Assembly (NCBI RefSeq): GCF_001940455.1 | Contig: NZ_MKQR01000017.1 | Coordinates: forward strand, 110,707-174,706 | DNA from: Actinokineospora bangkokensis | Lineage (GTDB): Bacteria > Actinomycetota > Actinomycetes > Mycobacteriales > Pseudonocardiaceae | Reading direction: 5' to 3' | Length of the DNA stretch: 64,000 nucleotides | Shown: one piece after another, positions 1 to 64,000 of the stretch | How positions within the stretch are numbered: the stretch's first letter is position 1 | Layout: every line of letters starts with the position of its first letter | The notes under the pieces: generated by a model | What the model saw: only the letters and a program-made list of their open reading frames with translations | Database searches by the model: none | Told to the model about the DNA's origin: nothing | Program-made: the position numbers and the translations under genes

Positions 1-420
1 CGGCGGCGGGGTGGAGCCGAACATCTCCGAGCTGGACGCCTGGTAGAAGCGGCAGGGCACGCCGATGCGGTGGATCGTCTCCAGCAGCCGGGTGGTGCCC
101 AGGCCGGTGCACTCCCCGGTGTTGAGCGGTTCGTCGAAACTCACCCGAACGTGGCTCTGCGCGGCGAGGTGGTACACCTCGTCGGGCACGATCTTCAGCA
201 GCAGCGCCGCGAGCCGGGAACTGTCGGTGAGATCTCCATAGTGGAGGTTCAGCCTGGTGAGTGATTCGCGCGGGTCTTCGTACAGGTGGTTGATACGCGC
301 TGTGGTGAACGTGCTGGCCCGGCGGACCACGCCGTGCACCTCGTAGCCCTTGGCGAGCAGCAATTCCGCGAGGTAGCTGCCATCCTGACCGGTGATGCCG
401 GTGATCAGAGCTCGTTTCAT
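1..420 (-). CDS. gmd: GDP-mannose 4,6-dehydratase, 3' part beyond the window
   Basis: The first step of GDP-L-fucose synthesis: converts GDP-D-mannose to GDP-4-keto-6-deoxymannose in the cytoplasm. Only the N-terminal 140 codons are visible, starting at the ATG at 420 and running off the left edge. The protein opens [19 protein letters not shown], the typical GMD Rossmann motif ([11 protein letters not shown]), followed by a VHGVVRR stretch typical of the family and the conserved HLAAQSHV segment around residue 88. The segment QASSSEMFG near residue 130 carries the conserved Ser/Thr region of the active site. It is divergent from fcl, the next enzyme of the pathway, with 135 bp between the two starts, so a shared promoter region is likely. 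Confidence 0.93.
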
Positions 421-555
421 CAGTACGGGCACCTCGCTGGGACTGGGGACCTCTGCGGTGTCGAGTCTCCCGAGTGGACTCATGGCGTCATGGTTATCGA
501 AGCTTCCCCGTTCGTCGTGTCAGCTGCCACTCAGCGTCACTCGAAAGGATTGCGA

Positions 556-1542
556 ATGCGTCCTCCGGTCCTCAACAGCGCCACCAAGGTGTATATCGCG
601 GGGCACCGCGGGCTGGTCGGCTCGGCGCTCGTGCGCGCGCTGCGCCGCCGCGGCCTGCCCGACCCGGTGGTCGCCACCTCCGCCGAGCTCGACCTGCGCG
701 ACCGCGCCGCCACCGCGCGGTTCCTGGCCCGCGAGTCCCCGGACGTGGTCGTGCTGGCCGCGGCCAGGGTCGGCGGCATCGCGGCCAACGCCGCGCAGCC
801 CGCGGAGTTCCTCTCCGACAACCTGCGCATCCAGCTGGCCGTGCTCGACGCCGCCAGGGCCCAGGGCGTGCCCAGGGTGCTGTTCCTGGGCTCGTCGTGC
901 ATCTACCCCAAGCTCGCCCCGCAGCCGATCCGCGAGGACGCCCTGCTGACCGGGCCGCTGGAGCCGACGAACTCCGCCTACGCCATCGCCAAGATCGCGG
1001 GCATCGAGCACGTGCGCGCCGTGCGCGCCCAGGACGGCCTGCCCTGGATCAGCGCCATGCCGACCAACCTCTACGGCCCCGGCGACAACTTCCACCCCAC
1101 CGCCTCGCACGTGCTGCCCGGCCTGCTGCGCCGGTTCCACGAGGCCCGCGAGTCCGGCGCGGCGTCGGTCGTGGTCTGGGGCACCGGCACCCCGCGCCGG
1201 GAGTTCCTGCACGCCGACGACGCCGCCGAGGCGTGCCTGCACCTGCTGGAGCACTTCGACGGCCCGGACCCGGTGAACGTCGGCACCGGCACCGACGTCA
1301 CCATCGCGGAGCTGGCGGGCCTGGTCGCCGAGGTCGTCGGCTTCACCGGCCGGGTCGAGTTCGACACGTCCAAGCCGGACGGCACGCCCCGCAAGGTGCT
1401 GGACGTCGGGGTGCTGCGCGGGCTGGGCTGGGCGCCGCGCACCGGGCTCCGGGAGGGCCTGGAGTCGACCTACCGCTGGTACCTGGAGTCGCTGGCGCTG
1501 CCCGAGCAGCGCGCGGTGCGCGGCCTGGAGGTGGCGCAGTGA
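556..1542 (+). CDS. fcl: GDP-L-fucose synthase (GDP-4-keto-6-deoxymannose 3,5-epimerase/4-reductase)
   Basis: Completes GDP-L-fucose synthesis from the product of gmd using NADPH. The protein is about 328 residues, the normal length of the family. It has the N-terminal nucleotide-binding motif GHRGLVGSALVRAL, the SSCIYP catalytic segment, and a YAIAKIAGIE stretch holding the catalytic Tyr-Lys pair. The open frame extends upstream to 286, but the ATG at 556 is preceded by AAAGGA at a suitable distance and matches the family N-terminus, so that start was chosen. Its stop overlaps the GTG of the downstream glycosyltransferase by 4 bp, which implies translational coupling. Confidence 0.93.
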   Translation: MRPPVLNSATKVYIAGHRGLVGSALVRALRRRGLPDPVVATSAELDLRDRAATARFLARESPDVVVLAAARVGGIAANAAQPAEFLSDNLRIQLAVLDAARAQGVPRVLFLGSSCIYPKLAPQPIREDALLTGPLEPTNSAYAIAKIAGIEHVRAVRAQDGLPWISAMPTNLYGPGDNFHPTASHVLPGLLRRFHEARESGAASVVVWGTGTPRREFLHADDAAEACLHLLEHFDGPDPVNVGTGTDVTIAELAGLVAEVVGFTGRVEFDTSKPDGTPRKVLDVGVLRGLGWAPRTGLREGLESTYRWYLESLALPEQRAVRGLEVAQ

Positions 1543-2768
1543 GAGTGCTGGTCGTGGGGCTCAACTACGCCCCGGAGCACGCGGGCATCGCCCCCTACAC
1601 CACCGGCATGGCCCGCGGGCTGGCCGCCGCCGGGCACGAGGTCCGGGTGCTCGCCGGGTTCCCGTACTACCCGCAGTGGAAGCGCCACCCCGACTACACC
1701 GGGCTGGCGGTGTCCGAACGCGACGGCGAGGTCGAGCTGGCGCGCCTGCGCCACTACGTGCCCTCGTCGTCGACGGGCCTGCGGCGGATGGCGCACGAGG
1801 CGTCGTTCGCCGCCCACGCCCGGCTGCGGGGGCTGCGCGCCCGCCCGGACGTGGTGGTCGGGGTGAGCCCGTCGCTGCTGTCGCTGGTGGCCGCGCGGCG
1901 GATCGCCGCCGCGGCGGGCGCGGTGTTCGGCGTGGTGGTGCAGGACGTGTACACCACCGCCGCCACCGAGGTCGCGGACGTGGGCGGGCGCACCGGCCGG
2001 GCCGTGCGCGACCTGGAGTCCCGCCTGCTGCGCGCCGCCGACGGGGTCGTGGTGGTGCACGAGCAGTTCCGCGACACGCTGGCCGACCTGGGCGTCCAAC
2101 CCGAACGGGTGACGACCATCCCGAACTGGGCGCACATCACCCCACCGCGCCCGGCCGACCGCGCCAGCACCCGCGCGGACCTGGGCTGGGCCCCCGGTGA
2201 CGTGATCGCCCTGCACGCGGGCAACATGGGCGCCAAGCAGCACCTGACCAACCTCGTCGCCGCGGCCCGCTTCGCCGCCGAGCGCCGCAGCCCGGTCCGC
2301 TTCGTGCTGCTCGGCGACGGCGCCCAGCGCGCGGAGGTCGAGGCCCGCGCCCGCGGCCTGGACACCCTCACCATCCTCGACCCCGTCCCGGACGAGGTCT
2401 TCCCCGACGTGCTCGCCGCCGCCGACACCCTCCTGGTCAACGAGCGCCCCGGCCTGCACAGCATGTGCGTGCCCAGCAAGCTCACGTCCTACTTCACCGC
2501 GGGCCGCCCCATCGTCGCCGCCACCGAACCCGACAGCCCCGCCGCCGCGGAACTCGCCAACTCGGGCGCCGGTGTGCGCGTGCCCCCGGGCGCTCCGCTG
2601 GTGCTGCTCGACGCCATCACCACGCTTGCGGCCGACGCCGGCCGGGCTGCCGAGCTGGCGGCTCGGGGCAGCGCTTATGCGGCGGCTCGCTTGAACTCCG
2701 CTGACGCCATTGGCGCGTACGTGAAGTGGGTGGATGCGTTGGCGGCGCCGTTGGGGGTTGCTCGGTGA
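1539..2768 (+). CDS. GT4-type glycosyltransferase, WcaI-like
   Basis: A cytoplasmic glycosyltransferase, probably adding a sugar (fucose is the obvious candidate, by inference) to a lipid-linked exopolysaccharide repeat unit. The 409-residue protein begins VRVLVVGLNYAPEHAGIAPY, as in WcaI-type colanic acid glycosyltransferases. It has the two Rossmann-like halves of a GT-B fold, with VQDVY in the middle and the donor-site region VNERPGLHSMCVPSKLTSYF near residue 300-320. The GTG start overlaps the fcl stop (GTGA). The last about 40 codons use more T-ending codons than the rest. An inverted copy of the dispersed hairpin element begins 22 bp downstream. Confidence 0.85.
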   Translation: MRVLVVGLNYAPEHAGIAPYTTGMARGLAAAGHEVRVLAGFPYYPQWKRHPDYTGLAVSERDGEVELARLRHYVPSSSTGLRRMAHEASFAAHARLRGLRARPDVVVGVSPSLLSLVAARRIAAAAGAVFGVVVQDVYTTAATEVADVGGRTGRAVRDLESRLLRAADGVVVVHEQFRDTLADLGVQPERVTTIPNWAHITPPRPADRASTRADLGWAPGDVIALHAGNMGAKQHLTNLVAAARFAAERRSPVRFVLLGDGAQRAEVEARARGLDTLTILDPVPDEVFPDVLAAADTLLVNERPGLHSMCVPSKLTSYFTAGRPIVAATEPDSPAAAELANSGAGVRVPPGAPLVLLDAITTLAADAGRAAELAARGSAYAAARLNSADAIGAYVKWVDALAAPLGVAR

Positions 2769-2789
2769 GGGTGCTGCTCGCGTTGCCCT

Positions 2790-3005
2790 GCCTCGCCTGC
2801 GGCTTCGGGCGTTGAGTGCGGGATTTTTGTGGCGGGCTCGATGCGGTGGACCTGTTTGGGTGGGGCCCCTACGGCGATCATGAGCTGAGAGAGCGGGAAA
2901 AGCTGGGGCCAAAAGAGCCCCGCTCAACCCGGACAGGGTAGCTCATGATCGCCTTCCCCACCCAAACAGGTCCACCGCATCGAGCATATCCGTAGCCGGG
3001 CTGCC
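2790..3005 (-). repeat. Dispersed palindromic element, copy A (minus orientation)
   Basis: Copy A of a repeated structured element, read on the minus strand. Outer stem arms 2836-2865 and 2956-2985 are 30 nt each and perfectly complementary, starting GCTCGATGCGGTGG. Inner stem arms 2873-2886 and 2940-2953 (GGCGATCATGAGCT) are also perfect. They are separated by an asymmetric internal loop of 2 nt on one side and 7 nt (GTAGGGG in element orientation) on the other. A conserved head (GGCAGCCCGGCTACGG) lies at 2990-3005 and a conserved tail (GCCGCAGGCGAGGC) at 2790-2803. No open frame is credible inside it. It lies between the converging 3' ends of the glycosyltransferase and LCP genes. Confidence 0.85.
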
Positions 3006-3216
3006 CGGTCCGTAAGTGCTTGCGTCATGGGAAAAGCCGAAAGACCAGAGCCGGGGACGGTGTGGTGCGGCGGGAAGGTGCCGCCTCCAGGAGAAGAGGG
3101 GGGCGGCGGCTACGCCGCCGCCCTGAGAAGCGGCTTGGCGGCGGCGAAGCCACGCCAAGCACATCACCCGTAATGCTTGCCTGACAGTACGAAGCAGGGT
3201 GCCCACCTGCGAATCC
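3006..3216. other. Structured spacer between inverted copies A and B
   Basis: This 211 bp lies between two head-to-head copies of the dispersed element. It contains two further hairpins: 3101-3123 (9-bp arms, GGGCGGCGG / CCGCCGCCC) and 3133-3160 (8-bp arms, GCTTGGCG / CGCCAAGC). A 97-codon minus-strand frame crosses it, but it runs into the repeat and has no protein-like composition, so I do not call a gene. The arrangement resembles a small composite of two inverted repeats with a non-coding cargo; no transposase is present. Confidence 0.5.
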
Positions 3217-3430
3217 GGCGGCCCGGCTACGGACATGCTCGATGCGGTGGACCTGTTTGGGTGGGGTAGGCGATCATGAGCTACCCTGTCACGGGTTGAG
3301 CGGGGGTCTTTTCGCCCCAGCTTTTCCCGCTCTCCAGCTCATGATCGCCGTAGGGGCCCCACCCGAACAGGTCCACCGCATCGAGCCTGCAACACAATCC
3401 CGAATCACCCGCCGATGCCGCAGGCGAGGC
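3217..3430 (+). repeat. Dispersed palindromic element, copy B (plus orientation)
   Basis: Copy B of the element, nearly identical to copy A but in the opposite direction. Head 3217-3232 (GGCGGCCCGGCTACGG); outer stem 3237-3266 with 3357-3386; inner stem 3269-3282 with 3336-3349; 7-nt bulge GTAGGGG at 3350-3356; third stem 3298-3304 with 3326-3332 (GAGCGGG / CCCGCTC); tail ending 3430. The only non-Watson-Crick position in the outer stem is T3258 opposite G3365, a wobble pair in the plus-strand transcript. It ends 18 bp from the LCP stop codon, antisense to that gene. Confidence 0.87.
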
Positions 3431-3447
3431 GAATCAGCCTGAGGCCC

Positions 3448-4527
3448 TCACCCGCCCAGGATCTTCTGCTTCTCCAGCGACACCGGCTTGTCCGTGTTGA
3501 TCGCCTGCGCCGCCGCCTTCAGCGCGTCGACGTCGAGGGTCAGCACCGGTGCGCCGCCCGCGGCGGAGGACTTGGACTTCACCGGGGCCAGGTAGAAGCT
3601 CACCTTGTCCTTCGGGGTCGACACCAGGTTGCGGAGCAGGGCCTGGAGGGTGTCGTTGGTGAGGGTGGCGTCGACGGTGAGGTTGCTGGTGACGGTGTTG
3701 ATGACCCGCATGAGCTGGGCGGGGTCCTTGAGGACGTCGATGGTGGAGATCTTGGCGGCGATGGCGGCGAGCAGGCGCTGCTGGTTGAGCACGCGGTCGA
3801 TGTCGTCGTTGCCGAGGGCGACGCGCTGGCGGACGAAGGCGACGGCGCGCTGGCCCTGGAGGGTGAGGTTGCCCGCTGCGAAGGTCTGCCTGCTCAGCGG
3901 GTCGGTGGTGGTGGTCGGGTTGACGACGGTGACGCCGCCGAGGGCGGTGGTGATGTCGGCCAGGGCGCGGAAGTCGACGACCATGACGTGGTCGACGCGG
4001 ACCCCGGTCAGGCCCTCCACGGTCTGCACCACCAGCGGCACACCGCCCTGGGCCAGGGTGTTGTTGATCTTCTCGGTGCCGTGGCCGGGGACATCGACGA
4101 CCGAGTCGCGGGAGATGGACAGGACCTCGGCGTGGCTGGAGTCGCCGGACTGGCGGATCAGCATGATGGTGTCGGCCTTGTCGCCGGGGACGTCGCCCGG
4201 GGAGTCGGCCTGGCCGCGGTCGCTGCCGATGAGCAGGGTGACCGCGGGGCCGGTGGCACCGGTGGCGCGCGCGGCCGGGCGCGGGCCGATGCCGTCGAGC
4301 ATGGTGGCGGGCATGACCTCGATGTCGTCGGTGACCGAGGTGGTCAGCGCGTAGGCGAAGCCGGTGCCCACGACGACGAGCAGGGCGCCGAGCAGCGCGG
4401 CGAACCGCAGGGCCAACGCCCCCGGCCCCACCCCGCGCCGCCGCGGCGCCGGTGGCGCCGGGTCCGGGTCGGACCAGTCGAACCCGCCGAGCCCCACCGA
4501 CCTGGCCGTGCCGTCGTTTTCGCTCAT
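3448..4527 (-). CDS. LytR-CpsA-Psr (LCP) family cell-envelope phosphotransferase
   Basis: Membrane-anchored enzyme that transfers lipid-linked glycopolymers (such as arabinogalactan, teichoic acid or capsule) to peptidoglycan, by family. The 359-residue protein has a cytoplasmic N-terminus with a proline-rich stretch. One transmembrane helix (about residues 32-55, LRFAALLGALLVVVGTGFAY) is followed by the extracellular LCP domain. Family hallmarks are visible: TLLIGSDR, DKADTIMLIR, SISRDS with the conserved Arg-Asp, and KINNTLAQGG. The ATG at 4527 was chosen over longer frames because it begins the recognisable protein. It is divergent from the sugar transferase at 4630; context supports a role in attaching the fucose-containing polymer made here. 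Confidence 0.9.
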   Translation of the reverse strand: MSENDGTARSVGLGGFDWSDPDPAPPAPRRRGVGPGALALRFAALLGALLVVVGTGFAYALTTSVTDDIEVMPATMLDGIGPRPAARATGATGPAVTLLIGSDRGQADSPGDVPGDKADTIMLIRQSGDSSHAEVLSISRDSVVDVPGHGTEKINNTLAQGGVPLVVQTVEGLTGVRVDHVMVVDFRALADITTALGGVTVVNPTTTTDPLSRQTFAAGNLTLQGQRAVAFVRQRVALGNDDIDRVLNQQRLLAAIAAKISTIDVLKDPAQLMRVINTVTSNLTVDATLTNDTLQALLRNLVSTPKDKVSFYLAPVKSKSSAAGGAPVLTLDVDALKAAAQAINTDKPVSLEKQKILGG

Positions 4528-4629
4528 GGCTGAAGACGGTACGACCGCGAGGCCCGCTCGCCAAAGGATGTGCGGCGGTTGTCCACGATGGAGTGATGTC
4601 CCCGTCGCGGGCGGTGATGTCGGGCGAAG

Positions 4630-6036
4630 ATGTGGTGCGGGGCGGGCGGTGGCAGCGGGCCCCGGGTGGAGGTCGGTGTGTGGTGGACGCGTTTCCGCGC
4701 GGTGCTGGCGTTCTCGGACGCGGTGGTGGTGCTGGGCGCCGCGGCCTGCGTGCCGCTGCTGGGTGGCGCGCGGGACCCGTGGCCGGTGCTGCTCGCGGCG
4801 GCCGCGGCGTGGTGGGTGGCGCTGGGCGTCGGCGGGTCCCGCGACCAGCGCTACCTGGGGGTGGGCCAGGAGGAGTACAAGCGGCTGGTGTCGGTCACCG
4901 TCCACCTGATCGGGGTGGTGGCGCTGGTGGCCCTGCTGCTGCGCACCGACGCCCCGCGCCCGTACCTGACCACCGCCGCCCCGGTGGGGGCCGCGGCGCT
5001 GCTGCTCACCCGGTGGGGGTGGCGGCAGTGGCTGCACGCCCGCCGCCGCCACGACCCCACGTGGTCGCACCGGGTGCTGCTGGTGGGCAACGGCGCCACC
5101 GTCGACCACCTGTCCCGCCAGCTCGCGAGCCGCGCCCACCTGGGCTACCACGTCGTGTGCACGTGGGAGGTGACCAGCGCGCACGAGGTCGACATCGCCG
5201 AGACGGCCAGGGCGCTGGTGCGCCTGGCGCGGCGCAACGAGGCCGACGTCATCGCCGTCACCACCTCCGACGCGCTCAGCTCCGAGCTGCTGCGCCGCCT
5301 GGGCTGGCTGCTGGAGGGCACCGGCCTGCAACTGGTGGTCGTCCCCGGCCTGCTGGCCGTGGCGGGCCCCCGCGTGCACACCAGGCCCATCGCGGGCCTG
5401 CACCTGCTCTGCATCGAGGAACCGACGTTCACCGGCGCCACCCGGGTCGCCAAGCGGGTGTTCGACGTGGCCGCGGCGGGCGCCGCCCTGGTCGCGCTCA
5501 GCCCGGCCCTGCTGGCCATCGCCCTGGCGGTGCGCACCACCTCACCCGGCCCGGTGTTCTACTCCCAGACCCGCATCGGCAAGCACGGCAGGCCCTTCCG
5601 CATGGTCAAGTTCCGCACCATGTCCACCGACGCCGACCACCGCCGCGCCGAGCTGCTGACCGCCAACGAGCTCGACGGCCCCATGTTCAAGATGCGCGAC
5701 GACCCCCGCGTGACCCCCGTGGGCCGCTGGCTGCGCCGCTACTCCCTCGACGAGCTGCCCCAGCTGTTCAACGTCCTGCTCGGCCGGATGAGCCTCGTCG
5801 GCCCCCGGCCGCCGCTGCCCGACGAGGTCCGCCGCTACGCCAAGGACACCCGCCGCCGCCTGCTCGTCACCCCCGGGCTCACCGGCCTCTGGCAGATCAG
5901 CGGCCGCAGCAACCTCTCCTGGTCCGACGGCGTGGCCCTCGACCTCCAGTACGTCGAGAACTGGTCGTTCACCACCGACCTGGTGATCCTCTGGAAGACC
6001 GCCCGGGTCGTGGTGGCGGGCACCGGCGCCTACTGA
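4630..6036 (+). CDS. Polyprenyl-phosphate sugar-1-phosphate transferase (WcaJ/CpsE-like)
   Basis: Initiates exopolysaccharide repeat-unit synthesis by moving a hexose-1-phosphate from a nucleotide sugar to undecaprenyl phosphate at the inner membrane. The 468-residue protein has four to five hydrophobic segments in the first 130 residues, a CoA-binding-like middle region (RVLLVGNG, residues about 145-240), a further membrane segment near 285, and a C-terminal bacterial sugar-transferase domain. That domain shows FRMVKFRTM, YSLDELPQLFNVL (catalytic Asp-Glu), MSLVGPRPPLPDE and TPGLTGLWQISGRS. The start could be this ATG or a GTG slightly downstream at the first membrane segment. It converges on the Wzz/BY-kinase gene across a strong hairpin. 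Confidence 0.9.
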   Translation: MWCGAGGGSGPRVEVGVWWTRFRAVLAFSDAVVVLGAAACVPLLGGARDPWPVLLAAAAAWWVALGVGGSRDQRYLGVGQEEYKRLVSVTVHLIGVVALVALLLRTDAPRPYLTTAAPVGAAALLLTRWGWRQWLHARRRHDPTWSHRVLLVGNGATVDHLSRQLASRAHLGYHVVCTWEVTSAHEVDIAETARALVRLARRNEADVIAVTTSDALSSELLRRLGWLLEGTGLQLVVVPGLLAVAGPRVHTRPIAGLHLLCIEEPTFTGATRVAKRVFDVAAAGAALVALSPALLAIALAVRTTSPGPVFYSQTRIGKHGRPFRMVKFRTMSTDADHRRAELLTANELDGPMFKMRDDPRVTPVGRWLRRYSLDELPQLFNVLLGRMSLVGPRPPLPDEVRRYAKDTRRRLLVTPGLTGLWQISGRSNLSWSDGVALDLQYVENWSFTTDLVILWKTARVVVAGTGAY

Positions 6037-6054
6037 CCCACCCCCCACATGCCA

Positions 6055-6083
6055 GGACCCCCACCGCGCCGCGGTGGGGGTCC
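6055..6083. terminator. Bidirectional hairpin terminator
   Basis: Arms GGACCCCCACCGCG (6055-6068) and CGCGGTGGGGGTCC (6070-6083) are perfectly complementary and sit between the converging sugar transferase and Wzz/BY-kinase genes. There is only a weak T-rich tail (CGTTGTG), which is common for actinomycete terminators. Confidence 0.75.
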
Positions 6084-6111
6084 CGTTGTGCGATCGGGGG
6101 AACGCCTGCCC

Positions 6112-7584
6112 TCAGAGGCGGTGCGAGTGCGCCCGCACCGGCTTGATCTGCACCGTGCTGTCGTTGTCCACCCGCTGCACCTCAGCCCGCGGCTCCGGCA
6201 CGTCGTCCCCCTTGTCCTTCTCCTTGCCCTTGCCCTTCGGCGGCACCGGCGCGTAGCTGTAGTACCCCGCGGTCACCCCCTGGGTCGGCGGGAGCAGGTT
6301 CAGCACGACCCCCAGCAGCCGCGCCCCGGCCGTGTCGAGCATGCGCAGCGACCGGCGCAGCTCCTCGCGCTTGACCTTGCCCGTGCCCGCCACCATCAGC
6401 GCGCCGCCCACGTGCGCGGACAGCAGCACCGCGTCGGTGACCGGCAGCAGCGGCGGCGCGTCGATGACCACCAGGTCGAACCGGGCGCGCAGGGTGTCGA
6501 CCACCTCGGCCATGGTGCGGGTGCCCAGCAGCTCGCTCGGGTTCGGCGGCGTCTCCCCCGCCGTCAGCACCGACAGCTCCCCCGAACCCCACTCCTGCAA
6601 CGCGTCCTCGACGTCGATCCGTCCCAGCAGGACGGTCGTGAGCCCCACGGTGTCGAACAGCCCGAGGTAGCGCGCCACCTGCGGGCGGCGCAGGTCGGCG
6701 TCCACCAGGCACACCGACAGCCCGTTGTCCACGCACGCCAGCGCCAGGTTGATCGCGGTGGTGCTCTTGCCCTCCTGCGGGATCGAGGAGGTGACCACCA
6801 GGGAGTCCAGGTGCCCCACCGCGTCGACGAACTGGAGGTTGGTGCGCAGGGTGCGGAACGCCTCGGCGCGGAACCCCTGCGACTGGCGCACCAGGGTCGG
6901 GTTGTCGCCCGCCTGCCGGTCGAACGGGATCTCGCCGAGCACCGACGCGTCGGCCAGCGCGGCCACGTCCTTCTCGCTGCGCACCCGGGTGTCCGACAGC
7001 TGCCGCAGCAGCGCCGCCGCGCCGCCCCCGAGCAGGCCGAGCAGCACCCCGATCCCGGTGTTGAGCGGCCACGAGGGCAGCACCGGCGAGGTGGGGGCCA
7101 CCGCGTCGCGCACCGAGGTCACCTGCACCGGGGAGGGGTTGTCCCCCACCTTCTCCAGCACGCCGACGACGGAGACGAACGACGCGCTCACCGCGTTGGC
7201 GATGCGCGCGGCGCGCTCGGCGTCGGTGTCGCGCACGCTGATGTCCACCAGCACGGTGTCCAGCGGCACGGTGACGGTGATGCGCGCGGCGAGGTCGGTG
7301 GCGGTGGTGCCCAGCGCGAGGTCCTTGATCACCGGGTCGAGCACGCGGGGCGTGGTCACCACCTGGGTGTAGGACTTGACCCGCTGCTGGGTGAAGCTGC
7401 TGCCGGAGAACAGCTCCGTGCCCTCCGCGCTCTGCTTGGTGGAGACGAACAGCTCCGTCTGCGCCTCGTACTGCTCGGTGGTGGCGAGGGTGATCCCCAC
7501 CGCCACCGCGACCCCCAGCACCAAGCCCCCGACCACCCAGCGCCAACGGGCCCGCACCGCCCGCAGGAACTCCAGCAACTCCAC
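6112..7584 (-). CDS. Wzz-type chain-length regulator fused to BY-kinase ATPase
   Basis: Controls polymer length and export of exopolysaccharide as a co-polymerase with bacterial tyrosine kinase activity. Two hydrophobic helices (residues about 15-36, VVGGLVLGVAVAVGITLA, and about 170-190, GIGVLLGLLGGGAAALL) flank an extracytoplasmic Wzz domain. The C-terminal half has Walker A SSIPQEGKSTT, Walker A' LVDADLRRP and Walker B LVVIDAPP. The tail has several Tyr (GYYSYAP) that could be autophosphorylated and a Lys-rich linker. The frame opens with GTG at 7602, but the GTG at 7584 has GAGGGAG just upstream and is preferred. It fits with the LCP and sugar transferase genes next to it. Confidence 0.9.
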   Translation of the reverse strand: MELLEFLRAVRARWRWVVGGLVLGVAVAVGITLATTEQYEAQTELFVSTKQSAEGTELFSGSSFTQQRVKSYTQVVTTPRVLDPVIKDLALGTTATDLAARITVTVPLDTVLVDISVRDTDAERAARIANAVSASFVSVVGVLEKVGDNPSPVQVTSVRDAVAPTSPVLPSWPLNTGIGVLLGLLGGGAAALLRQLSDTRVRSEKDVAALADASVLGEIPFDRQAGDNPTLVRQSQGFRAEAFRTLRTNLQFVDAVGHLDSLVVTSSIPQEGKSTTAINLALACVDNGLSVCLVDADLRRPQVARYLGLFDTVGLTTVLLGRIDVEDALQEWGSGELSVLTAGETPPNPSELLGTRTMAEVVDTLRARFDLVVIDAPPLLPVTDAVLLSAHVGGALMVAGTGKVKREELRRSLRMLDTAGARLLGVVLNLLPPTQGVTAGYYSYAPVPPKGKGKEKDKGDDVPEPRAEVQRVDNDSTVQIKPVRAHSHRL

Positions 7585-7659
7585 GTCCGCTCCCTCGTGC
7601 ACACCACAGGTCGGCCTACGGTGTCACAGCGGCGGGGGGATGTCGTCCACGATCAGCCG

Positions 7660-7711
7660 CACGATCGGGTGAACTCGGCGTCCACCCCGGACACCGGTTC
7701 ACCCGATCGTG
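7660..7711 (-). terminator. 15-bp perfect inverted repeat downstream of parC
   Basis: Arms CACGATCGGGTGAAC (7660-7674) and GTTCACCCGATCGTG (7697-7711) are perfect complements with a 22-nt loop. They lie between the parC stop (7734) and the 5' end of the Wzz/BY-kinase gene. It is probably the parE-parC terminator. The absence of a U tract and the proximity to the kinase gene leave an operator role possible. Confidence 0.5.
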
Positions 7712-7733
7712 GAAGGCCCGCGCGCCGGGCGGG

Positions 7734-10700
7734 TCAGGCGCGCTCGATGAGGTGGCCGACCACGTCCGGCCCCGGGTGCGCGGCGCCCGAGCCGTCGCGG
7801 CGCGGGTCCGGCTCGGGCAGCTCCACCGCCGACCCGGTGCGGCTCGACCCGACCGGCCGCGACCCCACCCAGGCCAGCGCCAGGCGCGTCTCGCCCTTGA
7901 GGAACCGGTGCGCCCGCACGCCGCCGGTGGCCCGGCCCTTGGCCGGGTACTCCGCGAACGGGGTCACCTTCACCGACTGCCCCGTGGACGTGATCACCAT
8001 CGGCTCGCCGTGCTCGGGGTCCTCGGTGCGCACTGCGCCGAAGAACACCGCCTTGGCCCCCGCGGGCAGGTTCACCCCCGCCATGCCGCCGCCCTTGAGG
8101 CCCTGCGGGCGGACCAGCCCGGCCGCGTACCGCAGCAGCGACGCCTCCGAGGAGACGAACACCAGCGACTCGGCGCCGTCGACCAACCAGGTGGCGCCGA
8201 TGACCTCGTCGCCGTCCTTGAGCGTGATCACCTCGAACTCGTCGGAGCGCACCGGCCACTCCGGCGCGCACACCTTGACCACGCCCTGCGCGGTGCCCAG
8301 CGCCAACCCCGGCGACCCGGCCGCCTGCTCGCCCAGCGGGGCGATGCCGATGACCCGCTCACCCGCGTCCAGCGGCACCAGCTCGCTCGCCGCCATGCCC
8401 CCGCTCAGCGACACCGTGCCCACCTGCTGCGGCAGCACCGGCAGCGGCAGCACATCGGTCTTGAATGCCCGGCCGCGGCTGGTCACCAGCAGCACCTGCC
8501 CGCGCGCGGTGGAGTGCACCACCGCCGACACCGCGTCGTGGCGCGCCCGGCCGTTGCGCCTGCGGCCCTCGGCGGCCTCCTCCGACTCCGCGGCCGTGCG
8601 GGCCACCAGGCCGGTGGCCGAGAGCACCACCTGGCACGGGTCGTCGGCCACCTCCAGCGGCCCGGCGGGCCGGGACGCGGCCAGCACCTCCTTGAGGTCG
8701 CCGTCGACCAGCGCCGTGCGCCGCTCCCCCGCCAGGTCCTTGGCCACCTTCGCCAGCTCCTGCGAGACCACCTTGCGCAGCACCGAGTCGTCGTCGAGGA
8801 TCCGCGACAGCTCGGCGATCTCGCTGGTCAGCTGGTCCTGCTCGGCCTCCAGCTCCAGCTTGTCGAACTTGGTCAACCGGCGCAGCGGGGTGTCGAGGAT
8901 GTAGGTCGACTGCACCTCGGACAGCCCGAACTGCGCCACCAACCCGGACTTGGCGGCCGCGGCGTTCTCGCTGCCGCGGATGAGCGCGATCACCTTGTCG
9001 ATGTCGAGCAGCGCCCGCAGCAGGCCCTCCACCAGGTGCAGCCGCTCCTCGCGCTTGCGCTTGCGGTAGCGGGTGCGCCGGGTCACCACGTCGTAGCGGT
9101 GCTGCAGGAAGACCTCCAGCAGCTCCTTGAGCCCCAGCGTCCTGGGCTGGCCGTCGACCAGCACCAGGTTGTTGATGCCGAAGGACTGCTCCATCGGCGT
9201 GAGCCGGTACAGGTCGGCCAGCAGCGCCTGCGGGTTGACCCCCACCTTGCACTCGATCACCAGCCGGGTGCCGTTCTCCCGGTCGGTGAGGTCCTTGACG
9301 TCGGCGATCCCGGTCAGCCGCTTGGACTTGGTGACCTCGTCGGTGATCTTCTCGATGATCTTCTCCGAGCCCACCTGGTAGGGCAGCTCGGTCACGGTGA
9401 TCGCCTGCCGCCCGCGCGAGCCCTCCAGCGGCCCGATCTCGACCTTGGCGCGCATCCGCACCACCCCGCGCCCGGTCTCGTAGGCCTTGCGCACCTCGTC
9501 CAGGCCCAGCAGCAGGCCACCGGTGGGCAGGTCCGGGCCGGGCACCAGCTCCATGAGCTTGTCCAGGGTCGCCGCCGGGTGGGTGATCAGCCACCGCGCG
9601 GCGGCCACGACCTCGCCCAGGTTGTGCGGGATCATGTTGGTCGCCATCCCGACCGCGATCCCGGACGTGCCGTTGACCAGCAGGTTCGGGAACGCCGCGG
9701 GCAGCACGGTCGGTTCCAGCAGCGAGCCGTCGTAGTTGGGCCGGAAGTCGACGGTGTCCTCACCGAGCTCCCCGACCAGCAGCATCGCCTCCTGCGACAT
9801 CCTGGCCTCGGTGTAGCGGCTGGCCGCCGGGCCGTCGTCCGGGCTGCCGAAGTTGCCGTGCCCGTCGACCAGCGGGGCGTTGAGCGAGAAGTCCTGGGCC
9901 AGGCGCACCATCGCGTCGTAGATCGCGGTGTCGCCGTGCGGGTGGTACTTGCCCATGCAGTTGTGCACCACGTGGCCCTCGACGACGAAGGCGTGCTCGC
10001 TGCTGCCGACCTGGATGTCGTAGGTGGTGTCCTCGGTGACCGGGACGACCGACACCACGCGCAGCTCGCCGGTGGGGGCGGTCATCGCCCGCAGCTGCCG
10101 GTGCAGCTCCGGGTCGGTGGCCGCGCAGGCGATGGCGTCGGTGGCCAGCCCGCCCGCGGCCAGGCCCGCCAGGTAGCTGGGCCAGGCGGCCCGGTCCGAC
10201 AGCACGTCCTCGGGGACCCGGCCCGCCAGCGCCTCGGCCATCGGCCGGGCCACCGGGTCGGCCGGGGTGAACGCCAGCACGTGCAGGTCGCGGCCGTCGG
10301 GGGCGGCGGCCTCGCGCTTGTCGCGGCACACCCGCACCCCGGCGCCGATCGCCCAGCCGTGCGCCCGGTCGACCGCCTCGACCTCGGGGGTGGTCAGCAG
10401 CACCCGGCCGTCGGCGTCGGCGGTGCCCAGCGCCGTCAGCAGGCCGAGCACGTGCTCCAGGCCGGAGTCCTCGGCGCGCACCGCAGGCCGCGCCGCCGCG
10501 GACACGGTGCGCCTGCCGGTGAGCGCGCGCGCCTGCACCCAGCCGTCGGGGGTCATGAACCGCTGGCCGGGGGTGGTCACCAGGGTGTGCCCGTCCGACC
10601 AGGTGACCCGCACCAGCGCCGACACCGGGTTCTCATACACCTCGACCACCGGCACCGGCTGCCCGGCGCCGTCGAGCACCAGGTCACCGACCTCCAGCGC

Positions 10701-11015
10701 CTCGATCGGGCGCAGGCCCGCCGGGGTGGACACCAGCGCGCCGCGCACGAAGCAGTCACCGACCACGCGGGAGGACTTCACGTAGGCGTGCGTGGGCCGG
10801 TACCCCTGCTCGTGCATCGAGTACAGGATGCGGCGGTGCACCGGCTTGAGGCCGTCGCGGGCGTCGGGCAGCGCCCGGGAGTGGATGACCGAGTAGGCGT
10901 ACTCCAGGTAGGAGTCCTCGATCTCGGTCTGCACCGAGTTGTCGAAGACCTGGGCGCCCGCCCGGTCGAAGGCGGCGGGGTCGACCTTGGTGGTGGGACC
11001 CTTGCGGCGTGCCAT
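7734..11015 (-). CDS. parC: Topoisomerase IV/gyrase subunit A (ParC-like) precursor with intein
   Basis: Breakage-reunion subunit of a type II topoisomerase acting with the ParE protein encoded 28 bp upstream. The 1093-residue precursor would give an 828-residue mature protein after splicing. Extein features: LEYAYSVIHSRALPDARDG, the KYHPHGDTAIYD motif and RYTEAR with the catalytic Tyr (precursor residue 401). It continues through LPTGG, MEQSFGIN and LDTPLRRLT to a C-terminal beta-pinwheel region. Residues 88-352 are an intein inserted between VVGD and CMGKYHPHGD, right in the active-site-proximal motif. Sequence style matches the second, ParC-like topoisomerase of actinomycetes more than GyrA, hence the symbol. 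Start ATG at 11015. Confidence 0.92.
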   Translation of the reverse strand: MARRKGPTTKVDPAAFDRAGAQVFDNSVQTEIEDSYLEYAYSVIHSRALPDARDGLKPVHRRILYSMHEQGYRPTHAYVKSSRVVGDCFVRGALVSTPAGLRPIEALEVGDLVLDGAGQPVPVVEVYENPVSALVRVTWSDGHTLVTTPGQRFMTPDGWVQARALTGRRTVSAAARPAVRAEDSGLEHVLGLLTALGTADADGRVLLTTPEVEAVDRAHGWAIGAGVRVCRDKREAAAPDGRDLHVLAFTPADPVARPMAEALAGRVPEDVLSDRAAWPSYLAGLAAGGLATDAIACAATDPELHRQLRAMTAPTGELRVVSVVPVTEDTTYDIQVGSSEHAFVVEGHVVHNCMGKYHPHGDTAIYDAMVRLAQDFSLNAPLVDGHGNFGSPDDGPAASRYTEARMSQEAMLLVGELGEDTVDFRPNYDGSLLEPTVLPAAFPNLLVNGTSGIAVGMATNMIPHNLGEVVAAARWLITHPAATLDKLMELVPGPDLPTGGLLLGLDEVRKAYETGRGVVRMRAKVEIGPLEGSRGRQAITVTELPYQVGSEKIIEKITDEVTKSKRLTGIADVKDLTDRENGTRLVIECKVGVNPQALLADLYRLTPMEQSFGINNLVLVDGQPRTLGLKELLEVFLQHRYDVVTRRTRYRKRKREERLHLVEGLLRALLDIDKVIALIRGSENAAAAKSGLVAQFGLSEVQSTYILDTPLRRLTKFDKLELEAEQDQLTSEIAELSRILDDDSVLRKVVSQELAKVAKDLAGERRTALVDGDLKEVLAASRPAGPLEVADDPCQVVLSATGLVARTAAESEEAAEGRRRNGRARHDAVSAVVHSTARGQVLLVTSRGRAFKTDVLPLPVLPQQVGTVSLSGGMAASELVPLDAGERVIGIAPLGEQAAGSPGLALGTAQGVVKVCAPEWPVRSDEFEVITLKDGDEVIGATWLVDGAESLVFVSSEASLLRYAAGLVRPQGLKGGGMAGVNLPAGAKAVFFGAVRTEDPEHGEPMVITSTGQSVKVTPFAEYPAKGRATGGVRAHRFLKGETRLALAWVGSRPVGSSRTGSAVELPEPDPRRDGSGAAHPGPDVVGHLIERA
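9960..10754 (-). other. Intein in ParC with degenerate LAGLIDADG endonuclease region
   Basis: The 265-codon in-frame insertion starts with Cys (TGC at 10752-10754; CFVRGALVSTPAGLRPIEAL, splicing block A). It ends ...HAFVVEGHVVHN before Cys+1 (blocks F and G; terminal His-Asn). Block B reads TLVTTPGQRFMT, with Gln where the highly conserved TxxH His is normally found. The middle has remnants of LAGLIDADG helices: HVLGLLTALGTADADG and PSYLAGLAAGGLATD. The second lacks the expected acidic residue (AAGG in place of DADG), so the endonuclease is probably dead. Length is between mini-inteins and full inteins. The extein residue after the site is Cys, where related proteins usually have Val, as splicing requires. 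Confidence 0.9.
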
Positions 11016-11043
11016 GGCTCTGGGACTCTCTTCTCGGTGGTGC

Positions 11044-13095
11044 TCAGACGTCGATGGCGGACTGGTCGACCCGGCCGGAGGACTCCACCAGCCAGTTGCG
11101 GCGGGGCTCGACCTTCTCGCCCATCAACAGCTCCAGCGCGGCCTCGGCGGCCTCGGCGTCGGTCAGGGTGATCCGCCGCACCGACCGCGTCGCCGGGTTC
11201 ATCGTGGTCTCCCACAGCTCGTCGGCGTCCATCTCGCCCAGGCCCTTGAACCGCGGCACCGGGGTGACCACCTGCTTGCCCGCCTTCTGCAGCTCGGCGA
11301 CCACGGTCTCCATCTCCCGCTGGGTGAAGGTGAACCGGGTCTCCCCGCCCCGCCCCTTCGTCGTCACCTTGTGCAGCGGCGGCATCGCCGCGTACAGCCG
11401 CCCGTCCTCGATCACCGGCCGCATGTACTTGGCGAACAGCGTGATCAGCAGCGTCCGGATGTGCGACCCGTCCACATCGGCGTCCGCCATCAGGATCACC
11501 CGCCCGTACCGCATCGCCCCCAGGTCGAACGTGCGCCCCGTGCCCGCCCCCAGCACCTGCACGATGGAGGCGATCTCGGCGTTGCGCAGCGTGTCGGCCA
11601 GGCTCGCCTTCTGCACGTTGAGGATCTTGCCCCGCAGCGGCAGCAGCGCCTGGTACTCCGACACCCGCGCCATGCGCGCCGAGCCCAGGGCGCTGTCGCC
11701 CTCGACGAGGAAGAGCTCGCTGCGGGACAGGCCGGTGGTGCGGCAGTCGACGAGCTTGGCGGGCATGGCGGCGCCCTCGAGGGCGGTCTTGCGGCGGGCG
11801 GCGTCCTTCTGCTGCTTCTGGGTGAGCCGGACGCGGCTGGCGTCGACGACCTTCTGCAGGACGACCTTGGCCTCGGCCTTGGTCTTGCGGTCCTCGACCC
11901 AGGACCGGATGGTGCGCTCGACGACGGCGCCGATGACCTTGGTGATGCCGGTGGTGGACAGCTCGTCCTTGGTCTGGGAGGTGAACTGCGGCTCGGGGAT
12001 GCGGACGTGGATGACCGCGGTCATGCCCTCCAGCACGTCGTCGAGGGTCGGCGGGTCCTCCTTGGGCTTGAGCAGGCCGCGGGTCTTGGCGATGGCGTCC
12101 TGCAGGGTGCGCAGGGCGGCGCGCTCGAAGCCCTTGCGGTGGGTGCCGCCGTGGGCGTTGCGGATGGTGTTGGTGAAGCACTCCACCGTGCGCTCGTAGC
12201 CGGTGCCCCAGCGGAAGGCCACCTCGACCTCGGCGCGGCGCTCCACCTTGGACCGCATCACGCCGTTCTCGTCGGCGGCGTTCTCGGTGTAGGTGCCCTC
12301 GCCCTGGGCGACCAGGGTGGCGGAGACGGCGCGGTCGCCCGCCGGGGACAGGAACTCCACCATCGACGGCAGGCCGTCGGGGTAGTGGAAGGACTCCTCG
12401 GAGATGGTGCCGTCGACGGCGGTGCGCAGCACGTACTCGACGCCGGGGACGAGGAAGGCGGTGTTGCGCAGCTTCTCCCGGACGGCCTCGACGTCGAGGG
12501 CGGCGCCGTTCTCGAAGTAGCGCGCGTCGTACCAGTAGCGGGTGGAGGTGCCGGTGCGCTCGCCGCGCTTCATCCTGCCGACGACGGCCAGCCCGGACTG
12601 CGGGGTGAACTTCGCCGTGGGCCCCGGGCCGTCGAACACCCCCGGCTTGCCGTGGGCGAACGACATCCGGTGCACCTTGCCCTCGCGCCGGACGGTGACG
12701 TCGTAGCGGTGGGACAGGGCGTTGACGGCGGAGGCGCCGACGCCGTGCAGGCCACCGGAGGTCTTGTACCCGGAGCCGCCGAACTTGCCGCCCGCGTGCA
12801 GCCGGGTCAGCACCAGCTCCACCCCGGAGAGCCCGGACTTGGCGTGCACCCCGGTGGGGATGCCCCGGCCGTCGTCGTCGACCTGGACGCTGCCGTCGGC
12901 GTGCAGGGTCACCACCACCCGCGAGGCGTGCCCGGCCACCCCCTCGTCGGTCGAGTTGTCGACGATCTCGGCGAACAGGTGGTTGATGCCGCGGCTGCCG
13001 GTCGACCCGATGTACATGCCGGGGCGCTTGCGGACGGCCTCCAGACCCTCCAGGTGGGTGAGGTCGTCGGCCCCGTAGAGGGTCTCAGCGGTCAC
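11044..13095 (-). CDS. parE: Topoisomerase IV/gyrase subunit B (ParE-like)
   Basis: ATPase subunit of the type II topoisomerase, partner of ParC downstream. The 683-residue protein has the GHKL ATPase motifs EIVDNSTDEG, DDDGRGIPTGVH and GGLHGVGASAVNALS. A transducer domain follows, then the TOPRIM domain with LFLVEGDSALG and MADADVDGSHIRTLLITLF, and the C-terminal RFKGLGEM segment. GTG start at 13095. The insert-free B-subunit length and the neighbour argue for topo IV-like function, but in actinomycetes such pairs are often simply labelled gyrase. Forms a two-gene operon with parC (28-bp gap). Confidence 0.92.
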   Translation of the reverse strand: MTAETLYGADDLTHLEGLEAVRKRPGMYIGSTGSRGINHLFAEIVDNSTDEGVAGHASRVVVTLHADGSVQVDDDGRGIPTGVHAKSGLSGVELVLTRLHAGGKFGGSGYKTSGGLHGVGASAVNALSHRYDVTVRREGKVHRMSFAHGKPGVFDGPGPTAKFTPQSGLAVVGRMKRGERTGTSTRYWYDARYFENGAALDVEAVREKLRNTAFLVPGVEYVLRTAVDGTISEESFHYPDGLPSMVEFLSPAGDRAVSATLVAQGEGTYTENAADENGVMRSKVERRAEVEVAFRWGTGYERTVECFTNTIRNAHGGTHRKGFERAALRTLQDAIAKTRGLLKPKEDPPTLDDVLEGMTAVIHVRIPEPQFTSQTKDELSTTGITKVIGAVVERTIRSWVEDRKTKAEAKVVLQKVVDASRVRLTQKQQKDAARRKTALEGAAMPAKLVDCRTTGLSRSELFLVEGDSALGSARMARVSEYQALLPLRGKILNVQKASLADTLRNAEIASIVQVLGAGTGRTFDLGAMRYGRVILMADADVDGSHIRTLLITLFAKYMRPVIEDGRLYAAMPPLHKVTTKGRGGETRFTFTQREMETVVAELQKAGKQVVTPVPRFKGLGEMDADELWETTMNPATRSVRRITLTDAEAAEAALELLMGEKVEPRRNWLVESSGRVDQSAIDV

Positions 13096-13240
13096 CGCGC
13101 AGCACTCCCATGTCAGTCGAACAGGTGTCCCAAGGTACCGGAGCGTATCCGCACCCCCCGACGGGATGAGCGCACCGACACCCCGCGGGCCCGGCGGGCG
13201 GTGCGCCCTGGCCGGTTGCGGATCGACCGCTCCGGTCCTA

Positions 13241-13252
13241 TGGTCTAGACCA
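13241..13252. promoter_or_regulatory. DasR operator (dre-like palindrome)
   Basis: TGGTCTAGACCA is a perfect 12-bp palindrome and equals the core of the Streptomyces DasR responsive element (GntR regulator sensing GlcNAc-6-P). It lies 80 bp upstream of the LPMO start. The same 12-mer is known from chitinase promoters, so chitin/GlcNAc control of the LPMO is a direct inference. Confidence 0.8.
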
Positions 13253-13331
13253 CAGAGTCACCGGCACCCCTGGTAGAGCCCGTGTCACCCCGCCGTCCCG
13301 CGGGGTGAACGCCCCTGAGGAGGAGCAGCCC

Positions 13332-13841
13332 ATGACCATCCCCCGCAAGCTCGCCGCCCTCGCCGCCGTCCCCCTGCTGTGGCTGGCGATCCCCGCCACA
13401 CCCGCCTTCGCGCACGGCTACGTCAACTCCCCCGCCAGCCGCCAGGCCAACTGCGCCCGCGGCGTGGTCACCGGCTGCGGGGAGATCCAGTGGGAACCGC
13501 AGAGCGTCGAGGGCCCCAAGGGCCTGCGCCGCTGCGACGGCGGCAACACCCGGTTCGCCCAGCTCAGCGACGAGACCCGGAACTGGCCGACCACCTCGGT
13601 GGGCCAGACGGTGGCCTTCACCTGGACCCTCACCGCCCGCCACGCCACCAGCAGCTGGCAGTACTACCTCGGCAGCGAACTGCTCGCCCAGGTCAACGAC
13701 GGCGGCGCCCAGCCCGGCGCCACCGTCACCCACCAGGTCAGCATGCGCGGCCACACCGGCAGGCAGAAGGTCCTCGCCATCTGGAACATCGCCGACACCC
13801 CGAACGCCTTCTACGCCTGCATCGACCTGCAGGTCAGGTAG
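13332..13841 (+). CDS. Secreted AA10 lytic polysaccharide monooxygenase
   Basis: Copper enzyme that oxidatively cleaves crystalline chitin or cellulose outside the cell. The 169-residue precursor has a signal peptide (MTIPRKLAALAAVPLLWLAI... PAFA) cleaved before His28, which becomes the N-terminal His of the copper brace. The second brace His is His104 (TARHATSSW) and the axial Phe is Phe160 (NAFYACIDL). Cys pairs fit family disulfides. It is a single-domain form, with no carbohydrate-binding module. The upstream frame would add nine residues, but ATG 13332 follows GAGGAGGAG at good spacing. The DasR palindrome upstream suggests chitin as substrate; this is inference. Confidence 0.92.
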   Translation: MTIPRKLAALAAVPLLWLAIPATPAFAHGYVNSPASRQANCARGVVTGCGEIQWEPQSVEGPKGLRRCDGGNTRFAQLSDETRNWPTTSVGQTVAFTWTLTARHATSSWQYYLGSELLAQVNDGGAQPGATVTHQVSMRGHTGRQKVLAIWNIADTPNAFYACIDLQVR

Positions 13842-13853
13842 TCGCGCGCACGT

Positions 13854-13890
13854 CACCGCCCCCTGAGCGGACCGGGCTCGGGGGGCGGTG
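13854..13890. terminator. Bidirectional hairpin between LPMO and mtnD
   Basis: CACCGCCCCC (13854-13863) pairs with GGGGGCGGTG (13881-13890) between two converging genes. There is no strong T tract. Confidence 0.6.
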
Positions 13891-13902
13891 GCCCGCCCGG
13901 GG

Positions 13903-14466
13903 TCAGCGGGTGGCGACCAACTGGTCGAAGGTGGGGAAGTGGTGGGCGATGGAGTCCTCGCGGAACGAGGCCACCCAGCCGTCGTCGTCGTGGAAGAAGC
14001 GGATGGAGACGTAGTCGGGGCGGGTGCCCATGTCGAACCAGTGGGTGGTGTCGGCGGGGACGCTGAGCAGGTCGCCCGCTTCGCAGAGGACGGCGTGGAC
14101 CCGGCCCTGGAGGTGCAGGTAGAACACGCCGGAGCCGCGGGCGAAGAAGCGGTCCTCGTCGTCGTCGTGGGTGTGCTCGGAGAGGAACTTGGCGCGGGCC
14201 GCGGCGGCCTGCCCGGGGTCGGCGCCGGGGGCCATGGTGACGGCGTCGACGAAGGTGTAGCCCTCGCGGTCGGTGACCTCGGCGACCCGGTCGGCGTAGG
14301 CGGCGAGGACCTGGTCGGAGGTGGGGTCGGCGGGCAGGTCCACGACGTCCCAGCGGGCGAAGCGCACGCCCAGCGGGGTGAGCGCGGCGGTGATCTCGCC
14401 GTGGTCGGTGGTGCGCAGCAGGGTGGTGGTCGGGTCGTCCTCCGGCCACACCGCCAGCAGGGTCAT
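13903..14466 (-). CDS. mtnD: Acireductone dioxygenase
   Basis: Last-but-one step of methionine salvage: oxidises acireductone to the 2-keto precursor of methionine (Fe form) or, with Ni, to methylthiopropionate, formate and CO. The 187-residue cupin has the metal ligands His98, His100, Glu104 (EHTHDDDED) and His142 (DTTHWFDMG). The ATG at 14466 follows the mtnB stop by 1 bp. It ends the operon, followed by a hairpin. Length and motifs are normal for bacterial ARD. Confidence 0.93.
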   Translation of the reverse strand: MTLLAVWPEDDPTTTLLRTTDHGEITAALTPLGVRFARWDVVDLPADPTSDQVLAAYADRVAEVTDREGYTFVDAVTMAPGADPGQAAAARAKFLSEHTHDDDEDRFFARGSGVFYLHLQGRVHAVLCEAGDLLSVPADTTHWFDMGTRPDYVSIRFFHDDDGWVASFREDSIAHHFPTFDQLVATR

Positions 14467-14467
14467 C

Positions 14468-15067
14468 TCAGGCTCCTCCCTCGACCGCGTTGGTGAACCG
14501 CAGCAGCCACTCCAGGCACTCCAGCCGGTGCCGGGCGTGCACCAGGTCGTCCCCCCACACGTACACCCCGTGGCGGGCGACCACCAGGGCCGGTGTGGCC
14601 GGGTCGTAGCCCGCCTCGAACGCGTCGCCGAGCACGCGCATGTCCTGGCTGTTGGGCACCACCGGCACCACCACCCGGGAGTCGGCGGGGCGGCCGAAGC
14701 CCTTGAGCATCTCCAGGTCCTGCAGCACGATGCCGCCGGGGTTGCGCTCGGCGGCGATCACCGGGGCCAGGGCGTGCACGTGCACGACCGCGCCCGCCCC
14801 GCTGACCCGCGCGACCCTGGCGTGCAGGCCCGCCTCGGCCGAGGGCGCCAGCGGCTGCCCCCGCACCGGCGCGCCGTGGAAGTCGACCTCGACGACGTCG
14901 GAGGGCTCCAGCATGCCCTTGTCCAGGCCGCTGGCGGTGACCGCCAGGCGCAGCGGGTCGCGGCCGAGCACGACCGACAGGTTGCCCGAGGTGCCGCGCA
15001 TCCAGCCCATCGCGGCGTAGCGGGCGGACTCGGCGGCCAGCAGCCCGCCCGCCTCGTCGAGCCTCAC
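14468..15067 (-). CDS. mtnB: Methylthioribulose-1-phosphate dehydratase
   Basis: Class II aldolase-fold, zinc-dependent dehydratase of methionine salvage. It converts 5-methylthioribulose-1-phosphate to 2,3-diketo-5-methylthiopentyl-1-phosphate, the substrate of MtnC. The 199-residue protein shows MRGTSGNLSVVL, SAEAGLHARVAR and VVHVHAL (zinc ligands), and ends with HARHRLECLEWLLR holding the last His. The GTG start at 15067 overlaps the mtnC stop (GTGA); the longer open frame to 15430 is a shadow of mtnC. Second-from-last gene of the salvage operon. Confidence 0.92.
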   Translation of the reverse strand: MRLDEAGGLLAAESARYAAMGWMRGTSGNLSVVLGRDPLRLAVTASGLDKGMLEPSDVVEVDFHGAPVRGQPLAPSAEAGLHARVARVSGAGAVVHVHALAPVIAAERNPGGIVLQDLEMLKGFGRPADSRVVVPVVPNSQDMRVLGDAFEAGYDPATPALVVARHGVYVWGDDLVHARHRLECLEWLLRFTNAVEGGA

Positions 15068-15786
15068 CGGCGGGCCTCGATCCGCACCTCGTCGAACGAG
15101 CCGATCACCAGGTGGTCGCCGAAGTCGGCGTCGGCGTAGGGCTCCCCCGCGCGGGCGAGGCCGACGGTCTGCCACCCGGCCTCGGCGGCGGCGTCGAGCT
15201 CGGCGGGCACGTCGGAGCAGAACACGACCGCGCCCGGCTCGGGCTCGCCCAGCCCCGCGCGGATGGCGTCGTAGGAGGGCCGCTCGCGCTTGGGGCCCGC
15301 GTTGACGGTGTCGAAGTGGTGCTCGAAGAGCCCGGTGAGGTCGCCGTGGTCGGTGGCGGAGAACGACGCGACCTGCCCGGTGACCGAGCCGGAGGAGAAC
15401 ACGGCCAGCCGCAGCCCGCCCTCGACCCACGCGCGCAGGGTGGGGACCACGTCGGGGAAGTAGGTCGAGACCAGCTCGCCGGAGGCGTAGCCGCGCTGCC
15501 AGATCTCGCCCTGGAGGTCCTTGAGCGGGGCGGCCTTGCGGTCCTCGTCCATCCAGCCGTGCAGCACCGCGACCACCGCGTCGGTGCCCGCGTCATCGGG
15601 CAGCCCGGCCTCGGCCTTGACCCGCGCCACCGCCGAGCGCACCAGCTCCGACCCGGGGTGGGCGTCGATCCAGGGGCCCAGCCGCGGTCTGGCGAACTCG
15701 TAGAGCCCCACGTGCACCGCGCTGGTGGCCATCAGCGTGCCCTCGATGTCGAGGACGACCCAATCAGCGCGCAGGACCTGAGCCAC
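15064..15786 (-). CDS. mtnC: Enolase-phosphatase E1
   Basis: Bifunctional HAD enzyme of methionine salvage: enolises the diketo compound made by MtnB and dephosphorylates it to acireductone for MtnD. The 240-residue protein has the HAD motif I as VLDIEGTLMATSAV, with the DxEGT form typical of MtnC, motif II FSSGSVTGQ, and motif IV VVFCSDVPAELDAA. The GTG start at 15786 lies 23 bp inside the 3' end of mtnA. It is normal in length. Confidence 0.92.
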   Translation of the reverse strand: MAQVLRADWVVLDIEGTLMATSAVHVGLYEFARPRLGPWIDAHPGSELVRSAVARVKAEAGLPDDAGTDAVVAVLHGWMDEDRKAAPLKDLQGEIWQRGYASGELVSTYFPDVVPTLRAWVEGGLRLAVFSSGSVTGQVASFSATDHGDLTGLFEHHFDTVNAGPKRERPSYDAIRAGLGEPEPGAVVFCSDVPAELDAAAEAGWQTVGLARAGEPYADADFGDHLVIGSFDEVRIEARR

Positions 15787-16783
15787 GTTCTGCCCCTCGG
15801 TGGTAGTCGGCGAGTGCGCCCGGTGCGAAGGCGCCCCGGTCGGTGACGACCGTGCGGACGAACCGCGGCGGTGTCACGTCGAAGGCAGGGTAGTGGCCGC
15901 GCACCCGGTGGCTGGCGGTGCGCACGCCGAGGGTGTGCAGCACCTCGTCGCCGTCGCGGTGCTCGATGGGCACGTCGGCGGCGGTGGGCGCGGCCGGGTC
16001 GGGGGCCTGCACCTGGGCGTGGAACGGCACGCCGAAGGCGTGCGCGGCGACCGCGAGCCCGAGCGTGCCGACCTTGTTGACCACGTGCCCGTCCATGGTG
16101 ACCCGGTCGGCGGCGGTGAGCAGGGCGGTGACCTCGCCGGAGGCCAGCACCGCGGCGCCCATGCCGTCGGTGATCAGGGTGGTGTCCACGCCCATCTCGC
16201 CCAGGGTCTCGGCGGTGAGCCGGGCGCCCTGGAGGTAGGGGCGGGTCTCGGTGCAGACGAACGAGATGTCGTGGCCGAGCCTGCGCACCGCGTTCACCGT
16301 CTCGATGAGGTAGGCGTCGGCCCAGCAGTGGGTGAGGACGCGGGCGCCGTCGGGCAGCAGGGCGGCGCTGTGCTCGCCCAGGGCCCGGCTGCGGGCGTGG
16401 TACCGGTCGGCGCCGAGCTTCGCGCCGCGCTCCGCGGCGGTGACGAGGTCGGCGTCCCCCGCGTCGACCTCGTCGAGCACGGCCCGCACGGCCTTGCCCA
16501 GGTGGTTGTTGGTGGCGCGGCTGGCGATGAGCAGGTCGCCCGCCTCGGCCAGCCGCTGCCGGGCGTCGGGGGTGCCCGCGACCTCGCGGGCGGCGAGCAC
16601 CATGCCGTAGAGGGCGGCGAAGTAGGGGCCGGAGGACTGGGTCACCATGTCCGTGATGGCCTGGGCCACCTCCCTGGCGGTGCCGCAGCGCACCCAGTGC
16701 CGCTCGAACGGGAAGCGGCGGCGGTCGAGCACCAGCACGCAGTCCTCGGTCAACCGCACGCTGTCGGCGAGCGAGGGCTGCAT
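15764..16783 (-). CDS. mtnA: Methylthioribose-1-phosphate isomerase-like protein (eIF2B family), divergent
   Basis: Probably isomerises 5-methylthioribose-1-phosphate to methylthioribulose-1-phosphate, feeding MtnB. The 339-residue protein has the eIF2B/MtnA C-terminal core: VLTHCWADAYL with the catalytic-type Cys, CTETRPYLQGARLTA, LITDGMGAAV with the Asp, and VNKVGTLGLAVAAHAFGVPF. It departs from textbook MtnA at the N-terminal arm (ASRATNNHLGKAV in place of RPTAVNL) and after the Cys (WAD in place of NTG). The family is therefore certain, but the exact substrate rests on operon context; a ribose-1,5-bisphosphate isomerase-like activity is the alternative. ATG 16783 shares one base with the upstream stop (TGATG). 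Confidence 0.8.
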   Translation of the reverse strand: MQPSLADSVRLTEDCVLVLDRRRFPFERHWVRCGTAREVAQAITDMVTQSSGPYFAALYGMVLAAREVAGTPDARQRLAEAGDLLIASRATNNHLGKAVRAVLDEVDAGDADLVTAAERGAKLGADRYHARSRALGEHSAALLPDGARVLTHCWADAYLIETVNAVRRLGHDISFVCTETRPYLQGARLTAETLGEMGVDTTLITDGMGAAVLASGEVTALLTAADRVTMDGHVVNKVGTLGLAVAAHAFGVPFHAQVQAPDPAAPTAADVPIEHRDGDEVLHTLGVRTASHRVRGHYPAFDVTPPRFVRTVVTDRGAFAPGALADYHRGAERGSGPAR

Positions 16784-17934
16784 CAGCTGTACCCGCTGGG
16801 CGCGGGCACGGCACCGGTGAGCAGGTGGCGCCCGACCTCGGCGGCCTTGTACACCGCCGGGTCGTGCAGGGTGAGCGTGCGGGCGTTGCGCCAGAACCGG
16901 TCCATGCCGTGCCGGGCGGCGGTGGCGCGGGCGCCGGTCAGCTCGAAGACCCGGTTGGCGACCTCCACCGACAGCTCGGAGCTGACGACCTTGGCCGCGG
17001 ACACCCGCACGCTCAGCTCGCCGCGGCGCTCCCAGGACAGCGCCGGGTCGGCCGCGGCGTCGTCGAAGGCGCGGGCGGCCTGGTCGACCAGCAGCTCGGC
17101 GGCGTCGAGGCGGGCGCTGAGGGTGCCGTAGGCGGCCAGGGTGTGCGGGTCGTCGACGGCGTGCTCGACGCCGGAGGTGGGCCAGGCGCGGGTCTGCTCG
17201 CGGGTGTAGCGGGCGGCGGTGGCCAGCGCGCCGCGGCCGGTGGCCACCAGCACGCGGCTGAGGATGAGCTGGAAGCCCAGGGCGGGCAGGGACAGCCGGG
17301 GGGCGCTGGGGTCTTCGTCGTCGGGCTGGGCGCCCAGGACGGCCTCGGCGCGCGCGCCGGTGAACTCGACGCCGCCGCTGGCGGACATGCGCTGGCCCAG
17401 GTTGTCCCAGTCGCCCAGGTAGCGGATGCCGGGGGCGCGCGCGTCGACGGCCACGGTGAGCTTGCGGCCCGCGGGGGTGACGCCGCTGACGACGAGGCGG
17501 TCGGCGGCGCTGGCCCCGGTGGCGAAGAACTTGCGGCCGGTGATGGTGAACCCGTCCTCGGACAGCGCCAGCGCGTCGTCGCGGGGGTTGGCGACCCCGG
17601 CCCAGAGCCAGCCCTGCGCGGCGGTGGCCTTGGCCAGGGAGGCGGCCGTCTCCGGCACGTCGAACTGCCAGAGCCGCCACAGGTGCAGGTAGTGGTAGCC
17701 GAGCACGTGCCCCACGGAGGCGTCCGCGGCGGCGACCTCGGCCAGGACCGCGTGCGCGGTGGGCCAGCCCTCGCCGTGCCCGCCGAGGTCGGCCGGGACG
17801 GTCAGGGCCAGCAGCCCCGCCTCGCGCAGCAGCGCGACCTCCGCGACCGGGTCCCCGCCGACCCGCTCCCGCTGCACGGCGTCCTCGCTCAGGCGCGCGG
17901 CCACCTCCCGCGCCACCGACACCCACTGCTCCAT
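16783..17934 (-). CDS. Acyl-CoA dehydrogenase-fold flavoprotein, SfnB/DszC-like
   Basis: First gene of the methionine-salvage operon. The 383-residue protein has the acyl-CoA dehydrogenase fold: N-terminal helical domain, ITGRKFFATGASAADRLVVSG beta-domain segment, and C-terminal helices with ELTGARATAARHGMDRFWRNART. The ending FWRNARTLTLHDP is typical of the DszC/SfnB monooxygenase-like subgroup that handles organosulfur compounds rather than fatty acyl-CoA. ATG 17934 has GGGAG upstream; the frame extends 10 codons further to a GTG. Its tight coupling to mtnA suggests a role in sulfur recycling. The substrate is unknown. Confidence 0.78.
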   Translation of the reverse strand: MEQWVSVAREVAARLSEDAVQRERVGGDPVAEVALLREAGLLALTVPADLGGHGEGWPTAHAVLAEVAAADASVGHVLGYHYLHLWRLWQFDVPETAASLAKATAAQGWLWAGVANPRDDALALSEDGFTITGRKFFATGASAADRLVVSGVTPAGRKLTVAVDARAPGIRYLGDWDNLGQRMSASGGVEFTGARAEAVLGAQPDDEDPSAPRLSLPALGFQLILSRVLVATGRGALATAARYTREQTRAWPTSGVEHAVDDPHTLAAYGTLSARLDAAELLVDQAARAFDDAAADPALSWERRGELSVRVSAAKVVSSELSVEVANRVFELTGARATAARHGMDRFWRNARTLTLHDPAVYKAAEVGRHLLTGAVPAPSGYS

Positions 17935-18040
17935 CGACCGCTCCCGGGACCCGCTGGTGCACACCGGACCGGCAGTATGCCCAATCGGGTGAGGTGTGCG
18001 TACCCCTCACCGGAATGTGGGACGGCGCTCACCGGACCGG

Positions 18041-18424
18041 TCAGAATTTGCGGGGCCACACCGCCCGGCGCACGGCCTCGTAGAACCGGTCGGTGGCGTT
18101 CCAGATCTGCGACAGGTACGCGTCGAGCTGGTCGGGGTCGGCGGTGGGGTCGGGGTCGGGCAGCCTGCCGGTGGAGACCCACGAGACCGAGGACACCCGC
18201 TTCTGCACCTCCCGCCACCAGCCGGTGACCTCCTTGCGCACGCTGTCCTCGGCCTTGCGCGCCGAGTCCACCTTGCGGCCCGCCTCGAAGATCTCCCCGC
18301 CGAGGGCGGCGGCGCGCGCGGCGCTCTCCTCGCGGAACTCGCTCGCGGCGGTGTGGGCGAGGCCGAGCAGGGCCTTGTAGCGGCCCACCGGGTCGTGGCG
18401 GACCGGGTCCTGGGCGGCGGTCAC
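18041..18424 (-). CDS. Small helical protein, fourth gene of the FtsK-like unit
   Basis: Unrecognised 127-residue protein. It starts at GTG 18424, overlapping the stop of the FtsK-like gene (GTGA), so it is translationally coupled to it. The N-terminal two thirds (YKALLGLAHTAASEFREESA... RKEVTGWWREVQKRV) is charged and helical with a WW pair. The C-terminal part ends with WNATDRFYEAVRRAVWPRKF, rich in aromatic and basic residues. No signal peptide or membrane segment is seen. It is likely a partner of the ATPase, but no function can be assigned. Confidence 0.75.
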   Translation of the reverse strand: MTAAQDPVRHDPVGRYKALLGLAHTAASEFREESAARAAALGGEIFEAGRKVDSARKAEDSVRKEVTGWWREVQKRVSSVSWVSTGRLPDPDPTADPDQLDAYLSQIWNATDRFYEAVRRAVWPRKF

Positions 18425-21147
18425 GGCACCTCCAGGGCGGTCGTGGTGTCGAACGGGATGAGGACGTCCGGGCGGCTGTGGGTGGTGCGGTCGAAGAACA
18501 CCGCCCGGTGCGGCCGCGGCGACCAGTCGACGACCTGGCCCGCGGCGAGGGTGTTGAGCTCGGTGCCCTGGACGTCGAGGGCCACCCAGCCGCCGATGTC
18601 GTCCATGCCGCCGAAGCCCAGGGTCTCCTTGAACCGGCCCATGCCGCGCCACCAGCCGAAGGTGTGGGCGTTGGTGCTGGGGCCGTTCTTGAGCAGCAGG
18701 CGCAGCTTGTCCAGGCCGCTCTTGTCCAGCGGGGACTCCTTGGCCTCCAGGTAGTGCGCGGCGCCGTCGGCGGCGTAGAAGAAGATGAACCTGCGCTGGG
18801 CGGACTCCGCGCTGACCTGCTCGATGTCGGCGGCGAGCTTGGGCATGTCGTCGGCGCTGCGCACGTGCACCTCGTGGCCCTGGTGGCGCAGCCGGGCCGC
18901 GAGGCCGTCGACGCGCTCGGTGAGCGCGGGCACCGGGTTCCACAGGTGGAACAGGCAGTCCTGGGGGCTGTGCAGGGCGCCGAGGGAGAGCGCCGCGCTC
19001 TCCAGCACCGACAGCGCGTCGGCCTGGGCGGTGCCGATGACGGCGAGGTTGCGGCCCGGCACCGGCTCCAGCCGGAAGGTGCCGGAGCGGTCCTCCACCT
19101 CGATGATCTGGCCCAGCACGGCCCCGCGCGGGCGCAGGTAGTCCGCCGCGGTGGCCAGTTCGGGCTGGTGGGCGCCGTCGAACAGCCGGGGCTGGGCGGA
19201 GGGCAGCAGCGACCACAGGGTGCGCTGGAGCTCGTCGAAGGTGCCGCGGCTGGAGGCGTCGGGGACGTGGGCGACCTCGTTGCCGTGCGCCACGCCGGAC
19301 TCGTGGTTGACCACGGCGTGCCAGCGCGGCAGGGCGATCGCGGCGCCGTTCTCCTGGGCCAGCACCCGCTTGGCCTTGGGCATGGCGATGCGCAGGGTGC
19401 ACTGGTCGTAGACCGCGGGCTTGCCCCAGAACGCCTCGATGCCCGCGATGTCCTGGCTGGCCAGCACCAGGTGGATGCCCTGCGAGCGGCCGCGGCGGGC
19501 GACGTCCTCCAGCAGCGCGGCGGCCTGCTGGGTGATCTGGTCGCGGCCGCTGAACAACGCCTGGAACTCGTCGATCACCGCGACGATGCGCGGCCAGTGG
19601 CCCTGCGGGTCGGCCTCGCGCAGCTCGGCGAGCTTGGTGACCTCGTGCCGCTTGGCCGCCGCGGCGCGGGCGGCCATCTCCTGCGCGAGGAAGCGCAGCA
19701 GCGCCAAGCCGAACTCGCGGTCGGTGTTGACGTTCACCCCGACCAGCCTGGCCTGCGGCAGCCAGCTGGGGTCCTTGCGGCCGGGGGTCAGGCCCGCGAA
19801 CGACACGCCCTCCTTGAAGTCGAGCAGGTACAGCTCCAGCTCGGCCGGGGAGTAGCGGGCGGCCAGGCCCGCGAGCATGGCGTAGAGGAAGTTCGTCTTG
19901 CCCGACCCGCTGGGGCCCGCGACCAGGGCGTGCGGGGTGGCGTCGCCGAGCACGACCTCGACCGGCTCGCCCTCGTGGAAGCCGACGGGGGTGCGCAGCT
20001 CGTGCACCGAGCTCTCCGCGGCCAGGGTGTCGGGCACCAGGTCGGCGAACTCGCGCGGGCGACCGCGGCGCACCAGCACGTCGGCGGCGATGGTGGTGGC
20101 GGCCAGGTTCACCTGCGCGGGCGGGGCGGGCGGGTCGGCGCGGACGACGACCCCGGGCCCGGTCATGCTGCACGTGGCGGTGTCGGGGCCGGTGAAGGTG
20201 ACGGTCTCGATCGGGCCCTCGGCGGTGACCGGCATGTCGACCAGCACCAGGTGCACCCCGGCCTCCGGCCCGGTGCGGGCGATCCGGTTCAGCTCCCGGT
20301 ACTGCTCGTCGGGCAGCCGGTCGCCGTTGCCGAACAGCACCGCGACCCGCCAGGGCTCCAGCCGCCTGCCCGCGGCGGCGCTGGCCGCCGCGACCGGCTG
20401 CCCGGTGCGCAGCGAGTGCGCGTGCACCCGGCGGATGTGGCCCGCGAGCTGGGCGAGCAGGTCGTCGAGGCGGGTGGGGTCGTGCACCACCATCAGCCCG
20501 GCGGAGGTCAGCGGGTGCAGGGCGGGCAGCGGGCCGGTGAGGTGGCCGACGTCCCACAGGTGCAGCCGCACCAGGCCGGGGGCGAACGCGCTGACCAACC
20601 GCACCACCAGCGACTCGACCAGCGCGTCGACCGCGGGCCTGCTGCCGGGGGCGGTGGCCACGCGCAGGTGCCCGGTGCCCAGCAGCGGCACGGCGAGCGG
20701 GAAGGCGTCGCCGGGGGCGGAGTGCTCGACCAGGCCGGTGCCGATCCGCCAGAGCCGGGGGGTGGTGGCGCCGGGGTCGGTGCCCGCCGGGCCCAGCCAG
20801 GTCTGCCACGGCTCACCCGCGGCGCCGGGGGCCTCGGCGGCCACGAGCCGGTGCACCTCGACCAGGCCCTCCGCCTGCCAGCGGGCGTACCTGGCGTCGC
20901 GGTCGGCGGTGATCGCGTCCCACACCTCGCGCAGCGCCGGGTCGGTGTCCAGGCGCTCGCGCACCCCGGGGTCCGCCTCCGCCCTGGCCAGGCCGAGCGA
21001 GCGGACCTCCTTCTCGAACTCCAGCTGCGCGCGCCGGGTCTGCGCCCGCTCCCGCGCGCCCTCGGCGGCGCCGAGCGCGCGGGCGAGCAGCTCCCGCAGC
21101 CCGGTCAACGCGTCCTCGGCGCGCCGCTTGCGCTCGCCCTTGGCCAT
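18421..21147 (-). CDS. FtsK/SpoIIIE (HerA-FtsK) type ATPase
   Basis: Large P-loop translocase-like ATPase of about 908 residues. Residues 1-75 are a basic coiled-coil (RERAQTRRAQLEFEKEV). The middle has a degenerate ATPase-like module, and the FtsK domain shows Walker A VAGPSGSGKTNFLYAML, LLDFKEGVSF and Walker B IVAVIDEFQALFSG. These are followed by RRGRSQGIHLVLASQD, a sensor-like motif of the family. A further C-terminal module (FIFFYAADGAAHYL) looks like a third, inactive ATPase fold. No transmembrane helix is seen, unlike cell-division FtsK or EccC. ATG 21147 is chosen (GAGGG upstream); the frame also allows GTG 21156. It lies in one unit with two small helical proteins upstream and a 127-residue protein downstream. 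Confidence 0.85.
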   Translation of the reverse strand: MAKGERKRRAEDALTGLRELLARALGAAEGARERAQTRRAQLEFEKEVRSLGLARAEADPGVRERLDTDPALREVWDAITADRDARYARWQAEGLVEVHRLVAAEAPGAAGEPWQTWLGPAGTDPGATTPRLWRIGTGLVEHSAPGDAFPLAVPLLGTGHLRVATAPGSRPAVDALVESLVVRLVSAFAPGLVRLHLWDVGHLTGPLPALHPLTSAGLMVVHDPTRLDDLLAQLAGHIRRVHAHSLRTGQPVAAASAAAGRRLEPWRVAVLFGNGDRLPDEQYRELNRIARTGPEAGVHLVLVDMPVTAEGPIETVTFTGPDTATCSMTGPGVVVRADPPAPPAQVNLAATTIAADVLVRRGRPREFADLVPDTLAAESSVHELRTPVGFHEGEPVEVVLGDATPHALVAGPSGSGKTNFLYAMLAGLAARYSPAELELYLLDFKEGVSFAGLTPGRKDPSWLPQARLVGVNVNTDREFGLALLRFLAQEMAARAAAAKRHEVTKLAELREADPQGHWPRIVAVIDEFQALFSGRDQITQQAAALLEDVARRGRSQGIHLVLASQDIAGIEAFWGKPAVYDQCTLRIAMPKAKRVLAQENGAAIALPRWHAVVNHESGVAHGNEVAHVPDASSRGTFDELQRTLWSLLPSAQPRLFDGAHQPELATAADYLRPRGAVLGQIIEVEDRSGTFRLEPVPGRNLAVIGTAQADALSVLESAALSLGALHSPQDCLFHLWNPVPALTERVDGLAARLRHQGHEVHVRSADDMPKLAADIEQVSAESAQRRFIFFYAADGAAHYLEAKESPLDKSGLDKLRLLLKNGPSTNAHTFGWWRGMGRFKETLGFGGMDDIGGWVALDVQGTELNTLAAGQVVDWSPRPHRAVFFDRTTHSRPDVLIPFDTTTALEVP

Positions 21148-21195
21148 CTCGCCCACCCTCGTCCGGCCCCGAGCAGGGGCTGTCCCGCCCGGGTC

Positions 21196-21444
21196 CTACA
21201 ACCGCGTGGCGTAGTCGTCGATCGTCTCCCGGGCCAGCGCGACGAGTTCCGCCGCCCTGGTCAGCTCGGCCAGCGCCAGGTCCAGCTCGGCCGGGTGGAA
21301 GTCGTCGCCCTCGCGGCGCACCGCGAGCAGCCCGGCGCGCGCCTGCTCCAGCGGGAGCGCGGCGCCGCCGGTCAGCAGGGCCTGGGCGCCGGTGAGGGTG
21401 GCCGACGCCGCGCGCAGGGCCTCGGCCAGCTGCCAGACGCTCAC
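21196..21444 (-). CDS. Small helical protein 2 of the FtsK-like unit (82 aa)
   Basis: Unrecognised 82-residue, mostly helical protein starting at GTG 21444, overlapping the stop of the 86-residue gene before it (GTGA). Helices at about residues 3-25 and 31-44 (LEQARAGLLAVRR), a turn region (EGDDFHP), then a long helix ending in ETIDDYATRL. The LEQARAGLL segment and the YATRL tail match the neighbouring protein (LDEARSALL, YAARL), so the two are probably paralogues. Size and helical-hairpin shape resemble WXG100 proteins, but there is no WXG motif. Confidence 0.75.
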   Translation of the reverse strand: MSVWQLAEALRAASATLTGAQALLTGGAALPLEQARAGLLAVRREGDDFHPAELDLALAELTRAAELVALARETIDDYATRL

Positions 21445-21701
21445 AGCCGGGCCGCGTACCCCTCGGCGGAGGCGATGCCCGACTGGATCGTGGTCTGCAC
21501 CCCCTGCAGGGTCTGCAGCGCCTCGGCCAGCAACCCCTGCGACTGCGAGACCTCCACCTGGGTGCTGCCCTGGGTGGCGTTCAGCAGCGCGGAGCGGGCC
21601 TCGTCGAGCTGCAGCGAGGCCTGCGTGATCGCGGCGATGCTCGACTGCGCCTTCTCGGTGGCCTGCAGGATCGCGGCCCGGATCTCCTCAACACCCGCCA
21701 T
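21441..21701 (-). CDS. Small helical protein 1 of the FtsK-like unit (86 aa)
   Basis: Unrecognised 86-residue protein, first gene of the four-gene unit. Two long amphipathic helices (about 3-43 and 52-84) are joined by a Gly/Ser/Thr turn (NATQGSTQ). The composition is Ala/Gln/Ser-rich with no Cys or Trp. The C-terminus is EGYAARL, matching the YATRL of the next protein. The proteins may form a heterodimer as EsxA/EsxB do; this is inference from size, pairing and the ATPase neighbour. The start codon lies next to a divergent C-rich intergenic region. Confidence 0.75.
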   Translation of the reverse strand: MAGVEEIRAAILQATEKAQSSIAAITQASLQLDEARSALLNATQGSTQVEVSQSQGLLAEALQTLQGVQTTIQSGIASAEGYAARL

Positions 21702-21769
21702 GGGTGGACAATTTAGTGCCGAAGATCAGCCCCGGCCGAACCGGGTACTCGATCGGAGCAAGCGGCGGC

Positions 21770-21860
21770 ATCGCCCGGCCCCGCCCGCTCCCCCGTCCGG
21801 CCCCGCCGCCCCACCCCCGTCCCCACCCCCGTCCGCGCCCGCCCCGGGCCGCCGGCGGGA
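21770..21860. other. C-rich/G-rich low-complexity tract in divergent promoter region
   Basis: The plus strand is about 90 bases of CCCCG/CCCCC runs and the minus strand carries many GGGG/GGGGG runs with short loops. It lies between the divergent 86-residue gene and the PfpI-like gene. G-quadruplex formation on the minus strand is possible; no operator is recognised. Confidence 0.4.
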
Positions 21861-21945
21861 ATCCGGTGGAAGTGGGCAGTTCCGCCACTCCCCGGTGCGC
21901 TCGGCGCGCCCCTAGCGTCATCGGCACCGGACAGGGAGGAACCCC

Positions 21946-22536
21946 GTGCTCATCCAGATCGTGCTCATCGACGCCTTCGACCCGCTCGACGCCCTCGCCC
22001 CCTACGAGGCCTTCCTCGCGGCGGGCTTCGACGCGCGCCTCGTCGCCGCGGACGGCCCCCGCGAGGTCACCTCCGGCGTCGGCGGCTTGGCGCTGCCCAC
22101 CACCCGGCTCGACCCCCGGGCACCGGGCGCGGTGCTCGTGCCGGGGGCGGCCGCCGACGATGTCGAGCGGGTCGTGCCGCTGCTGGCCGACGCGGCCGCC
22201 GCGCTGGCCGGACCGCTCGGCCGCGCCCTGGCCGCGCCCGGGGTGGACGTGCTCACCGTGTGCGGCGGCTCGCTGGTGCTGGCGATGGCCGGGTTGATCG
22301 GCGGGCGGCGGGCGGTCACCCACCGGCAGGGCCTCGACGCGCTCGCCGCCCAGGGCGTCGAGGTGGTGCGCGCCCGGGTCGTCGACGACGGCGACCTGGT
22401 CAGCGCGGGCGGGGTGACCTCGGGGGTCGACCTGGCCCTGCACTACGTGCAGCGGACCGCGGGCGCGGGCGCCGCGCTCGCGCTGGAGGACCTGCTGGAG
22501 CACGAGCGCCGCGGCGTCGTCTGGACCGCGGCCTAG
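21946..22536 (+). CDS. DJ-1/PfpI family protein
   Basis: Class I glutamine-amidotransferase-like protein of 196 residues. It has the nucleophile-elbow Cys in VLTVCGGSLVLAMAG (about residue 107) and the N-terminal LIDAFDPLDALAPYEAF, which resembles ThiJ/PfpI and isonitrile-hydratase-like proteins. The conserved early acidic residue is plausible within this N-terminal segment. GTG start at 21946 with CAGGGAGGA upstream. Activity (glyoxalase, hydratase or transcriptional sensor) cannot be told from sequence. It converges with the AAA kinase gene 21 bp away. Confidence 0.82.
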   Translation: MLIQIVLIDAFDPLDALAPYEAFLAAGFDARLVAADGPREVTSGVGGLALPTTRLDPRAPGAVLVPGAAADDVERVVPLLADAAAALAGPLGRALAAPGVDVLTVCGGSLVLAMAGLIGGRRAVTHRQGLDALAAQGVEVVRARVVDDGDLVSAGGVTSGVDLALHYVQRTAGAGAALALEDLLEHERRGVVWTAA

Positions 22537-22556
22537 GGCCTGTCCTCGCGCCCGTC

Positions 22557-23114
22557 CTAGATCCGCAGCTGCTGGTCGGCCAGGGCCAGGACGACCGTCT
22601 GGTCGACGTCCAGGTGGGTGCTGTCGATCCACCGGCCCTGGTCGGCGATCTCCTCGCGCAGCACGGCGTCGAGGAACGACCAGTCCACCGGCAGCCGCTT
22701 GTCCCGGCCCGCCAGCCGCGCCGCCACCTCCTCGGGCTCGGGTGCCAGCACCACCAGGCGCACCGGCAGCCCGTGCAGCTGCTCGCGGTAGTAGTCCAGG
22801 TGCGCCGCCCGCACGACCACGTCGTCGATCACCGGCACCACCCCAGCGGCGTGGAAGCTGCGCGCGAGCAGCGCCGCCCCGCGCGCCCGCAGGAACAGCT
22901 GCCGGTCGGCCTCCGGCTCGGGGCTCGGCCCCGGGTCGGCCCGGCCCGCCACCAGCATCTCCTGCAGCAGGTCGACCTCGACGTGCGCCGCCAGCGGGAA
23001 CCGCCGCGCCAGCTCCCGCGCCACCGTCGACTTCCCGCTGCCCGGCACCCCCACCACCAGGTACACCGCGGGCGCCGGGCGCCCGTCGACCTCCGTGAAC
23101 CCGAACACCGCCAC
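22557..23114 (-). CDS. P-loop kinase-like protein (AAA_33 type)
   Basis: A 185-residue single-domain P-loop protein: Walker A LVVGVPGSGKSTVARELA near residue 20-35, then VEVDLLQEMLV and VIDDVVVR, which fits the Walker B position. It resembles small-molecule kinases of the zeta-toxin/chloramphenicol phosphotransferase-like group. GTG 23114 has GGGGGAGG six bases upstream; the large open frame to 24425 is antisense to the phosphodiesterase. Substrate unknown. It shares a short divergent promoter region with the phosphodiesterase gene. Confidence 0.75.
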   Translation of the reverse strand: MAVFGFTEVDGRPAPAVYLVVGVPGSGKSTVARELARRFPLAAHVEVDLLQEMLVAGRADPGPSPEPEADRQLFLRARGAALLARSFHAAGVVPVIDDVVVRAAHLDYYREQLHGLPVRLVVLAPEPEEVAARLAGRDKRLPVDWSFLDAVLREEIADQGRWIDSTHLDVDQTVVLALADQQLRI

Positions 23115-23186
23115 GGCGAACCTCCCCCGTCCGTCCTGCGCACTGCCTACCAGACACGGGCGCGTGACGACCTTTAGCCTCGGCGC

Positions 23187-24317
23187 ATGGACCCCCTCGT
23201 CCCCGCCCACGGCTCCGCCGCCCTCGCCGACGTCACCCCCTCGCTGCTGGCGGGCCTGGGCGTCCCCGACCAGCGCGACACCCTGGGCCTGGCCGCGGGT
23301 GACCGGGTCTGCCTGCTCCTGGTCGACGGCCTGGGCTGGGAGCTGCTGCGCGCCCACGCGGACGCGGCCCCCTTCCTGTCCTCCCTGGCCGACCGGTCCA
23401 TCACGGCGGGCTTCCCCGCCACCACCGCCACCAGCCTGACCAGCCTCGGCACCGGCCTGCCCAGCGGCGAGCACGGCGTGGTCGGCCTCAGCTTCACCAC
23501 CCACGGCGAGGTCCTCGACGTCCTGCGCTGGCAGCGCTACGGCACCACCGAGGACCTGCGCGAGCGCCTGCCCCCCGAGCAGGTCCAGCAGGCGCCCACG
23601 GCCTTCGAGCGCGCCACCGCCGCGGGCGTGTCGGTCCGCGTCGTGCAGCCCGCCGCCCACGCGGGCAGCGGGCTGACCCGCGCCGCGTTCCGGGGCGGCC
23701 AGGTCGACGGGGTGTTCGCGCTCGGGGACACGGTCCACACCGCGCTGGCGGCGTTGGCCGGGCCCGCGCCGGTGTTCGTCTACGCCTACCACGCCGACCT
23801 CGACGCGCTCGGGCACCTGCACGGGCCGGGCAGCGGGCCCTGGCTGCGCCAACTGGCCTTCGTGGACGCCCTCGCCGCGGCCATCGCCGACGGGCTGCCG
23901 CGCGGGGCGGCGCTGGTCGTCACCGCCGACCACGGCATGGTCACCGCTGACGACCGGGTCGACCTGGACGTGGCGACCGCCCTGCGCGACGGCGTCGAGG
24001 TGATCACCGGCGAACCGCGGGTGCGGCACGTGCACGTGCGGGCCGGGGCGGCCGAGGACGTGCGCGCGGCGTGGGAGGGGGAGCTGGGCGGGCGGGCCTG
24101 GGTCCGCAGCCGGGCCGAGGCCGTGGCGGCGGGGTGGTTCGGGCCCCGCGTGGCCGACCACGTGCTGCCCCGGGTGGGCGACCTGGTCGTGGCCGCCCGC
24201 GGCGGGCTGGTGCTGACCCGGGGGTCCACCGAGCCCGTGCTGAGCGCCCTGCTGGGCCAGCACGGTTCCCTCACCCCGGCCGAGCAGCTGGTGCCCCTGC
24301 TGGTCCACCGGGGGTGA
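23187..24317 (+). CDS. Nucleotide pyrophosphatase/phosphodiesterase-type hydrolase
   Basis: Alkaline-phosphatase-superfamily enzyme of 376 residues, cytoplasmic (no signal peptide). Metal-site motifs: LLLVDGLGWELL (first Asp), TTATSLTSLGTGLPSGEHG with the Thr/Ser nucleophile, YAYHADLDALGHLHG (Asp and His ligands), and VVTADHGMV. Likely hydrolyses phosphodiester or pyrophosphate bonds of a nucleotide or related metabolite; the actual substrate is unknown. It converges on the CorA-like gene with a 10-bp gap. Confidence 0.85.
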   Translation: MDPLVPAHGSAALADVTPSLLAGLGVPDQRDTLGLAAGDRVCLLLVDGLGWELLRAHADAAPFLSSLADRSITAGFPATTATSLTSLGTGLPSGEHGVVGLSFTTHGEVLDVLRWQRYGTTEDLRERLPPEQVQQAPTAFERATAAGVSVRVVQPAAHAGSGLTRAAFRGGQVDGVFALGDTVHTALAALAGPAPVFVYAYHADLDALGHLHGPGSGPWLRQLAFVDALAAAIADGLPRGAALVVTADHGMVTADDRVDLDVATALRDGVEVITGEPRVRHVHVRAGAAEDVRAAWEGELGGRAWVRSRAEAVAAGWFGPRVADHVLPRVGDLVVAARGGLVLTRGSTEPVLSALLGQHGSLTPAEQLVPLLVHRG

Positions 24318-24327
24318 GGGCGGCCAC

Positions 24328-25287
24328 CTACAGCCAGTCCTTGCGGCGGAACATCGCGTAGAGGCCCACCGAGAGCACGAGGATCGCGACCGTGGACACC
24401 CAGAAGCCCCAGGGCTGCTCGGCACCGGGGTAGGGGACGTTCTGGCCGTAGAAGCCGGTGATGGCGGTCGGGATCGCGATGATGGCCGCCCAGCCGGTGA
24501 CCTTCTTCATGATGAGGTTGAGCCGGTTGCTCTGGATGTTCAGCTCCGTCTCGCGGATGGTCGTCAGCTGCTCGCGCAGGGAGTCGGTCATCTCGGCGGC
24601 GTGGGCGACGTGGTCGCGGATGTCGGCGAACCAGGGGCGCAGGTCGTCGTCGATGAGGGTGTGATCGCGGTGCAGGCCCAGCAGCAGCTCGCGCATGGGC
24701 TGCACGACGTGGCGCAGGTCGCTGAGGCTGCGCCGCAGGGTGACCGTGCGCCGCTGCAGGTCGCGGTCGGCGGCGCGCTCCTCGAAGACGGCGTCCTCCA
24801 GCTCGTCGAGGTCCTCGTCCATGGCCTGCGCGGTCTGCAGGTGGCCGTCGACGACGTCGTCGAGGATGCCGTGCAGCAGCACCCCGACCCGGTCGGTGGG
24901 CGGGTTGGCGGTGTCCCAGCGGCGCAGGACCGCGGCCATGTCGAACCCGGTGTGGACGGTCACCAGCGCCCGGGGGGTGACGAAGATGCCCAGCTCGGTG
25001 GTGGTGAGCTCGCCGTCGTCGGCCAGCGCGGTGCGGTAGACGGTGAGGAACAGGTGGCCGCGGTAGTGGTCGACCTTGGGGCGCTGCCTGCTCTCCCTGG
25101 CGTCCTCGATGGCCAGCTCGTGCAGCCCCAGCTGCTCACCGACCAGGTTCAGGTCCGAGCCGGGGGCGCCGTCGAGGTCGACCCAGGCCACCTGGCCGTC
25201 CTCCCCGACGCACGCGGCGAGCTGGTCGAGGCCGAACCCCTCCTCGACCAGCTCGCCGTCGCGGTACAAGCGCGTGCAGATGCCCAT
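24328..25287 (-). CDS. corA: CorA-family divalent metal transporter with GQN signature
   Basis: Membrane channel for Mg2+/Co2+ (or Zn2+) as a homopentamer. The 319-residue protein has the large cytoplasmic alpha/beta and stalk-helix domain. Two C-terminal transmembrane helices (AAIIAIPTAITGF and GFWVSTVAILVLSVGLYAMF) follow, with a basic RRKDWL end. The loop signature, normally YGMN, is YGQN here (GFYGQNVPYPG), a variant seen in some actinobacterial relatives from memory. ATG 25287 preferred; the frame adds six codons to a GTG. Substrate may differ from Mg2+. Confidence 0.85.
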   Translation of the reverse strand: MGICTRLYRDGELVEEGFGLDQLAACVGEDGQVAWVDLDGAPGSDLNLVGEQLGLHELAIEDARESRQRPKVDHYRGHLFLTVYRTALADDGELTTTELGIFVTPRALVTVHTGFDMAAVLRRWDTANPPTDRVGVLLHGILDDVVDGHLQTAQAMDEDLDELEDAVFEERAADRDLQRRTVTLRRSLSDLRHVVQPMRELLLGLHRDHTLIDDDLRPWFADIRDHVAHAAEMTDSLREQLTTIRETELNIQSNRLNLIMKKVTGWAAIIAIPTAITGFYGQNVPYPGAEQPWGFWVSTVAILVLSVGLYAMFRRKDWL

Positions 25288-25369
25288 GATCGAAGGCTCG
25301 CACACCGCCCACCGGGTCCGCTGGGCAAGCGCGCCGCCCCGCGGACCCGGTGCCCGATCGGTCCGGAGA

Positions 25370-26209
25370 TCAGCCCAGGGCGTCCAGTTCGTCCGCGGTG
25401 AGCACCAGGTCGGCGGCCCGCGCGGAGTCCTGGATGCTCTCCGGCCGCGACGAACCGGGGATGGGCACCACCCGGTCGGACTTGGCCAGCATCCACGCCA
25501 GCGCCACCTGCTGCGGGCTCACCCCCCGGTCGTCGGCGACGGCCTTGAACGGGGCCAGCCCCCCACCGAGGTCCCCGGCCTTGCCGATCCCGCCCAGCGG
25601 CGACCACGGCAGGAACGCGATCCCCTCGGCCGCGCACAGCTCCAGCTCCGGCTCGCTGCTGCGGAACACCGGCGAGAACTGGTTCTGCACCGCCGCGAGC
25701 CTGCCGCCCAGCACCTCGTTGGCCTCGCGGATCTGCCCCGGGTCGAAGTTGGACACCGCCGCCAACCGGATCTTGCCCTCGTCCAGCAGCTCCCGCAGCG
25801 CCCCCACCGACTCCGCCGTCGGCACCGCCGGGTCCGGCCGGTGGAAGTGGTAGAGCCCGATCGCCTCCACCCCCAACCGCCGCAGCGACGCCTCGCACGC
25901 GGCCTTGAGGTACTCCGGCCTGCCGTCGAGCGCCCACCCCCCGTCCGCCGTCCGCGTGTGCCCACCCTTGGTGGAGATGAGCACGTCGTGCCCCCGCACC
26001 GCCTCCGCGATCAACTCCTCGTTGTGCCCGAAGTCCTCCGCCCCCTGGCTGTAGGCGTCGGCCGTGTCGATGAACGTGATCCCCGCGTCCAGCGCCGCCC
26101 GCACCGTGGCCAACCCCCGCTCCCGGTCCGGCCTCCCCCCGACCGACAGGGGCATCCCGCCCAACCCGATCGCGCTGACCTCGATCCCACCGATGTTGCG
26201 TGTGTGCAT
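25370..26209 (-). CDS. Aldo/keto reductase
   Basis: NADPH-dependent oxidoreductase, a 279-residue TIM barrel. Catalytic tetrad visible: Asp-Tyr in FIDTADAYSQG, Lys in VLISTKGG, His in LYHFHRPDP. The cofactor segment is IPGSSRPESIQDSA near the C-terminus. Physiological substrate unknown. Monocistronic by spacing; 280 bp upstream is a strong hairpin and then copy C of the dispersed element. Confidence 0.88.
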   Translation of the reverse strand: MHTRNIGGIEVSAIGLGGMPLSVGGRPDRERGLATVRAALDAGITFIDTADAYSQGAEDFGHNEELIAEAVRGHDVLISTKGGHTRTADGGWALDGRPEYLKAACEASLRRLGVEAIGLYHFHRPDPAVPTAESVGALRELLDEGKIRLAAVSNFDPGQIREANEVLGGRLAAVQNQFSPVFRSSEPELELCAAEGIAFLPWSPLGGIGKAGDLGGGLAPFKAVADDRGVSPQQVALAWMLAKSDRVVPIPGSSRPESIQDSARAADLVLTADELDALG

Positions 26210-26354
26210 GCCCCCGATCGTCCCACCCGGAGCGGGTTTTCACCTGAACAGGGTTATCCCCGCCCCCGACTGGCCGCCCCACCCCAACCCTGCCACCGTG
26301 GGGACGAGGACGTGGGCGGCGGAGTTGACCCGGTCGATGCCCCCGGCCGGGTCC

Positions 26355-26389
26355 GGCCCCGTCCCGCCGCCCAGCGGCGGGACGGGGCC
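26355..26389. terminator. 16-bp hairpin upstream of the aldo/keto reductase
   Basis: Arms 26355-26370 (GGCCCCGTCCCGCCGC) and 26374-26389 are perfectly complementary with a CCA loop. It is in the 280-bp stretch 26210-26489, which otherwise holds only the likely promoter of the reductase (minus strand) and nothing I recognise. It may terminate transcription arriving from xylB. Confidence 0.55.
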
Positions 26390-26489
26390 CCACCCACCCA
26401 CTGTCCAGTCAGAACACCCCACCCCCTCCACCCATCTCACGGTCCCACAGCACTTCTTCTTCTCCCGCAACGCAACCTCCCTCGCAGCA

Positions 26490-26700
26490 GGCGGCCCGGC
26501 TACCCGGGTGCTCGATGGGGTGGTTGTGCTTGGTCGGGGGAGGCGATCATGTGCTACCCAACGGGACGGGCGGGCGTCTTTCCAGCCCGCCTTTTCCCCG
26601 CCCGCAGCGCATGATCGCCGTAGGGGCCCCGACCGAGCACAACCACCCCATCGAGCCCGCCACAACAGTCCCGCCCCTCCACCGAAGCCGAAGGCGAGGC
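26490..26700 (+). repeat. Dispersed palindromic element, copy C (plus orientation)
   Basis: Same architecture as copies A and B but with many paired changes. Outer stem 26510-26539 with 26627-26656 (GGTTGTGCTTGGTC pairs with GACCGAGCACAACC). Inner stem 26542-26555 with 26606-26619 (GTGCT with AGCGC). Bulge GTAGGGG at 26620-26626. The third stem is a CGGGCGGG/CCGCCCG type. Head GGCGGCCCGGCTAC at 26490; tail GCCGAAGGCGAGGC ends 26700. The non-Watson-Crick positions T26531-G26635 and T26552-G26609 are both U-G wobbles on this strand. It lies 54 bp from the xylB stop, antisense to it. Confidence 0.87.
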
Positions 26701-26754
26701 GAGGCGAGACGAGGCGAGACCCAGCGCCCAGCACCAACCATCCACACAGGACCC

Positions 26755-28146
26755 TCACCCCAGGTCGGGCACAGCGTCCCGCACAGCGGCGTACCGCTCC
26801 CGCACCCCCGGCACCACGTCCCCCTCCACCAGGACCCCGCCGACCCCGCCCCACACCGGCGGTTCACCCCCGCCGCCGAGCATCCACGCCGCCTGCCGCG
26901 CTGCCCCGCCCGCCGCGTACTCGGCCGGGTCCGGCACCAGCACCGGCCGCCCGAGCACCCCGGGCGCGATCGCCCGCAGCGCCGCCGACCGGGCGCCCCC
27001 GCCGACCAGGATCACCCGGTCGGCGCGCACCCCCGCGTCCAGCAGGGCGTCCAGCCCGTCGGCCAACCCGCACAGCACGCCCTCCACCGCCGCGCGGGCG
27101 AGGTGGGCGGGGGTGCTGGTGGCCAGCGTCAACCCGTGCACGCTGCCGGTGGCGTCCGGCCGGTTCGGGGTGCGCTCGCCCTCCAGGTAGGGCAGGAACA
27201 CCACCCCGCCAGCGCCCGGCGGGGCGGACAGCGCCAGCTCGCTGAGCCGGTCGAGGTCGACCCCGAGGATCGAGCACGTCGCGGTGAGCACGCGGGCCGC
27301 GTTGAGCGTGCAGACCAGCGGCAAGAAGCGGCCCGCGGCGTCGGCGAAACCCGCGATCGTGCCCTCGGGGTCGGCGGTCGGGGTGTCGCTGACGGCGAAG
27401 ACGGTGCCCGAGGTGCCGATGGACACCACCACGTCGCCCGGCCCGGCCCCGACGCCCAGCGCGACGGCGGCGTTGTCGCCCATGCCCGCGCCCAGGCGCA
27501 CGTGCCCGTGGGAGCCCACCTGCTCCGCGGGCGCCGCCACCCGGGGCAGCTCGACGCCGTGGCCCAGGGCCAGCTCGACGTGTTCGGGGAGGTAATGGCC
27601 CGCGGTGGCGTAGTAGCCGGTGCCGCTGGCGTCGCTGCGGTCGGTGCTGAGGGTGTCCAGGCCACCGCCCGCCAAGCGCCAGGTGAGGTAGTCGTGGGGC
27701 AGGGCGACGGCGTGCACGCGGGCGGCGTTGTCGGGTTCGTGGTCGCGCAACCAGCGCAGCTTGGTGACGGTGAACGAGGCGGTGGGCACGGTGCCGGTGC
27801 GCTCGGCCCACGGCCCGGGCCCGCCCAGCTCGGCCACCAGGTCGCGGGCGGCGCCCGCCGAGCGGGTGTCGTTCCACAGCAGCGCGTCGCGCACGACCCG
27901 CCCGTCGCCGTCGAGGGCGACCATGCCGTGCTGCTGGCCGCCGACCGACAGCGCCGCCACGTCGTCCAGCCCGCCCGCGTCGGTGATCGCCTCGGTGAGG
28001 GCGTGCCACCAGCGGGCGGGGTCGACCTCGGTGCCGCCGGGGTGCGCGGCGCTGCCCTGGCGCACCGGGGTGCCGTCCTCGGCGTCGCGCACCACGACCT
28101 TGCAGGACTGGGTGGAGGAGTCGACGCCCGCGACCAGCGTCCTCAT
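26755..28146 (-). CDS. xylB: Xylulokinase
   Basis: Phosphorylates D-xylulose to xylulose-5-phosphate, the second step of xylose catabolism. FGGY-family kinase of 463 residues: [17 protein letters not shown] phosphate-1 motif, [22 protein letters not shown], and [31 protein letters not shown] supplies the adenosine-binding part. ATG 28146 overlaps the xylA stop (ATGA), so xylA-xylB is a coupled operon. The longer open frame to 29172 is a shadow of xylA. Confidence 0.93.
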
Positions 28147-29321
28147 CCGCGCGCGCCCATCAGGTGCTCGCTGGCGAGCTGGGCGAGGCGGACGAAGCCG
28201 TAGCCGCGCTCGCCCGCCTTGGTGGTGTCGAAGTCCTCGAACGCCGACCGGTCGGCCAGCAGGTCCGCGACCGTCTCCCCCGGGGCGAGGGTGGGCTCGC
28301 GCAGCTCGTCGAGCCCGGCGGCGCGCATCGCCTCGCGCACCTCGGGGTCGGCCCGGTAGGCCGCGGCGCGCTCCTTGAGCAGCAGGTAGGTGCGCATGTT
28401 CGCGGCGGCGGACTCCCACACGCCGGTGCCGTCCTCGGTGCGGCTGGGCTTGTAGTCGAAGTGCCGGGGGCCGTCGTACCCGGCGTGCTCCAGCAGGTCG
28501 ACGAGGAAGAACGCCGAGAGCAGGTCGCCGTGGCCGAAGACCATGTCCTGGTCGAAGCGCGGGCCCTTCTGGCCGTTGAGGTCGATGTGGAACAGCTTGC
28601 CCGCCCACAGCGCCTGGGCGATGCCGTGCACGAAGTCGAGGTTGGCCATCTGCTCGTGGCCGACCTCGGGGTTGAGGCCGACGATGTCGCCGTGCTCCAG
28701 CTCGGCGATGAAGCCCAGCGCGTGCCCGATGGTGGGCAGCAGGATGTCCCCGCGCGGCTCGTTGGGCTTGGGCTCCAGGGCCAGCCGCAGGTCGTAGCCG
28801 CGCTCCTTGACGTACCCGGCGACGGTGTCGACGCCCTCGCGGTAGCGGTCGAAGGCGGCGCGGAAGTCCTTGGCCGCGTCGGTCTCCGAGCCCTCGCGCC
28901 CACCCCACATTACGAAGGTCCTCGCCCCCAGCTCGGCGGCGAGGTCGACGTTGCGCAGGGTCTTGCGCAGGGCGTAGCGGCGCACCGAGCGGTCGTTGCT
29001 GGTGAACGCGCCGTCCTTGAACACCGGCTGGCTGAACAGGTTCGTGGTGACCATGGGGGTGGTCAGGCCGGTCTCGTCGAGCGCGGCGCGGAACCGGGCC
29101 AGGTGCTCGGCGCGGGCGGTGTCGCCGGAGCCGAACGGGATGAGGTCGTCGTCGTGGAAGGTCACGCCCCACGCGCCGAGCTCGGCCAGCCGGTGCACGG
29201 CCTCGACCGGGTCCAGGGCGGGGCGGGTGGCCTCGCCGAAGGGGTCGGCCGCCCGCCAGCCCACGGTCCAGAGGCCGAAGCTGAAGCGGTCGGCCGGGGT
29301 CGGCCGGGTGGGGTGTGGCAT
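28143..29321 (-). CDS. xylA: Xylose isomerase
   Basis: Converts D-xylose to D-xylulose (and glucose to fructose in vitro) with Mg2+/Mn2+. The 392-residue protein is the short actinomycete class I form. It has [13 protein letters not shown] with the catalytic His-Asp, [22 protein letters not shown] metal ligands, [11 protein letters not shown], and [19 protein letters not shown] 29321 follows GGAGGCGACG, a clear ribosome-binding site; the frame allows four more codons. First gene of xylAB, divergent from the ROK regulator across a palindromic operator. Confidence 0.95.
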
Positions 29322-29341
29322 CGTCGCCTCCACTGGCAGTA

Positions 29342-29362
29342 TTAGTTCAGCGCTTGAACTTA
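29342..29362. promoter_or_regulatory. Xylose operator (palindrome for the ROK regulator)
   Basis: AGTTCA-GCGCT-TGAACT (29344-29360) is a perfect 6-bp inverted repeat with a 5-bp centre, flanked by TT and TAA. It sits between divergent xylA and the ROK regulator, 22-35 bp from both starts, where it could block both promoters. The site is AT-rich against a GC-rich background. Confidence 0.75.
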
Positions 29363-29395
29363 AACACGACCCCCGCCCCCGTCAAGGAGCCGCCG

Positions 29396-30502
29396 GTGCG
29401 ACCCGTGAGCCAACTGGACGTCCGCAGGCACAACGCGGCCCTGGCGCTGGCGGCCGTCACCGCCCGCCCCGGCAGCACCCGCGCGGAGGTCGCCGCCGCC
29501 ACCGGCCTGGCCAAGGCGACGGTGTCCACGGTGGTCGACCGGCTCGTCGCGGGCGGGCTCGTCACCGAGACGGGGCCGCAGCCGCGGGCCGGGCGCGGGC
29601 GCACCGGCGTCGGGCTGGCCCTGTCCCCCGCGGGCCCGCACGGGATCGGCGTGTCCATCGGGGTGAACCACGTGACGGCCTGCCTGGTGGACCCGCTCGG
29701 CGCGGTGCGCGCGCGCCGCCTGCGCGGCGGGGACAACCGGGGTTCGTCGCCGTCGGCGGTGCTGGCCGTGGTGGAGCGCGTGGTGCGGTCGCTGGTGGGC
29801 GAGGGCGCCGTGGTGGGCGGGGTCGGCGTGGCGGTGCCGGGGCTGGTGCGCGACGGGGTGCTGCTCTCGGCGCCCAACCTGGGCTGGGCGGGCGTGCCGG
29901 TGGCGCTCGACGCCCCGGTGCCGGTGGTGGTGCAGAACGAGGCCAACGCCGCCGCCCTGGCCGAGCGCCGCGACCACGCCGACTTCGTCCTGGTCTCCGG
30001 GGAGGTCGGCGTCGGCGCGGGCATCGTGCGCGGCGGCGTGCTGGAGACCGGCGTGCACGGCTTCGCGGGCGAACTCGGCCACGTCTGCGTCAACCCCGCG
30101 GGCCCGCGCTGCGGCTGCGGCGCCCGGGGCTGCCTGGAGACCTACGCGGGCACCGACGCCCTGCCCCCGCTCAGCGCGGCGCGCGCGGGCGACCAGGACG
30201 CCCTGGCCACCCTGCACACCGCGGGCAAGTACCTGGGCCAGGCCCTGTCGGCGCTGGTGAACCTGCTCGACATCCCGACCGTGATCCTCGGCGGCGACCA
30301 CGCCCCCTACGCCCCGTGGCTCACCGAGCCCCTGCGCGGGGAACTGCACCACCGGGCGATCGCCGCTCGCTGGACCACCCCGCGGGTCCTCGCCTCCACC
30401 CTCGGCCGCGAGGCCGCGGCGCTGGGCGCCGCCCGCGCCGCCACGGCCCCCATCGCCGACGACCCCGAGGCGTGGTTGCAGTCGCGCGACCAAGCGCTGT
30501 AG
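29396..30502 (+). CDS. xylR: ROK-family xylose repressor
   Basis: Transcriptional repressor with an N-terminal winged helix-turn-helix (STRAEVAAATGLAKATVSTVVDRL, residues about 24-50) and a C-terminal sugar-kinase-like ROK domain. The ROK domain has the GELGHVCV segment and the zinc motif CGCGARGCLETYAG. The 368-residue protein starts at GTG 29396, with AAGGAG upstream; an earlier in-frame start would begin inside xylA's leader. It should bind the palindrome just upstream and release on xylose. It is divergent from xylAB, the standard arrangement. Confidence 0.88.
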   Translation: MRPVSQLDVRRHNAALALAAVTARPGSTRAEVAAATGLAKATVSTVVDRLVAGGLVTETGPQPRAGRGRTGVGLALSPAGPHGIGVSIGVNHVTACLVDPLGAVRARRLRGGDNRGSSPSAVLAVVERVVRSLVGEGAVVGGVGVAVPGLVRDGVLLSAPNLGWAGVPVALDAPVPVVVQNEANAAALAERRDHADFVLVSGEVGVGAGIVRGGVLETGVHGFAGELGHVCVNPAGPRCGCGARGCLETYAGTDALPPLSAARAGDQDALATLHTAGKYLGQALSALVNLLDIPTVILGGDHAPYAPWLTEPLRGELHHRAIAARWTTPRVLASTLGREAAALGAARAATAPIADDPEAWLQSRDQAL

Positions 30503-30539
30503 CCGCCGTCGTCGTCCAAAGGCGGGCGTGGAAGCCGGA

Positions 30540-30568
30540 ACGGGGGCCGGGTGTTCCCCGGCCCCCGT
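30540..30568. terminator. Hairpin between xylR and the C39 peptidase
   Basis: ACGGGGGCCGGG (30540-30551) pairs with CCCGGCCCCCGT (30557-30568) between converging genes. Confidence 0.65.
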
Positions 30569-30595
30569 CCACGGCGACGAGCGTGCTCGACCCGC

Positions 30596-31204
30596 TCAGG
30601 CGCTGTAGCCCTTGGGCGGGATGAGCGTGGCCAGCTGGTTGAAGGTCAGCCAGTACTTCTGGTAGCCGCCGAAGTTGGCGGGGTCGGCGATGTAGACCGT
30701 CTTGGCCACGTCGTCGTAGCCGATGACCGTGAAGTAGTGGTAGATCGTGTAGTTCGGGTAGCCCGGCGGGTGGTTGTTGGCCGGGGCGACGATGTTGGCG
30801 ACGATCGGGTAGTTGTTGTTGATGTTGAGCACGATGTCGCGCCAGAGCAGGTCGCGCTGGGCCTGGGTGGGCGGGTCGTTGGGCATCTCCTTGGTCTCGT
30901 ACCAGCCGACCGCGCCGCTGAGGACGCGGGTGACCTGGCCGATCCAGTCGGTGCCGTTGGTGGTGGTGCCCAGCTGGCTCGCCAGCGTGGCCTGCGAGCG
31001 GAGGACGCCCCGCGCCGACAGCGCGATCCGCACCGCGGCGGGCCCGCACCAGTAGCCGGTCTGCTGGACCTGGTAGGTGACGTTGAGGACCTTCTGCGAC
31101 AGCGCCTGCACCGGCGCTGAGGCGGGGTTCGCGGCGGCCACACCGGGCACGGCCACGACGGAGACGAGAGCGGCGGCTGCGGCCGCCAGGACACGGATGC
31201 GCAA
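30596..31204 (-). CDS. Secreted C39-like cysteine peptidase
   Basis: Papain-fold peptidase-like protein of 202 residues with a Sec signal (MRIRVLAAAAAALVSVVAVP... AAA). Catalytic Cys is in QQTGYWCGPAAVRIAL (about residue 53), His in IYHYFTVIGYDD, and Asp in YIADPANFGG. Such stand-alone C39 proteins are common and secreted in actinomycetes; the substrate is unknown. The best start appears to be TTG at 31204, since it puts the basic residues directly before the hydrophobic core. Confidence 0.8.
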   Translation of the reverse strand: MRIRVLAAAAAALVSVVAVPGVAAANPASAPVQALSQKVLNVTYQVQQTGYWCGPAAVRIALSARGVLRSQATLASQLGTTTNGTDWIGQVTRVLSGAVGWYETKEMPNDPPTQAQRDLLWRDIVLNINNNYPIVANIVAPANNHPPGYPNYTIYHYFTVIGYDDVAKTVYIADPANFGGYQKYWLTFNQLATLIPPKGYSA

Positions 31205-31315
31205 CAGGGACCCCCTGGACTGGGACGTGCCAGGAGGTTACCGACCAGTCGGGCACCCGGGGAACCGCCAACCGGATGTGGGGGACCCCTATCCCGGGGC
31301 CCGCCCACCTGGGGT

Positions 31316-31522
31316 TCAGTCCTGGTCGCCCCGCGGCGCGGGCAGGGTGCGGCCCGAGCGCGCCCGGCGGCGGAACTCCTCGACCAGCTCGTCGTTGGCG
31401 ACGTGGTCGTTGGCGTCGGCGTTGGCGAGGAAGTAGCGCAGCAGGGCCCGTGCGGCGTCCTGCCGGTCCGCGATCACGGGGTCGTCGGGGTGCTCCAGGT
31501 GGGCGTGCTCCGAGTCGAACAT
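31316..31522 (-). CDS. Small acidic hypothetical protein (68 aa)
   Basis: Unrecognised 68-residue protein rich in Asp, His and Ala (MFDSEHAHLEHPDDP...), with a helical middle (AARALLRYFLANADANDHV) and a basic end (RRRARSGRTLPAPRGDQD). ATG 31522 has GGGAGG upstream and is preferred to the longer frame starting at 31603. No neighbour relationship is evident. Confidence 0.55.
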   Translation of the reverse strand: MFDSEHAHLEHPDDPVIADRQDAARALLRYFLANADANDHVANDELVEEFRRRARSGRTLPAPRGDQD

Positions 31523-31637
31523 GCGTCCCCCTCCCGCGTCCTGTCCAGCATCCCGAGTGGACGGCACGAGAGGGTCACGAACGGGTGAATTTGCTCCCCG
31601 CATCTGGTTACTTCATGTTTATAGAGCCCGTCTCGAT

Positions 31638-31688
31638 ACCGTGTCGCCACTCTATTGGCCTAGTGATCGACACGCCACTCGACACGGT
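31638..31688. terminator. Inverted repeat in AT-richer stretch downstream of amylase
   Basis: ACCGTGTCG (31638-31646) and CGACACGGT (31680-31688) are complementary with a 33-nt loop. The surrounding 100 bp (31600-31700) is much more AT-rich than the window. It is a plausible terminator of the amylase gene, or part of a foreign junction. Confidence 0.4.
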
Positions 31689-31715
31689 GAGTTGTGAAAC
31701 CGACTCGGGTTCCAC

Positions 31716-33104
31716 TCAGCCCGCGACCACGGCGACCGCGTCACCAGCGCCGATGGTGACCGCCATGCGCCCGTCGGCGCCCACGGTCCGCTTCACCGCG
31801 CAGGACGGCCCCGGATCCGCATGTTGCAGGTCGCAATAGGACCCAGCGGGCAGCGACGTCTGGAACGACTGGGTCACCGCGAACGGCTCGCGGTTGATGG
31901 CCACGAACCCGAGCGAGCCGCGCCCGAAGGCGATGGCGTTGCCCCCGTTGGACCACCAGTTGACCACCGGCGCGCTGCCCACGGCGTTGCGGAAGCCCAC
32001 CATGTTCGCGATCTGCCGCCACGCGTGCTGGCACCGCCACCCGCCGGTGAAGCAGGCCGAGACCACCCCGCCGCCGGGCGGGCCGTCGTCGGTGGACCCG
32101 AACGAGTAGCCGGAGTAGACGTTGGGCGAGCCGTACGGCCACGCGAGCATGAACACGTTCGCCAGGGTGTAGGTGGAGCCGTAGGTCTCGTTCAGCGTCG
32201 AGCCGTTGCGCTCGGTGTCCCAGTTGTCGACGAACGACCGCGCCTTCGCCGAGGGCAGGAAGCCCCACTGCTCGCCGAAGCCGCCCAGGTCCGCGAGCCT
32301 GCCACCGGAGAACACCGACTTGAGGCCGGTGGCGTAGCGGAACTCGTCGACGTCCCCGGTGCCCAGGTACTCGTCGGGTCGCACGGGCTCGCCCGCGCCG
32401 TAGATCACCTCCTGCACCCAGAACTTCGACGGGTCGGTGAGCTTGGCCTTGATCGCGGCGACGTCGGTGGCCGCCATGTGCTTGGCGGCATCGATGCGGA
32501 AGCCGTCGACGCCCAGGGAGGACAGGTCGTTGAGGTAGGCGGCGATCCGGCCCCGCACGTACTCGCTGCCGGTGTCCAGGTCGGACAGGTTGACCAGCTC
32601 GCAGTTCTGCACGTTGCCGCGGTCGCCGTAGTTGGTGATGGGCTGGCGGCAGCCGTGGAAGTCCTGCGTCTGGTAGTACCCGGGGTAGTCGTACTTGGTG
32701 TACGACGACCCCCCGGTACCGGTACCGGACCCCGCCGACATGTGGTTGACCACCGCGTCCGCGATGACCTTCACCCCGGCGCCGTGGCAGGCGGACACCA
32801 TGGCGGCGAACGACGACCGGTCGCCCAGCCGCCCGGCGATGCGGTAGCTGACGGGTTGGTAGGAGGTCCACCACTGCGGACCCTGGATGTGCTCGGTGGC
32901 GGGTGAGACCTCGACGTAGCCGTAGCCCTTGGGCCCCAGGGTCGTGCGGCACTCGCGGGCGACGGAGTCGTAGCTCCACTGGAACAGCGTGGCGGTCACC
33001 GTCCGGGGACCCGGCGGCGCGGCGGACGCGGCCGGGCCGGTGGCGACCAGCAGGGGGATCAGGAGCAGGGGGACGGACAGAGCTCTGCGCAGGGTGCGCA
33101 CCAC
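31716..33104 (-). CDS. Secreted alpha-amylase (GH13)
   Basis: Extracellular endo-acting enzyme that cleaves alpha-1,4 links of starch. The 462-residue precursor has a signal peptide ([26 protein letters not shown]). The catalytic barrel has [15 protein letters not shown] (nucleophile Asp), WVQEVIYG (acid Glu), and a [10 protein letters not shown] segment at the third catalytic position. It belongs to the actinomycete/animal-type amylase group, ends in a C-terminal beta domain and has no starch-binding domain. AAGGAGG lies just before two adjacent GTG codons (33104 and 33101); the first is used here. Part of the alpha-glucan island and divergent from the alpha-glucosidase. Confidence 0.9.
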
Positions 33105-33443
33105 AGCATCCTCCTTGACACTGGTGGTCATTCGGCAGGACTGGTCATCCGGCAGGACCGCGGTCATCGACGGGGCGGCGTGCTCCGCGGGCCAGCGGCA
33201 AGCCCGGCGCCCGGGGGTGCGCTCCGCCCCGCCAAGGATTTTCGCAAGACCGGTGGGACACGCCTGAAACTTGCCGAAAACCCAGGATCACCTGCGCGCC
33301 CACGTCCGTCAAGCCGCCGATCGGCCACCCCCGAACGGTCCAGACCACCGGTTCCTTGCTGAATCCCGCTGCAACGGCTTCCGGGCCCGGCGGCCGCGCT
33401 GCTAGCGTCGAGCGGGGAACCACGGCACGCGGGAAGAGGGACC
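33105..33443. promoter_or_regulatory. Divergent regulatory region of amylase and alpha-glucosidase genes
   Basis: Two features stand out in these 339 bp. A 17-bp tandem repeat, TGGTCATNCGGCAGGAC, occurs at 33125-33141 and 33142-33158, close upstream of the amylase start. An imperfect inverted pair, GGATTTTCGCAAG (33236-33248) and CTTGCCGAAAACC (33270-33282), lies mid-region and looks like two half-sites of a sugar-regulator operator. The LacI-type regulator encoded at 35009 is the natural candidate to bind here; that is inference. Confidence 0.5.
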
Positions 33444-35009
33444 ATGACTGGGGACTGGTGGCGCGACGCGGTCATCTACCAGGTGTACGTGCGCAGCTTC
33501 GCGGACTCGAACGGCGACGGGGTCGGTGACCTGCCGGGCATCACCGCGCGGCTGCCGCACCTGGCGGACCTGGGCGTCGACGCGCTGTGGATCACGCCGT
33601 TCTACACCTCGCCGATGGCCGACGGCGGCTACGACGTGGCCGACTACCGCGACGTCGACCCGACCCTGGGCACCCTCGACGACGCCCGCGAGCTCGTCGC
33701 CGCCGCGCACGGGCGCGGCCTGAAGGTGATCGTCGACCTGGTGCCCAACCACACCTCCTCCGCGCACGCCTGGTTCCAGGCGGCGCTGGCGGCGGCCCCC
33801 GGTTCCCCCGAGCGCGAGCGCTACATCTTCCGCGACGGCGACGCCCCGCCCAACGACTGGGAGTCGGTCTTCGGCGGCGGCGCGTGGACCCAGGTGCCCG
33901 ACGGCCAGTGGTACCTGCACCTGTTCGACCCCGCCCAGCCCGACCTGGACTGGGCCAACGGCGAGGTGCGCGCGGAGTTCCTCGACGTGCTGCGGTTCTG
34001 GCTCGACCTGGGCGTCGACGGGTTCCGCGTGGACGTGGCGCACGGCATGGTCAAGCAGGCGGGCCTGCCCGACGTCGGCGAGGCGGGCCAGCACAAGCTG
34101 CTGGAGACCCGGCCGATGCCGTTCTTCGACCAGGACGGCGTGCACGACATCTACCGGGAGTGGCGCAAGGTGCTCGACGGCTACGACCCGGCGCGCATCG
34201 CCGTGGCCGAGGCGTGGGCGCCCACCCCGGAGCGGCTGGCCCGCTACGTGCGCCCGGACGAGCTGCACCAGGCGTTCAACTTCCACTTCCTCGCCACCGA
34301 CTGGGACCCGGTCGCCTTCCGCGAGGTGATCGGCAAGTCGCTGGCGGCGGTGGAGTCGGTGGGCGCGCCGACCACGTGGGTGCTGTCCAACCACGACGTC
34401 CAGCGGCACACCACCCGCTACGGCGGCGGCGAGCAGGGCCTGGCCCGGGCGCGCGCGGCGGTGATGCTCATGCTGGCGCTGCCTGGTTCGGTGTACCTGT
34501 ACCAGGGCGAGGAGCTGGGACTAGAGGAGGTCCTGGACCTGCCGGACGAGGTGTTGCAGGACCCGATGTGGGAGCGCTCCGGGCACACCGAGCGCGGCCG
34601 CGACGGCTGCCGCGTGCCGATCCCGTGGTCGGCGCACGGCAGCGCGCTGGGCTTCGGCCCGGACGGCTCGCGCCCCTGGCTGCCGCAGCCGCGGGGGTGG
34701 GCGGAGCTGTCGGTGCAGGCGCAGACCGGCGTGGCGGGCTCGACCCTGGAGCTCTACCGGGGCGCGCTGGGCATCCGCCGCGGCCACCCCGCCCTCGGCC
34801 GCGGCGCCGTGGTGTGGCAGGAGTCCGCCCCCGAGGTGCTGCACTTCTCCTGCACCGCGGGCGGCCGCACCGCCCACTGCGCGGTGAACCTGGGCGCCGA
34901 GCCCGCCCGCCTGGACGCGGGCGCGGTGCTGCTCGCCTCCGGCCCGTACGGCGAGGACGGGTCGGACCTGGTGCTGCCGAGCGACACCGCGGTGTGGTGG
35001 GAGGCCTAG
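33444..35009 (+). CDS. Alpha-glucosidase / oligo-1,6-glucosidase (GH13)
   Basis: Cytoplasmic exo-enzyme that hydrolyses short alpha-glucosides to glucose. The 521-residue protein has no signal peptide. It has the GH13 motifs VIYQVYVRSFADSNGDGVGDL, DLVPNHTS, GFRVDVAHGM (nucleophile), AVAEAWAP (acid) and LSNHDVQRH. It would process sugar imported by the ABC system at 37.8-41.1 kb. The lacI-like gene follows with a one-base overlap (TAGTG), so they are co-transcribed. Substrate preference (maltose or isomaltose) cannot be read safely. Confidence 0.92.
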   Translation: MTGDWWRDAVIYQVYVRSFADSNGDGVGDLPGITARLPHLADLGVDALWITPFYTSPMADGGYDVADYRDVDPTLGTLDDARELVAAAHGRGLKVIVDLVPNHTSSAHAWFQAALAAAPGSPERERYIFRDGDAPPNDWESVFGGGAWTQVPDGQWYLHLFDPAQPDLDWANGEVRAEFLDVLRFWLDLGVDGFRVDVAHGMVKQAGLPDVGEAGQHKLLETRPMPFFDQDGVHDIYREWRKVLDGYDPARIAVAEAWAPTPERLARYVRPDELHQAFNFHFLATDWDPVAFREVIGKSLAAVESVGAPTTWVLSNHDVQRHTTRYGGGEQGLARARAAVMLMLALPGSVYLYQGEELGLEEVLDLPDEVLQDPMWERSGHTERGRDGCRVPIPWSAHGSALGFGPDGSRPWLPQPRGWAELSVQAQTGVAGSTLELYRGALGIRRGHPALGRGAVVWQESAPEVLHFSCTAGGRTAHCAVNLGAEPARLDAGAVLLASGPYGEDGSDLVLPSDTAVWWEA

Positions 35010-36031
35010 TGCCACCGTCGACCCGCCTGAGCGACATCGCGCAGCAGGCGGGGGTGAGCGAGGCGACCGTCAGCCGCGTGCTCAACGGCAAGGCGGGGGT
35101 GTCCACCGCGACCCGGCAGGTCGTGCTGGCCGCGCTGGACACCCTCGGCTACGAGCGGCCCGCCCGGTTGCAGTCGCGCAGCGCGGGCCTCATCGGCCTG
35201 ATCACCCCCGAGCTGTCCAACCCCATCTTCCCCGCCTTCGCCCAGGTCATCGAGCAGGTCCTGACCCGCGACGGCTACACCCCGGTGCTGTGCACGCAGA
35301 GCCCCGGCGGCTCCACCGAGGACGAGCTGACCGGCACCCTGGTCGACCGCGGCGTCAACGGCATCATCTACGTCTCCGGCCTGCACGCGGACTCCACCGC
35401 CGACATGGACCGCTACGTCAAGCTGGCGGGCCGCGGCGTGCCGTTCGTGATGATCAACGGCTACACCGAGCAGGTCTCCGCCCCGTTCGTCTCCACCGAC
35501 GACCGCTCCGCCATGCGCCTGGCGGTCCAGCACCTGGTGGAACTGGGCCACTCCCGCATCGGCCTGGCCGTCGGCCCCCGCCGCTACGTCCCCGTCGTCC
35601 GCAAGATCGAGGGCTTCGTCCAGCACATGCGCACCGCCCTGCCGCTGTCCGCCGAGGAGGCGGAGGGCTTCGTCCAGCACTCCCTGTTCACCGTCGAGGG
35701 CGGCCAGGCGGCGGCCAACGCCCTGATCGACAAGGGCTGCACCGCCATCATCTGCGGCAGCGACCTGATGGCCTTCGGCGCCATCCGCGCCGCCCGCCAC
35801 CGCGGCCTGTCCGTCCCCCGCGACATCTCCGTCGTCGGCTTCGACGACTCCCCCCTGATCGTCTTCGCCGACCCCCCGCTCACCACCCTGCGCCAACCGG
35901 TCGAGGCCATGGGCCAGGCCGCGGTGAACGCCCTGCTGGAAGAGGTCACCGGCAACCCGGCACCCCACGCCGAGTACGTCTTCATGCCCGAACTCGTCGT
36001 CCGAGGCTCCACCGCCGCCGCCCGCGACTGA
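35009..36031 (+). CDS. LacI-family transcriptional regulator
   Basis: Repressor of 340 residues. The N-terminal LacI helix-turn-helix and hinge are clear (LSDIAQQAGVSEATVSRVLNG, residues about 6-26, hinge around 50). The periplasmic-binding-protein-like effector domain follows (LIGLITPELSNPIFPAF, VVGFDDSPLIVFADPPLTTLRQP). The GTG start shares its G with the alpha-glucosidase stop. Context suggests a MalR-like regulator of the amylase, glucosidase and transporter genes nearby. A hairpin terminator follows at 36147. Confidence 0.9.
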   Translation: MPPSTRLSDIAQQAGVSEATVSRVLNGKAGVSTATRQVVLAALDTLGYERPARLQSRSAGLIGLITPELSNPIFPAFAQVIEQVLTRDGYTPVLCTQSPGGSTEDELTGTLVDRGVNGIIYVSGLHADSTADMDRYVKLAGRGVPFVMINGYTEQVSAPFVSTDDRSAMRLAVQHLVELGHSRIGLAVGPRRYVPVVRKIEGFVQHMRTALPLSAEEAEGFVQHSLFTVEGGQAAANALIDKGCTAIICGSDLMAFGAIRAARHRGLSVPRDISVVGFDDSPLIVFADPPLTTLRQPVEAMGQAAVNALLEEVTGNPAPHAEYVFMPELVVRGSTAAARD

Positions 36032-36146
36032 CCTGACCACCCCGGCCCACCACACCCGCACCACCGCACCCGCGAACGCCCCGCACCACCACACCGACGA
36101 CCCGCGGCCGGCCAATCACCACCCGCGGATTCCCGACAAGCCAGCA

Positions 36147-36179
36147 CAGGGGTCCCCCGGGCAAGGGGACCCCTGTTTT
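36147..36179 (+). terminator. Intrinsic terminator after the LacI gene
   Basis: CAGGGGTCCCC (36147-36157) pairs with GGGGACCCCTG (36165-36175) followed by TTTT, a classical rho-independent shape. It ends the glucosidase-lacI unit. Confidence 0.85.
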
Positions 36180-36476
36180 CAACGCTACCGGCAGGGACCG
36201 ACGAAACCCGACCCCGACGACACCCCTGTGGACAGCTCAACGGGTTGTGGACAGTCGGCAAGCCGCAGCCAGCTCAACGGGTTGTAGGCACATGGCGAGC
36301 CGCGACCAGCCCGGCAGAAGGCGCAGGGCTACTGCCCGCCCATGGTCCAGCCACGAACGACGCGACCACCGCGTCGAGCCGGCAGCGGAACACCCGCGAA
36401 CCCCGGACGGCGCACCGGAAGACGAGCGCCAGCGCCCCCGCGGGCCCTGAGTTCCGCGGGGACGCCGACTCCCCCA
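36180..36476. other. Intergenic stretch with 16-bp direct repeats and DnaA-box-like sites
   Basis: CAGCTCAACGGGTTGT occurs twice in direct orientation (36233-36248 and 36270-36285). TGTGGACAG, the complement of an actinomycete DnaA-box-like CTGTCCACA, occurs at 36227-36235 and 36246-36254. The remaining 190 bp to the ABC ATPase stop codon show no gene or motif I recognise. Confidence 0.45.
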
Positions 36477-37574
36477 TCAAACCAGGCGCTCGCCCGTCTC
36501 GGGGTGGAACAGGTGCAGTTCCTCCGCGTCGCGCACGGTGACGCGGACCTTCTGGCCCAGGGCGGGCGGGGTGCGGCCGTCGACGCGCAGGACGAGCCGG
36601 TCGGCGGCGTCGCCCACGACGGAACCGTGCACCAGCGCGTCCGCGCCCAGCTCCTCCACCAGCTCGACCGCCAGGTCGAAGCCGTCGCCGGAGTCGGAGG
36701 CGACCAGCGACAGCGACTCGGGGCGCACGCCCAGGGTCACCTCGGACAGCCCGGCGTCGGCCACGGCCTGCACGCGCTCGCGGGGCAGCAGCACCGGCAG
36801 GTCGCCCAGCAGCACCGACTCGCCCGAGACGCGCGCCAGGTGCAGGTTCATGGCGGGGGAGCCGATGAACCCGGCGACGAAGGCGTTGGCGGGCCGGTCG
36901 TAGAGGGCGCGGGGGGTGTCGCACTGCTGGAGCAGGCCGTCCTTGAGCACCGCGACCCGGTGCCCCATCGTCATCGCCTCGACCTGGTCGTGGGTGACGT
37001 AGATCGTGGTCGTGCCCAACCGCCGCTGCAGGGCGGCGATGTTGGCGCGGGTCTCCACCCGCAGCTTCGCGTCGAGGTTCGACAGCGGCTCGTCCATGAG
37101 GAACACCGCCGGGTCGCGCACGATGGCCCGGCCCATCGCCACCCGCTGCCGCTGACCACCCGAGAGCGCCTTGGGCTTGCGGTCGAGGTACTTCACCAGG
37201 TCCAGGGTCTTCGCCGCTTCCTGCACCTTGGCAGCGATCTCGTCCTTGGGCAGGCCCTGGAGCTTGAGGGCGAAGCCCATGTTCTGCGCGACCGTCATGT
37301 GCGGGTAGAGCGCGTACGACTGGAACACCATCGCGATGTCGCGCGCCTTCGGCGGGACGTTGGTGACGTCGCGGTCACCGATGCGGATCGTCCCCTCGTT
37401 GACGTCCTCCAGGCCCGCCAGCATGCGCAGCGCGGTCGACTTGCCCGACCCGGAGGGGCCGACCAGCACCAGGAACTCACCGTCGGCGACGTGCAGGTCG
37501 AGCGCGTCGACCGCGCGCACGGGCGGGCTGCCCGGGTAGACCCTCGACGCCGCCTCGTAACGGACCTCGGCCAT
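36477..37574 (-). CDS. Sugar ABC transporter ATPase (MsmK/UgpC type)
   Basis: ATP-binding subunit that energises carbohydrate importers. The 365-residue protein has Walker A VGPSGSGKST, the Q-loop FQSYALYPHM, signature LSGGQRQRVAMGRA, Walker B VFLMDEPLSNLD and the switch His VTHDQVEA. The C-terminal regulatory TOBE domains follow. It is divergent from the binding-protein gene with 296 bp between. In actinomycetes one such ATPase often serves several sugar importers, so it may also feed on others. ATG 37574. Confidence 0.93.
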   Translation of the reverse strand: MAEVRYEAASRVYPGSPPVRAVDALDLHVADGEFLVLVGPSGSGKSTALRMLAGLEDVNEGTIRIGDRDVTNVPPKARDIAMVFQSYALYPHMTVAQNMGFALKLQGLPKDEIAAKVQEAAKTLDLVKYLDRKPKALSGGQRQRVAMGRAIVRDPAVFLMDEPLSNLDAKLRVETRANIAALQRRLGTTTIYVTHDQVEAMTMGHRVAVLKDGLLQQCDTPRALYDRPANAFVAGFIGSPAMNLHLARVSGESVLLGDLPVLLPRERVQAVADAGLSEVTLGVRPESLSLVASDSGDGFDLAVELVEELGADALVHGSVVGDAADRLVLRVDGRTPPALGQKVRVTVRDAEELHLFHPETGERLV

Positions 37575-37596
37575 CTCGCGTCACCCTCCGCTGTGC

Positions 37597-37751
37597 TCTC
37601 GAACCGGTTGCCCCGGGGCCCCCGCTGTGGACGGCCGCCCCCGGTAACGCCACAGGATGCCGGAAACAGTTGTGGCGCACCAGAGCCGGATTGCAAGAGT
37701 TTCTGTAAGCGCATGACGACACTGTCACGTTTGCGGTCTCGAAACGGTAAC
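37597..37751. promoter_or_regulatory. Divergent promoter region with repeated TCTCGAAMCGGTWRC motif
   Basis: TCTCGAACCGGTTGC (37597) and TCTCGAAACGGTAAC (37737) occur in the same direction, one near each promoter of the divergent ATPase and binding-protein genes. The cores (GAACCGGTTG, CGAAACGGTAACG) are near-palindromic in the way LacI-family operators are. A regulator site is inferred, not shown. Confidence 0.5.
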
Positions 37752-37870
37752 GAGCGCACCAAGCCAGTTCCCTTGGCGGCAACTTGCGGGAACAGTCCGC
37801 TTAACACTGAGCGGGGTCGGCGTCGACGAACGCGTCCGAGGCCCCGTCTCGACTCACTTGTGGAGGCGTC

Positions 37871-39169
37871 GTGGTAGCGCAAGGTCGCGTTGTGCGCGGG
37901 GCCGCATTGGCGGCGACCCTCGTCCTGGGGGTCAGCGCGTGCGGTTCGTCCGACTCCGGTTCCGGGGCGTCCGGGCAGACGCAGGCCGCCCTGGAGGGCG
38001 TCGGTCCGATCACCCTGGTGACCGGCAAGGACACGTCCGGCAACCTGCAGAACCAGGTCAACGGGTGGAACCAGCTCCACCCGGACCAGCAAGTCAAGAT
38101 CATCGAGCTGCCGGAGAACGCCGACGAGCAGCGCCAGCAGATGGTGCAGAACGCGACCACGAAGTCGGACGCGTACACCGTGCTCAACCTCGACGTCATC
38201 TGGACCGCGGAGTTCGCGGCGAACCAGTGGGTCGAGGCGCTGCCGGAGAGCGAGTTCCCGCTCGACAAGCTGATCCCCGCCACGGTGGAGACCGGCAAGT
38301 ACTTCAACAAGTTCTACGCGGTGCCGACCACCTCCGACGGCGGCCTGCTCTACTACCGCAAGGACCTGCTCGACGCGGCGGGCGTCAAGGCCCCGACCAC
38401 CTGGTCGGAGCTGGAGGCGGCGTGCGCGAAGGTCGTCCCCGCGAACCCCGGCCTGTCCTGCTACGCCGGGCAGTTCGAGAAGTACGAGGGCCTGACGGTC
38501 AACTTCTCCGAGGCGGTCAACTCCGCGGGCGGCACCGTGGTCGGCGACGACGGCAAGCCCAACGTCAACACCGCCGAGGCCAAGAAGGGCCTGGACTTCC
38601 TGGTCCAGGGCGTCAAGTCCGGGGAGATCCCGCAGAAGGCGCGCACCTTCAAGGAGGAGGAGGGCCGCCGCGCCTTCCAGGCCGGTGAGCTGCTGTTCCA
38701 CCGCCAGTGGCCCTACCAGTACGCCAAGGCCGAGGCCACCGACGGCTCCTCGCAGGTCGCGGGCAAGTTCGCCGTGGCGCCGCTGCCCGGCCTCGACGGC
38801 CCCGGCGCGTCCACCCTGGGCGGGCACAACTACGCGATCTCCAAGTTCGCCAAGAACAAGAAGAGCGCGCTCGACTTCATCAAGTACATGGTCGACGAGA
38901 AGCAGCAGCGGGAGAACCTGGAGAAGACCTCCCTGGCCCCGACCTGGTCCTCCCTCTACGACGACCCGGCGCTGGTGCAGAAGTTCCCGTACCTGACCGA
39001 GCTGAAGAAGAGCATCGACAAGGCCAAGAAGCGCCCGGCGGTGGTCAAGTACCAGGAGGTGTCCTCGGCCATCCAGGAGGCGGCCTACGGCGCCATGGCG
39101 GGCACCACGACCAGCGAGGACGCTCTGAAGTCCCTGCAGTCCAAGCTGGAGGAGCTCACCAAGCAGTGA
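37871..39169 (+). CDS. Sugar ABC transporter substrate-binding lipoprotein
   Basis: Extracytoplasmic solute-binding protein, 432 residues, tethered by a lipobox (LVLGVSAC, Cys about residue 24). It belongs to the family-1 carbohydrate binders. The DVIWTAEFAANQW, PTTSDGGLLYYRKDLLD, TTWSELE and FHRQWPYQYA segments are typical of maltose/trehalose/alpha-glucoside binders. Lys-rich helices occur at the C-terminus. GTG start with GGAGG upstream. Followed by a strong hairpin and then two permeases. A maltodextrin or trehalose ligand is inferred from neighbours. Confidence 0.9.
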   Translation: MVAQGRVVRGAALAATLVLGVSACGSSDSGSGASGQTQAALEGVGPITLVTGKDTSGNLQNQVNGWNQLHPDQQVKIIELPENADEQRQQMVQNATTKSDAYTVLNLDVIWTAEFAANQWVEALPESEFPLDKLIPATVETGKYFNKFYAVPTTSDGGLLYYRKDLLDAAGVKAPTTWSELEAACAKVVPANPGLSCYAGQFEKYEGLTVNFSEAVNSAGGTVVGDDGKPNVNTAEAKKGLDFLVQGVKSGEIPQKARTFKEEEGRRAFQAGELLFHRQWPYQYAKAEATDGSSQVAGKFAVAPLPGLDGPGASTLGGHNYAISKFAKNKKSALDFIKYMVDEKQQRENLEKTSLAPTWSSLYDDPALVQKFPYLTELKKSIDKAKKRPAVVKYQEVSSAIQEAAYGAMAGTTTSEDALKSLQSKLEELTKQ

Positions 39170-39178
39170 CCCCCCGCG

Positions 39179-39211
39179 ACGGGGCCCCGGCGATCCGCCG
39201 GGGCCCCGTTT
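39179..39211 (+). terminator. Hairpin after the binding protein (attenuator)
   Basis: ACGGGGCCCCGGCG (39179-39192) pairs with CGCCGGGGCCCCGT (39196-39209), followed by TTT. It lies inside the transporter operon and probably reduces read-through so the binding protein is made in excess of the permeases. Confidence 0.75.
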
Positions 39212-39282
39212 CGGCATCCGGCCCCCCGGGGCGCGCTAGGGCGCCCCGGCACCGCCAACGGCAACGAAGTCCTGGAGAACCC

Positions 39283-40260
39283 ATGGCGACCACCGTCGAA
39301 GCACCGCCCACACCCCCACCGACACCACCAGCGAAGAAGCAGCGCCGCAAGGCGGGCACCGGCAGGCTCGCCGCGGCGCTGGTCTCCCCCACCCTGCTCG
39401 TGCTGGCCCTGGTGGTCGCCTACCCGCTGCTCTCGGCGTTCCGGCTGGCCTTCTACCAGCGCAACGACGGCGTCAACCCCGAGACCGGCATCCTGGAGAC
39501 CGGGGAGAAGTTCGTCGGCCTGGAGAACTTCTCCGACATGTTCCTCGGCGCCAACGGCGAGCGCTTCCGCAACGCGCTGTGGAACACCACCACGTTCACC
39601 GTGGTCGCGGTGTCGCTGGAGGTCGTCCTCGGCGTGCTGATGGCCCTGGTGATGCACCGGGCGTTCAAGGGCAGGGCGCTGGTGCGCGCGAGCATCCTGG
39701 TGCCGTGGGCGGTGCCGACGGCGATCGCGGGCCTGCTCTGGCGGTGGATCTTCCAGGCCGACGGGGTGGTGAACAAGATCCTGGCGCTGGACACCCCGGT
39801 GCTGTGGACCACCGACGGCCTCCAGGCGTGGTTCGCGGTGATCATCGCCGACACGTGGAAGACCGCGCCGTTCATCGGGCTGCTGGTGCTCGCGGGGTTG
39901 CAGGTGATCTCCAACGAGGTCTACGAGGCGGCCAAGCTCGACGGGGCGTCGCCGTGGAAGACCTTCTGGTCGATCACCCTGCCGCTGGTCAAGCCGACGC
40001 TGCTGGTGGCGGTGCTCTTCCGGATCCTGGACACGCTGCGCATGTTCGACCTGCCCTACACCCTGATCGGCCCCGGCAAGAACGCCACCGACACCATCAC
40101 GGTCATCGCCTACGAGGAGGCCGTGAAGTTCAACAAGTACGGCCCGGCCTCGGCGTACTCGGTGTTCCTGTTCCTCTACATCGCCGTGGTCGCGTTCGTG
40201 TTCGTCAAGCTGCTCGGCGCCGACGTGCTGGGCACCCGCGCGGGGAAGAGGGGCCGATGA
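39283..40260 (+). CDS. Sugar ABC transporter permease (MalF-like)
   Basis: Integral membrane subunit of the importer, 325 residues. It has a Pro/Lys-rich cytoplasmic N-terminus and about six transmembrane helices. The EAA loop is VYEAAKLDGASPWKTFWSITLPLVKP, the contact site for the ATPase. ATG 39283 has GGAG upstream; the open frame from 38707 is a shadow of the lipoprotein gene. The ATG of the second permease overlaps its stop (ATGA). Confidence 0.92.
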   Translation: MATTVEAPPTPPPTPPAKKQRRKAGTGRLAAALVSPTLLVLALVVAYPLLSAFRLAFYQRNDGVNPETGILETGEKFVGLENFSDMFLGANGERFRNALWNTTTFTVVAVSLEVVLGVLMALVMHRAFKGRALVRASILVPWAVPTAIAGLLWRWIFQADGVVNKILALDTPVLWTTDGLQAWFAVIIADTWKTAPFIGLLVLAGLQVISNEVYEAAKLDGASPWKTFWSITLPLVKPTLLVAVLFRILDTLRMFDLPYTLIGPGKNATDTITVIAYEEAVKFNKYGPASAYSVFLFLYIAVVAFVFVKLLGADVLGTRAGKRGR

Positions 40261-41141
40261 GCACCACGCTGGACCCGTCGCCCACCGAGGTCGCCGCGTC
40301 GCCCGCGCGGGCCAAGGAGCGCCCCTGGTGGTGGTGGACGCCCTACGCGGGCATCGCCGTCATCGTCGTCTACTGCCTGTCGCCGTTCTACTGGATGCTG
40401 GTCTCCAGCCTGCGGCGCACCAACGACATCTTCGACGACACCCCGATCCCGGCGCCGTTCTCGCTGGAGAACTACGGCGCCGCCTTCGCCGAGGACAACG
40501 GGTTCCTGCGGTCGCTGCTCAACAGCCTCATCGTCGCGGGCATCACCACGGTCCTGACGCTCATCGTCGGCACGCTGACCGCCTACGCGCTGGCCCGGTT
40601 GGACTTCCGCGGCAAGAACCTGGTGCTGGCCATCGTCATGGTGACCTCGATGTTCCCCGGGATCTCGCTGCTGGTGCCGCTGCTGGAGCTGTTCCTGGCG
40701 ATCGAGTGGATCAACACCTACCAGGCGATGATCGTGCCGAGCCTGAGCTTCGCGCTGCCGCTGGCGGTGTGGAACCTGACCACGTTCTTCCGGCAGATGC
40801 CCACGGAGCTGGAGGAGGCGGCGCAGATCGACGGGTGCACGCCCGCGCAGGCCTTCCGCAAGGTGATCCTGCCGCTGGCCGCGCCCGGGGTGTTCACCAC
40901 CGCGATCATCACCTTCATCGCGGCGTGGAACGAGTACATCATCGCGCTGTCGGTGGTGAACGAGAAGGCGCTCAAGACCGCGCCGGTCATCACCAGCCAG
41001 TTCACCGGCACCGCCCAGTTCGACACCCCGTTCGGCACGCAGATGGCCGCGGGCGTCATCGTCACCATCCCGCTGGTGATCCTGGTGCTGGTGTTCCAGC
41101 GCCGGATCGTCGCGGGCCTGACCGCGGGCGGCGTCAAGTAG
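40257..41141 (+). CDS. Sugar ABC transporter permease (MalG-like)
   Basis: Second permease, 294 residues, six predicted helices, with the EAA loop ELEEAAQIDGCTPAQAFRKVILPLAAP. N-terminal cytoplasmic tail (MSTTLDPSPTEV...) precedes the first helix at about residue 28. It starts 4 bp inside the preceding gene and ends the operon; a terminator hairpin follows at 41157. Together with the partner permease it forms the heterodimeric pore. Confidence 0.92.
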   Translation: MSTTLDPSPTEVAASPARAKERPWWWWTPYAGIAVIVVYCLSPFYWMLVSSLRRTNDIFDDTPIPAPFSLENYGAAFAEDNGFLRSLLNSLIVAGITTVLTLIVGTLTAYALARLDFRGKNLVLAIVMVTSMFPGISLLVPLLELFLAIEWINTYQAMIVPSLSFALPLAVWNLTTFFRQMPTELEEAAQIDGCTPAQAFRKVILPLAAPGVFTTAIITFIAAWNEYIIALSVVNEKALKTAPVITSQFTGTAQFDTPFGTQMAAGVIVTIPLVILVLVFQRRIVAGLTAGGVK

Positions 41142-41156
41142 CCCACCGCACCCCCG

Positions 41157-41197
41157 GCGAGGCCGTTCCCGTTCCGCGGGAGCGGCCTCGCCCGTTT
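41157..41197 (+). terminator. Terminator of the ABC transporter operon
   Basis: GCGAGGCCGTTCCCG (41157-41171) pairs with CGGGAGCGGCCTCGC (41177-41191) with one U-G pair, followed by CCGTTT. Confidence 0.8.
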
Positions 41198-41446
41198 CCT
41201 GTGAGACCCACCACACCGCCCCCCGGCGGGCGCGGTGGGAAATTGTCATGCTGCTCCACACGGCGCACTCCAAGATCCATCACGGTGCGCAGCGTTCCGG
41301 CCACGTAACGGCGTTCCCGGTGCGGCACAGGGGAAGCGGGGCCACCCTGGTCACGTTTCGGAACTTGATCGCTCCTCGGCGCAGGGCCATTCTGGCGTCC
41401 CCCGATCGGCCATTCGGCCCCAGCCAGAACTCCAGGAGACTCCCCC
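41198..41446. other. Intergenic upstream region of the LAxTG protein gene
   Basis: About 250 bp that are less GC-rich than the genes around them. The region ends with AGGAG before the GTG start of the anchored protein. It presumably holds that gene's promoter; I see no clear operator or conserved repeat. Confidence 0.35.
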
Positions 41447-42382
41447 GTGCGCCACCGCCGCCTCGCCCTCGCCTGCACCGCCGCGGGCACCGCCGCCCTG
41501 ACCGCCCTGCTCGCGCACCCCGCGACCGCCCAGGCGGGCCCCACCGGCAGCGCGTTCGCGCTCTCGGTGCAGGCCCAGGCCCTCGGCGGCACCGCCGCGG
41601 TGTCGGTGGGCCCCGGCCCGGTCGCCACCTACCCGGCGGGCGGGGAGAAGGCCCTCGCCAAGGTCGACCTGGACAAGCTCAACATCCACGCCCGCGTCAT
41701 CGACGCCAAGTCCGGCGTCACCGGCGGCGTGCTCACCAGCACCGCCACCCTCGCCGACGTCAACGTCATGGGCAAGGTCAAGGCCTCGGTCATCACCGCC
41801 ACCTGCTCCACCGGCGGCTCCACCCCCACCGGCTCGTCCACCCTGGCGGAGCTGGAGGTCCTGGGCCAGAAGGTCGCCGTCGCCGCGCACGCCAAGATCG
41901 AGCTGCCCGGCCTCACCGTCGCCGTCGACGAGCAGGTCAAGGGCCCCGACGGCTCGCTGACCGTCAACGCCCTGCACATCACCTTCGGCGGCGGCGCCCT
42001 CGCCCAGCTCGGCTCCGGCGAACTCATCATCTCCCAGGCCAAGTGCGCCGCGGGCAGCACCACCGGCGGCAACGACAACGGCGGCAACAACGGCGGCGGC
42101 ACCACCACCAAGCCCACCACCCCCGCAGGCAACACCGGCGACGACGAGGGCACCACCACCGCCGCCCCGGCCCCCACCAGCACCACCCCCGCCACCGGCT
42201 CCGGCACCGACGGCTCCGGCGACAACGGCACCACCACCGGCACCCGCCCCGTCGCCAACCAGGAGGACCTCGCCTCCACCGGCGCCAGCGGCATCCTCCC
42301 CCTCACCCTCGGCGGCACCGCCCTCCTCGCCGCGGGCGGTGGCGCCTTCTGGTGGGCCCGCCGCAAGCGCGCCGCCCTCTAA
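41447..42382 (+). CDS. Sortase-anchored surface protein with LASTG motif (SCO1860/anchor-P-like)
   Basis: Secreted cell-wall protein of 311 residues. Signal peptide (RRLALACTAAGTAALTALLAHPATA), then QAGPTGSAFALSV, which opens the beta-rich domain of about 190 residues with two Cys. A Thr/Pro/Gly-rich stalk (about residues 205-270) follows, then the sorting signal LASTGASG, a hydrophobic helix (GGTALLAAGGGAFWWA) and a basic RRKRAAL tail. This matches class-E sortase substrates (LAxTG). Function unknown. A paralogue lies 387 bp downstream. Its position between the glucan transporter and the amylase-pullulanase suggests, but does not prove, a surface role in glucan use. Confidence 0.82.
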   Translation: MRHRRLALACTAAGTAALTALLAHPATAQAGPTGSAFALSVQAQALGGTAAVSVGPGPVATYPAGGEKALAKVDLDKLNIHARVIDAKSGVTGGVLTSTATLADVNVMGKVKASVITATCSTGGSTPTGSSTLAELEVLGQKVAVAAHAKIELPGLTVAVDEQVKGPDGSLTVNALHITFGGGALAQLGSGELIISQAKCAAGSTTGGNDNGGNNGGGTTTKPTTPAGNTGDDEGTTTAAPAPTSTTPATGSGTDGSGDNGTTTGTRPVANQEDLASTGASGILPLTLGGTALLAAGGGAFWWARRKRAAL

Positions 42383-42406
42383 CCCCACCAGCAAGTAGCA
42401 CCCCGA

Positions 42407-42446
42407 GAAGGGGGGCGGGCCCACGCCCGCCCCCCTTCTTTCCTTT
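42407..42446 (+). terminator. Strong intrinsic terminator
   Basis: GAAGGGGGGCGGGC (42407-42420) pairs perfectly with GCCCGCCCCCCTTC (42425-42438) across a CCAC loop, followed by TTTCCTTTT. Confidence 0.88.
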
Positions 42447-42485
42447 TCCCGCAGGCGAAGAACCACCAGCCCGCCATTGAGCAAG

Positions 42486-42552
42486 CGCAACCACCCCACA
42501 TCGAGCCCGCCACCAAACGACCGGGCTCTTCAAAGATCGGGCGAAGCCCGAT
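42486..42552 (+). repeat. Decayed 3' remnant of the dispersed element (copy E)
   Basis: CAACCACCCCACATCGAGCC (near 42488) corresponds to the distal outer-stem arm and tail start of copies C and D. The following ACGACCGG is shared with copy D just after the arm. The proximal arm and inner stem are missing or eroded. A small hairpin, ATCGGGC-GAA-GCCCGAT, follows at about 42535-42551. The rest of the 42383-42768 gap shows only the terminator at 42407 and a likely promoter. Confidence 0.4.
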
Positions 42553-42768
42553 GCCCCCACCCAAGCAACGTGACCCAAACCACACAGTTCGGTACGGACG
42601 GTTTTTCATCACCTCGCCGCAACCCCACCCCACCCCCGTGCACACCCCCTGAGCGGAACCGCCCCCACACCCCCAACCCCCTGCGCCAGAACGATTCCAG
42701 CCGCTTGCAGCCCCCCACCCACCCGGTCCATGCTGGCCCTCCCCCACCCCCGGACTGGAGATGGACCC

Positions 42769-43647
42769 GTGCGCGCTCCCCGCCTGCTCCTCGGCGTCGC
42801 CACCGGCGCCACCGCCCTGCTCGCCCTCAGCGCCCCCGCCTCGGCGGCGCAGGCGGGTCCCACCGGCAGTGCGTTCGCCGTGCAGGTGAGCGGTGCGGGG
42901 GCCGGGGGTCCGCTGGCGATCGGCCCCGCGCCCGCGGCGTCGCACCCGGGCACGCCGAACGCCAGCGCCGACCTCGCGCCGCAGGGGATCACCGCCGCCG
43001 CGGTGTCCGCCTCCGCCGACCAGCGCGGCCTCGCCCTGATCAGCTCGGCGGGCCTGGGCGGCGCGGACGTGCTCGGCGTGGTGCGGGCCGGGTCGGTCAA
43101 CGCAACGTGCGCCACGGACGGAAAGGTGGTGAACGGCAGGACCAGCCTGCAAGACGTGACCGTCGCGGGCCAAGCGCTGCCCGCGGACGCCAAGGGCACG
43201 CTCACCCTCGGCCCCACCACGGTGGTCGTGGACGAGCAGACCACCACCCCCGAGGGGGTCCTGACGATCACCGCGCTGCGCGTCACCGTGAACAGCCCGG
43301 TGGGCAAGGTGGACAAGGGCGAGATCGTCCTCGGACGCGTGACGTGCGCCAAGGCCGCGGGCGGCAACGCGCTCCCGCAAGCGCCCGCGGGCACCGGGAG
43401 CCCCACCGGCGGCGGGTCGCCCGAAGCCGTGGCCACCACCGCTCCCGCGGCTACCGCCACCACTGCCCCGGTGGCCACCACCGTCAGCCCGCCGAGCGCC
43501 TCCCAGGGCCCGCTGATCCAGGTCGCGGGCACGACCGGGGGCGGCGGCGGGTCGACCTTCGTGCCGATCGCCGTGGGCGCGGCCGTGCTGCTGGTGGGCG
43601 GTGGCATCGCGCTGCTGGTGACCCGCCGCAGGAAGGCGTCGAACTGA
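42769..43647 (+). CDS. Secreted, membrane-anchored paralogue of the LAxTG protein
   Basis: A 292-residue secreted protein with the same plan as the LASTG protein upstream: signal peptide (LLLGVATGATALLALSAPASA), then AQAGPTGSAFAVQV, matching QAGPTGSAFALSV of the paralogue. A beta-rich domain with two Cys and a Thr/Ala/Pro stalk (PAATATTAPVATTVSPP) follow, then a C-terminal helix (FVPIAVGAAVLLVGGGIALLVTR) and RRRKASN. No LPxTG-like motif precedes the helix, so it should stay in the membrane. The GTG at 42769 has GGAG eight bases upstream; the frame to 42730 adds a non-signal extension. Confidence 0.78.
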   Translation: MRAPRLLLGVATGATALLALSAPASAAQAGPTGSAFAVQVSGAGAGGPLAIGPAPAASHPGTPNASADLAPQGITAAAVSASADQRGLALISSAGLGGADVLGVVRAGSVNATCATDGKVVNGRTSLQDVTVAGQALPADAKGTLTLGPTTVVVDEQTTTPEGVLTITALRVTVNSPVGKVDKGEIVLGRVTCAKAAGGNALPQAPAGTGSPTGGGSPEAVATTAPAATATTAPVATTVSPPSASQGPLIQVAGTTGGGGGSTFVPIAVGAAVLLVGGGIALLVTRRRKASN

Positions 43648-43696
43648 CGCCGAAAGGCGCAACCGGCGGGTGGTCCGGCGAGGTACCTCACCCCGC

Positions 43697-44295
43697 ATGA
43701 GGCTCTACGCGGACCACCCGACCCGCCGCACCCGGCAAGCCGTGGGCGACCTGGTGGCGGTGCTGCTGCTCCTGCTGGCCGTCCTGCTGGCCCGCGAGGT
43801 CCGGGCGACGATCCTGGAGCTGCGCGGCCCCGGCGAGGGGTTGCGCACCGCGGGCACCGGCCTGCGCGACACGTTCACCAGCGCGGCGTCCAAGGCCTCC
43901 GGCGTCCCCCTGGTCGGCGACGACCTGGCGGGCGCGCTCAACGGCGGCGCGGGCGCGGGCGACAAGCTCATCGCCGCGGGGCAATGGCAGGTCGACGCGG
44001 TGGAGAGCCTGGCGCTCTGGGTCTTCATCGCGCTCATCGCCGTCCCCGCCGCCTTCCTGCTCATCGTCTGGCTCCCCCGCCGCTACCGCTTCACCCGCGA
44101 GGCCACCGCCGCCACCCGCCTGCGCGACGCGGGCGACGAGGGCCGCGACCTGCTGGCCCTGCGCGCCCTGGTCACCACCCCCTGCCCCGCCTCGCCCGCT
44201 CGGAGTCCCTGGCGACCGGCTGGCGCCGCGGCGACGCCGACGCCGTGGACCGCCTCGCCGCCGAGGAGCTGGCCAGGCTCGGCCTCGACCCGTGA
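43697..44295 (+). CDS. Two-helix membrane protein, apparent 1-nt frameshift near 44180
   Basis: Unrecognised membrane protein. It has one helix near the N-terminus (DLVAVLLLLLAVLLAREV, residues about 17-35), an extracytoplasmic segment (about 36-100) and a second helix (LALWVFIALIAVPAAFLLIVWL), then a cytoplasmic tail. The tail reads normally to LLALRALVTTP. In the original frame it becomes low-quality Pro/Ser/Arg sequence and overlaps the pullulanase start. Shifting frame in the C run near 44176-44186 restores a credible ending: LARSESLATGWRRGDADAVDRLAAEELARLGLDP then stop at 44295. One missing C, by mutation or sequencing error, explains this. Confidence 0.6.
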
Positions 44296-44330
44296 CCCGG
44301 CCGCCCCGCCCCGGGGCCGGGGTTGCCGCC

Positions 44331-44377
44331 GCGGTGGGGGAGGAAAGCAGCCGAACGGACCTTTCCCCCACCACCGC
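44331..44377 (+). terminator. Imperfect hairpin before the amylase-pullulanase gene
   Basis: GCGGTGGGGGAGGAAAG (44331-44347) pairs with CTTTCCCCCACCACCGC (44361-44377) with a small irregularity. It probably ends the upstream membrane-protein transcript. The 45 bp after it hold the pullulanase leader. Confidence 0.5.
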
Positions 44378-44421
44378 CTCGTGGTGTTGTGCTCGGACCA
44401 CAGCACGACGAGGAGGTCGTC

Positions 44422-47400
44422 ATGGCCCGAGGTTGGCGCGTCGCGCTGACGACGATCCTGGCCACCGCGCTGGTCGCCCCCGCCCTGCCCGCGGCGGCGC
44501 AGCCCGCGGCGGCCGCGGGCCCGGGCACCCGGTTGGCGGTCGGGGAGGTGCTCGACGTGGCGCCGGGGACGCGGCCGCAGGACCGGCAGCTGGCCGGGGA
44601 CGCGCTGCGCGAGGACGTGGCCGGGGAGCGGTTCTACTTCGTGATGCCGGACCGGTTCGCCAACGGCGACCCCCGCAACGACCGCGGCGGCAGCCCGAGC
44701 ACCGACCGGCTCACCACCGGGTTCGACCCCACCGACAAGGGGTTCTACCACGGTGGTGACCTCGCCGGGTTGCGCGGCAAGCTGGACTACCTCGACGGCA
44801 TGGGGATCACCGCGATCTGGATGACCCCCATGTTCGCGAACCAGTGGGTGCAGGGCTCGGGCGCGGACGCCTCGGCGGGCTACCACGGCTACTGGACGAC
44901 CGACTTCACCCGGTTCGACCCGCACTTCGGCACGACCGCCGACATGCAGGGGCTCATCCGCGACGCGCACCGGCGCGGCATCAAGGTCTTCTTCGACATC
45001 GTCGCCAACCACACCGCGGACGTCATCGACTACGCCGAGGGCAAGCACGACTACGTCTCCACCGGGGCCGTGCCCTACCTCGACGCGCAGGGCAACGTCG
45101 TCGACATCAAGGCGAAGGCCGGGCAGCGGGACTTCCCCCGGCTCGACGCCCAGAAGTCGTTCCCCTACACCCCGGTCGTCCCGGCGGGCAAGCCGCGCAA
45201 GGTGCCGGACTGGCTCAACGACCCGGCGCTCTACCACAACCGCGGCGACTCGACCTTCAGCGGCGAGTCCACCGAGTACGGCGACTTCTCCGGCCTCGAC
45301 GACCTGATGACCGAGGACCCCAGGGTCGTCGAGGGCATGCAGCGCATCTTCACCAGCTGGATCGACACCCTCGACATCGACGGGTACCGGGTCGACACCG
45401 TCAAGCACGTCAACATGGAGTTCTGGCAAGCGCTTGCGCCGCACGTGCAGCAGTACGCCGAGCGCCGGGGCAAGCGGGACTTCTTCGTCTTCGGCGAGGT
45501 CTACTCCTCCGACACCTCGCTCACCTCCGCCTACACCACCACCGGGCGCATGCAGGCCTCGCTGGACTTCCCGTTCCAGAGCGGCGCGCTGGAGCTGCTG
45601 TCGGGCAAGGGCGCCGCGCGCCTGGGCGAGGTCATCACCGAGGACGACCGCTACACCGACGCCGACTCCAACGCCTCGTCGCTGCCGACCTTCCTGGGCA
45701 ACCACGACATGGGCCGGATGTCGTGGATGCTGCGCCAGGCGGGGGTCCCCGAGTCCGAGCTGCTGGACCGGCTCAAGCTGGGCAACGCGCTGATGTACCT
45801 GTGGCGCGGCAACCCCGTCGTCTACTACGGCGACGAGCAGGGCTTCGCGGGGTCGGGCGGGGACAAGCTCGCCCGGCAGGACATGTTCGCCAGCAAGACC
45901 CCGGAGTACGCCGCCGAGCGCTTCATCGGCAGCGACCGCACCGGCGCCGTGGACAACTTCAACACCGCCCACCCGCTCTACCGCCAACTGGCCGACCTCG
46001 CCCGGTTCGTCGACCGCGACCAGGTGTGGGCCAAGGGCAACCAGGCGCTGCGCTACAGCGAGGGCAACGTCCTGGCGTTCAGCCGCACCACCGCCCGCGA
46101 CCAGCGCGAGCACCTCGTGGTCGCCAACGCGGGCGCCACCCCCGTCACCGTCGACGTCCCGGCGGCGGGGCCCGGCACCCGCTACCGCACCGAGTTCCCG
46201 GCCCAGGGCAGCGGCCCGACCGCGGGGCAGGACGGCAAGGTGCGCGTCACCATCCCCGCGCTGTCCCTGGTGTCGCTGGCCGCCACCGACCGCCCGCGCG
46301 CGACGGTCCAGAACCCGACCCTGGTCGCCCCGGCGGCGGGTACCGCGCTGGACACGCGCGTCGAGGTGAAGGCGGACGGCATCACCACCCCCTTCGCCCA
46401 GGCGACGTTCGCCGCGCGGGTGCAGGGCAGCCGCGACTGGACGATCCTCGGCACCGACGACACCGCGCCCTACCGGGTATACGCGGACCTGTCCACGGTG
46501 CCGGGCGCCGCGGTGGGCAAGAAGCTGGAGCTGCGGGTCGTCAGCAAGAACGGTGACAACCAGCTCAGCGCGGACGGCGCCACCATCACCCTCGTCGCGG
46601 CGCCGCCCGTGCAGGAGCCCGGCGCAGGGCAGAGCCCGGACTGGCTCGTGGTGCACTACAACCGCCCCGGCGGTGACTACGACGGGTGGGGCGTGCACGT
46701 CTGGGGCGACGTGGAGACGCCGACCGACTGGGCCTCGCCGCTGCCGTTCGCGGGGGAGACCCCCTACGGCCGGTTCGCGTGGGTGAAGCTCAAGCCCGGC
46801 GCCAAGCAGGTCGGGGTCATCACGCACAAGGGCGACGAGAAGGACGGCGGCGACCGGTTCATCGACCCCTCGGTGACACCCCAGGCGTGGTTGAAGCAGG
46901 GTGCCACGGACGTGTTCGCCACGGAGGTGGCCGCCACCGGTCAGGCGAAGGTTCACGTGCAGCGCACCGACGGCAACTACGCCGGGATCGCCGTGCGCGC
47001 GGGCGGGCAGGACTACCCGTTGGCCGGGGACGACTTCGGCGGCGTGGCCACCATCCCGACCACTGTGGTGCCACTGGACTTCTCCGTCGTCAACGGGTCG
47101 ACCGCCCTGGCCACCGGCAAGCTCACCGGCGGTTCCGCGTGGGTCAAGGACGGCGTGGTCTCCGCCTCGCGCGCGGGTGCGGAGAACAAGGCCGTCATCC
47201 ACTACCACCGCCCGGACGGCGACTACGCCGACTGGGTGCTATACCACTGGACGGGCTCGTTGGAGCCCAGCCCGAGCTGGACGCAGTCGCGGCAACCGGA
47301 CGCCCGCGACGGCTTCGGCGTCACCTGGTCGGTGCCGCTGGCGCCGGGCGCGGCGGGGCTGAGCAACATCATCCACAAGGGCGACACCAAGGACCCGGGC

Positions 47401-50094
47401 AACGACCAGTTCCTCGACGTGTCGGGCACCGGGCACGAGGTGTGGTTCGTCTCCGGCTCGGCCAAGCAGGACGGGTCGGCCTCCTACGTGCTGCCGCCCT
47501 CGGCCGCCCCCGCCGCCGACGCCGACCTCACCAAGGCCAAGGCGATCTGGGTCAGCAAGGACAAGCTCGTCTGGGACGTCCCCGCGGTCGCCTCCGACGG
47601 CTACCAGGTGCGCTACGACCCCGCGGGCGGGATCGCCGTGGTGGGCGGGCAGGTCCAGGGCGGCAAGGTGCTGCGGCTGACCCCGTCCGGCGCGCTGGCC
47701 GGTGACCTCGCGGCGAAGTTCCCGCACCTGGCGGGCAAGCCCGCGTTCACCGTCCGACCGGCCGACGCGGGCCGGGTGGACGAGGCGCTGCGCGCGCAGC
47801 AGGTGGCCGTCCACGTCGACTCCAACGGCGGCCTGCGGCACGCCACCGGCACCCAGCTCGCGGGCGCCCTGGACGACCGGTACGCGGCGGAGGCGGCGAA
47901 GCTGTCCTACCGGCCGGAGGTCCAGGGCACCCGGGTCACGGCCCGCCTGTGGGCGCCGACCGCCCAGAAGGTGCGGCTGCGGCTGTTCGACTCCCCCACC
48001 GCGAACCCCCGCCAGGTCGTCGACCTGCGCCGCGACGACCGCACGGGCGCGTGGAGCGGCACCGGCGACTGGCGCGGCCGGTACTACCAGTACGAGGTCA
48101 CCGGCTGGTCGGTCAGCGAGGGCAAGGCGCGGACGGTCGTGGTGACCGACCCGTACTCGGTGGCGCTGTCCGTGGGCTCGACGCACTCGCAGTTCACCGA
48201 CCTGCGCGAGCCCGCCGCCACCCCGGCGGGCTGGGACCGCGAGGTCGCGCGCGGGCTGGGCGCCGACCCCACCGAGCACGGCATCACCGAGCTGCACGTG
48301 CGCGACTTCTCCGCGGGCGACCCGACCGTCCCGGCGGCCGAGCGCGGCACCTACAAGGCGTTCACCCACCGCGACTCGGCGGGGATGCGGCACCTGCGCG
48401 CGCTCGCCGAGGCGGGCATGGACACCGTCCACCTGCTGCCGACCTTCGACATCGCCTCGATCCCCGAGCGCCGCGCGGACCAGTCGGCGCCGGGCTGCGA
48501 CCTGGCCGCGCTGCCCGCGGACTCGCAGGAGCAGCAGGCCTGCGTGCAGGCGGTCGCGGACAAGGACGCGTTCAACTGGGGCTACGACCCGCTGCACTAC
48601 GACGTCCCCGAGGGCTCCTACGCCGTCGACGCCGACCAGACCGGCGCCGCCCGCTCCCGCGAGTACCGGGAGATGGTGAAGTCGCTGCACGAGAACGGCA
48701 ACCGGGTGGTGCTGGACGTGGTGTACAACCACACCACCGCCTCCGGCGACGCGCCGAACTCCGTGCTGGACAAGGTCGTTCCCGGCTACTACCAGCGCCT
48801 CAACGCTGACGGCACGGTCGCCAACTCCACCTGCTGCGCCAACACCGCGACCGAGAACGCGATGATGGGCAAGCTCGTGGTGGACTCGGTCGTGCACTGG
48901 GCCAAGGCGTACAAGGTCGACGGCTTCCGCTTCGACCTGATGGGCCACCACCCCAAGGCCAACATCCTCGCCGTGCGGGCCGCCCTCGACGCGCTGACCG
49001 TCGAGCGCGACGGCGTGGACGGCAGGTCCGTGCGCCTCTACGGCGAGGGCTGGGACTTCGGGGAGGTCGCGGGCGGCGCCCGCTTCGTGCAGGCCACGCA
49101 GCAGAACATGCGCGGCACGGGCATCGGCACCTTCTCCGACCGCGGCCGCGACGCGATCCGCGGCGGCGGCCCCTTCGACGACGACCCCCGCGTCCAGGGC
49201 CTCGCCTCCGGCCTGGCGGGCGCCTACAACGGCGTCGGCTCGACCCCGGACTCCCGCCTGCCCAACTACACCGACCTGGTCAAGCTCGGGATGGCGGGCA
49301 ACCTGGCCGACTACACCTTCCAGTCCTCCCAGGGCGTCAAGGCGGGCAAGGACATCCAGTACAACGGTTCCCCCGCGGGCTACACGGGCACCCCGGCCGA
49401 CGAGATCGCCTACGCCGACGCCCACGACAACGAAACCCTGTTCGACGCCTTGGCCCTCAAGCTGCCCCCGGGCACGGCCATGGCCGACCGCATCCGCATG
49501 CAGAACATCGCCCACGCCCCCATCCTGCTCGGCCAGGGCCAGCCGTTCATGCTCGCGGGCACCGAGTTCCTGCGCTCCAAGTCCCTCGACCGCAACAGCT
49601 ACAACTCCGGCGACTGGTTCAACCCCTACGACCCCACCCTGCGCGACAACGGCTTCGCCCGGGGCCTGCCCCCAGCGGCGGACAACTCCGCCAAGTGGAC
49701 CTTCATGTCCCCCGCCTTGGCCGACGCCACGCTGAAGCCGACCCCCCAGGACATGCGCAAGTCCTTCGACAACACCCTGGAACTGCTGCGCATCCGCAAG
49801 TCCTCCCCGCTGTTCACCCTGAACGACCCGGCCCTGGTGCAGACCAAGCTGTCGTTCCCGAACGCGGAACAGGGCCTGGTCGTCGCCCACCTCGACGACA
49901 CCCGGGGCCCGGACACCGACCCCGCCCGCCAGGGCATCGTGGTCATCATCAACCCCTTCCCCACCACCAAGACGGTCCAACTCCCCACCCCGGACTGGAC
50001 CCCCCACCCCGACAGCACCGACGCCAGGACGACCGTCCTCACCCCCACCACCGCCACCGTCCCCGCCCGCTCGGTGGTCGTCCTCACCCGCTGA
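44422..50094 (+). CDS. Secreted bifunctional alpha-amylase/pullulanase (two GH13 domains)
   Basis: A 1890-residue extracellular enzyme that would cut both alpha-1,4 and alpha-1,6 bonds. Signal peptide (residues 1-33), then a first GH13 barrel with FYFVMPDRFANGDPRND, nucleophile Asp325 (GYRVDTVKH), acid Glu359 (FVFGEVYS) and Asp429 (FLGNHDMG). Two pullulanase-associated carbohydrate-binding modules follow from about 742 (VVHYNRPGGDYDGW) and 924 (VIHYHRPDGDYADW). After a CBM48-like domain (from about 1165) comes the second, pullulanase GH13 with FDLASIP-like FDIASIPE, Asp1505 (GFRFDLMGHH), Glu1542 (YGEGWDFG) and Asp1669 (YADAHDNE). The C-terminal end fits the DUF3372-type domain. Both catalytic triads look intact. 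It resembles the Streptomyces amylase/dextrinase fusion. ATG 44422 follows GAGGAGG. Confidence 0.94.
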   Translation: MARGWRVALTTILATALVAPALPAAAQPAAAAGPGTRLAVGEVLDVAPGTRPQDRQLAGDALREDVAGERFYFVMPDRFANGDPRNDRGGSPSTDRLTTGFDPTDKGFYHGGDLAGLRGKLDYLDGMGITAIWMTPMFANQWVQGSGADASAGYHGYWTTDFTRFDPHFGTTADMQGLIRDAHRRGIKVFFDIVANHTADVIDYAEGKHDYVSTGAVPYLDAQGNVVDIKAKAGQRDFPRLDAQKSFPYTPVVPAGKPRKVPDWLNDPALYHNRGDSTFSGESTEYGDFSGLDDLMTEDPRVVEGMQRIFTSWIDTLDIDGYRVDTVKHVNMEFWQALAPHVQQYAERRGKRDFFVFGEVYSSDTSLTSAYTTTGRMQASLDFPFQSGALELLSGKGAARLGEVITEDDRYTDADSNASSLPTFLGNHDMGRMSWMLRQAGVPESELLDRLKLGNALMYLWRGNPVVYYGDEQGFAGSGGDKLARQDMFASKTPEYAAERFIGSDRTGAVDNFNTAHPLYRQLADLARFVDRDQVWAKGNQALRYSEGNVLAFSRTTARDQREHLVVANAGATPVTVDVPAAGPGTRYRTEFPAQGSGPTAGQDGKVRVTIPALSLVSLAATDRPRATVQNPTLVAPAAGTALDTRVEVKADGITTPFAQATFAARVQGSRDWTILGTDDTAPYRVYADLSTVPGAAVGKKLELRVVSKNGDNQLSADGATITLVAAPPVQEPGAGQSPDWLVVHYNRPGGDYDGWGVHVWGDVETPTDWASPLPFAGETPYGRFAWVKLKPGAKQVGVITHKGDEKDGGDRFIDPSVTPQAWLKQGATDVFATEVAATGQAKVHVQRTDGNYAGIAVRAGGQDYPLAGDDFGGVATIPTTVVPLDFSVVNGSTALATGKLTGGSAWVKDGVVSASRAGAENKAVIHYHRPDGDYADWVLYHWTGSLEPSPSWTQSRQPDARDGFGVTWSVPLAPGAAGLSNIIHKGDTKDPGNDQFLDVSGTGHEVWFVSGSAKQDGSASYVLPPSAAPAADADLTKAKAIWVSKDKLVWDVPAVASDGYQVRYDPAGGIAVVGGQVQGGKVLRLTPSGALAGDLAAKFPHLAGKPAFTVRPADAGRVDEALRAQQVAVHVDSNGGLRHATGTQLAGALDDRYAAEAAKLSYRPEVQGTRVTARLWAPTAQKVRLRLFDSPTANPRQVVDLRRDDRTGAWSGTGDWRGRYYQYEVTGWSVSEGKARTVVVTDPYSVALSVGSTHSQFTDLREPAATPAGWDREVARGLGADPTEHGITELHVRDFSAGDPTVPAAERGTYKAFTHRDSAGMRHLRALAEAGMDTVHLLPTFDIASIPERRADQSAPGCDLAALPADSQEQQACVQAVADKDAFNWGYDPLHYDVPEGSYAVDADQTGAARSREYREMVKSLHENGNRVVLDVVYNHTTASGDAPNSVLDKVVPGYYQRLNADGTVANSTCCANTATENAMMGKLVVDSVVHWAKAYKVDGFRFDLMGHHPKANILAVRAALDALTVERDGVDGRSVRLYGEGWDFGEVAGGARFVQATQQNMRGTGIGTFSDRGRDAIRGGGPFDDDPRVQGLASGLAGAYNGVGSTPDSRLPNYTDLVKLGMAGNLADYTFQSSQGVKAGKDIQYNGSPAGYTGTPADEIAYADAHDNETLFDALALKLPPGTAMADRIRMQNIAHAPILLGQGQPFMLAGTEFLRSKSLDRNSYNSGDWFNPYDPTLRDNGFARGLPPAADNSAKWTFMSPALADATLKPTPQDMRKSFDNTLELLRIRKSSPLFTLNDPALVQTKLSFPNAEQGLVVAHLDDTRGPDTDPARQGIVVIINPFPTTKTVQLPTPDWTPHPDSTDARTTVLTPTTATVPARSVVVLTR
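45426..45437. promoter_or_regulatory. Perfect LacI-type palindrome inside the pullulanase gene
   Basis: GCAAGCGCTTGC is a 12-bp perfect palindrome of the kind bound by LacI-family sugar repressors. It sits within codons 335-339 (WQALA) and uses CTT, a rare Leu codon here. It may be a downstream operator or chance. Confidence 0.35.
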
Positions 50095-50154
50095 CCCACC
50101 CACACCCACTCCCGATGTGCGAGCCCTGAATACAACGCCACCACCTACGCAGCA

Positions 50155-50345
50155 GGCAGCCCGGCTACGGGAGTGCTCGATGCGGTGGTCTTGTTTGGCT
50201 GGGGAAGGCGATCATGTGCTACCCACGGCGGGGGGTGGGGCCGCAGGCCTCACCTTTTCCCCACCCCGAGCACATGATCGCCGCAGGGGCCCCGGCCAAA
50301 CGAGACCACCGCATCGAGCCAGCCATCACACGACCGGTTCTTTTG
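50155..50345 (+). repeat. Dispersed palindromic element, copy D (plus orientation)
   Basis: Fourth copy. Head GGCAGCCCGGCTACGG at 50155-50170; outer stem 50175-50204 with 50290-50319; inner stem 50207-50220 (GGCGATCATGTGCT) with 50269-50282, perfect; bulge GCAGGGG at 50283-50289; third stem GGGGTGGGG (50232-50240) with CCCCACCCC (50259-50267). Two outer-stem positions, T50192-G50302 and T50200-G50294, are U-G wobbles on this strand. The tail (ACGACCGG) matches remnant E rather than A-C. Located between the pullulanase stop and the APC permease. Confidence 0.87.
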
Positions 50346-50363
50346 ATCTTGAACGCCTTCGAG

Positions 50364-50391
50364 TTGTCCACAGCCCCCCAACTCATCCACA
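50364..50391. other. Two DnaA-box-like sequences
   Basis: TTGTCCACA (50364-50372) equals the actinomycete DnaA-box consensus and TCATCCACA (50383-50391) is one or two changes away, both in the same orientation with 10 bp between. They lie between copy D and the APC permease start. Nothing else in 50095-50475 looks like a gene. Confidence 0.5.
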
Positions 50392-50475
50392 GCCCAGCGC
50401 GTTCGTCACGCACCGGCCCGCACCATGCGGCATCCTCAACAGCGCAGACACCCCACCCACCCCAGGATGCCCGGA

Positions 50476-52425
50476 ATGAGTGATACGTCGGAGTTCGTGC
50501 TCCCCGAGCGCGTGGAGACGCCCTCCACGCCGCCCCCGCGCGGCCGCTTGGGCGCCTGGTTGCTCAAGCACCAGGTGCAGCGCCCGGGGCGCGCCTCGGA
50601 GGAGGGCCACGGCGACCCGCAGCCGTGGTGGAAGGTCATGTGCCTGACCGGGGTGGACTACTTCTCCACCCTGTCCTACCTGCCCGCCATCGCCGCACTG
50701 GCCGCTGGCGCGCTCAGCCCGCTGGCGACGCTGCTGATCGTGGCGCTGACGCTGTTCGGGATGCTGCCCATGTACCGCAGGGTGGCCAAGGAGTCGCCGC
50801 ACGGGCAGGGGTCGGTGGCGATGCTGGAGGACCTGCTGCCGTTCTGGCGGGGCAAGGTCTTCGTGCTGGTGCTGCTGGGGTTCGTGGCGACGAGCTGGAT
50901 CATCACCATCACGCTGTCGGCGGCGGACGCGACGGTGCACATGGTGGAGAACCCGGTGTTCCCGTCGTTCCTGCACGGGCACGAGGTCATCGTGACCACC
51001 GTGCTGCTGCTGATCCTCGGGGGCGTGTTCCTCCTGGGGTTCAGCGAGGCGGTGTCGGTGGCGATCCCGCTGGTGGCCGTGTTCCTGGCGCTCAACGCCG
51101 CCGTCGTGGTGGCGGGCGTGGTGGAGCTGGTGGGCACCCCCGAGCTGCTGTCGCGGTGGTGGGACGGCGTGGTCGACGGGCCCGGGGTGTTCGGGCCGAC
51201 CGTGCTGGCCTTCCCGCTGCTGGTGCTGGGGCTGTCCGGGTTCGAGACCGGCGTCAGCATGATGCCGCTGGTCAAGGGCGACGGTGACGAGGGCAGGATC
51301 CGCAACACCCGCAAGCTGCTCACCGCCGCGGCGCTCATCATGTCCGTGTACCTGGTGGCGACGAGCTTCATCACCACGGTGCTCATCCCGGCCGAGGAGT
51401 TCGAGCCCGGCGGCGAGGCCAACGGGCGCGCCCTGGCCTACCTCGCGCACGCCGAACTGGGTTCGGCGTTCGGCACCGCCTACGACATCAGCAGCGTGCT
51501 GATCCTGTGGTTCGCGGGCGCGTCGGCGATGGCGGGGCTGATCAACATCGTGCCGCGCTACCTGCCCGGGTACGGCATGGCGCCGGAGTGGGCGCGCGCG
51601 GTGCGGCCGGTGGTGCTCGTCTACACCGCCATCAGCATCGGCATCACCATCGCCTTCGGCGCCGACGTCAACGCCCAGGCGGGCGCCTACGCCACCGGCA
51701 TCCTGGCGATGATGGTCTCTGGCGCGTTCGCCGTCACCGTCTCCGCCGTCCGCCGCAAGCGCACCCCGGCCGTCATCGGGTTCTCGGTGCTGGTGCTCGT
51801 GCTGCTGTACGCGCTGGTCGCCAACGTGGTGGAGAAGCCGGACGGCATCGCGATCTCAGCGGTGTTCATCGCGGGGATCGTGGTGGTGTCGCTGGTGTCG
51901 CGGGTGACCAGGACCACCGAGCTGCGCGCCGACCACGTGGAGTTCGACGAGGTGGCCCGGCGCTGGGTGACCGACTCGCTGGCCTTCGACGGCGCGCTCG
52001 ACGTCATCGCGAACAAGCGGCAGGCGGGCGACGCCGAGGAGTACGCGGACAAGGAGGCGGCGCAGCGGGCGATGAACCCCGTACCCGGCCGCGCCGACGT
52101 GGTGTTCCTGGAGATCGACGTCGACGACCCCTCGGACTTCTCCGAGGTGCTGCGGGTGCGCGGGGTGGAGGTCGACGGCCACCGCGTGCTGCGCGCGACC
52201 AGCCCCGCCGCCCCCAACGCCATCGCCGCGGTCCTGCTCGCCCTGCGCGACGCCACCGGGGTGCGCCCGCACTGCTACTTCGAGTGGTCGGAGGGCAACC
52301 CGCTGGGCCACCTGTTCCGCTACCTGCTGCTCGGCCAGGGCGACACCGCCCCGGTCGTCCGCGAGATCATCCGCTCGGTCGAGCCCGACCCCGACCGCAG
52401 GCCGGGCATCCACGTGGGCGGCTGA
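50476..52425 (+). CDS. APC-superfamily permease with C-terminal cytoplasmic domain
   Basis: Predicted amino-acid/polyamine-type transporter of about 649 residues. About twelve hydrophobic helices span residues 50-460 after a Pro-rich cytoplasmic N-terminus. The opening [19 protein letters not shown] segment and [19 protein letters not shown] near helix 6 are typical of this large APC subfamily. The C-terminal about 150 residues ([19 protein letters not shown]... [22 protein letters not shown]) form a soluble domain. ATG 50476 follows AGGA; an in-frame ATG three codons earlier is possible. Substrate unknown. Confidence 0.82.
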
Positions 52426-52457
52426 CCTGCGGGTTGTGTGACGGCACCGCCCGCAGG
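52426..52457 (+). terminator. Hairpin after the APC permease
   Basis: CCTGCGGG (52426-52433) pairs with CCCGCAGG (52450-52457), beginning at the first base after the stop codon. Confidence 0.55.
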
Positions 52458-52489
52458 GTACGTCCCGGTCGCGAGCGAGGACGAGGAGC

Positions 52490-52864
52490 GTGCACCCCGT
52501 GATCCCCGAGAGGCCCCTGACGATCGACCACGACCAGCGCACCGGTGGCCACCACCTGGTGGTCACCGGCGACCTCGACTACACCAACGCCACCGAGCTG
52601 GAGCAGGTCCTCACCGACCTGCACCTCGACGCGGGCGACACCCTCACCCTCGACCTCGGCCACCTGGAGTTCTGCGACTCCACCGGCCTGTCCACCCTCA
52701 TCGCCGCCCACCGCAAGGTGGACCGGGCCGGTGCCCGCATCGCGCTGACGGCCGTCGAGCCCAACCTGGCGCGGGTCATGGAGATCACGGGCATCTCCCA
52801 CCTCTTCGGCCCCCAGACCACCTCCGCCACCTCACCTGCCGACGAGGGCACCACCGGCACCTGA
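52490..52864 (+). CDS. STAS-domain anti-sigma-factor antagonist
   Basis: Small cytoplasmic regulator of 124 residues that would bind an anti-sigma kinase (RsbW type) and be switched by Ser phosphorylation. The STAS fold is evident: HHLVVTGDLDYTNATELEQVL, LTLDLGHLEFCDSTGLSTLIAAHRKV with the conserved phosphorylatable Ser in DSTGL. RVMEITGISHLF follows. No cognate anti-sigma gene is adjacent, but a Ser/Thr kinase converges 44 bp away. Start may be GTG 52490 or GTG 52499. Confidence 0.85.
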   Translation: MHPVIPERPLTIDHDQRTGGHHLVVTGDLDYTNATELEQVLTDLHLDAGDTLTLDLGHLEFCDSTGLSTLIAAHRKVDRAGARIALTAVEPNLARVMEITGISHLFGPQTTSATSPADEGTTGT

Positions 52865-52908
52865 GCCCCGGGCACTGCCGGTTGTCCGCGGGGGCCAGGC
52901 GGCGGAGG

Positions 52909-54702
52909 TCAGCGGGCGGGGTCGTAGATGAAGCCGCCGTGCCAGGCGAGGGCAGCGCGGAGGTCCTCGACGTCGCGGGTGCGGTTGCGGTTGCCCCGCC
53001 ACTGACCGATGGGGGCCAGGCGGAGGGGCTTGTCGGGGGTGCCGGGCAGGGCGGTGCCGGGGCGGGGGACGACGACGAGCCAGGGGTGGCCCGCGGCGGG
53101 GCCGGTGACGCGGACCTTGGCGAGCTGGGTCCACTCGACGCGGGTGCGGCGGCCGGAGCGGGTGACCTCGATGCCGCGGCTGGTGACCTCGACGGTGGTG
53201 CGGGGGCGGATGCTCGCCCACAGCGCGCGCAGGGCCAGCACGCCCGCGCCGAGGGCGAGCAGCAGGGCCACGCCGACCTGGCGGGGTTCGGCGCGGCCGG
53301 CCGCCGCGGCCCAGCCGAGCAGGACGAGGGCGCCGACGCCCCACAGGGCCGAGCCCACCAGCGCGCGGACGCGGCCGCTCTGGAACGTCGTGCGGCCCGG
53401 GGCGCGCTCGCCGCGGAAAAACGCGGGCAGCCGGTCGGCCACCGCCGACTTCGCCGCCTCGACCACCGAGCGCACAGGCGGCGCGGCCGGGACCGGGGCG
53501 GCCGGGGTGGCGCCGGTCGACGGAGCGGCGGGTGCCTGCGCAGGACGCGCACCGGTCGACGGAGCGGCGGGAGCCGGGGCGGACGCCGCGGGGTACACAC
53601 CGCGCTGCACGCCGTCGTCCAACTGCTCCGGCGGCACCGTCCCCCCGAACTCCGTGCCCCCGGTCGGCGCGGGGCGCGGGGCGGGCTGGGGCGCGGGGGT
53701 GGGCCGGGGCGCGAGCCCGGTCGCCCCGCCCGCCCGGTACCCCACCGGGCCCGGGGTGAGGTCGACCGTCGAACCCGGCGCGGACAGCGGGTCGTCCGCG
53801 GGCAGGGCCTTGGTCGCCGGGCGGGGGATCGGGGCGAGCATGCGCGTGCGGTGCTCCTCGACGAACTCGCGCACCGGCTCGGGCAGCCACTCGGCGTGCT
53901 CGGGGTGGCCGAACTCCTCCAGCAGGTCGACCGGGGTCGGGCGCAGCTCGGGGCGCGGGTTGAGGCAGCGCGCGGCGATCACCCGCACCCGCTGCGGCAC
54001 GCCGTCGAGGTCGGGCTGGCCGTGGACGATGCGGTAGAGGCTGTTGGCCAGGCTGGTGTCGCCGAACGGGACCCGGGCGGTGGCCGCGTGCACCAGCACC
54101 GAGCCGAGGGCGAACACGTCGCTGGGCGGGCCGACCTCGGTGCCCTCGATCTGCTCCGGGGACAGGTAGCCGGGGGTGCCCACGACCATGCCGGTGCCGG
54201 TGACCCCGCCGCGGTCGTGCACGGCCTTGGCGATGCCGAAGTCGATGACCCGGGGGCCGTCGGCGGCGAGCAGCACGTTCGACGGCTTGAGGTCGCGGTG
54301 CAGCAGCCCGGCGGCGTGGATGGCGGCCAGGGCCTCGGCCAGGCCCGCGGCCAGCCGCAGCAGCGCGGCCTCGGGCAGCGGCCCGTGCCGCTCGACGGCG
54401 TCGGCCAGGGTGGGGCCGGGGACGTACTCGGTGGCCAGCCAGGGCAGCGGGGCGTCGGGGTCGGCGTCGACCACGGCCGCGGTCCAGAACCCGCCGACCG
54501 CGCGGACGCTGGCGATCTCGTGCCGGAAGCGCTCGCGGAAGCCGGGGTCGCGGGCCAGCTCCGGGTGCACGACCTTGATCGCCACCCGCCGCCCGCCCGG
54601 GGACGTGGCCAGGAACACCGCGCCCATCGCGCCCTCGCCCAGCCGGGCGCGCACGGCGTAGCCGCCGATCCGCTCCGGGCCCCCGACCTCGCTCGTCCGC
54701 AC
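52909..54702 (-). CDS. Ser/Thr protein kinase with C-terminal membrane/PH-like domain
   Basis: PknB-type (Hanks) kinase of 597 residues. Kinase domain residues 12-270: G-loop LGEGAMGAVF (21-30), Lys43, catalytic loop HRDLKPSN (135-142), DFG at 154-156, and GTPGYLSPEQ. A 150-residue Pro/Ala linker follows, then two hydrophobic helices (LVGSALWGVGALVLLGWA, VGVALLLALGAGVLAL). The C-terminal beta domain (TTVEVTSRGIEVTRSGRRTR) resembles bacterial PH-like domains. GTG 54702 has GGGAGGGG upstream. It converges on the STAS gene; PASTA repeats are absent. Confidence 0.88.
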   Translation of the reverse strand: MRTSEVGGPERIGGYAVRARLGEGAMGAVFLATSPGGRRVAIKVVHPELARDPGFRERFRHEIASVRAVGGFWTAAVVDADPDAPLPWLATEYVPGPTLADAVERHGPLPEAALLRLAAGLAEALAAIHAAGLLHRDLKPSNVLLAADGPRVIDFGIAKAVHDRGGVTGTGMVVGTPGYLSPEQIEGTEVGPPSDVFALGSVLVHAATARVPFGDTSLANSLYRIVHGQPDLDGVPQRVRVIAARCLNPRPELRPTPVDLLEEFGHPEHAEWLPEPVREFVEEHRTRMLAPIPRPATKALPADDPLSAPGSTVDLTPGPVGYRAGGATGLAPRPTPAPQPAPRPAPTGGTEFGGTVPPEQLDDGVQRGVYPAASAPAPAAPSTGARPAQAPAAPSTGATPAAPVPAAPPVRSVVEAAKSAVADRLPAFFRGERAPGRTTFQSGRVRALVGSALWGVGALVLLGWAAAAGRAEPRQVGVALLLALGAGVLALRALWASIRPRTTVEVTSRGIEVTRSGRRTRVEWTQLAKVRVTGPAAGHPWLVVVPRPGTALPGTPDKPLRLAPIGQWRGNRNRTRDVEDLRAALAWHGGFIYDPAR

Positions 54703-54827
54703 TCGCGTCCCCTCCCGACCTCCCCCGCAGGTTACCCAGTCGCCGCGGCGCCGGGCCGCGGCCGTCCCGGACAAACTCGGACATACAGGGCAAATATTGC
54801 CACGATTCCACATCGGGACTGGACACC

Positions 54828-54846
54828 ACAAGTGAGCCTTACCTAA
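54828..54846 (-). promoter_or_regulatory. IdeR/DmdR1-type iron box upstream of efeUOB
   Basis: Read on the minus strand, TTAGGTAAGGCTCACTTGT matches 15 of 19 positions of the iron-box consensus (TTAGGTWAGSCTWACCTWA), with the first half perfect. It lies 57 bp upstream of efeU. Repression by Fe-loaded IdeR is the expected consequence. Confidence 0.75.
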
Positions 54847-54902
54847 ATTCCTGGTGCTCGGCGTTCGCCGGGCCGCGGACGAGGACGGGTGGCGACGGCG
54901 GC

Positions 54903-55751
54903 ATGGAGTACGTGTTCAGCAACGCGCTGATCGGGCTGCGCGAGGGGCTGGAGGCGGCCCTGGTCGTCAGCATCCTGGTCGCCTACCTGGTCAAGACCGA
55001 CCGCCGGTCGGCGCTGCGCTGGGTGTGGCTGGGCGTGGCGAGCGCCGTGCTGCTGTCGGTGGCCTTCGGCGCCGTGGTGACCTACTCCAGCGCGCAGATG
55101 TCCTTCGAGCAGCAGGAGCTCTTCGGCGGCACGATGTCGCTGGTCGCGGTCGCGTTCGTGACCGGGATGGTGTTCTGGATGCGCAGCACCGCGCGCCGCA
55201 TCTCCGGCGAGCTGCGCGGCAAGCTCGACCAGGCCATCGCCGTCGGCCCGCTGGCGATCGCGCTCGTGGCGTTCCTGTCGGTGGGCCGCGAGGGCCTGGA
55301 GACCGCGGTGTTCTTCTACGCCGCCACCGAGTCGGCCAGGGAGAACACCGGGCCGCTGGTCGGGTTCGTCATCGGCATCGCCGTGGCGGTCGTGCTCGGC
55401 TGGGCGATCTACCGCGGCGCGGTGCGCATCGACCTCACCCGGTTCTTCACCGTCACCGGGGTGCTGCTGGTGTTCGTCGCCGCGGGCGTGCTCGGCTACG
55501 GGCTGCACGACCTGCAGGAGGCCGCGTTCATCCCCGGCCTGGACACCCTGGCGTTCGACCTGTCCGGGCCGGTCCCCGAGGACTCCTGGTACGGCGCCCT
55601 GCTCAAGGGCGTCTTCAACTACTCGGCCCGCACCACCGTCGTGCAGGCCGTCGCGTGGCTGGCCTACGTCGCCATCACCCTCACCGCCTTCCTCTGGCCC
55701 GCCAAGCAGGCGCGGGCCGCCGTCCCCGCAGCGCAAGGAGCCGAGCAGTGA
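54903..55751 (+). CDS. efeU: Iron transport permease EfeU
   Basis: Membrane permease of the EfeUOB ferrous/ferric uptake system, 282 residues with seven predicted helices. Both signature REGLE motifs are present: LREGLEAALVVS (residue about 13-25) and VGREGLETAVFF (about 130-142), the iron-binding sites. Together with EfeO and EfeB, encoded next with 4-bp overlaps, it would transport iron across the membrane. ATG 54903; the IdeR-like box upstream implies iron control. Confidence 0.93.
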   Translation: MEYVFSNALIGLREGLEAALVVSILVAYLVKTDRRSALRWVWLGVASAVLLSVAFGAVVTYSSAQMSFEQQELFGGTMSLVAVAFVTGMVFWMRSTARRISGELRGKLDQAIAVGPLAIALVAFLSVGREGLETAVFFYAATESARENTGPLVGFVIGIAVAVVLGWAIYRGAVRIDLTRFFTVTGVLLVFVAAGVLGYGLHDLQEAAFIPGLDTLAFDLSGPVPEDSWYGALLKGVFNYSARTTVVQAVAWLAYVAITLTAFLWPAKQARAAVPAAQGAEQ

Positions 55752-56884
55752 CCCCCAGCACCACCCTCAGAGCCGCCCTGGTGGGCGCGGCCGCCCTCAC
55801 CCTGGCGGCGTGCGGCAGCGGCGGCGGGGACACCGCCGCGGCGGGCGGGCCGATCGCCGTCGAGGCCAAGGACGACGCCTGCGGCGTGGCGCGCTCGGAG
55901 GCCGACGCGGGGCAGATCACCTTTGAGGTGTCGAACAAGGGCTCGCGGGTCACCGAGTTCTACCTCTACGCCGAGGGCGACCGGATCATGGGCGAGGTGG
56001 AGAACATCTCCCCCGGGCTCACCCGGCGGCTCATCGTCGAGGTGCCCGACGGCGGCACCTACCAGACCTCCTGCCGCCCGGGGATGACCGGCGACGGCAT
56101 CCGCGCGGCCTTCACCGTCAAGGGCGGGGCGGCGCGGCAGGTCGACAACGACGCCAAGCTCGCCGAGGCGGTGTCGTCCTACAAGACCTACGTCGCCAAC
56201 CAGGCCGACGCCCTCGACGCCAAGACCGGGGAGTTCGTCGCGGCGGTCAAGGCGGGCAAGGTCGACGAGGCCAAGGCCCTGTTCCCGGTCGCGCGCACCT
56301 ACTGGGAGCGCATCGAGCCGGTCGCGGAGAGCTTCGGCGACCTCGACCCGCGCACCGACGCCCGCGAGGCCGACCTGGAGCCCGGGCAGCGGTGGACGGG
56401 GTTCCACCGCCTGGAGAAGGACCTGTGGGTCAGCGGCCTCCAGGCGGACTCCGGGCAGATCGCGGACACCCTGCGGGCGGACGTGTCGGAGATCGTCGCC
56501 AAGGCCAAGGCGGTCGAGTTCACCCCGCTCGACCTGGCCAACGGCGCCAAGGGCCTGCTCGACGAGGTGGCCACCGGCAAGATCACCGGCGAGGAGGACG
56601 CGTTCTCGCACACCGACCTGTGGGACTTCCAGGCCAACGTGGAGGGTTCGCAGGCCGCGATCGCCTCGCTGCGCCCGGTCATCACCGAGCGGGACCCGGC
56701 GCTGGCCACCACCCTGGACGAGAAGTTCGCCGCGGTCACCGACCTGCTCGCCGCCCAGCGCCAGGGCGAGGGCTTCAAGCTCTACACCGACCTGACCGAC
56801 GCCGAGAAGAAGGCCTTCGCCGAGGCGGTCGACGCGCTCAGCGAGCCGATCTCCCGCGTGGCCGAGGTGGTGGCGCAGAAGTGA
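55748..56884 (+). CDS. efeO: Iron uptake lipoprotein EfeO (cupredoxin + M75)
   Basis: Periplasmic-side component that passes iron to EfeU. The 378-residue lipoprotein has a lipobox LTLAAC near residue 21, an N-terminal cupredoxin-like domain (ITFEVSNKGSRVTEFYLYAEGDRI, Cys in YQTSC), and a C-terminal imelysin/M75 domain. The HxxE iron motif is in WTGFHRLEKDLW. Several Asp/Glu-rich helices follow. GTG 55748 overlaps the efeU stop. Confidence 0.92.
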   Translation: MTPSTTLRAALVGAAALTLAACGSGGGDTAAAGGPIAVEAKDDACGVARSEADAGQITFEVSNKGSRVTEFYLYAEGDRIMGEVENISPGLTRRLIVEVPDGGTYQTSCRPGMTGDGIRAAFTVKGGAARQVDNDAKLAEAVSSYKTYVANQADALDAKTGEFVAAVKAGKVDEAKALFPVARTYWERIEPVAESFGDLDPRTDAREADLEPGQRWTGFHRLEKDLWVSGLQADSGQIADTLRADVSEIVAKAKAVEFTPLDLANGAKGLLDEVATGKITGEEDAFSHTDLWDFQANVEGSQAAIASLRPVITERDPALATTLDEKFAAVTDLLAAQRQGEGFKLYTDLTDAEKKAFAEAVDALSEPISRVAEVVAQK

Positions 56885-58119
56885 GCATCTCCCGGCGGCG
56901 GTTGTTCGGCATGGCGGGTGCGGGCGTGGTCGCCGCGGGCGTCGGCGCCGCCGCCGGGGTGGCCACGGCGGGCGGTGGCACCGACCCGGCGCCCACCCCG
57001 GCCCCGGTGGCCTTCCGCGGCGAGCACCAGGCGGGCATCACCACGCCCGCGCAGGACCGCATGCACTTCGTGGCCTTCGACGTGACCACCCGCAGCCGCG
57101 CGGAACTGGTGGCGCTGCTGCGCGACTGGACGGCGATGGCCGAGCGGATGACCCGCGGCGAGGAGGCGTTCCCCGACGGCGCGGTGGGCGGCATCGCCGA
57201 CGCGGCTCCCAAGGACACCGGCGAGGCCCTGGACCTGCCCGCCGCCGGGCTCACCCTGACGATCGGCTTCGGCCCCGGCCTGTTCGACGACCGCTTCGGC
57301 CTGGCCGACCGGCGCCCCGAGGCCCTCATCGACCTGCCCCGCTTCCCCGGCGACGACCTCGACCCCCGCCGCACCGGCGGCGACCTGTGCGTCCAGGCCT
57401 GCGCCGACGACCCCCAGGTCGCCGTGCACGCCATCCGCAACCTGGCCAGGGCGGGCTTCGGCAAGGTGGCGGTGCGCTGGTCGCAGCTGGGCTTCGGCCG
57501 CACCTCCTCCACCTCCACCACCCAGGCCACCCCGCGCAACCTCTTCGGCTTCAAGGACGGCACCAACAACCTCAAGGCCGAGGACCCCGCCGGCCTGGCC
57601 GACCACGTCTGGGTCAGCGCCGCCGACGGTCCGCAGTGGATGGTCGGCGGCACCTACCTGGTGGCCCGCCGCATCCGCATGCACATCGAGACCTGGGACC
57701 GCGCCCCGCTGCGCGAGCAGGAGCAGATCATCGGCCGCACCAAGGGCACCGGCGCCCCCCTCGGCCAGCAGCAGGAGTTCGACCCGGTCGACCTGCACGT
57801 CAAGGGCGCGGGCGGCGTCCCCCTCATCGCCCAGGACGCCCACGTCCGCCTCGCCGCCGCCGAATCCCTGCGCGGCGCCAAGCTCCTGCGCCGCGGCTAC
57901 AACTTCACCGACGGCACCGACGGCCTCGGCCACCTCGACGCGGGCCTGTTCTTCCTCTGCTTCAACCGGGACACCCGCACCGCCTTCGTCCCCATGCAAC
58001 AGGCCCTGTCCTCCCGCGACGCCATGATGGAGTACATCGTCCACAACGGCTCCGCCCACTTCGCCGTCCCCCCGGGCGTCCAGGACGGCGAGCACTGGGG
58101 CCAGTCCCTCTTCGCCTAA
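56881..58119 (+). CDS. efeB: Tat-secreted DyP-type heme peroxidase EfeB
   Basis: Heme peroxidase that is part of EfeUOB. The 412-residue precursor has a twin-arginine signal (SISRRRLFGMAGAGVVAAG). The DyP motif GFKDGTNN (GxxDG, distal Asp) occurs near residue 223. The proximal His lies in DAHVRLA and an Arg is in RRGYNFTDG. GTG 56881 overlaps the efeO stop. Its stop overlaps the stop of the convergent large hypothetical gene by a few bases. Confidence 0.93.
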   Translation: MSISRRRLFGMAGAGVVAAGVGAAAGVATAGGGTDPAPTPAPVAFRGEHQAGITTPAQDRMHFVAFDVTTRSRAELVALLRDWTAMAERMTRGEEAFPDGAVGGIADAAPKDTGEALDLPAAGLTLTIGFGPGLFDDRFGLADRRPEALIDLPRFPGDDLDPRRTGGDLCVQACADDPQVAVHAIRNLARAGFGKVAVRWSQLGFGRTSSTSTTQATPRNLFGFKDGTNNLKAEDPAGLADHVWVSAADGPQWMVGGTYLVARRIRMHIETWDRAPLREQEQIIGRTKGTGAPLGQQQEFDPVDLHVKGAGGVPLIAQDAHVRLAAAESLRGAKLLRRGYNFTDGTDGLGHLDAGLFFLCFNRDTRTAFVPMQQALSSRDAMMEYIVHNGSAHFAVPPGVQDGEHWGQSLFA

Positions 58120-59957
58120 CCCGCGCACCCGATCACCCGCAGGTCCGTGCACCGCGTCTGCACGGTCCGCTGCGCACCGAGCAGCAAGGTGTCGAGCAGA
58201 GCCAAGTTGGCGCTGTCCTTGGTCACCTTGCCCGCATCGACGGCAGCCCGCGCCGCGTCGTGAACGCTCTCCCTGAGGTGCGGCTGGACGATGAGCACGT
58301 AGGTCTCATCCGAACGCACGCGCGTGGCGAGCCGGTCGATGAACTCGGCCGCCGTCGAGGCCGCCCCGTCGTGCCACGCGCGCGGCGGCCGCTTGCGGCT
58401 CGTCAGCTCCTCGATGAGCCGGTCGTCGTCGACGAACCCCAGGTTCTTCAGCGCCTGGCTGATGACCTGCTCGTAACGCGCCGCCGCCACCCCGCGCCCG
58501 GTCGACCTGGTGTGGGCTGGCTTCACGTGGATCACCCGGAGCGTGCCCTTGTCGTCCAAGTGCAGGAAGTCCGCCACCTCCCCGGCCCCGTCGTCGCACA
58601 GCAGCCAGCCCTGCCGGAAGTTCTCCACCACCCAGGCGAACAGCGAGCGGTCCCCGTCCTCCCCGATCGAGGCCTGGAGCCCGCCCCTGGTGATCTTGGG
58701 CTTCTCCGTCGCGACGTCGAACACGCCGAAGTCACGCCAGTCGAAGTTCCGGAACGGCACCGTCACCAGGGACTCGCGGTACACGGTGCCGTTGCGGTAA
58801 ACGTGCCCGCTCTCGTAGTGGACCTCGAACAAGTCCCCGTCACCGAGGGCGGAGCGGATCTCGCGCAGGTCGGCGGGGTGGGTCTCCGCCACGATCCCCA
58901 CGTCCAGCGCCAGCCCCCCTGGCCCGGGCCGGGGGGTGAGCAGCAGCGTCCCGCAGCACGCGCCGCCGAACCCCACGTCGACCTCGACCGCCGCCCCCTG
59001 CCGGGGCCGCACGTCGAGCACGACGTCCAGCAGCCGCTCCACCCGCTCGACCAGGGAGTCGTCGGTCCCCGGCTCCGTCTCCAGGACACCCGAGGCGGGC
59101 AGCAGCACCGCGTAGGCGTCGCGCACGCGGGTGAGGTCGCGCTCCCGCGTGGCCAGCATCGGGAACGGCTGACCGGGCTCTGACCCCGCCAGCGCCTTGC
59201 GCAGCAGGTCGAACACCTCGGCCACGATGCCGATGAGATCGACCATCGACGCCGCCCGGCGCCAGCTGATGCGCGACTCGTCGGGGGTCACGATGACGTT
59301 GTCGCGCAACCGCGCGTCCTCGTCCTCCGGCTGGAAGTCGAGCCGGGCCGAGCTGAGCGCCATCGAGCCGTCGTCGAGCGGGTTGAGCACCTGCTTGACG
59401 TCCTGCCCACCCAGCACCTTGCTGTCCGGCTTGGTCACGCGACGGGCCTGCACCCCCCGCATCCACACCATCCGCCCCCTGCCGTCGAACGTCGACAGCA
59501 GCACGTCGGGATCGACGAAGCGGAAGGGGGCCAACCCCTTGTCGATCCAGCGGCGCAACTGCGCGTCGGTGGGCACCTTGCCCACCAGCGCCACCAGGTC
59601 GTCCGCGGCCAGCGCCACGAGGAGCTGGTTCTCGACGTTCTGCCGGGGGCTGTCCGCGCCCGCCCACGGCGGGTCGCGGAACACTCCGCGGGCGGCGCAA
59701 AGGACCCACTCGACGCCGTGGGCGCGCAGCACCTCGGTCAGGGTTTCGTCACGACTCCCGTCCTCCTCGAAGAGGATCACCGCGTCGTTGGCGCCGCCGC
59801 AGTCGCGCAGGCACTCTCCCAAGAAGCTGTGCAGCCGCGCCAGCGCCACGTCGCGGTCTGGTCCGGTGATGCGCAGCAGGGTGCAGGTGACTTGGGGCAT
59901 CAGCTCCAGCAGGGAGAACCCGGCTGACGCGCTGTCGGGGGAAGCGGTGGCCGTCAT
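58116..59957 (-). CDS. Large orphan protein with possible PD-(D/E)xK-like segment
   Basis: Unrecognised 613-residue cytoplasmic protein. The N-terminal 200 residues contain DAVILFEEDGSRDETLTEVLRAHG and a well-conserved-looking aromatic segment (WVLCAARGVFRDPPW). The middle is beta-rich with two adjacent Cys (GGACCGTLLL). The C-terminal third has EVADFLHLDDKGTLRVIHVKPAH. The spacing of Glu-Asp, Asp-Asp and HVK resembles a PD-(D/E)xK nuclease core with His in place of the usual acidic residue. A basic helix pattern (RRPPRAWHDGAASTAAEFIDRL) follows. ATG 59957. No partner helicase or methylase is adjacent. Confidence 0.65.
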   Translation of the reverse strand: MTATASPDSASAGFSLLELMPQVTCTLLRITGPDRDVALARLHSFLGECLRDCGGANDAVILFEEDGSRDETLTEVLRAHGVEWVLCAARGVFRDPPWAGADSPRQNVENQLLVALAADDLVALVGKVPTDAQLRRWIDKGLAPFRFVDPDVLLSTFDGRGRMVWMRGVQARRVTKPDSKVLGGQDVKQVLNPLDDGSMALSSARLDFQPEDEDARLRDNVIVTPDESRISWRRAASMVDLIGIVAEVFDLLRKALAGSEPGQPFPMLATRERDLTRVRDAYAVLLPASGVLETEPGTDDSLVERVERLLDVVLDVRPRQGAAVEVDVGFGGACCGTLLLTPRPGPGGLALDVGIVAETHPADLREIRSALGDGDLFEVHYESGHVYRNGTVYRESLVTVPFRNFDWRDFGVFDVATEKPKITRGGLQASIGEDGDRSLFAWVVENFRQGWLLCDDGAGEVADFLHLDDKGTLRVIHVKPAHTRSTGRGVAAARYEQVISQALKNLGFVDDDRLIEELTSRKRPPRAWHDGAASTAAEFIDRLATRVRSDETYVLIVQPHLRESVHDAARAAVDAGKVTKDSANLALLDTLLLGAQRTVQTRCTDLRVIGCAG

Positions 59958-60129
59958 GCCGCCAAGCTAGGTTCGGGGACCTGTCAACCGCCAGATGTCG
60001 CAACGGACTGTCCAGCTATTGGCTTGCCGTTGACCGGTACTTGGCCAGTCGGGGGCCACTCCGGGGCTGGAGCACTGCCTGAGGCGTGACCAGCGGCCGC
60101 GGGGGCGGGGGGCCGGTTGATCAAACAGC

Positions 60130-60777
60130 CTAGGTGGTGCGGAAGGGGCTGGTGGTGATGTGGTCGACGAGGTCTTCCACGGAGGAGTAGATGGCCTGGG
60201 CGCCTGCCTCCTTCAGCTCCGCCTCCCCGAACCCGCCCGTCAGCAGCCCCACGGCGGGCAGGCCTGCCGAGCGGGAGGCCTGGCAGTCCCAGGTCGAGTC
60301 GCCGAGGGTGACGCCGGTGGGTTCGGAGACCTCGGTGAGGGCCGCCTTGATGAGGTCGGGGGCGGGTTTGGTGGCCTCGACGTCGTCGGAGGTGGTGCGG
60401 GGGAGGTGGGTGGCGTCGAGGAGGTGGAGGAAGTGGTCGACGTGCTGGGGTTGGCCGGAGGTGGCGAGGACGATGCTGTGGCCGCTGTCGGTGAGGACGT
60501 CGAAGAGGCGGTCGACGCCGGGGAAGGGGCGGACCTCGTCGATGAGGCGGTCGAACTCGGTGGTCCAGCGGGAGCGGACCTCGTCGCCGAAGGCGCGGTC
60601 GAAGTCGGTGCCCGCGACCTCGGGGACGAGGCGGTCGCCGCCCATGCCGATGCTGCGGTGCAGGCGCCAGACCGGGACGGTGCGGCCGACGGTGAGGAAG
60701 GCGCGGTACCAGGCGATGGCGTGGTGGTAGTTCGTGTCGACGAGGGTTCCGTCCACGTCCAGGACTGCTGCGGGCAT
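60130..60777 (-). CDS. HAD-superfamily phosphatase-like hydrolase
   Basis: A 215-residue HAD hydrolase: motif I VLDVDGTLVDTNYHHA (residue 5-20), motif II LATSGQP, Lys in VEATKPAPDLI, motif IV TLGDSTWDCQASRSAG. The cap is the small helical type found in beta-phosphoglucomutase and phosphoglycolate phosphatase relatives. Substrate unknown. ATG 60777; next upstream gene (DUF3140-like) ends 39 bp away, on the same strand. Confidence 0.85.
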   Translation of the reverse strand: MPAAVLDVDGTLVDTNYHHAIAWYRAFLTVGRTVPVWRLHRSIGMGGDRLVPEVAGTDFDRAFGDEVRSRWTTEFDRLIDEVRPFPGVDRLFDVLTDSGHSIVLATSGQPQHVDHFLHLLDATHLPRTTSDDVEATKPAPDLIKAALTEVSEPTGVTLGDSTWDCQASRSAGLPAVGLLTGGFGEAELKEAGAQAIYSSVEDLVDHITTSPFRTT

Positions 60778-60816
60778 GGGTGGGGTATGCCCGGTGCGGG
60801 AGGGGTGAAACCCCCC

Positions 60817-61143
60817 TCACAGGGGGTCGTGGCCCCAGTTCATCAGCGAGTAGCGCCACTTGCTGTGCTCGACGTCCCCGCTGGGGCGCTGGGCGAGGTG
60901 GCGGTGGACGTAACCGGTCACCTTGCGCATGTGCCGGTAGTCGTCGTCGCTGAGGTCGGCCACCTTGGTGCGCAGCAGCTCGACGATGCGGCGGCCGGAG
61001 CGGTGGCCGGTGGACTCGCCGCCGGAGGACTGGCCGACGGACTTGGACTCGTCGGTGGCCAACCACTCCTCCAGCGCCGCCGGGGTCATGGTGACCGCGT
61101 CGTCGAAGTCGGACCGGATCTCGCGCTGCTCGTCGGTGTCCAT
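60817..61143 (-). CDS. DUF3140 family protein
   Basis: A 108-residue protein matching the DUF3140 pattern as I remember it: an N-terminal helix with the VTMTPAALEEWLATDES segment, a GGESTGHRSGRRIVELLRTKVADLSDDDYRHMRKVTGYVHRHL core and a WRYSLMNWGHDPL ending. Suggested DNA binding in annotations is not proven. ATG 61143. It lies between the HAD gene and a spermidine-synthase-like gene, all on the same strand. Confidence 0.8.
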   Translation of the reverse strand: MDTDEQREIRSDFDDAVTMTPAALEEWLATDESKSVGQSSGGESTGHRSGRRIVELLRTKVADLSDDDYRHMRKVTGYVHRHLAQRPSGDVEHSKWRYSLMNWGHDPL

Positions 61144-61186
61144 GCCGGACGGCTACCCCGCGCGCCCGCGCGGCACGCGTGCCGGT

Positions 61187-62017
61187 TCAGGTGAACATCT
61201 CCGGCGGCAGCGGGGAGGCCACCGGCTCGTCGTCGGTGATCGGGTCGCCCATCAGCTCGGCGCCGGGCACCACCCGCGCGGGGAACACCGCGCCTGCGGC
61301 GAGCCCGGCGACCTCCGCCACCGGCAGCTCGTCGCGGGAGGCGGCGACGACCACGTTGGCGAAGCGCCTGCCGCGCAGCACCGCGGGCTCGCCCACCACC
61401 ACGACGTGCTCGAACACCGCGCCGAGGGTGCCGACGACCCGGCGGACGAAGGCCAGCCCCGGCCCGTCGGTGACGTTGGCCAGGCACACCCCGCCCGCCG
61501 CCAGCGCCTTGTCCACATCGGACACCGAGCCGAGGGTGACCATGCCCGCGGGGATGGTGGCCTGGTGGAACGCGTCGAGCACGACCACGTCCCACTCCCC
61601 CGCGGCCGCGGCCGCCAGCGCCGCCCGCCCGTCGCCCACCTCGACCGCCAGGCCGGGGACCGCGCGCAGGCCCAGCTGCGCCGACACCAGCTCGACCAGC
61701 AGGTCGTCGGCGTCGACGAGCAGCTGCCGGGAGCCGGGGCGGGTGGCGGCGGCGTAGCGGGCCAGCGACCCGGCGCCGCCGCCGACGTGCAGCACCGCCA
61801 GCGGCCCGGGGCGCAGGCAGTCGAGCACGTCGCCGATGCGGCGCATGTAGTCGAACTCCAGGTGGGCGGGCTCGTCGAGGTCGACGTAGGACTGCGCCAC
61901 CCCGCCCACCGACAGCAGCCAGCCGCTGGGCCGGTCCGCGTCCTGGAGCAGTTCGGCCTCACCGAGGCGGACGCGGTGGCGGCCCGGTCGGGGCGCGGGT
62001 GGGGCGTTCACCTGCAC
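61187..62017 (-). CDS. Spermidine-synthase-like protein (Rossmann methyltransferase fold)
   Basis: A 276-residue protein with the polyamine-synthase-like architecture: N-terminal beta strands (QSYVDLDEPAHLEFDYMRRI), VLHVGGGAGSLARYAAATRPGSR nucleotide-binding motif, LLVDADDLL acidic end of strand 2 and VVVLDAFHQATIP in place of the classical active-site DSTDP. The missing active-site Asp pair makes real spermidine synthase activity doubtful; it fits the actinobacterial family of unknown role. GTG 62017. Confidence 0.75.
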   Translation of the reverse strand: MQVNAPPAPRPGRHRVRLGEAELLQDADRPSGWLLSVGGVAQSYVDLDEPAHLEFDYMRRIGDVLDCLRPGPLAVLHVGGGAGSLARYAAATRPGSRQLLVDADDLLVELVSAQLGLRAVPGLAVEVGDGRAALAAAAAGEWDVVVLDAFHQATIPAGMVTLGSVSDVDKALAAGGVCLANVTDGPGLAFVRRVVGTLGAVFEHVVVVGEPAVLRGRRFANVVVAASRDELPVAEVAGLAAGAVFPARVVPGAELMGDPITDDEPVASPLPPEMFT

Positions 62018-62111
62018 AGCTCACCACACCGGCCCGCGCGCCGCGCACGACCTCGCGGCCGCACACCGGAGCAGGGCTCGCCGCAGCCGCGGGACCGCGC
62101 ACCGGGTGGGT

Positions 62112-62154
62112 ACGCGGGGCCCGGCGCCGTGGGGGAGGCAGCCGGGCCCCGCGT
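62112..62154 (-). terminator. Hairpin downstream of the polyol dehydrogenase
   Basis: ACGCGGGGCCCGGC (62112-62125) pairs with GCCGGGCCCCGCGT (62141-62154) just past the dehydrogenase stop (62169, minus strand). Confidence 0.7.
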
Positions 62155-62168
62155 GGTCTGCGACCGGG

Positions 62169-63158
62169 TCAGCAGAGGACCTGGATCTTGCGCCCGATGC
62201 CGTTCTTGAACTTCTCCAGCGCCGCGGCGTAGTCGGCCAGCGGCACCCGGTCGGAGATGAACACCTCGGGGTCGAGCACGCCGGTGGCGAACAGGTCGGC
62301 GGCGCGCTCGTAGGAGTGCAGCACCGCCATCGAGCCGGTGATGGTGATCTCCTGGTTGTAGATCTTGTACGGCTCGATGGTCACCCTGGCGGAGTAGTCC
62401 GAGACGCCGAACTGCAGGAAGGTGCCGCCGGGGGCGACCCGGTCGATGCCGTCCTGGATGGCCTTGGCGTTGCCGGTGGCGTCGATGACCAGGTCCCAGC
62501 CGCGCGGGGCCTCGATCTCGTCGGCCGAGCGGGCGGTGTTGGTGACGCCGAGCTGCACGGCGGTCTTGAGCCGCTCGTCGTTGAGGTCGACCACGTCGAT
62601 CGACGCCGCGCCGGTGAGCTTGGCCAGCTGGAGCATCATCAGGCCCATGGTGCCCGAGCCGTAGATCAGCACCCGGGTGGCCATCTTCGCGCGCAGCACG
62701 TCGTAGCCGCGCACCGCGCACGACAGCGGCTCGATCAGCGCCGCGTCCTCGGTGCGCACGTGGTCGGGGAGCACGACGCAGTTGGCGACCGGCGCCACGG
62801 CGTACTCCGCGGCCCCGCCCGGCTTGGACACCCCGATGGCGTTCCAGCGCTCGCAGAGGTTGTTGTGCCCGTTGCGGCACATCCGGCACTCGAAGCAGTA
62901 CAGCGACGGGTCCACCGCGACCCGGTCGCCCACCTTGACCTCGGTGACGTCCTTGCCCACCTCGGCGACGACCCCCGCGAACTCGTGCCCGGGCACGATC
63001 GGCAGCGTCGGGGCGAACTCGCCCTGCAGGATGTGCAGGTCGGTGCCGCACAGGCCGCAGGCGGCGACGTCGACCACCACGTCCCGGGGGCCCGGGGTGG
63101 GGTCGGGCACCTCGGTGACCTCGACCGACCCGATCCCGGTGATGACAGCGGCCTTCAT
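62169..63158 (-). CDS. Zinc-dependent polyol/alcohol dehydrogenase
   Basis: Medium-chain dehydrogenase of 329 residues. Catalytic zinc ligands sit in CGLCGTDLHILQ and GHEFAGVVAEVG. The structural zinc Cys cluster is CFECRMCRNGHNNLC. The cofactor fold is IYGSGTMGLMMLQLAK. It resembles sorbitol/mannitol/threitol dehydrogenases. ATG 63158 overlaps the stop of the permease upstream (ATGA), tying it to a sugar-alcohol ABC importer whose substrate it would oxidise to a ketose. Confidence 0.87.
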   Translation of the reverse strand: MKAAVITGIGSVEVTEVPDPTPGPRDVVVDVAACGLCGTDLHILQGEFAPTLPIVPGHEFAGVVAEVGKDVTEVKVGDRVAVDPSLYCFECRMCRNGHNNLCERWNAIGVSKPGGAAEYAVAPVANCVVLPDHVRTEDAALIEPLSCAVRGYDVLRAKMATRVLIYGSGTMGLMMLQLAKLTGAASIDVVDLNDERLKTAVQLGVTNTARSADEIEAPRGWDLVIDATGNAKAIQDGIDRVAPGGTFLQFGVSDYSARVTIEPYKIYNQEITITGSMAVLHSYERAADLFATGVLDPEVFISDRVPLADYAAALEKFKNGIGRKIQVLC

Positions 63159-64000
63159 TTCACAGCTCCCAGCGACAGGCCCTGGACCAGCTTGTCCTGG
63201 GCGGCGAACCCGGCGATGAGCACGGGCAGGGACACGACCACCGCGGCGGCGCACAGCTTGGCCAGGAACAGGCCCTGGCTGGTGACGAACCCGGTCAGGT
63301 AGACCGGCGCGGTGCCCGCCACGACCCCGGTGAGCACCCGGGCGAACAGCAGCTCGTTCCAGCTGAAGATGAAGCAGATCAGCGCGGTGGCGGCGATGCC
63401 GGGCAGCGCGATCGGGGCCACCACCCGGCGCAGGGTGACCAGCAGCCCGGCGCCGTCGATGGCCGCGGCCTCCAGGATCTCCTTGGGCACCTCGGCCAGG
63501 AACGAGCGCATCAGCCACACCGCGATCGGCAGGTTCATCGAGGTGTAGAGCAGGGTCAGGAACGAGATGTTGTCGAGCATCCCGGAGTACTGGGCGACCA
63601 GGTAGATCGGCAGCATCGCGGCCACGACCGGCATCATCTTGGTGGACAGGAAGAAGAACAGGACATCGGTCCACTTCTCCACCGGCTTGATGCTCAGCGC
63701 GTAGGCGGCCGGGATGGCCAGCAGCAGCACCAGCACCGTCGAGCCCACGCTCGCGCTCAGCGAGTTGATCAGCGGCGGCCACGGCTCGGAGTCGAAGAAC
63801 GTCGCGTAGGACTCGGTGGTCAGCGGCGCGAGCAGCGACGGCGGGTTGGTCGCGGCGTTGGGCTCGCTGTGGAAGGAGGTCAGCACCATCCACAGCACCG
63901 GGGCGAAGAACAGCAGCGCGCAGATCCAGGCGATCGCCCCCCACGGCCGCCACGCCTTCTTCGTCGAGTTGACCCGGACCTCCCGGCGCCCCGGGGCGTC
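63155..64000 (-). CDS. Polyol-type ABC transporter permease, 5' end outside the window
   Basis: MalG-like permease, at least 281 residues visible, reading open to the right edge. The first helix is CALLFFAPVLWMVLTSFH; SVGSTVLVLLLAIPAAYAL and FLSTKMMPVVAAMLPIYL follow. The EAA loop is EILEAAAIDGAGLLVTLRRVVAPIALP. KMMP and the LSIKPVEKWTDVLFFF segment resemble sorbitol/mannitol permeases. A GTG at 63898 could be used as a start but would delete the first helix, so the gene starts beyond 64000. Confidence 0.87.
   Translation of the reverse strand, partial: DAPGRREVRVNSTKKAWRPWGAIAWICALLFFAPVLWMVLTSFHSEPNAATNPPSLLAPLTTESYATFFDSEPWPPLINSLSASVGSTVLVLLLAIPAAYALSIKPVEKWTDVLFFFLSTKMMPVVAAMLPIYLVAQYSGMLDNISFLTLLYTSMNLPIAVWLMRSFLAEVPKEILEAAAIDGAGLLVTLRRVVAPIALPGIAATALICFIFSWNELLFARVLTGVVAGTAPVYLTGFVTSQGLFLAKLCAAAVVVSLPVLIAGFAAQDKLVQGLSLGAVK

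Follow-up and report, generated by a model that had tools for sequence, protein, structure and literature searches.

The hairpins at gene ends, together with species versions that keep one fold, point to a spreading repeat, so far undescribed, whose working form is a folded single strand. With a probability of roughly 0.6, judged from sequence comparison, we take it to be a non-autonomous mobile repeat of the REP or bcr kind, larger than these and strand-specific, which probably acts at the 3' ends of mRNAs. The starting point was the description of four copies and a remnant in a 64,000-nt stretch of the Actinokineospora bangkokensis genome (the window, that is, the whole stretch of DNA that was analysed). 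The observation proved larger than the sequence-only reading had stated: the repeat is spread genome-wide and genus-wide, sits at gene 3' ends, exists in species versions, and two of its window copies, A and B, were copied as a unit.

In our own judgement, most dispersed repeats of bacteria are short, and it is often left unsettled whether the palindromes in them serve as DNA or as RNA. Here, a single family gives from at least 21 to at least 147 matches per genome (both strands counted) in 14 of 16 genus genomes, along with strong paired changes, a test of strandedness, pairs that were duplicated as units and a well-defined niche in the genome; with such material in one family, the DNA-versus-RNA question is open to settling by comparison and simple experiment. 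The covariance model is also useful to annotators, as it covers an abundant feature that has no Rfam 15 entry and seemingly breaks assemblies.

Copies in the window and architecture of the element

For the window, a pattern search was combined with model scoring, and each of the four copies (A to D) was present where the sequence-only reading had placed it. The 2/7-nt asymmetric loop, the 14-bp inner stem and the third stem were found in the copies as claimed; the outer stem also exists, with a length of 29 bp, close to the 30 bp claimed. The proposed remnant was located as well. The core patterns resulted in four to six window matches at three mismatches or fewer (the six of one pattern include two three-mismatch matches) against a shuffle mean of at most 0.32, and chance is therefore excluded for the window copies. 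The hairpins scored 147-162 bits against the model R1, values that are inflated, since copies of the same genome went into building R1. The features are as follows.

2815..2836, minus strand: tail of copy A, pointing at the gene called at 1545-2768 (plus strand, stop at 2768)
2837..2984, minus strand: nested hairpin of copy A, with 29-bp outer stem, 2/7 internal loop, 14-bp inner stem and apical type I; 146.9 bits
2985..3028, minus strand: head of copy A, a 44-nt C/A-rich leader
2985..3237, no strand: stretch between the hairpins of A and B, with both heads and the spacer; alignable with the same stretch of the head-to-head pairs L032 and L082
3194..3237, plus strand: head of copy B, facing the head of A (head-to-head pair)
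3238..3385, plus strand: nested hairpin of copy B; 148.6 bits
3238-3266 and 3357-3385, plus strand: outer arms of copy B
3269-3282 and 3336-3349, plus strand: inner arms of copy B
3283-3335, plus strand: apical part of copy B
3350-3356, plus strand: 7-nt bulge of copy B, GTAGGGG
3386..3407, plus strand: tail of copy B, adjoining the minus-strand gene called at 3448-4527, whose 3' end is 3448
26467..26510, plus strand: head of copy C
26511..26655, plus strand: nested hairpin of copy C, apical type II; 162.2 bits
26656..26677, plus strand: tail of copy C, facing the minus-strand gene called at 26755-28146 from its 3' side
42484..42527, plus strand: remnant consisting of just the 3' outer arm and the tail, which share 93% identity with the corresponding parts of copy L032; it lies behind a terminator-like hairpin
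50132..50175, plus strand: head of copy D, behind the plus-strand gene called at 44389-50094
50176..50318, plus strand: nested hairpin of copy D, apical type III; 149.4 bits; site empty in congener G013
50319..50340, plus strand: tail of copy D

The element comprises about 210 nt: a 44-nt C/A-rich head, the nested hairpin and a tail of about 22 nt. The hairpin measured 142-149 nt in 97 of 99 own-genome copies. Within the hairpin, the 29-bp outer stem terminates in GGGG/CCCC and is followed by an internal loop of two unpaired nucleotides on the 5' side and seven on the 3' side (GYAGGGG, sometimes ATAGGGG). The apical part occurs in three main types in the own genome, I (GAGCGGG), II (GGGCGGGC) and III (GGGGTGGGG), and many copies carry within it a CUUUU tract after a GC hairpin. 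The predicted energy of the four window copies with flanks ranged from -136 to -158 kcal/mol, and that of the hairpins of relatives from -74 to -117 kcal/mol.

Three smaller features were seen around the copies. Immediately before the remnant, window positions 42404-42444 hold a GC hairpin and a T-rich run, likely the intrinsic terminator of the gene ending upstream. Short tandem repeats of the GAGGCGAGAC type directly follow the tail of copy C (26690-26720). In the heads of many own copies, a conserved CGGCTACG and TG enclose a hypervariable tetranucleotide (GGGG, GCCC, GACA, CAAA, GTCT and others), located 4-5 nt ahead of the outer stem and possibly an insertion footprint.

Copy number, spread and placement

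The host genome was expected to hold further copies, and the core-pattern and model searches found more than 100 beyond the window. The core GGCGATCATGNGCTACCC had 124 matches at two mismatches or fewer in the 7.45 Mb own genome (G000), compared with one for the reversed-pattern control. At one mismatch, the same core had at most one match in each of 15 congeners, and its exact sequence is therefore private to the host species.

We built a covariance model from 32 own-genome copies (alignment A2) and ran the search of host and relatives that the sequence-only reading had suggested, which returned matches in the genus and in the family. At E ≤ 1e-3, matches occurred in 15 of 16 genus genomes including G000, i.e., in 14 of the 15 other species. 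With the best 150 candidates scored per genome and both strands of one copy counted, the matches listed numbered at least 147 in G000, 145 in G003, 144 in G011, 138 in G004 and 109 in G008; the lower counts were at least 30 in G010, 21 in G013 and 3 in G015. Congener G005 had none among the matches listed at this threshold. From a family sample of 150 genomes, 13 matched, in 5 of 46 genera; the further genera were g8, g17, g20 and g31, the last two on one weak match each. The order sample (9 of 397 genomes) and the class sample (2 of 394) gave matches that all lay within the family; these searches scored the best 7 and 8 candidates per genome under strict filters and missed weaker genera known from the family search, so absence outside the family is not established.

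Species carry separately amplified sequence versions of one architecture, consisting of an outer stem of about 29 bp, a 3' bulge, an inner stem and an apical hairpin, and the window element is the local version of a genus- to family-wide kind. Across the genus, the bulge nearly always ends in AGGGG before CCCC; GGGGCCCC and the preceding A are kept in nearly all of 25 genus sequences, and the first bulge bases vary between species. The bulge of genus g8 reads AGAGG before CTC or AAGGGC.

Assemblies seem to break at copies, and the copy numbers given here are therefore probably lower bounds. The signs were runs of N in L004 and L046, a CTAGCTAGCTAG stretch after two heads in L059, and partial matches at many contig ends of G013. 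In L059 (own genome, contig C26), two further heads, at about 1440 (plus strand) and 3329 (minus strand), run into CTAGCTAGCTAG, which resembles an artificial scaffold linker; real copies were probably collapsed there. By eye, none of the reading frames between the three L059 copies resembled a transposase.

The copies sit behind stop codons, both in the own genome and in other genomes. We examined 98 of 102 own copies, and among the 90 with both neighbouring genes called, 60 were convergent, 29 tandem and 1 divergent. For comparison, the 28 window gaps of at least 60 nt comprised 5 convergent, 14 tandem and 9 divergent (Fisher p 7e-6 for convergent and 7e-6 for divergent). From 98 copies of 12 other genomes, 63 had both neighbours called, of which 33 were convergent, 29 tandem and 1 divergent. 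In tandem settings, the co-transcribed strand was the head-to-tail strand by 38 to 20 when both sets were pooled (p 0.025), and by 19 to 10 in each set alone (p 0.14). All gene calls were made with a codon-position scorer trained on the window, not with a standard gene finder.

Covariation, the folded strand and sequence constraint

The claim that the stems reflect compensatory evolution of a folded molecule was supported by strong covariation over many copies and species and by an excess of G.U over A.C. With many copies aligned, the covariation exceeded both shuffled and slid controls. In the own genome, 98.9% of the 1376 cells formed by 43 outer and inner pairs in 32 copies pair (shuffled 89.1%), and 19 pairs changed on both sides. 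The covariation score of these copies was 0.317, against 0.133 shuffled and at most 0.066 slid; the further pair types showed no excess (32 versus 33.5 shuffled). For the genus, we used an alignment of 25 sequences from 15 species (A5), in which the 24 outermost pairs were counted, where the alignment is safe, so that the covariation between species concerns the outer stem only. As a result, 99.5% of 600 cells pair (shuffled 76.4%), 19 of the 24 pairs changed on both sides, and the score reached 0.638, against 0.180 shuffled and at most 0.112 slid. Relatedness can inflate a comparison with shuffles; the slid control preserves relatedness and was clearly passed. The cross-genus MAFFT alignment (A4) was too poor for pair counts, which come from the genus alignment only, and alignment A3, with both strands mixed, was excluded.

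Paired changes alone can arise without a functional fold, for instance if replication switches templates from one arm of an inverted repeat to the other, or if one enzyme reads both ends. The paired changes were nearly all from Watson-Crick to Watson-Crick, with G.U in 11 of 600 cells of the 24 outer pairs in the 15-species alignment. When a stem changes on one side only, the result is G.U in one strand and A.C in its complement. In 98 copies from 12 other genomes, the head-to-tail strand had 267 G.U against 12 A.C, and the reverse strand 56 G.U against 151 A.C, these cells not being independent events and A.C being counted in one-by-one mismatches only. Counted as distinct states, the head-to-tail strand had 78 G.U against 8 A.C, and it was the more stable strand in 77 of the 98 copies. 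The asymmetry held for states in three or more copies (37 G.U versus 1 A.C) and for single-copy states (33 versus 5). The model that assigned the orientation itself favours G.U; the orientation is also fixed by the bulge and the apical part.

In the own genome, the head-to-tail strand of 94 of 99 elements had 102 G.U against 13 A.C; four elements of other length and one poorly paired were omitted. No G.U excess was found there among states in three copies or fewer (8 G.U versus 13 A.C copies), so the asymmetry lies in widely shared states, of which those in more than three copies comprised five G.U and zero A.C. Because G.U lies far above A.C on the head-to-tail strand, that strand must fold. 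The data support a folded single strand; the G.U/A.C test cannot separate RNA from single-stranded DNA. That the folded strand is under selection, we hold with high confidence.

Nearest-copy differences among 94 own-genome copies were lowest in the inner stem (0.7-1.1%) and the outer stem (2.8-3.3%). Within the loop, they amounted to 2.7% for the 7-nt bulge and 14.4% for the 2-nt side; outside the hairpin, they rose to 15.3% in the head and 20.9% in the tail, in ungapped comparisons in which indels inflate the head and tail figures. The alignment took in 94 of the 102 own copies, and the order of constraint was the same if the neighbour was picked by the head alone. Within four subfamilies, heads differ by 13-29%, tails by 16-33% and stems by 0-3%. 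Taken at face value, the contrast between stems and flanks does not fit neutral decay after insertion, and suggests that either each copy is under selection or gene conversion homogenises the hairpins. Subfamilies of the own genome combine outer, inner and apical modules in different ways, which fits some exchange between copies. Some own-genome copies have lost parts. Copy L085 (contig C7) is shortened, with the outer stem kept and most of the inner and apical parts lost. At about position 1124 of L037 (plus strand), adjoining a complete copy, a head is directly followed by tail-like sequence with no hairpin, from which we infer a hairpin loss between short direct CCTG repeats.

Mobility, competing explanations and known repeat systems

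The flanks of copy D lie 370 bp apart in the window and 69 bp apart in congener G013, where a short GC hairpin stands instead and no model match was found (L205). The D site is thus a clean empty site in G013, and the only clean one read. At the A/B site, G011 is collinear on both sides, and the model had no match in between; a different gene is present at that position, and the site is consequently not a clean empty site. The extra reading frame there (L213/L218, G011:C39:22456-23569) resembles by eye a low-molecular-weight phosphatase. The C site was not collinear in the congeners matched. Among sampled copies, few flanks were common to species; at L049/L121, the element is present in both species in different versions.

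Most own-genome copies are single. The matches listed included at least 13 close inverted pairs, 11 head-to-head and 2 tail-to-tail, with head-to-head gaps of 100-101 bases (three pairs), 137 (one) and 224-262 (seven). We read 12 of the 13 close pairs, the C21 pair being left out. The ten head-to-head pairs read fell into three spacer classes with 76-90% identity within a class: L036, L053, L056 and L073 (83-87%), L030, which is the A/B pair of the window, with L032 and L082 (76-87%), and L021, L034 and L045 (85-90%). Between its heads, the first class has a conserved spacer of about 165 nt. A common spacer (89% identity) is also seen in the two tail-to-tail pairs, L064 and L078. The DNA beyond the pairs is not shared, except for short stretches near them, a single 254-bp match (68%) and two matches of 44-53 bp. 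Since spacers are shared and outer DNA is not, the pairs were copied as units to unrelated places, which raised our already high estimate of mobility slightly further; that the element is a mobile structured repeat is, in our assessment, very probable.

No clear peak for a target-site duplication appeared in 92 copies (best offset 13 versus 2.2, possibly a subfamily effect), and the intergenic DNA of congeners does not align, which leaves the ends of the element approximate. A 29-bp inverted repeat is present, with the conserved head and tail outside it. Shared flanking genes, searched as a pointer to a mobilising gene, yielded no more than scattered matches from species to species, including one to a presumably YebC-like protein. 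The Y1 transposase domain (PF01797) had 0 matches in G000 and occurred in 2 of 16 genus genomes and in 5 of 14 control ring genomes; the two congeners carry single Y1 transposase genes (L331 in G001, L332 in G012). The reverse transcriptase domain PF00078 was absent from G000 and present in 3 of 16 genus genomes, and a reverse transcriptase-borne or group II intron-derived element was rejected on its absence from G000.

An ordinary DNA-level MITE, with the arms as terminal inverted repeats read by a transposase, complementarity arising from the common enzyme or from template-switch correction, and no folded molecule, would account for the almost exclusively Watson-Crick replacements with few G.U cells, for the mixing of modules between subfamilies and for the inverted pairs, and MITEs with long stem-loops are known from an extract of PMC2229807. 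A symmetric DNA process predicts equal G.U and A.C, however, and the ratio of 267:12 on one strand with the opposite on the reverse speaks against it, as do the one-sided bulge with its kept GGGGCCCC and preceding A, the conserved head outside the inverted repeat and the 92 copies in which no target-site duplication stood out; we regard a plain MITE as rather unlikely. About as doubtful is an RNA element that the host maintains in cis as a 3'-end terminator or mRNA stabiliser, preserved at each locus through selection on the adjoining genes, and whose spread is rare and incidental. It would explain the position after stop codons in own and other genomes, stems far more conserved than heads and tails even among nearest copies (compared ungapped), the apical CUUUU tract of many copies and the preference for the co-transcribed strand (significant when pooled, not per set). 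It sits poorly with sampled copies lying mostly at different places between species, with species-specific versions, with the plain hairpin of G013 in place of copy D, with pairs copied as units and with the lack of listed matches in G005.

Another possibility places the function in the apical part, as a bistable switch or triplex in which one G-rich strand has two C-rich strands, placed around a U tract, as alternative partners, giving a terminator/antiterminator or an intrastrand triplex. In a test of 45 sequences, with up to six per genome, 20 contained a word that has two non-overlapping complements further downstream (p ≤ 0.05, each sequence being compared with 60 of its dinucleotide shuffles). 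They comprised 4 of 6 sequences in G000 (types II and III), 4 of 6 in G010, 4 of 6 in G002, 3 of 6 in G011, 2 of 2 in G134, 1 of 4 in G096, 1 of 1 in G022 and 1 of 1 in G034. An E. coli G/C-rich intrastrand triplex motif, an intergenic three-strand repeat with 9-nt stems, is described in the extract of PMC4666352, and the apical part likewise often places one G-rich strand against two C-rich strands. That motif, as far as the extract goes, lacks the 29-bp outer stem seen here, and the apical dual pairing is not universal: none passed in G013 (4 sequences), G006 (5), G069 (2), G120 (1), G045 (1) or type I of G000, the median p was 0.066, and some passing words use the U tract, not a C-rich strand, as one partner. 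We consider this reading improbable. Far less credible still is a REP/BIME of the RAYT kind. REPs measure 20-40 bp and carry GTAG or CGTC tags (PMC3733652, in part). They resemble our element in their high copy number, their intergenic and mainly convergent or co-directional position, their species-differing versions and their head-to-head dimers with conserved spacers (PMC3733652, PMC2817692, both in part), and GTAG stands in the bulge of many own-genome copies, a survey that omitted two copies containing N. In contrast, the hairpin here is about 145 nt with nested covarying stems, GTAG is not kept in all relatives, and Y1 is absent from 14 of 16 genus genomes, G000 included. A RAYT-driven REP in this genome was rejected on these grounds, and the element is not a REP member, because two defining features were tested and neither was found.

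We therefore return to the mobile repeat acting as a folded strand. Such a non-autonomous element would move singly or as pairs, copied in trans by a putative enzyme that reads or needs the folded head-to-tail single strand, and would settle behind stop codons, where harm is least. Flanking genes would then transcribe it as a 3' untranslated region, in which the hairpin may set or protect the mRNA 3' end by blocking a 3'-to-5' exonuclease, by RNase III cleavage or by aiding termination between convergent genes. A real RNA role at the 3' end, as suggested by the sequence data, is a tentative part of this proposal, a little short of an even chance. A narrower variant makes the folded head-to-tail strand itself the vehicle of spread, through RNA or single-stranded DNA and an enzyme that is neither Y1 nor a PF00078-type reverse transcriptase. 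It builds on the own genome, in which only fold-keeping variants on the head-to-tail strand became widely shared, and we think it unlikely.

The view of the sequence-only reading that no named family matches agrees with Rfam, which gave no match above the gathering score for either the window or ten loci. Rfam 15 had 0 matches in the window; at E ≤ 1, the ten loci gave four weak matches, all below the gathering score, two of them miRNA-precursor models on the hairpin. A blastn search of phage and plasmid records gave no match, and the core pattern occurred in 15 IMG/VR stretches, none confirmed by the model (best E 0.93). In the open-licence papers searched, no element recognisable as this repeat was found.

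Extracts of the literature on other repeats allow a comparison by way of working. NEMIS/Correia and ERIC measure about 107-155 bp and form long stem-loops in transcripts, with effects on neighbouring mRNAs proposed via RNase III for NEMIS and via RNase E for ERIC (PMC2229807, extract). They have target-site duplications, TA termini and terminal inverted repeats of 7-24 bp, whereas in our element no duplication stood out and the 29-bp repeat lies inside a conserved head and tail. The bcr repeats of Bacillus cereus, according to the extract of PMC3446304, include some MITE-like members (bcr1-3), and others with a conserved structure (bcr10 and bcr18) that are predicted functional RNAs; 84 of 165 and 62 of 155 copies lie in mRNAs in two strains. 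They are dispersed intergenic repeats like ours, likened by way of working and not by sequence; they belong to different bacteria, and our element combines high copy number and covarying structure in one family. In the parts of these sources consulted, REPs collect behind stop codons, and hairpins may alter mRNA ends or stability (PMC3733652, PMC2229807, PMC3446304). By analogy, the nearest way of working would be that of REP/BIME, NEMIS, ERIC and bcr, as gene-less repeats that spread and then become untranslated RNA (same extracts). The element is set apart by a large nested fold kept across species despite the replacement of most outer pairs, and by its strand-specific signal.

One further arrangement was seen in L135 (G013:C5), in which the tail and a neighbouring stretch are tandemly repeated several times upstream and downstream of one copy.
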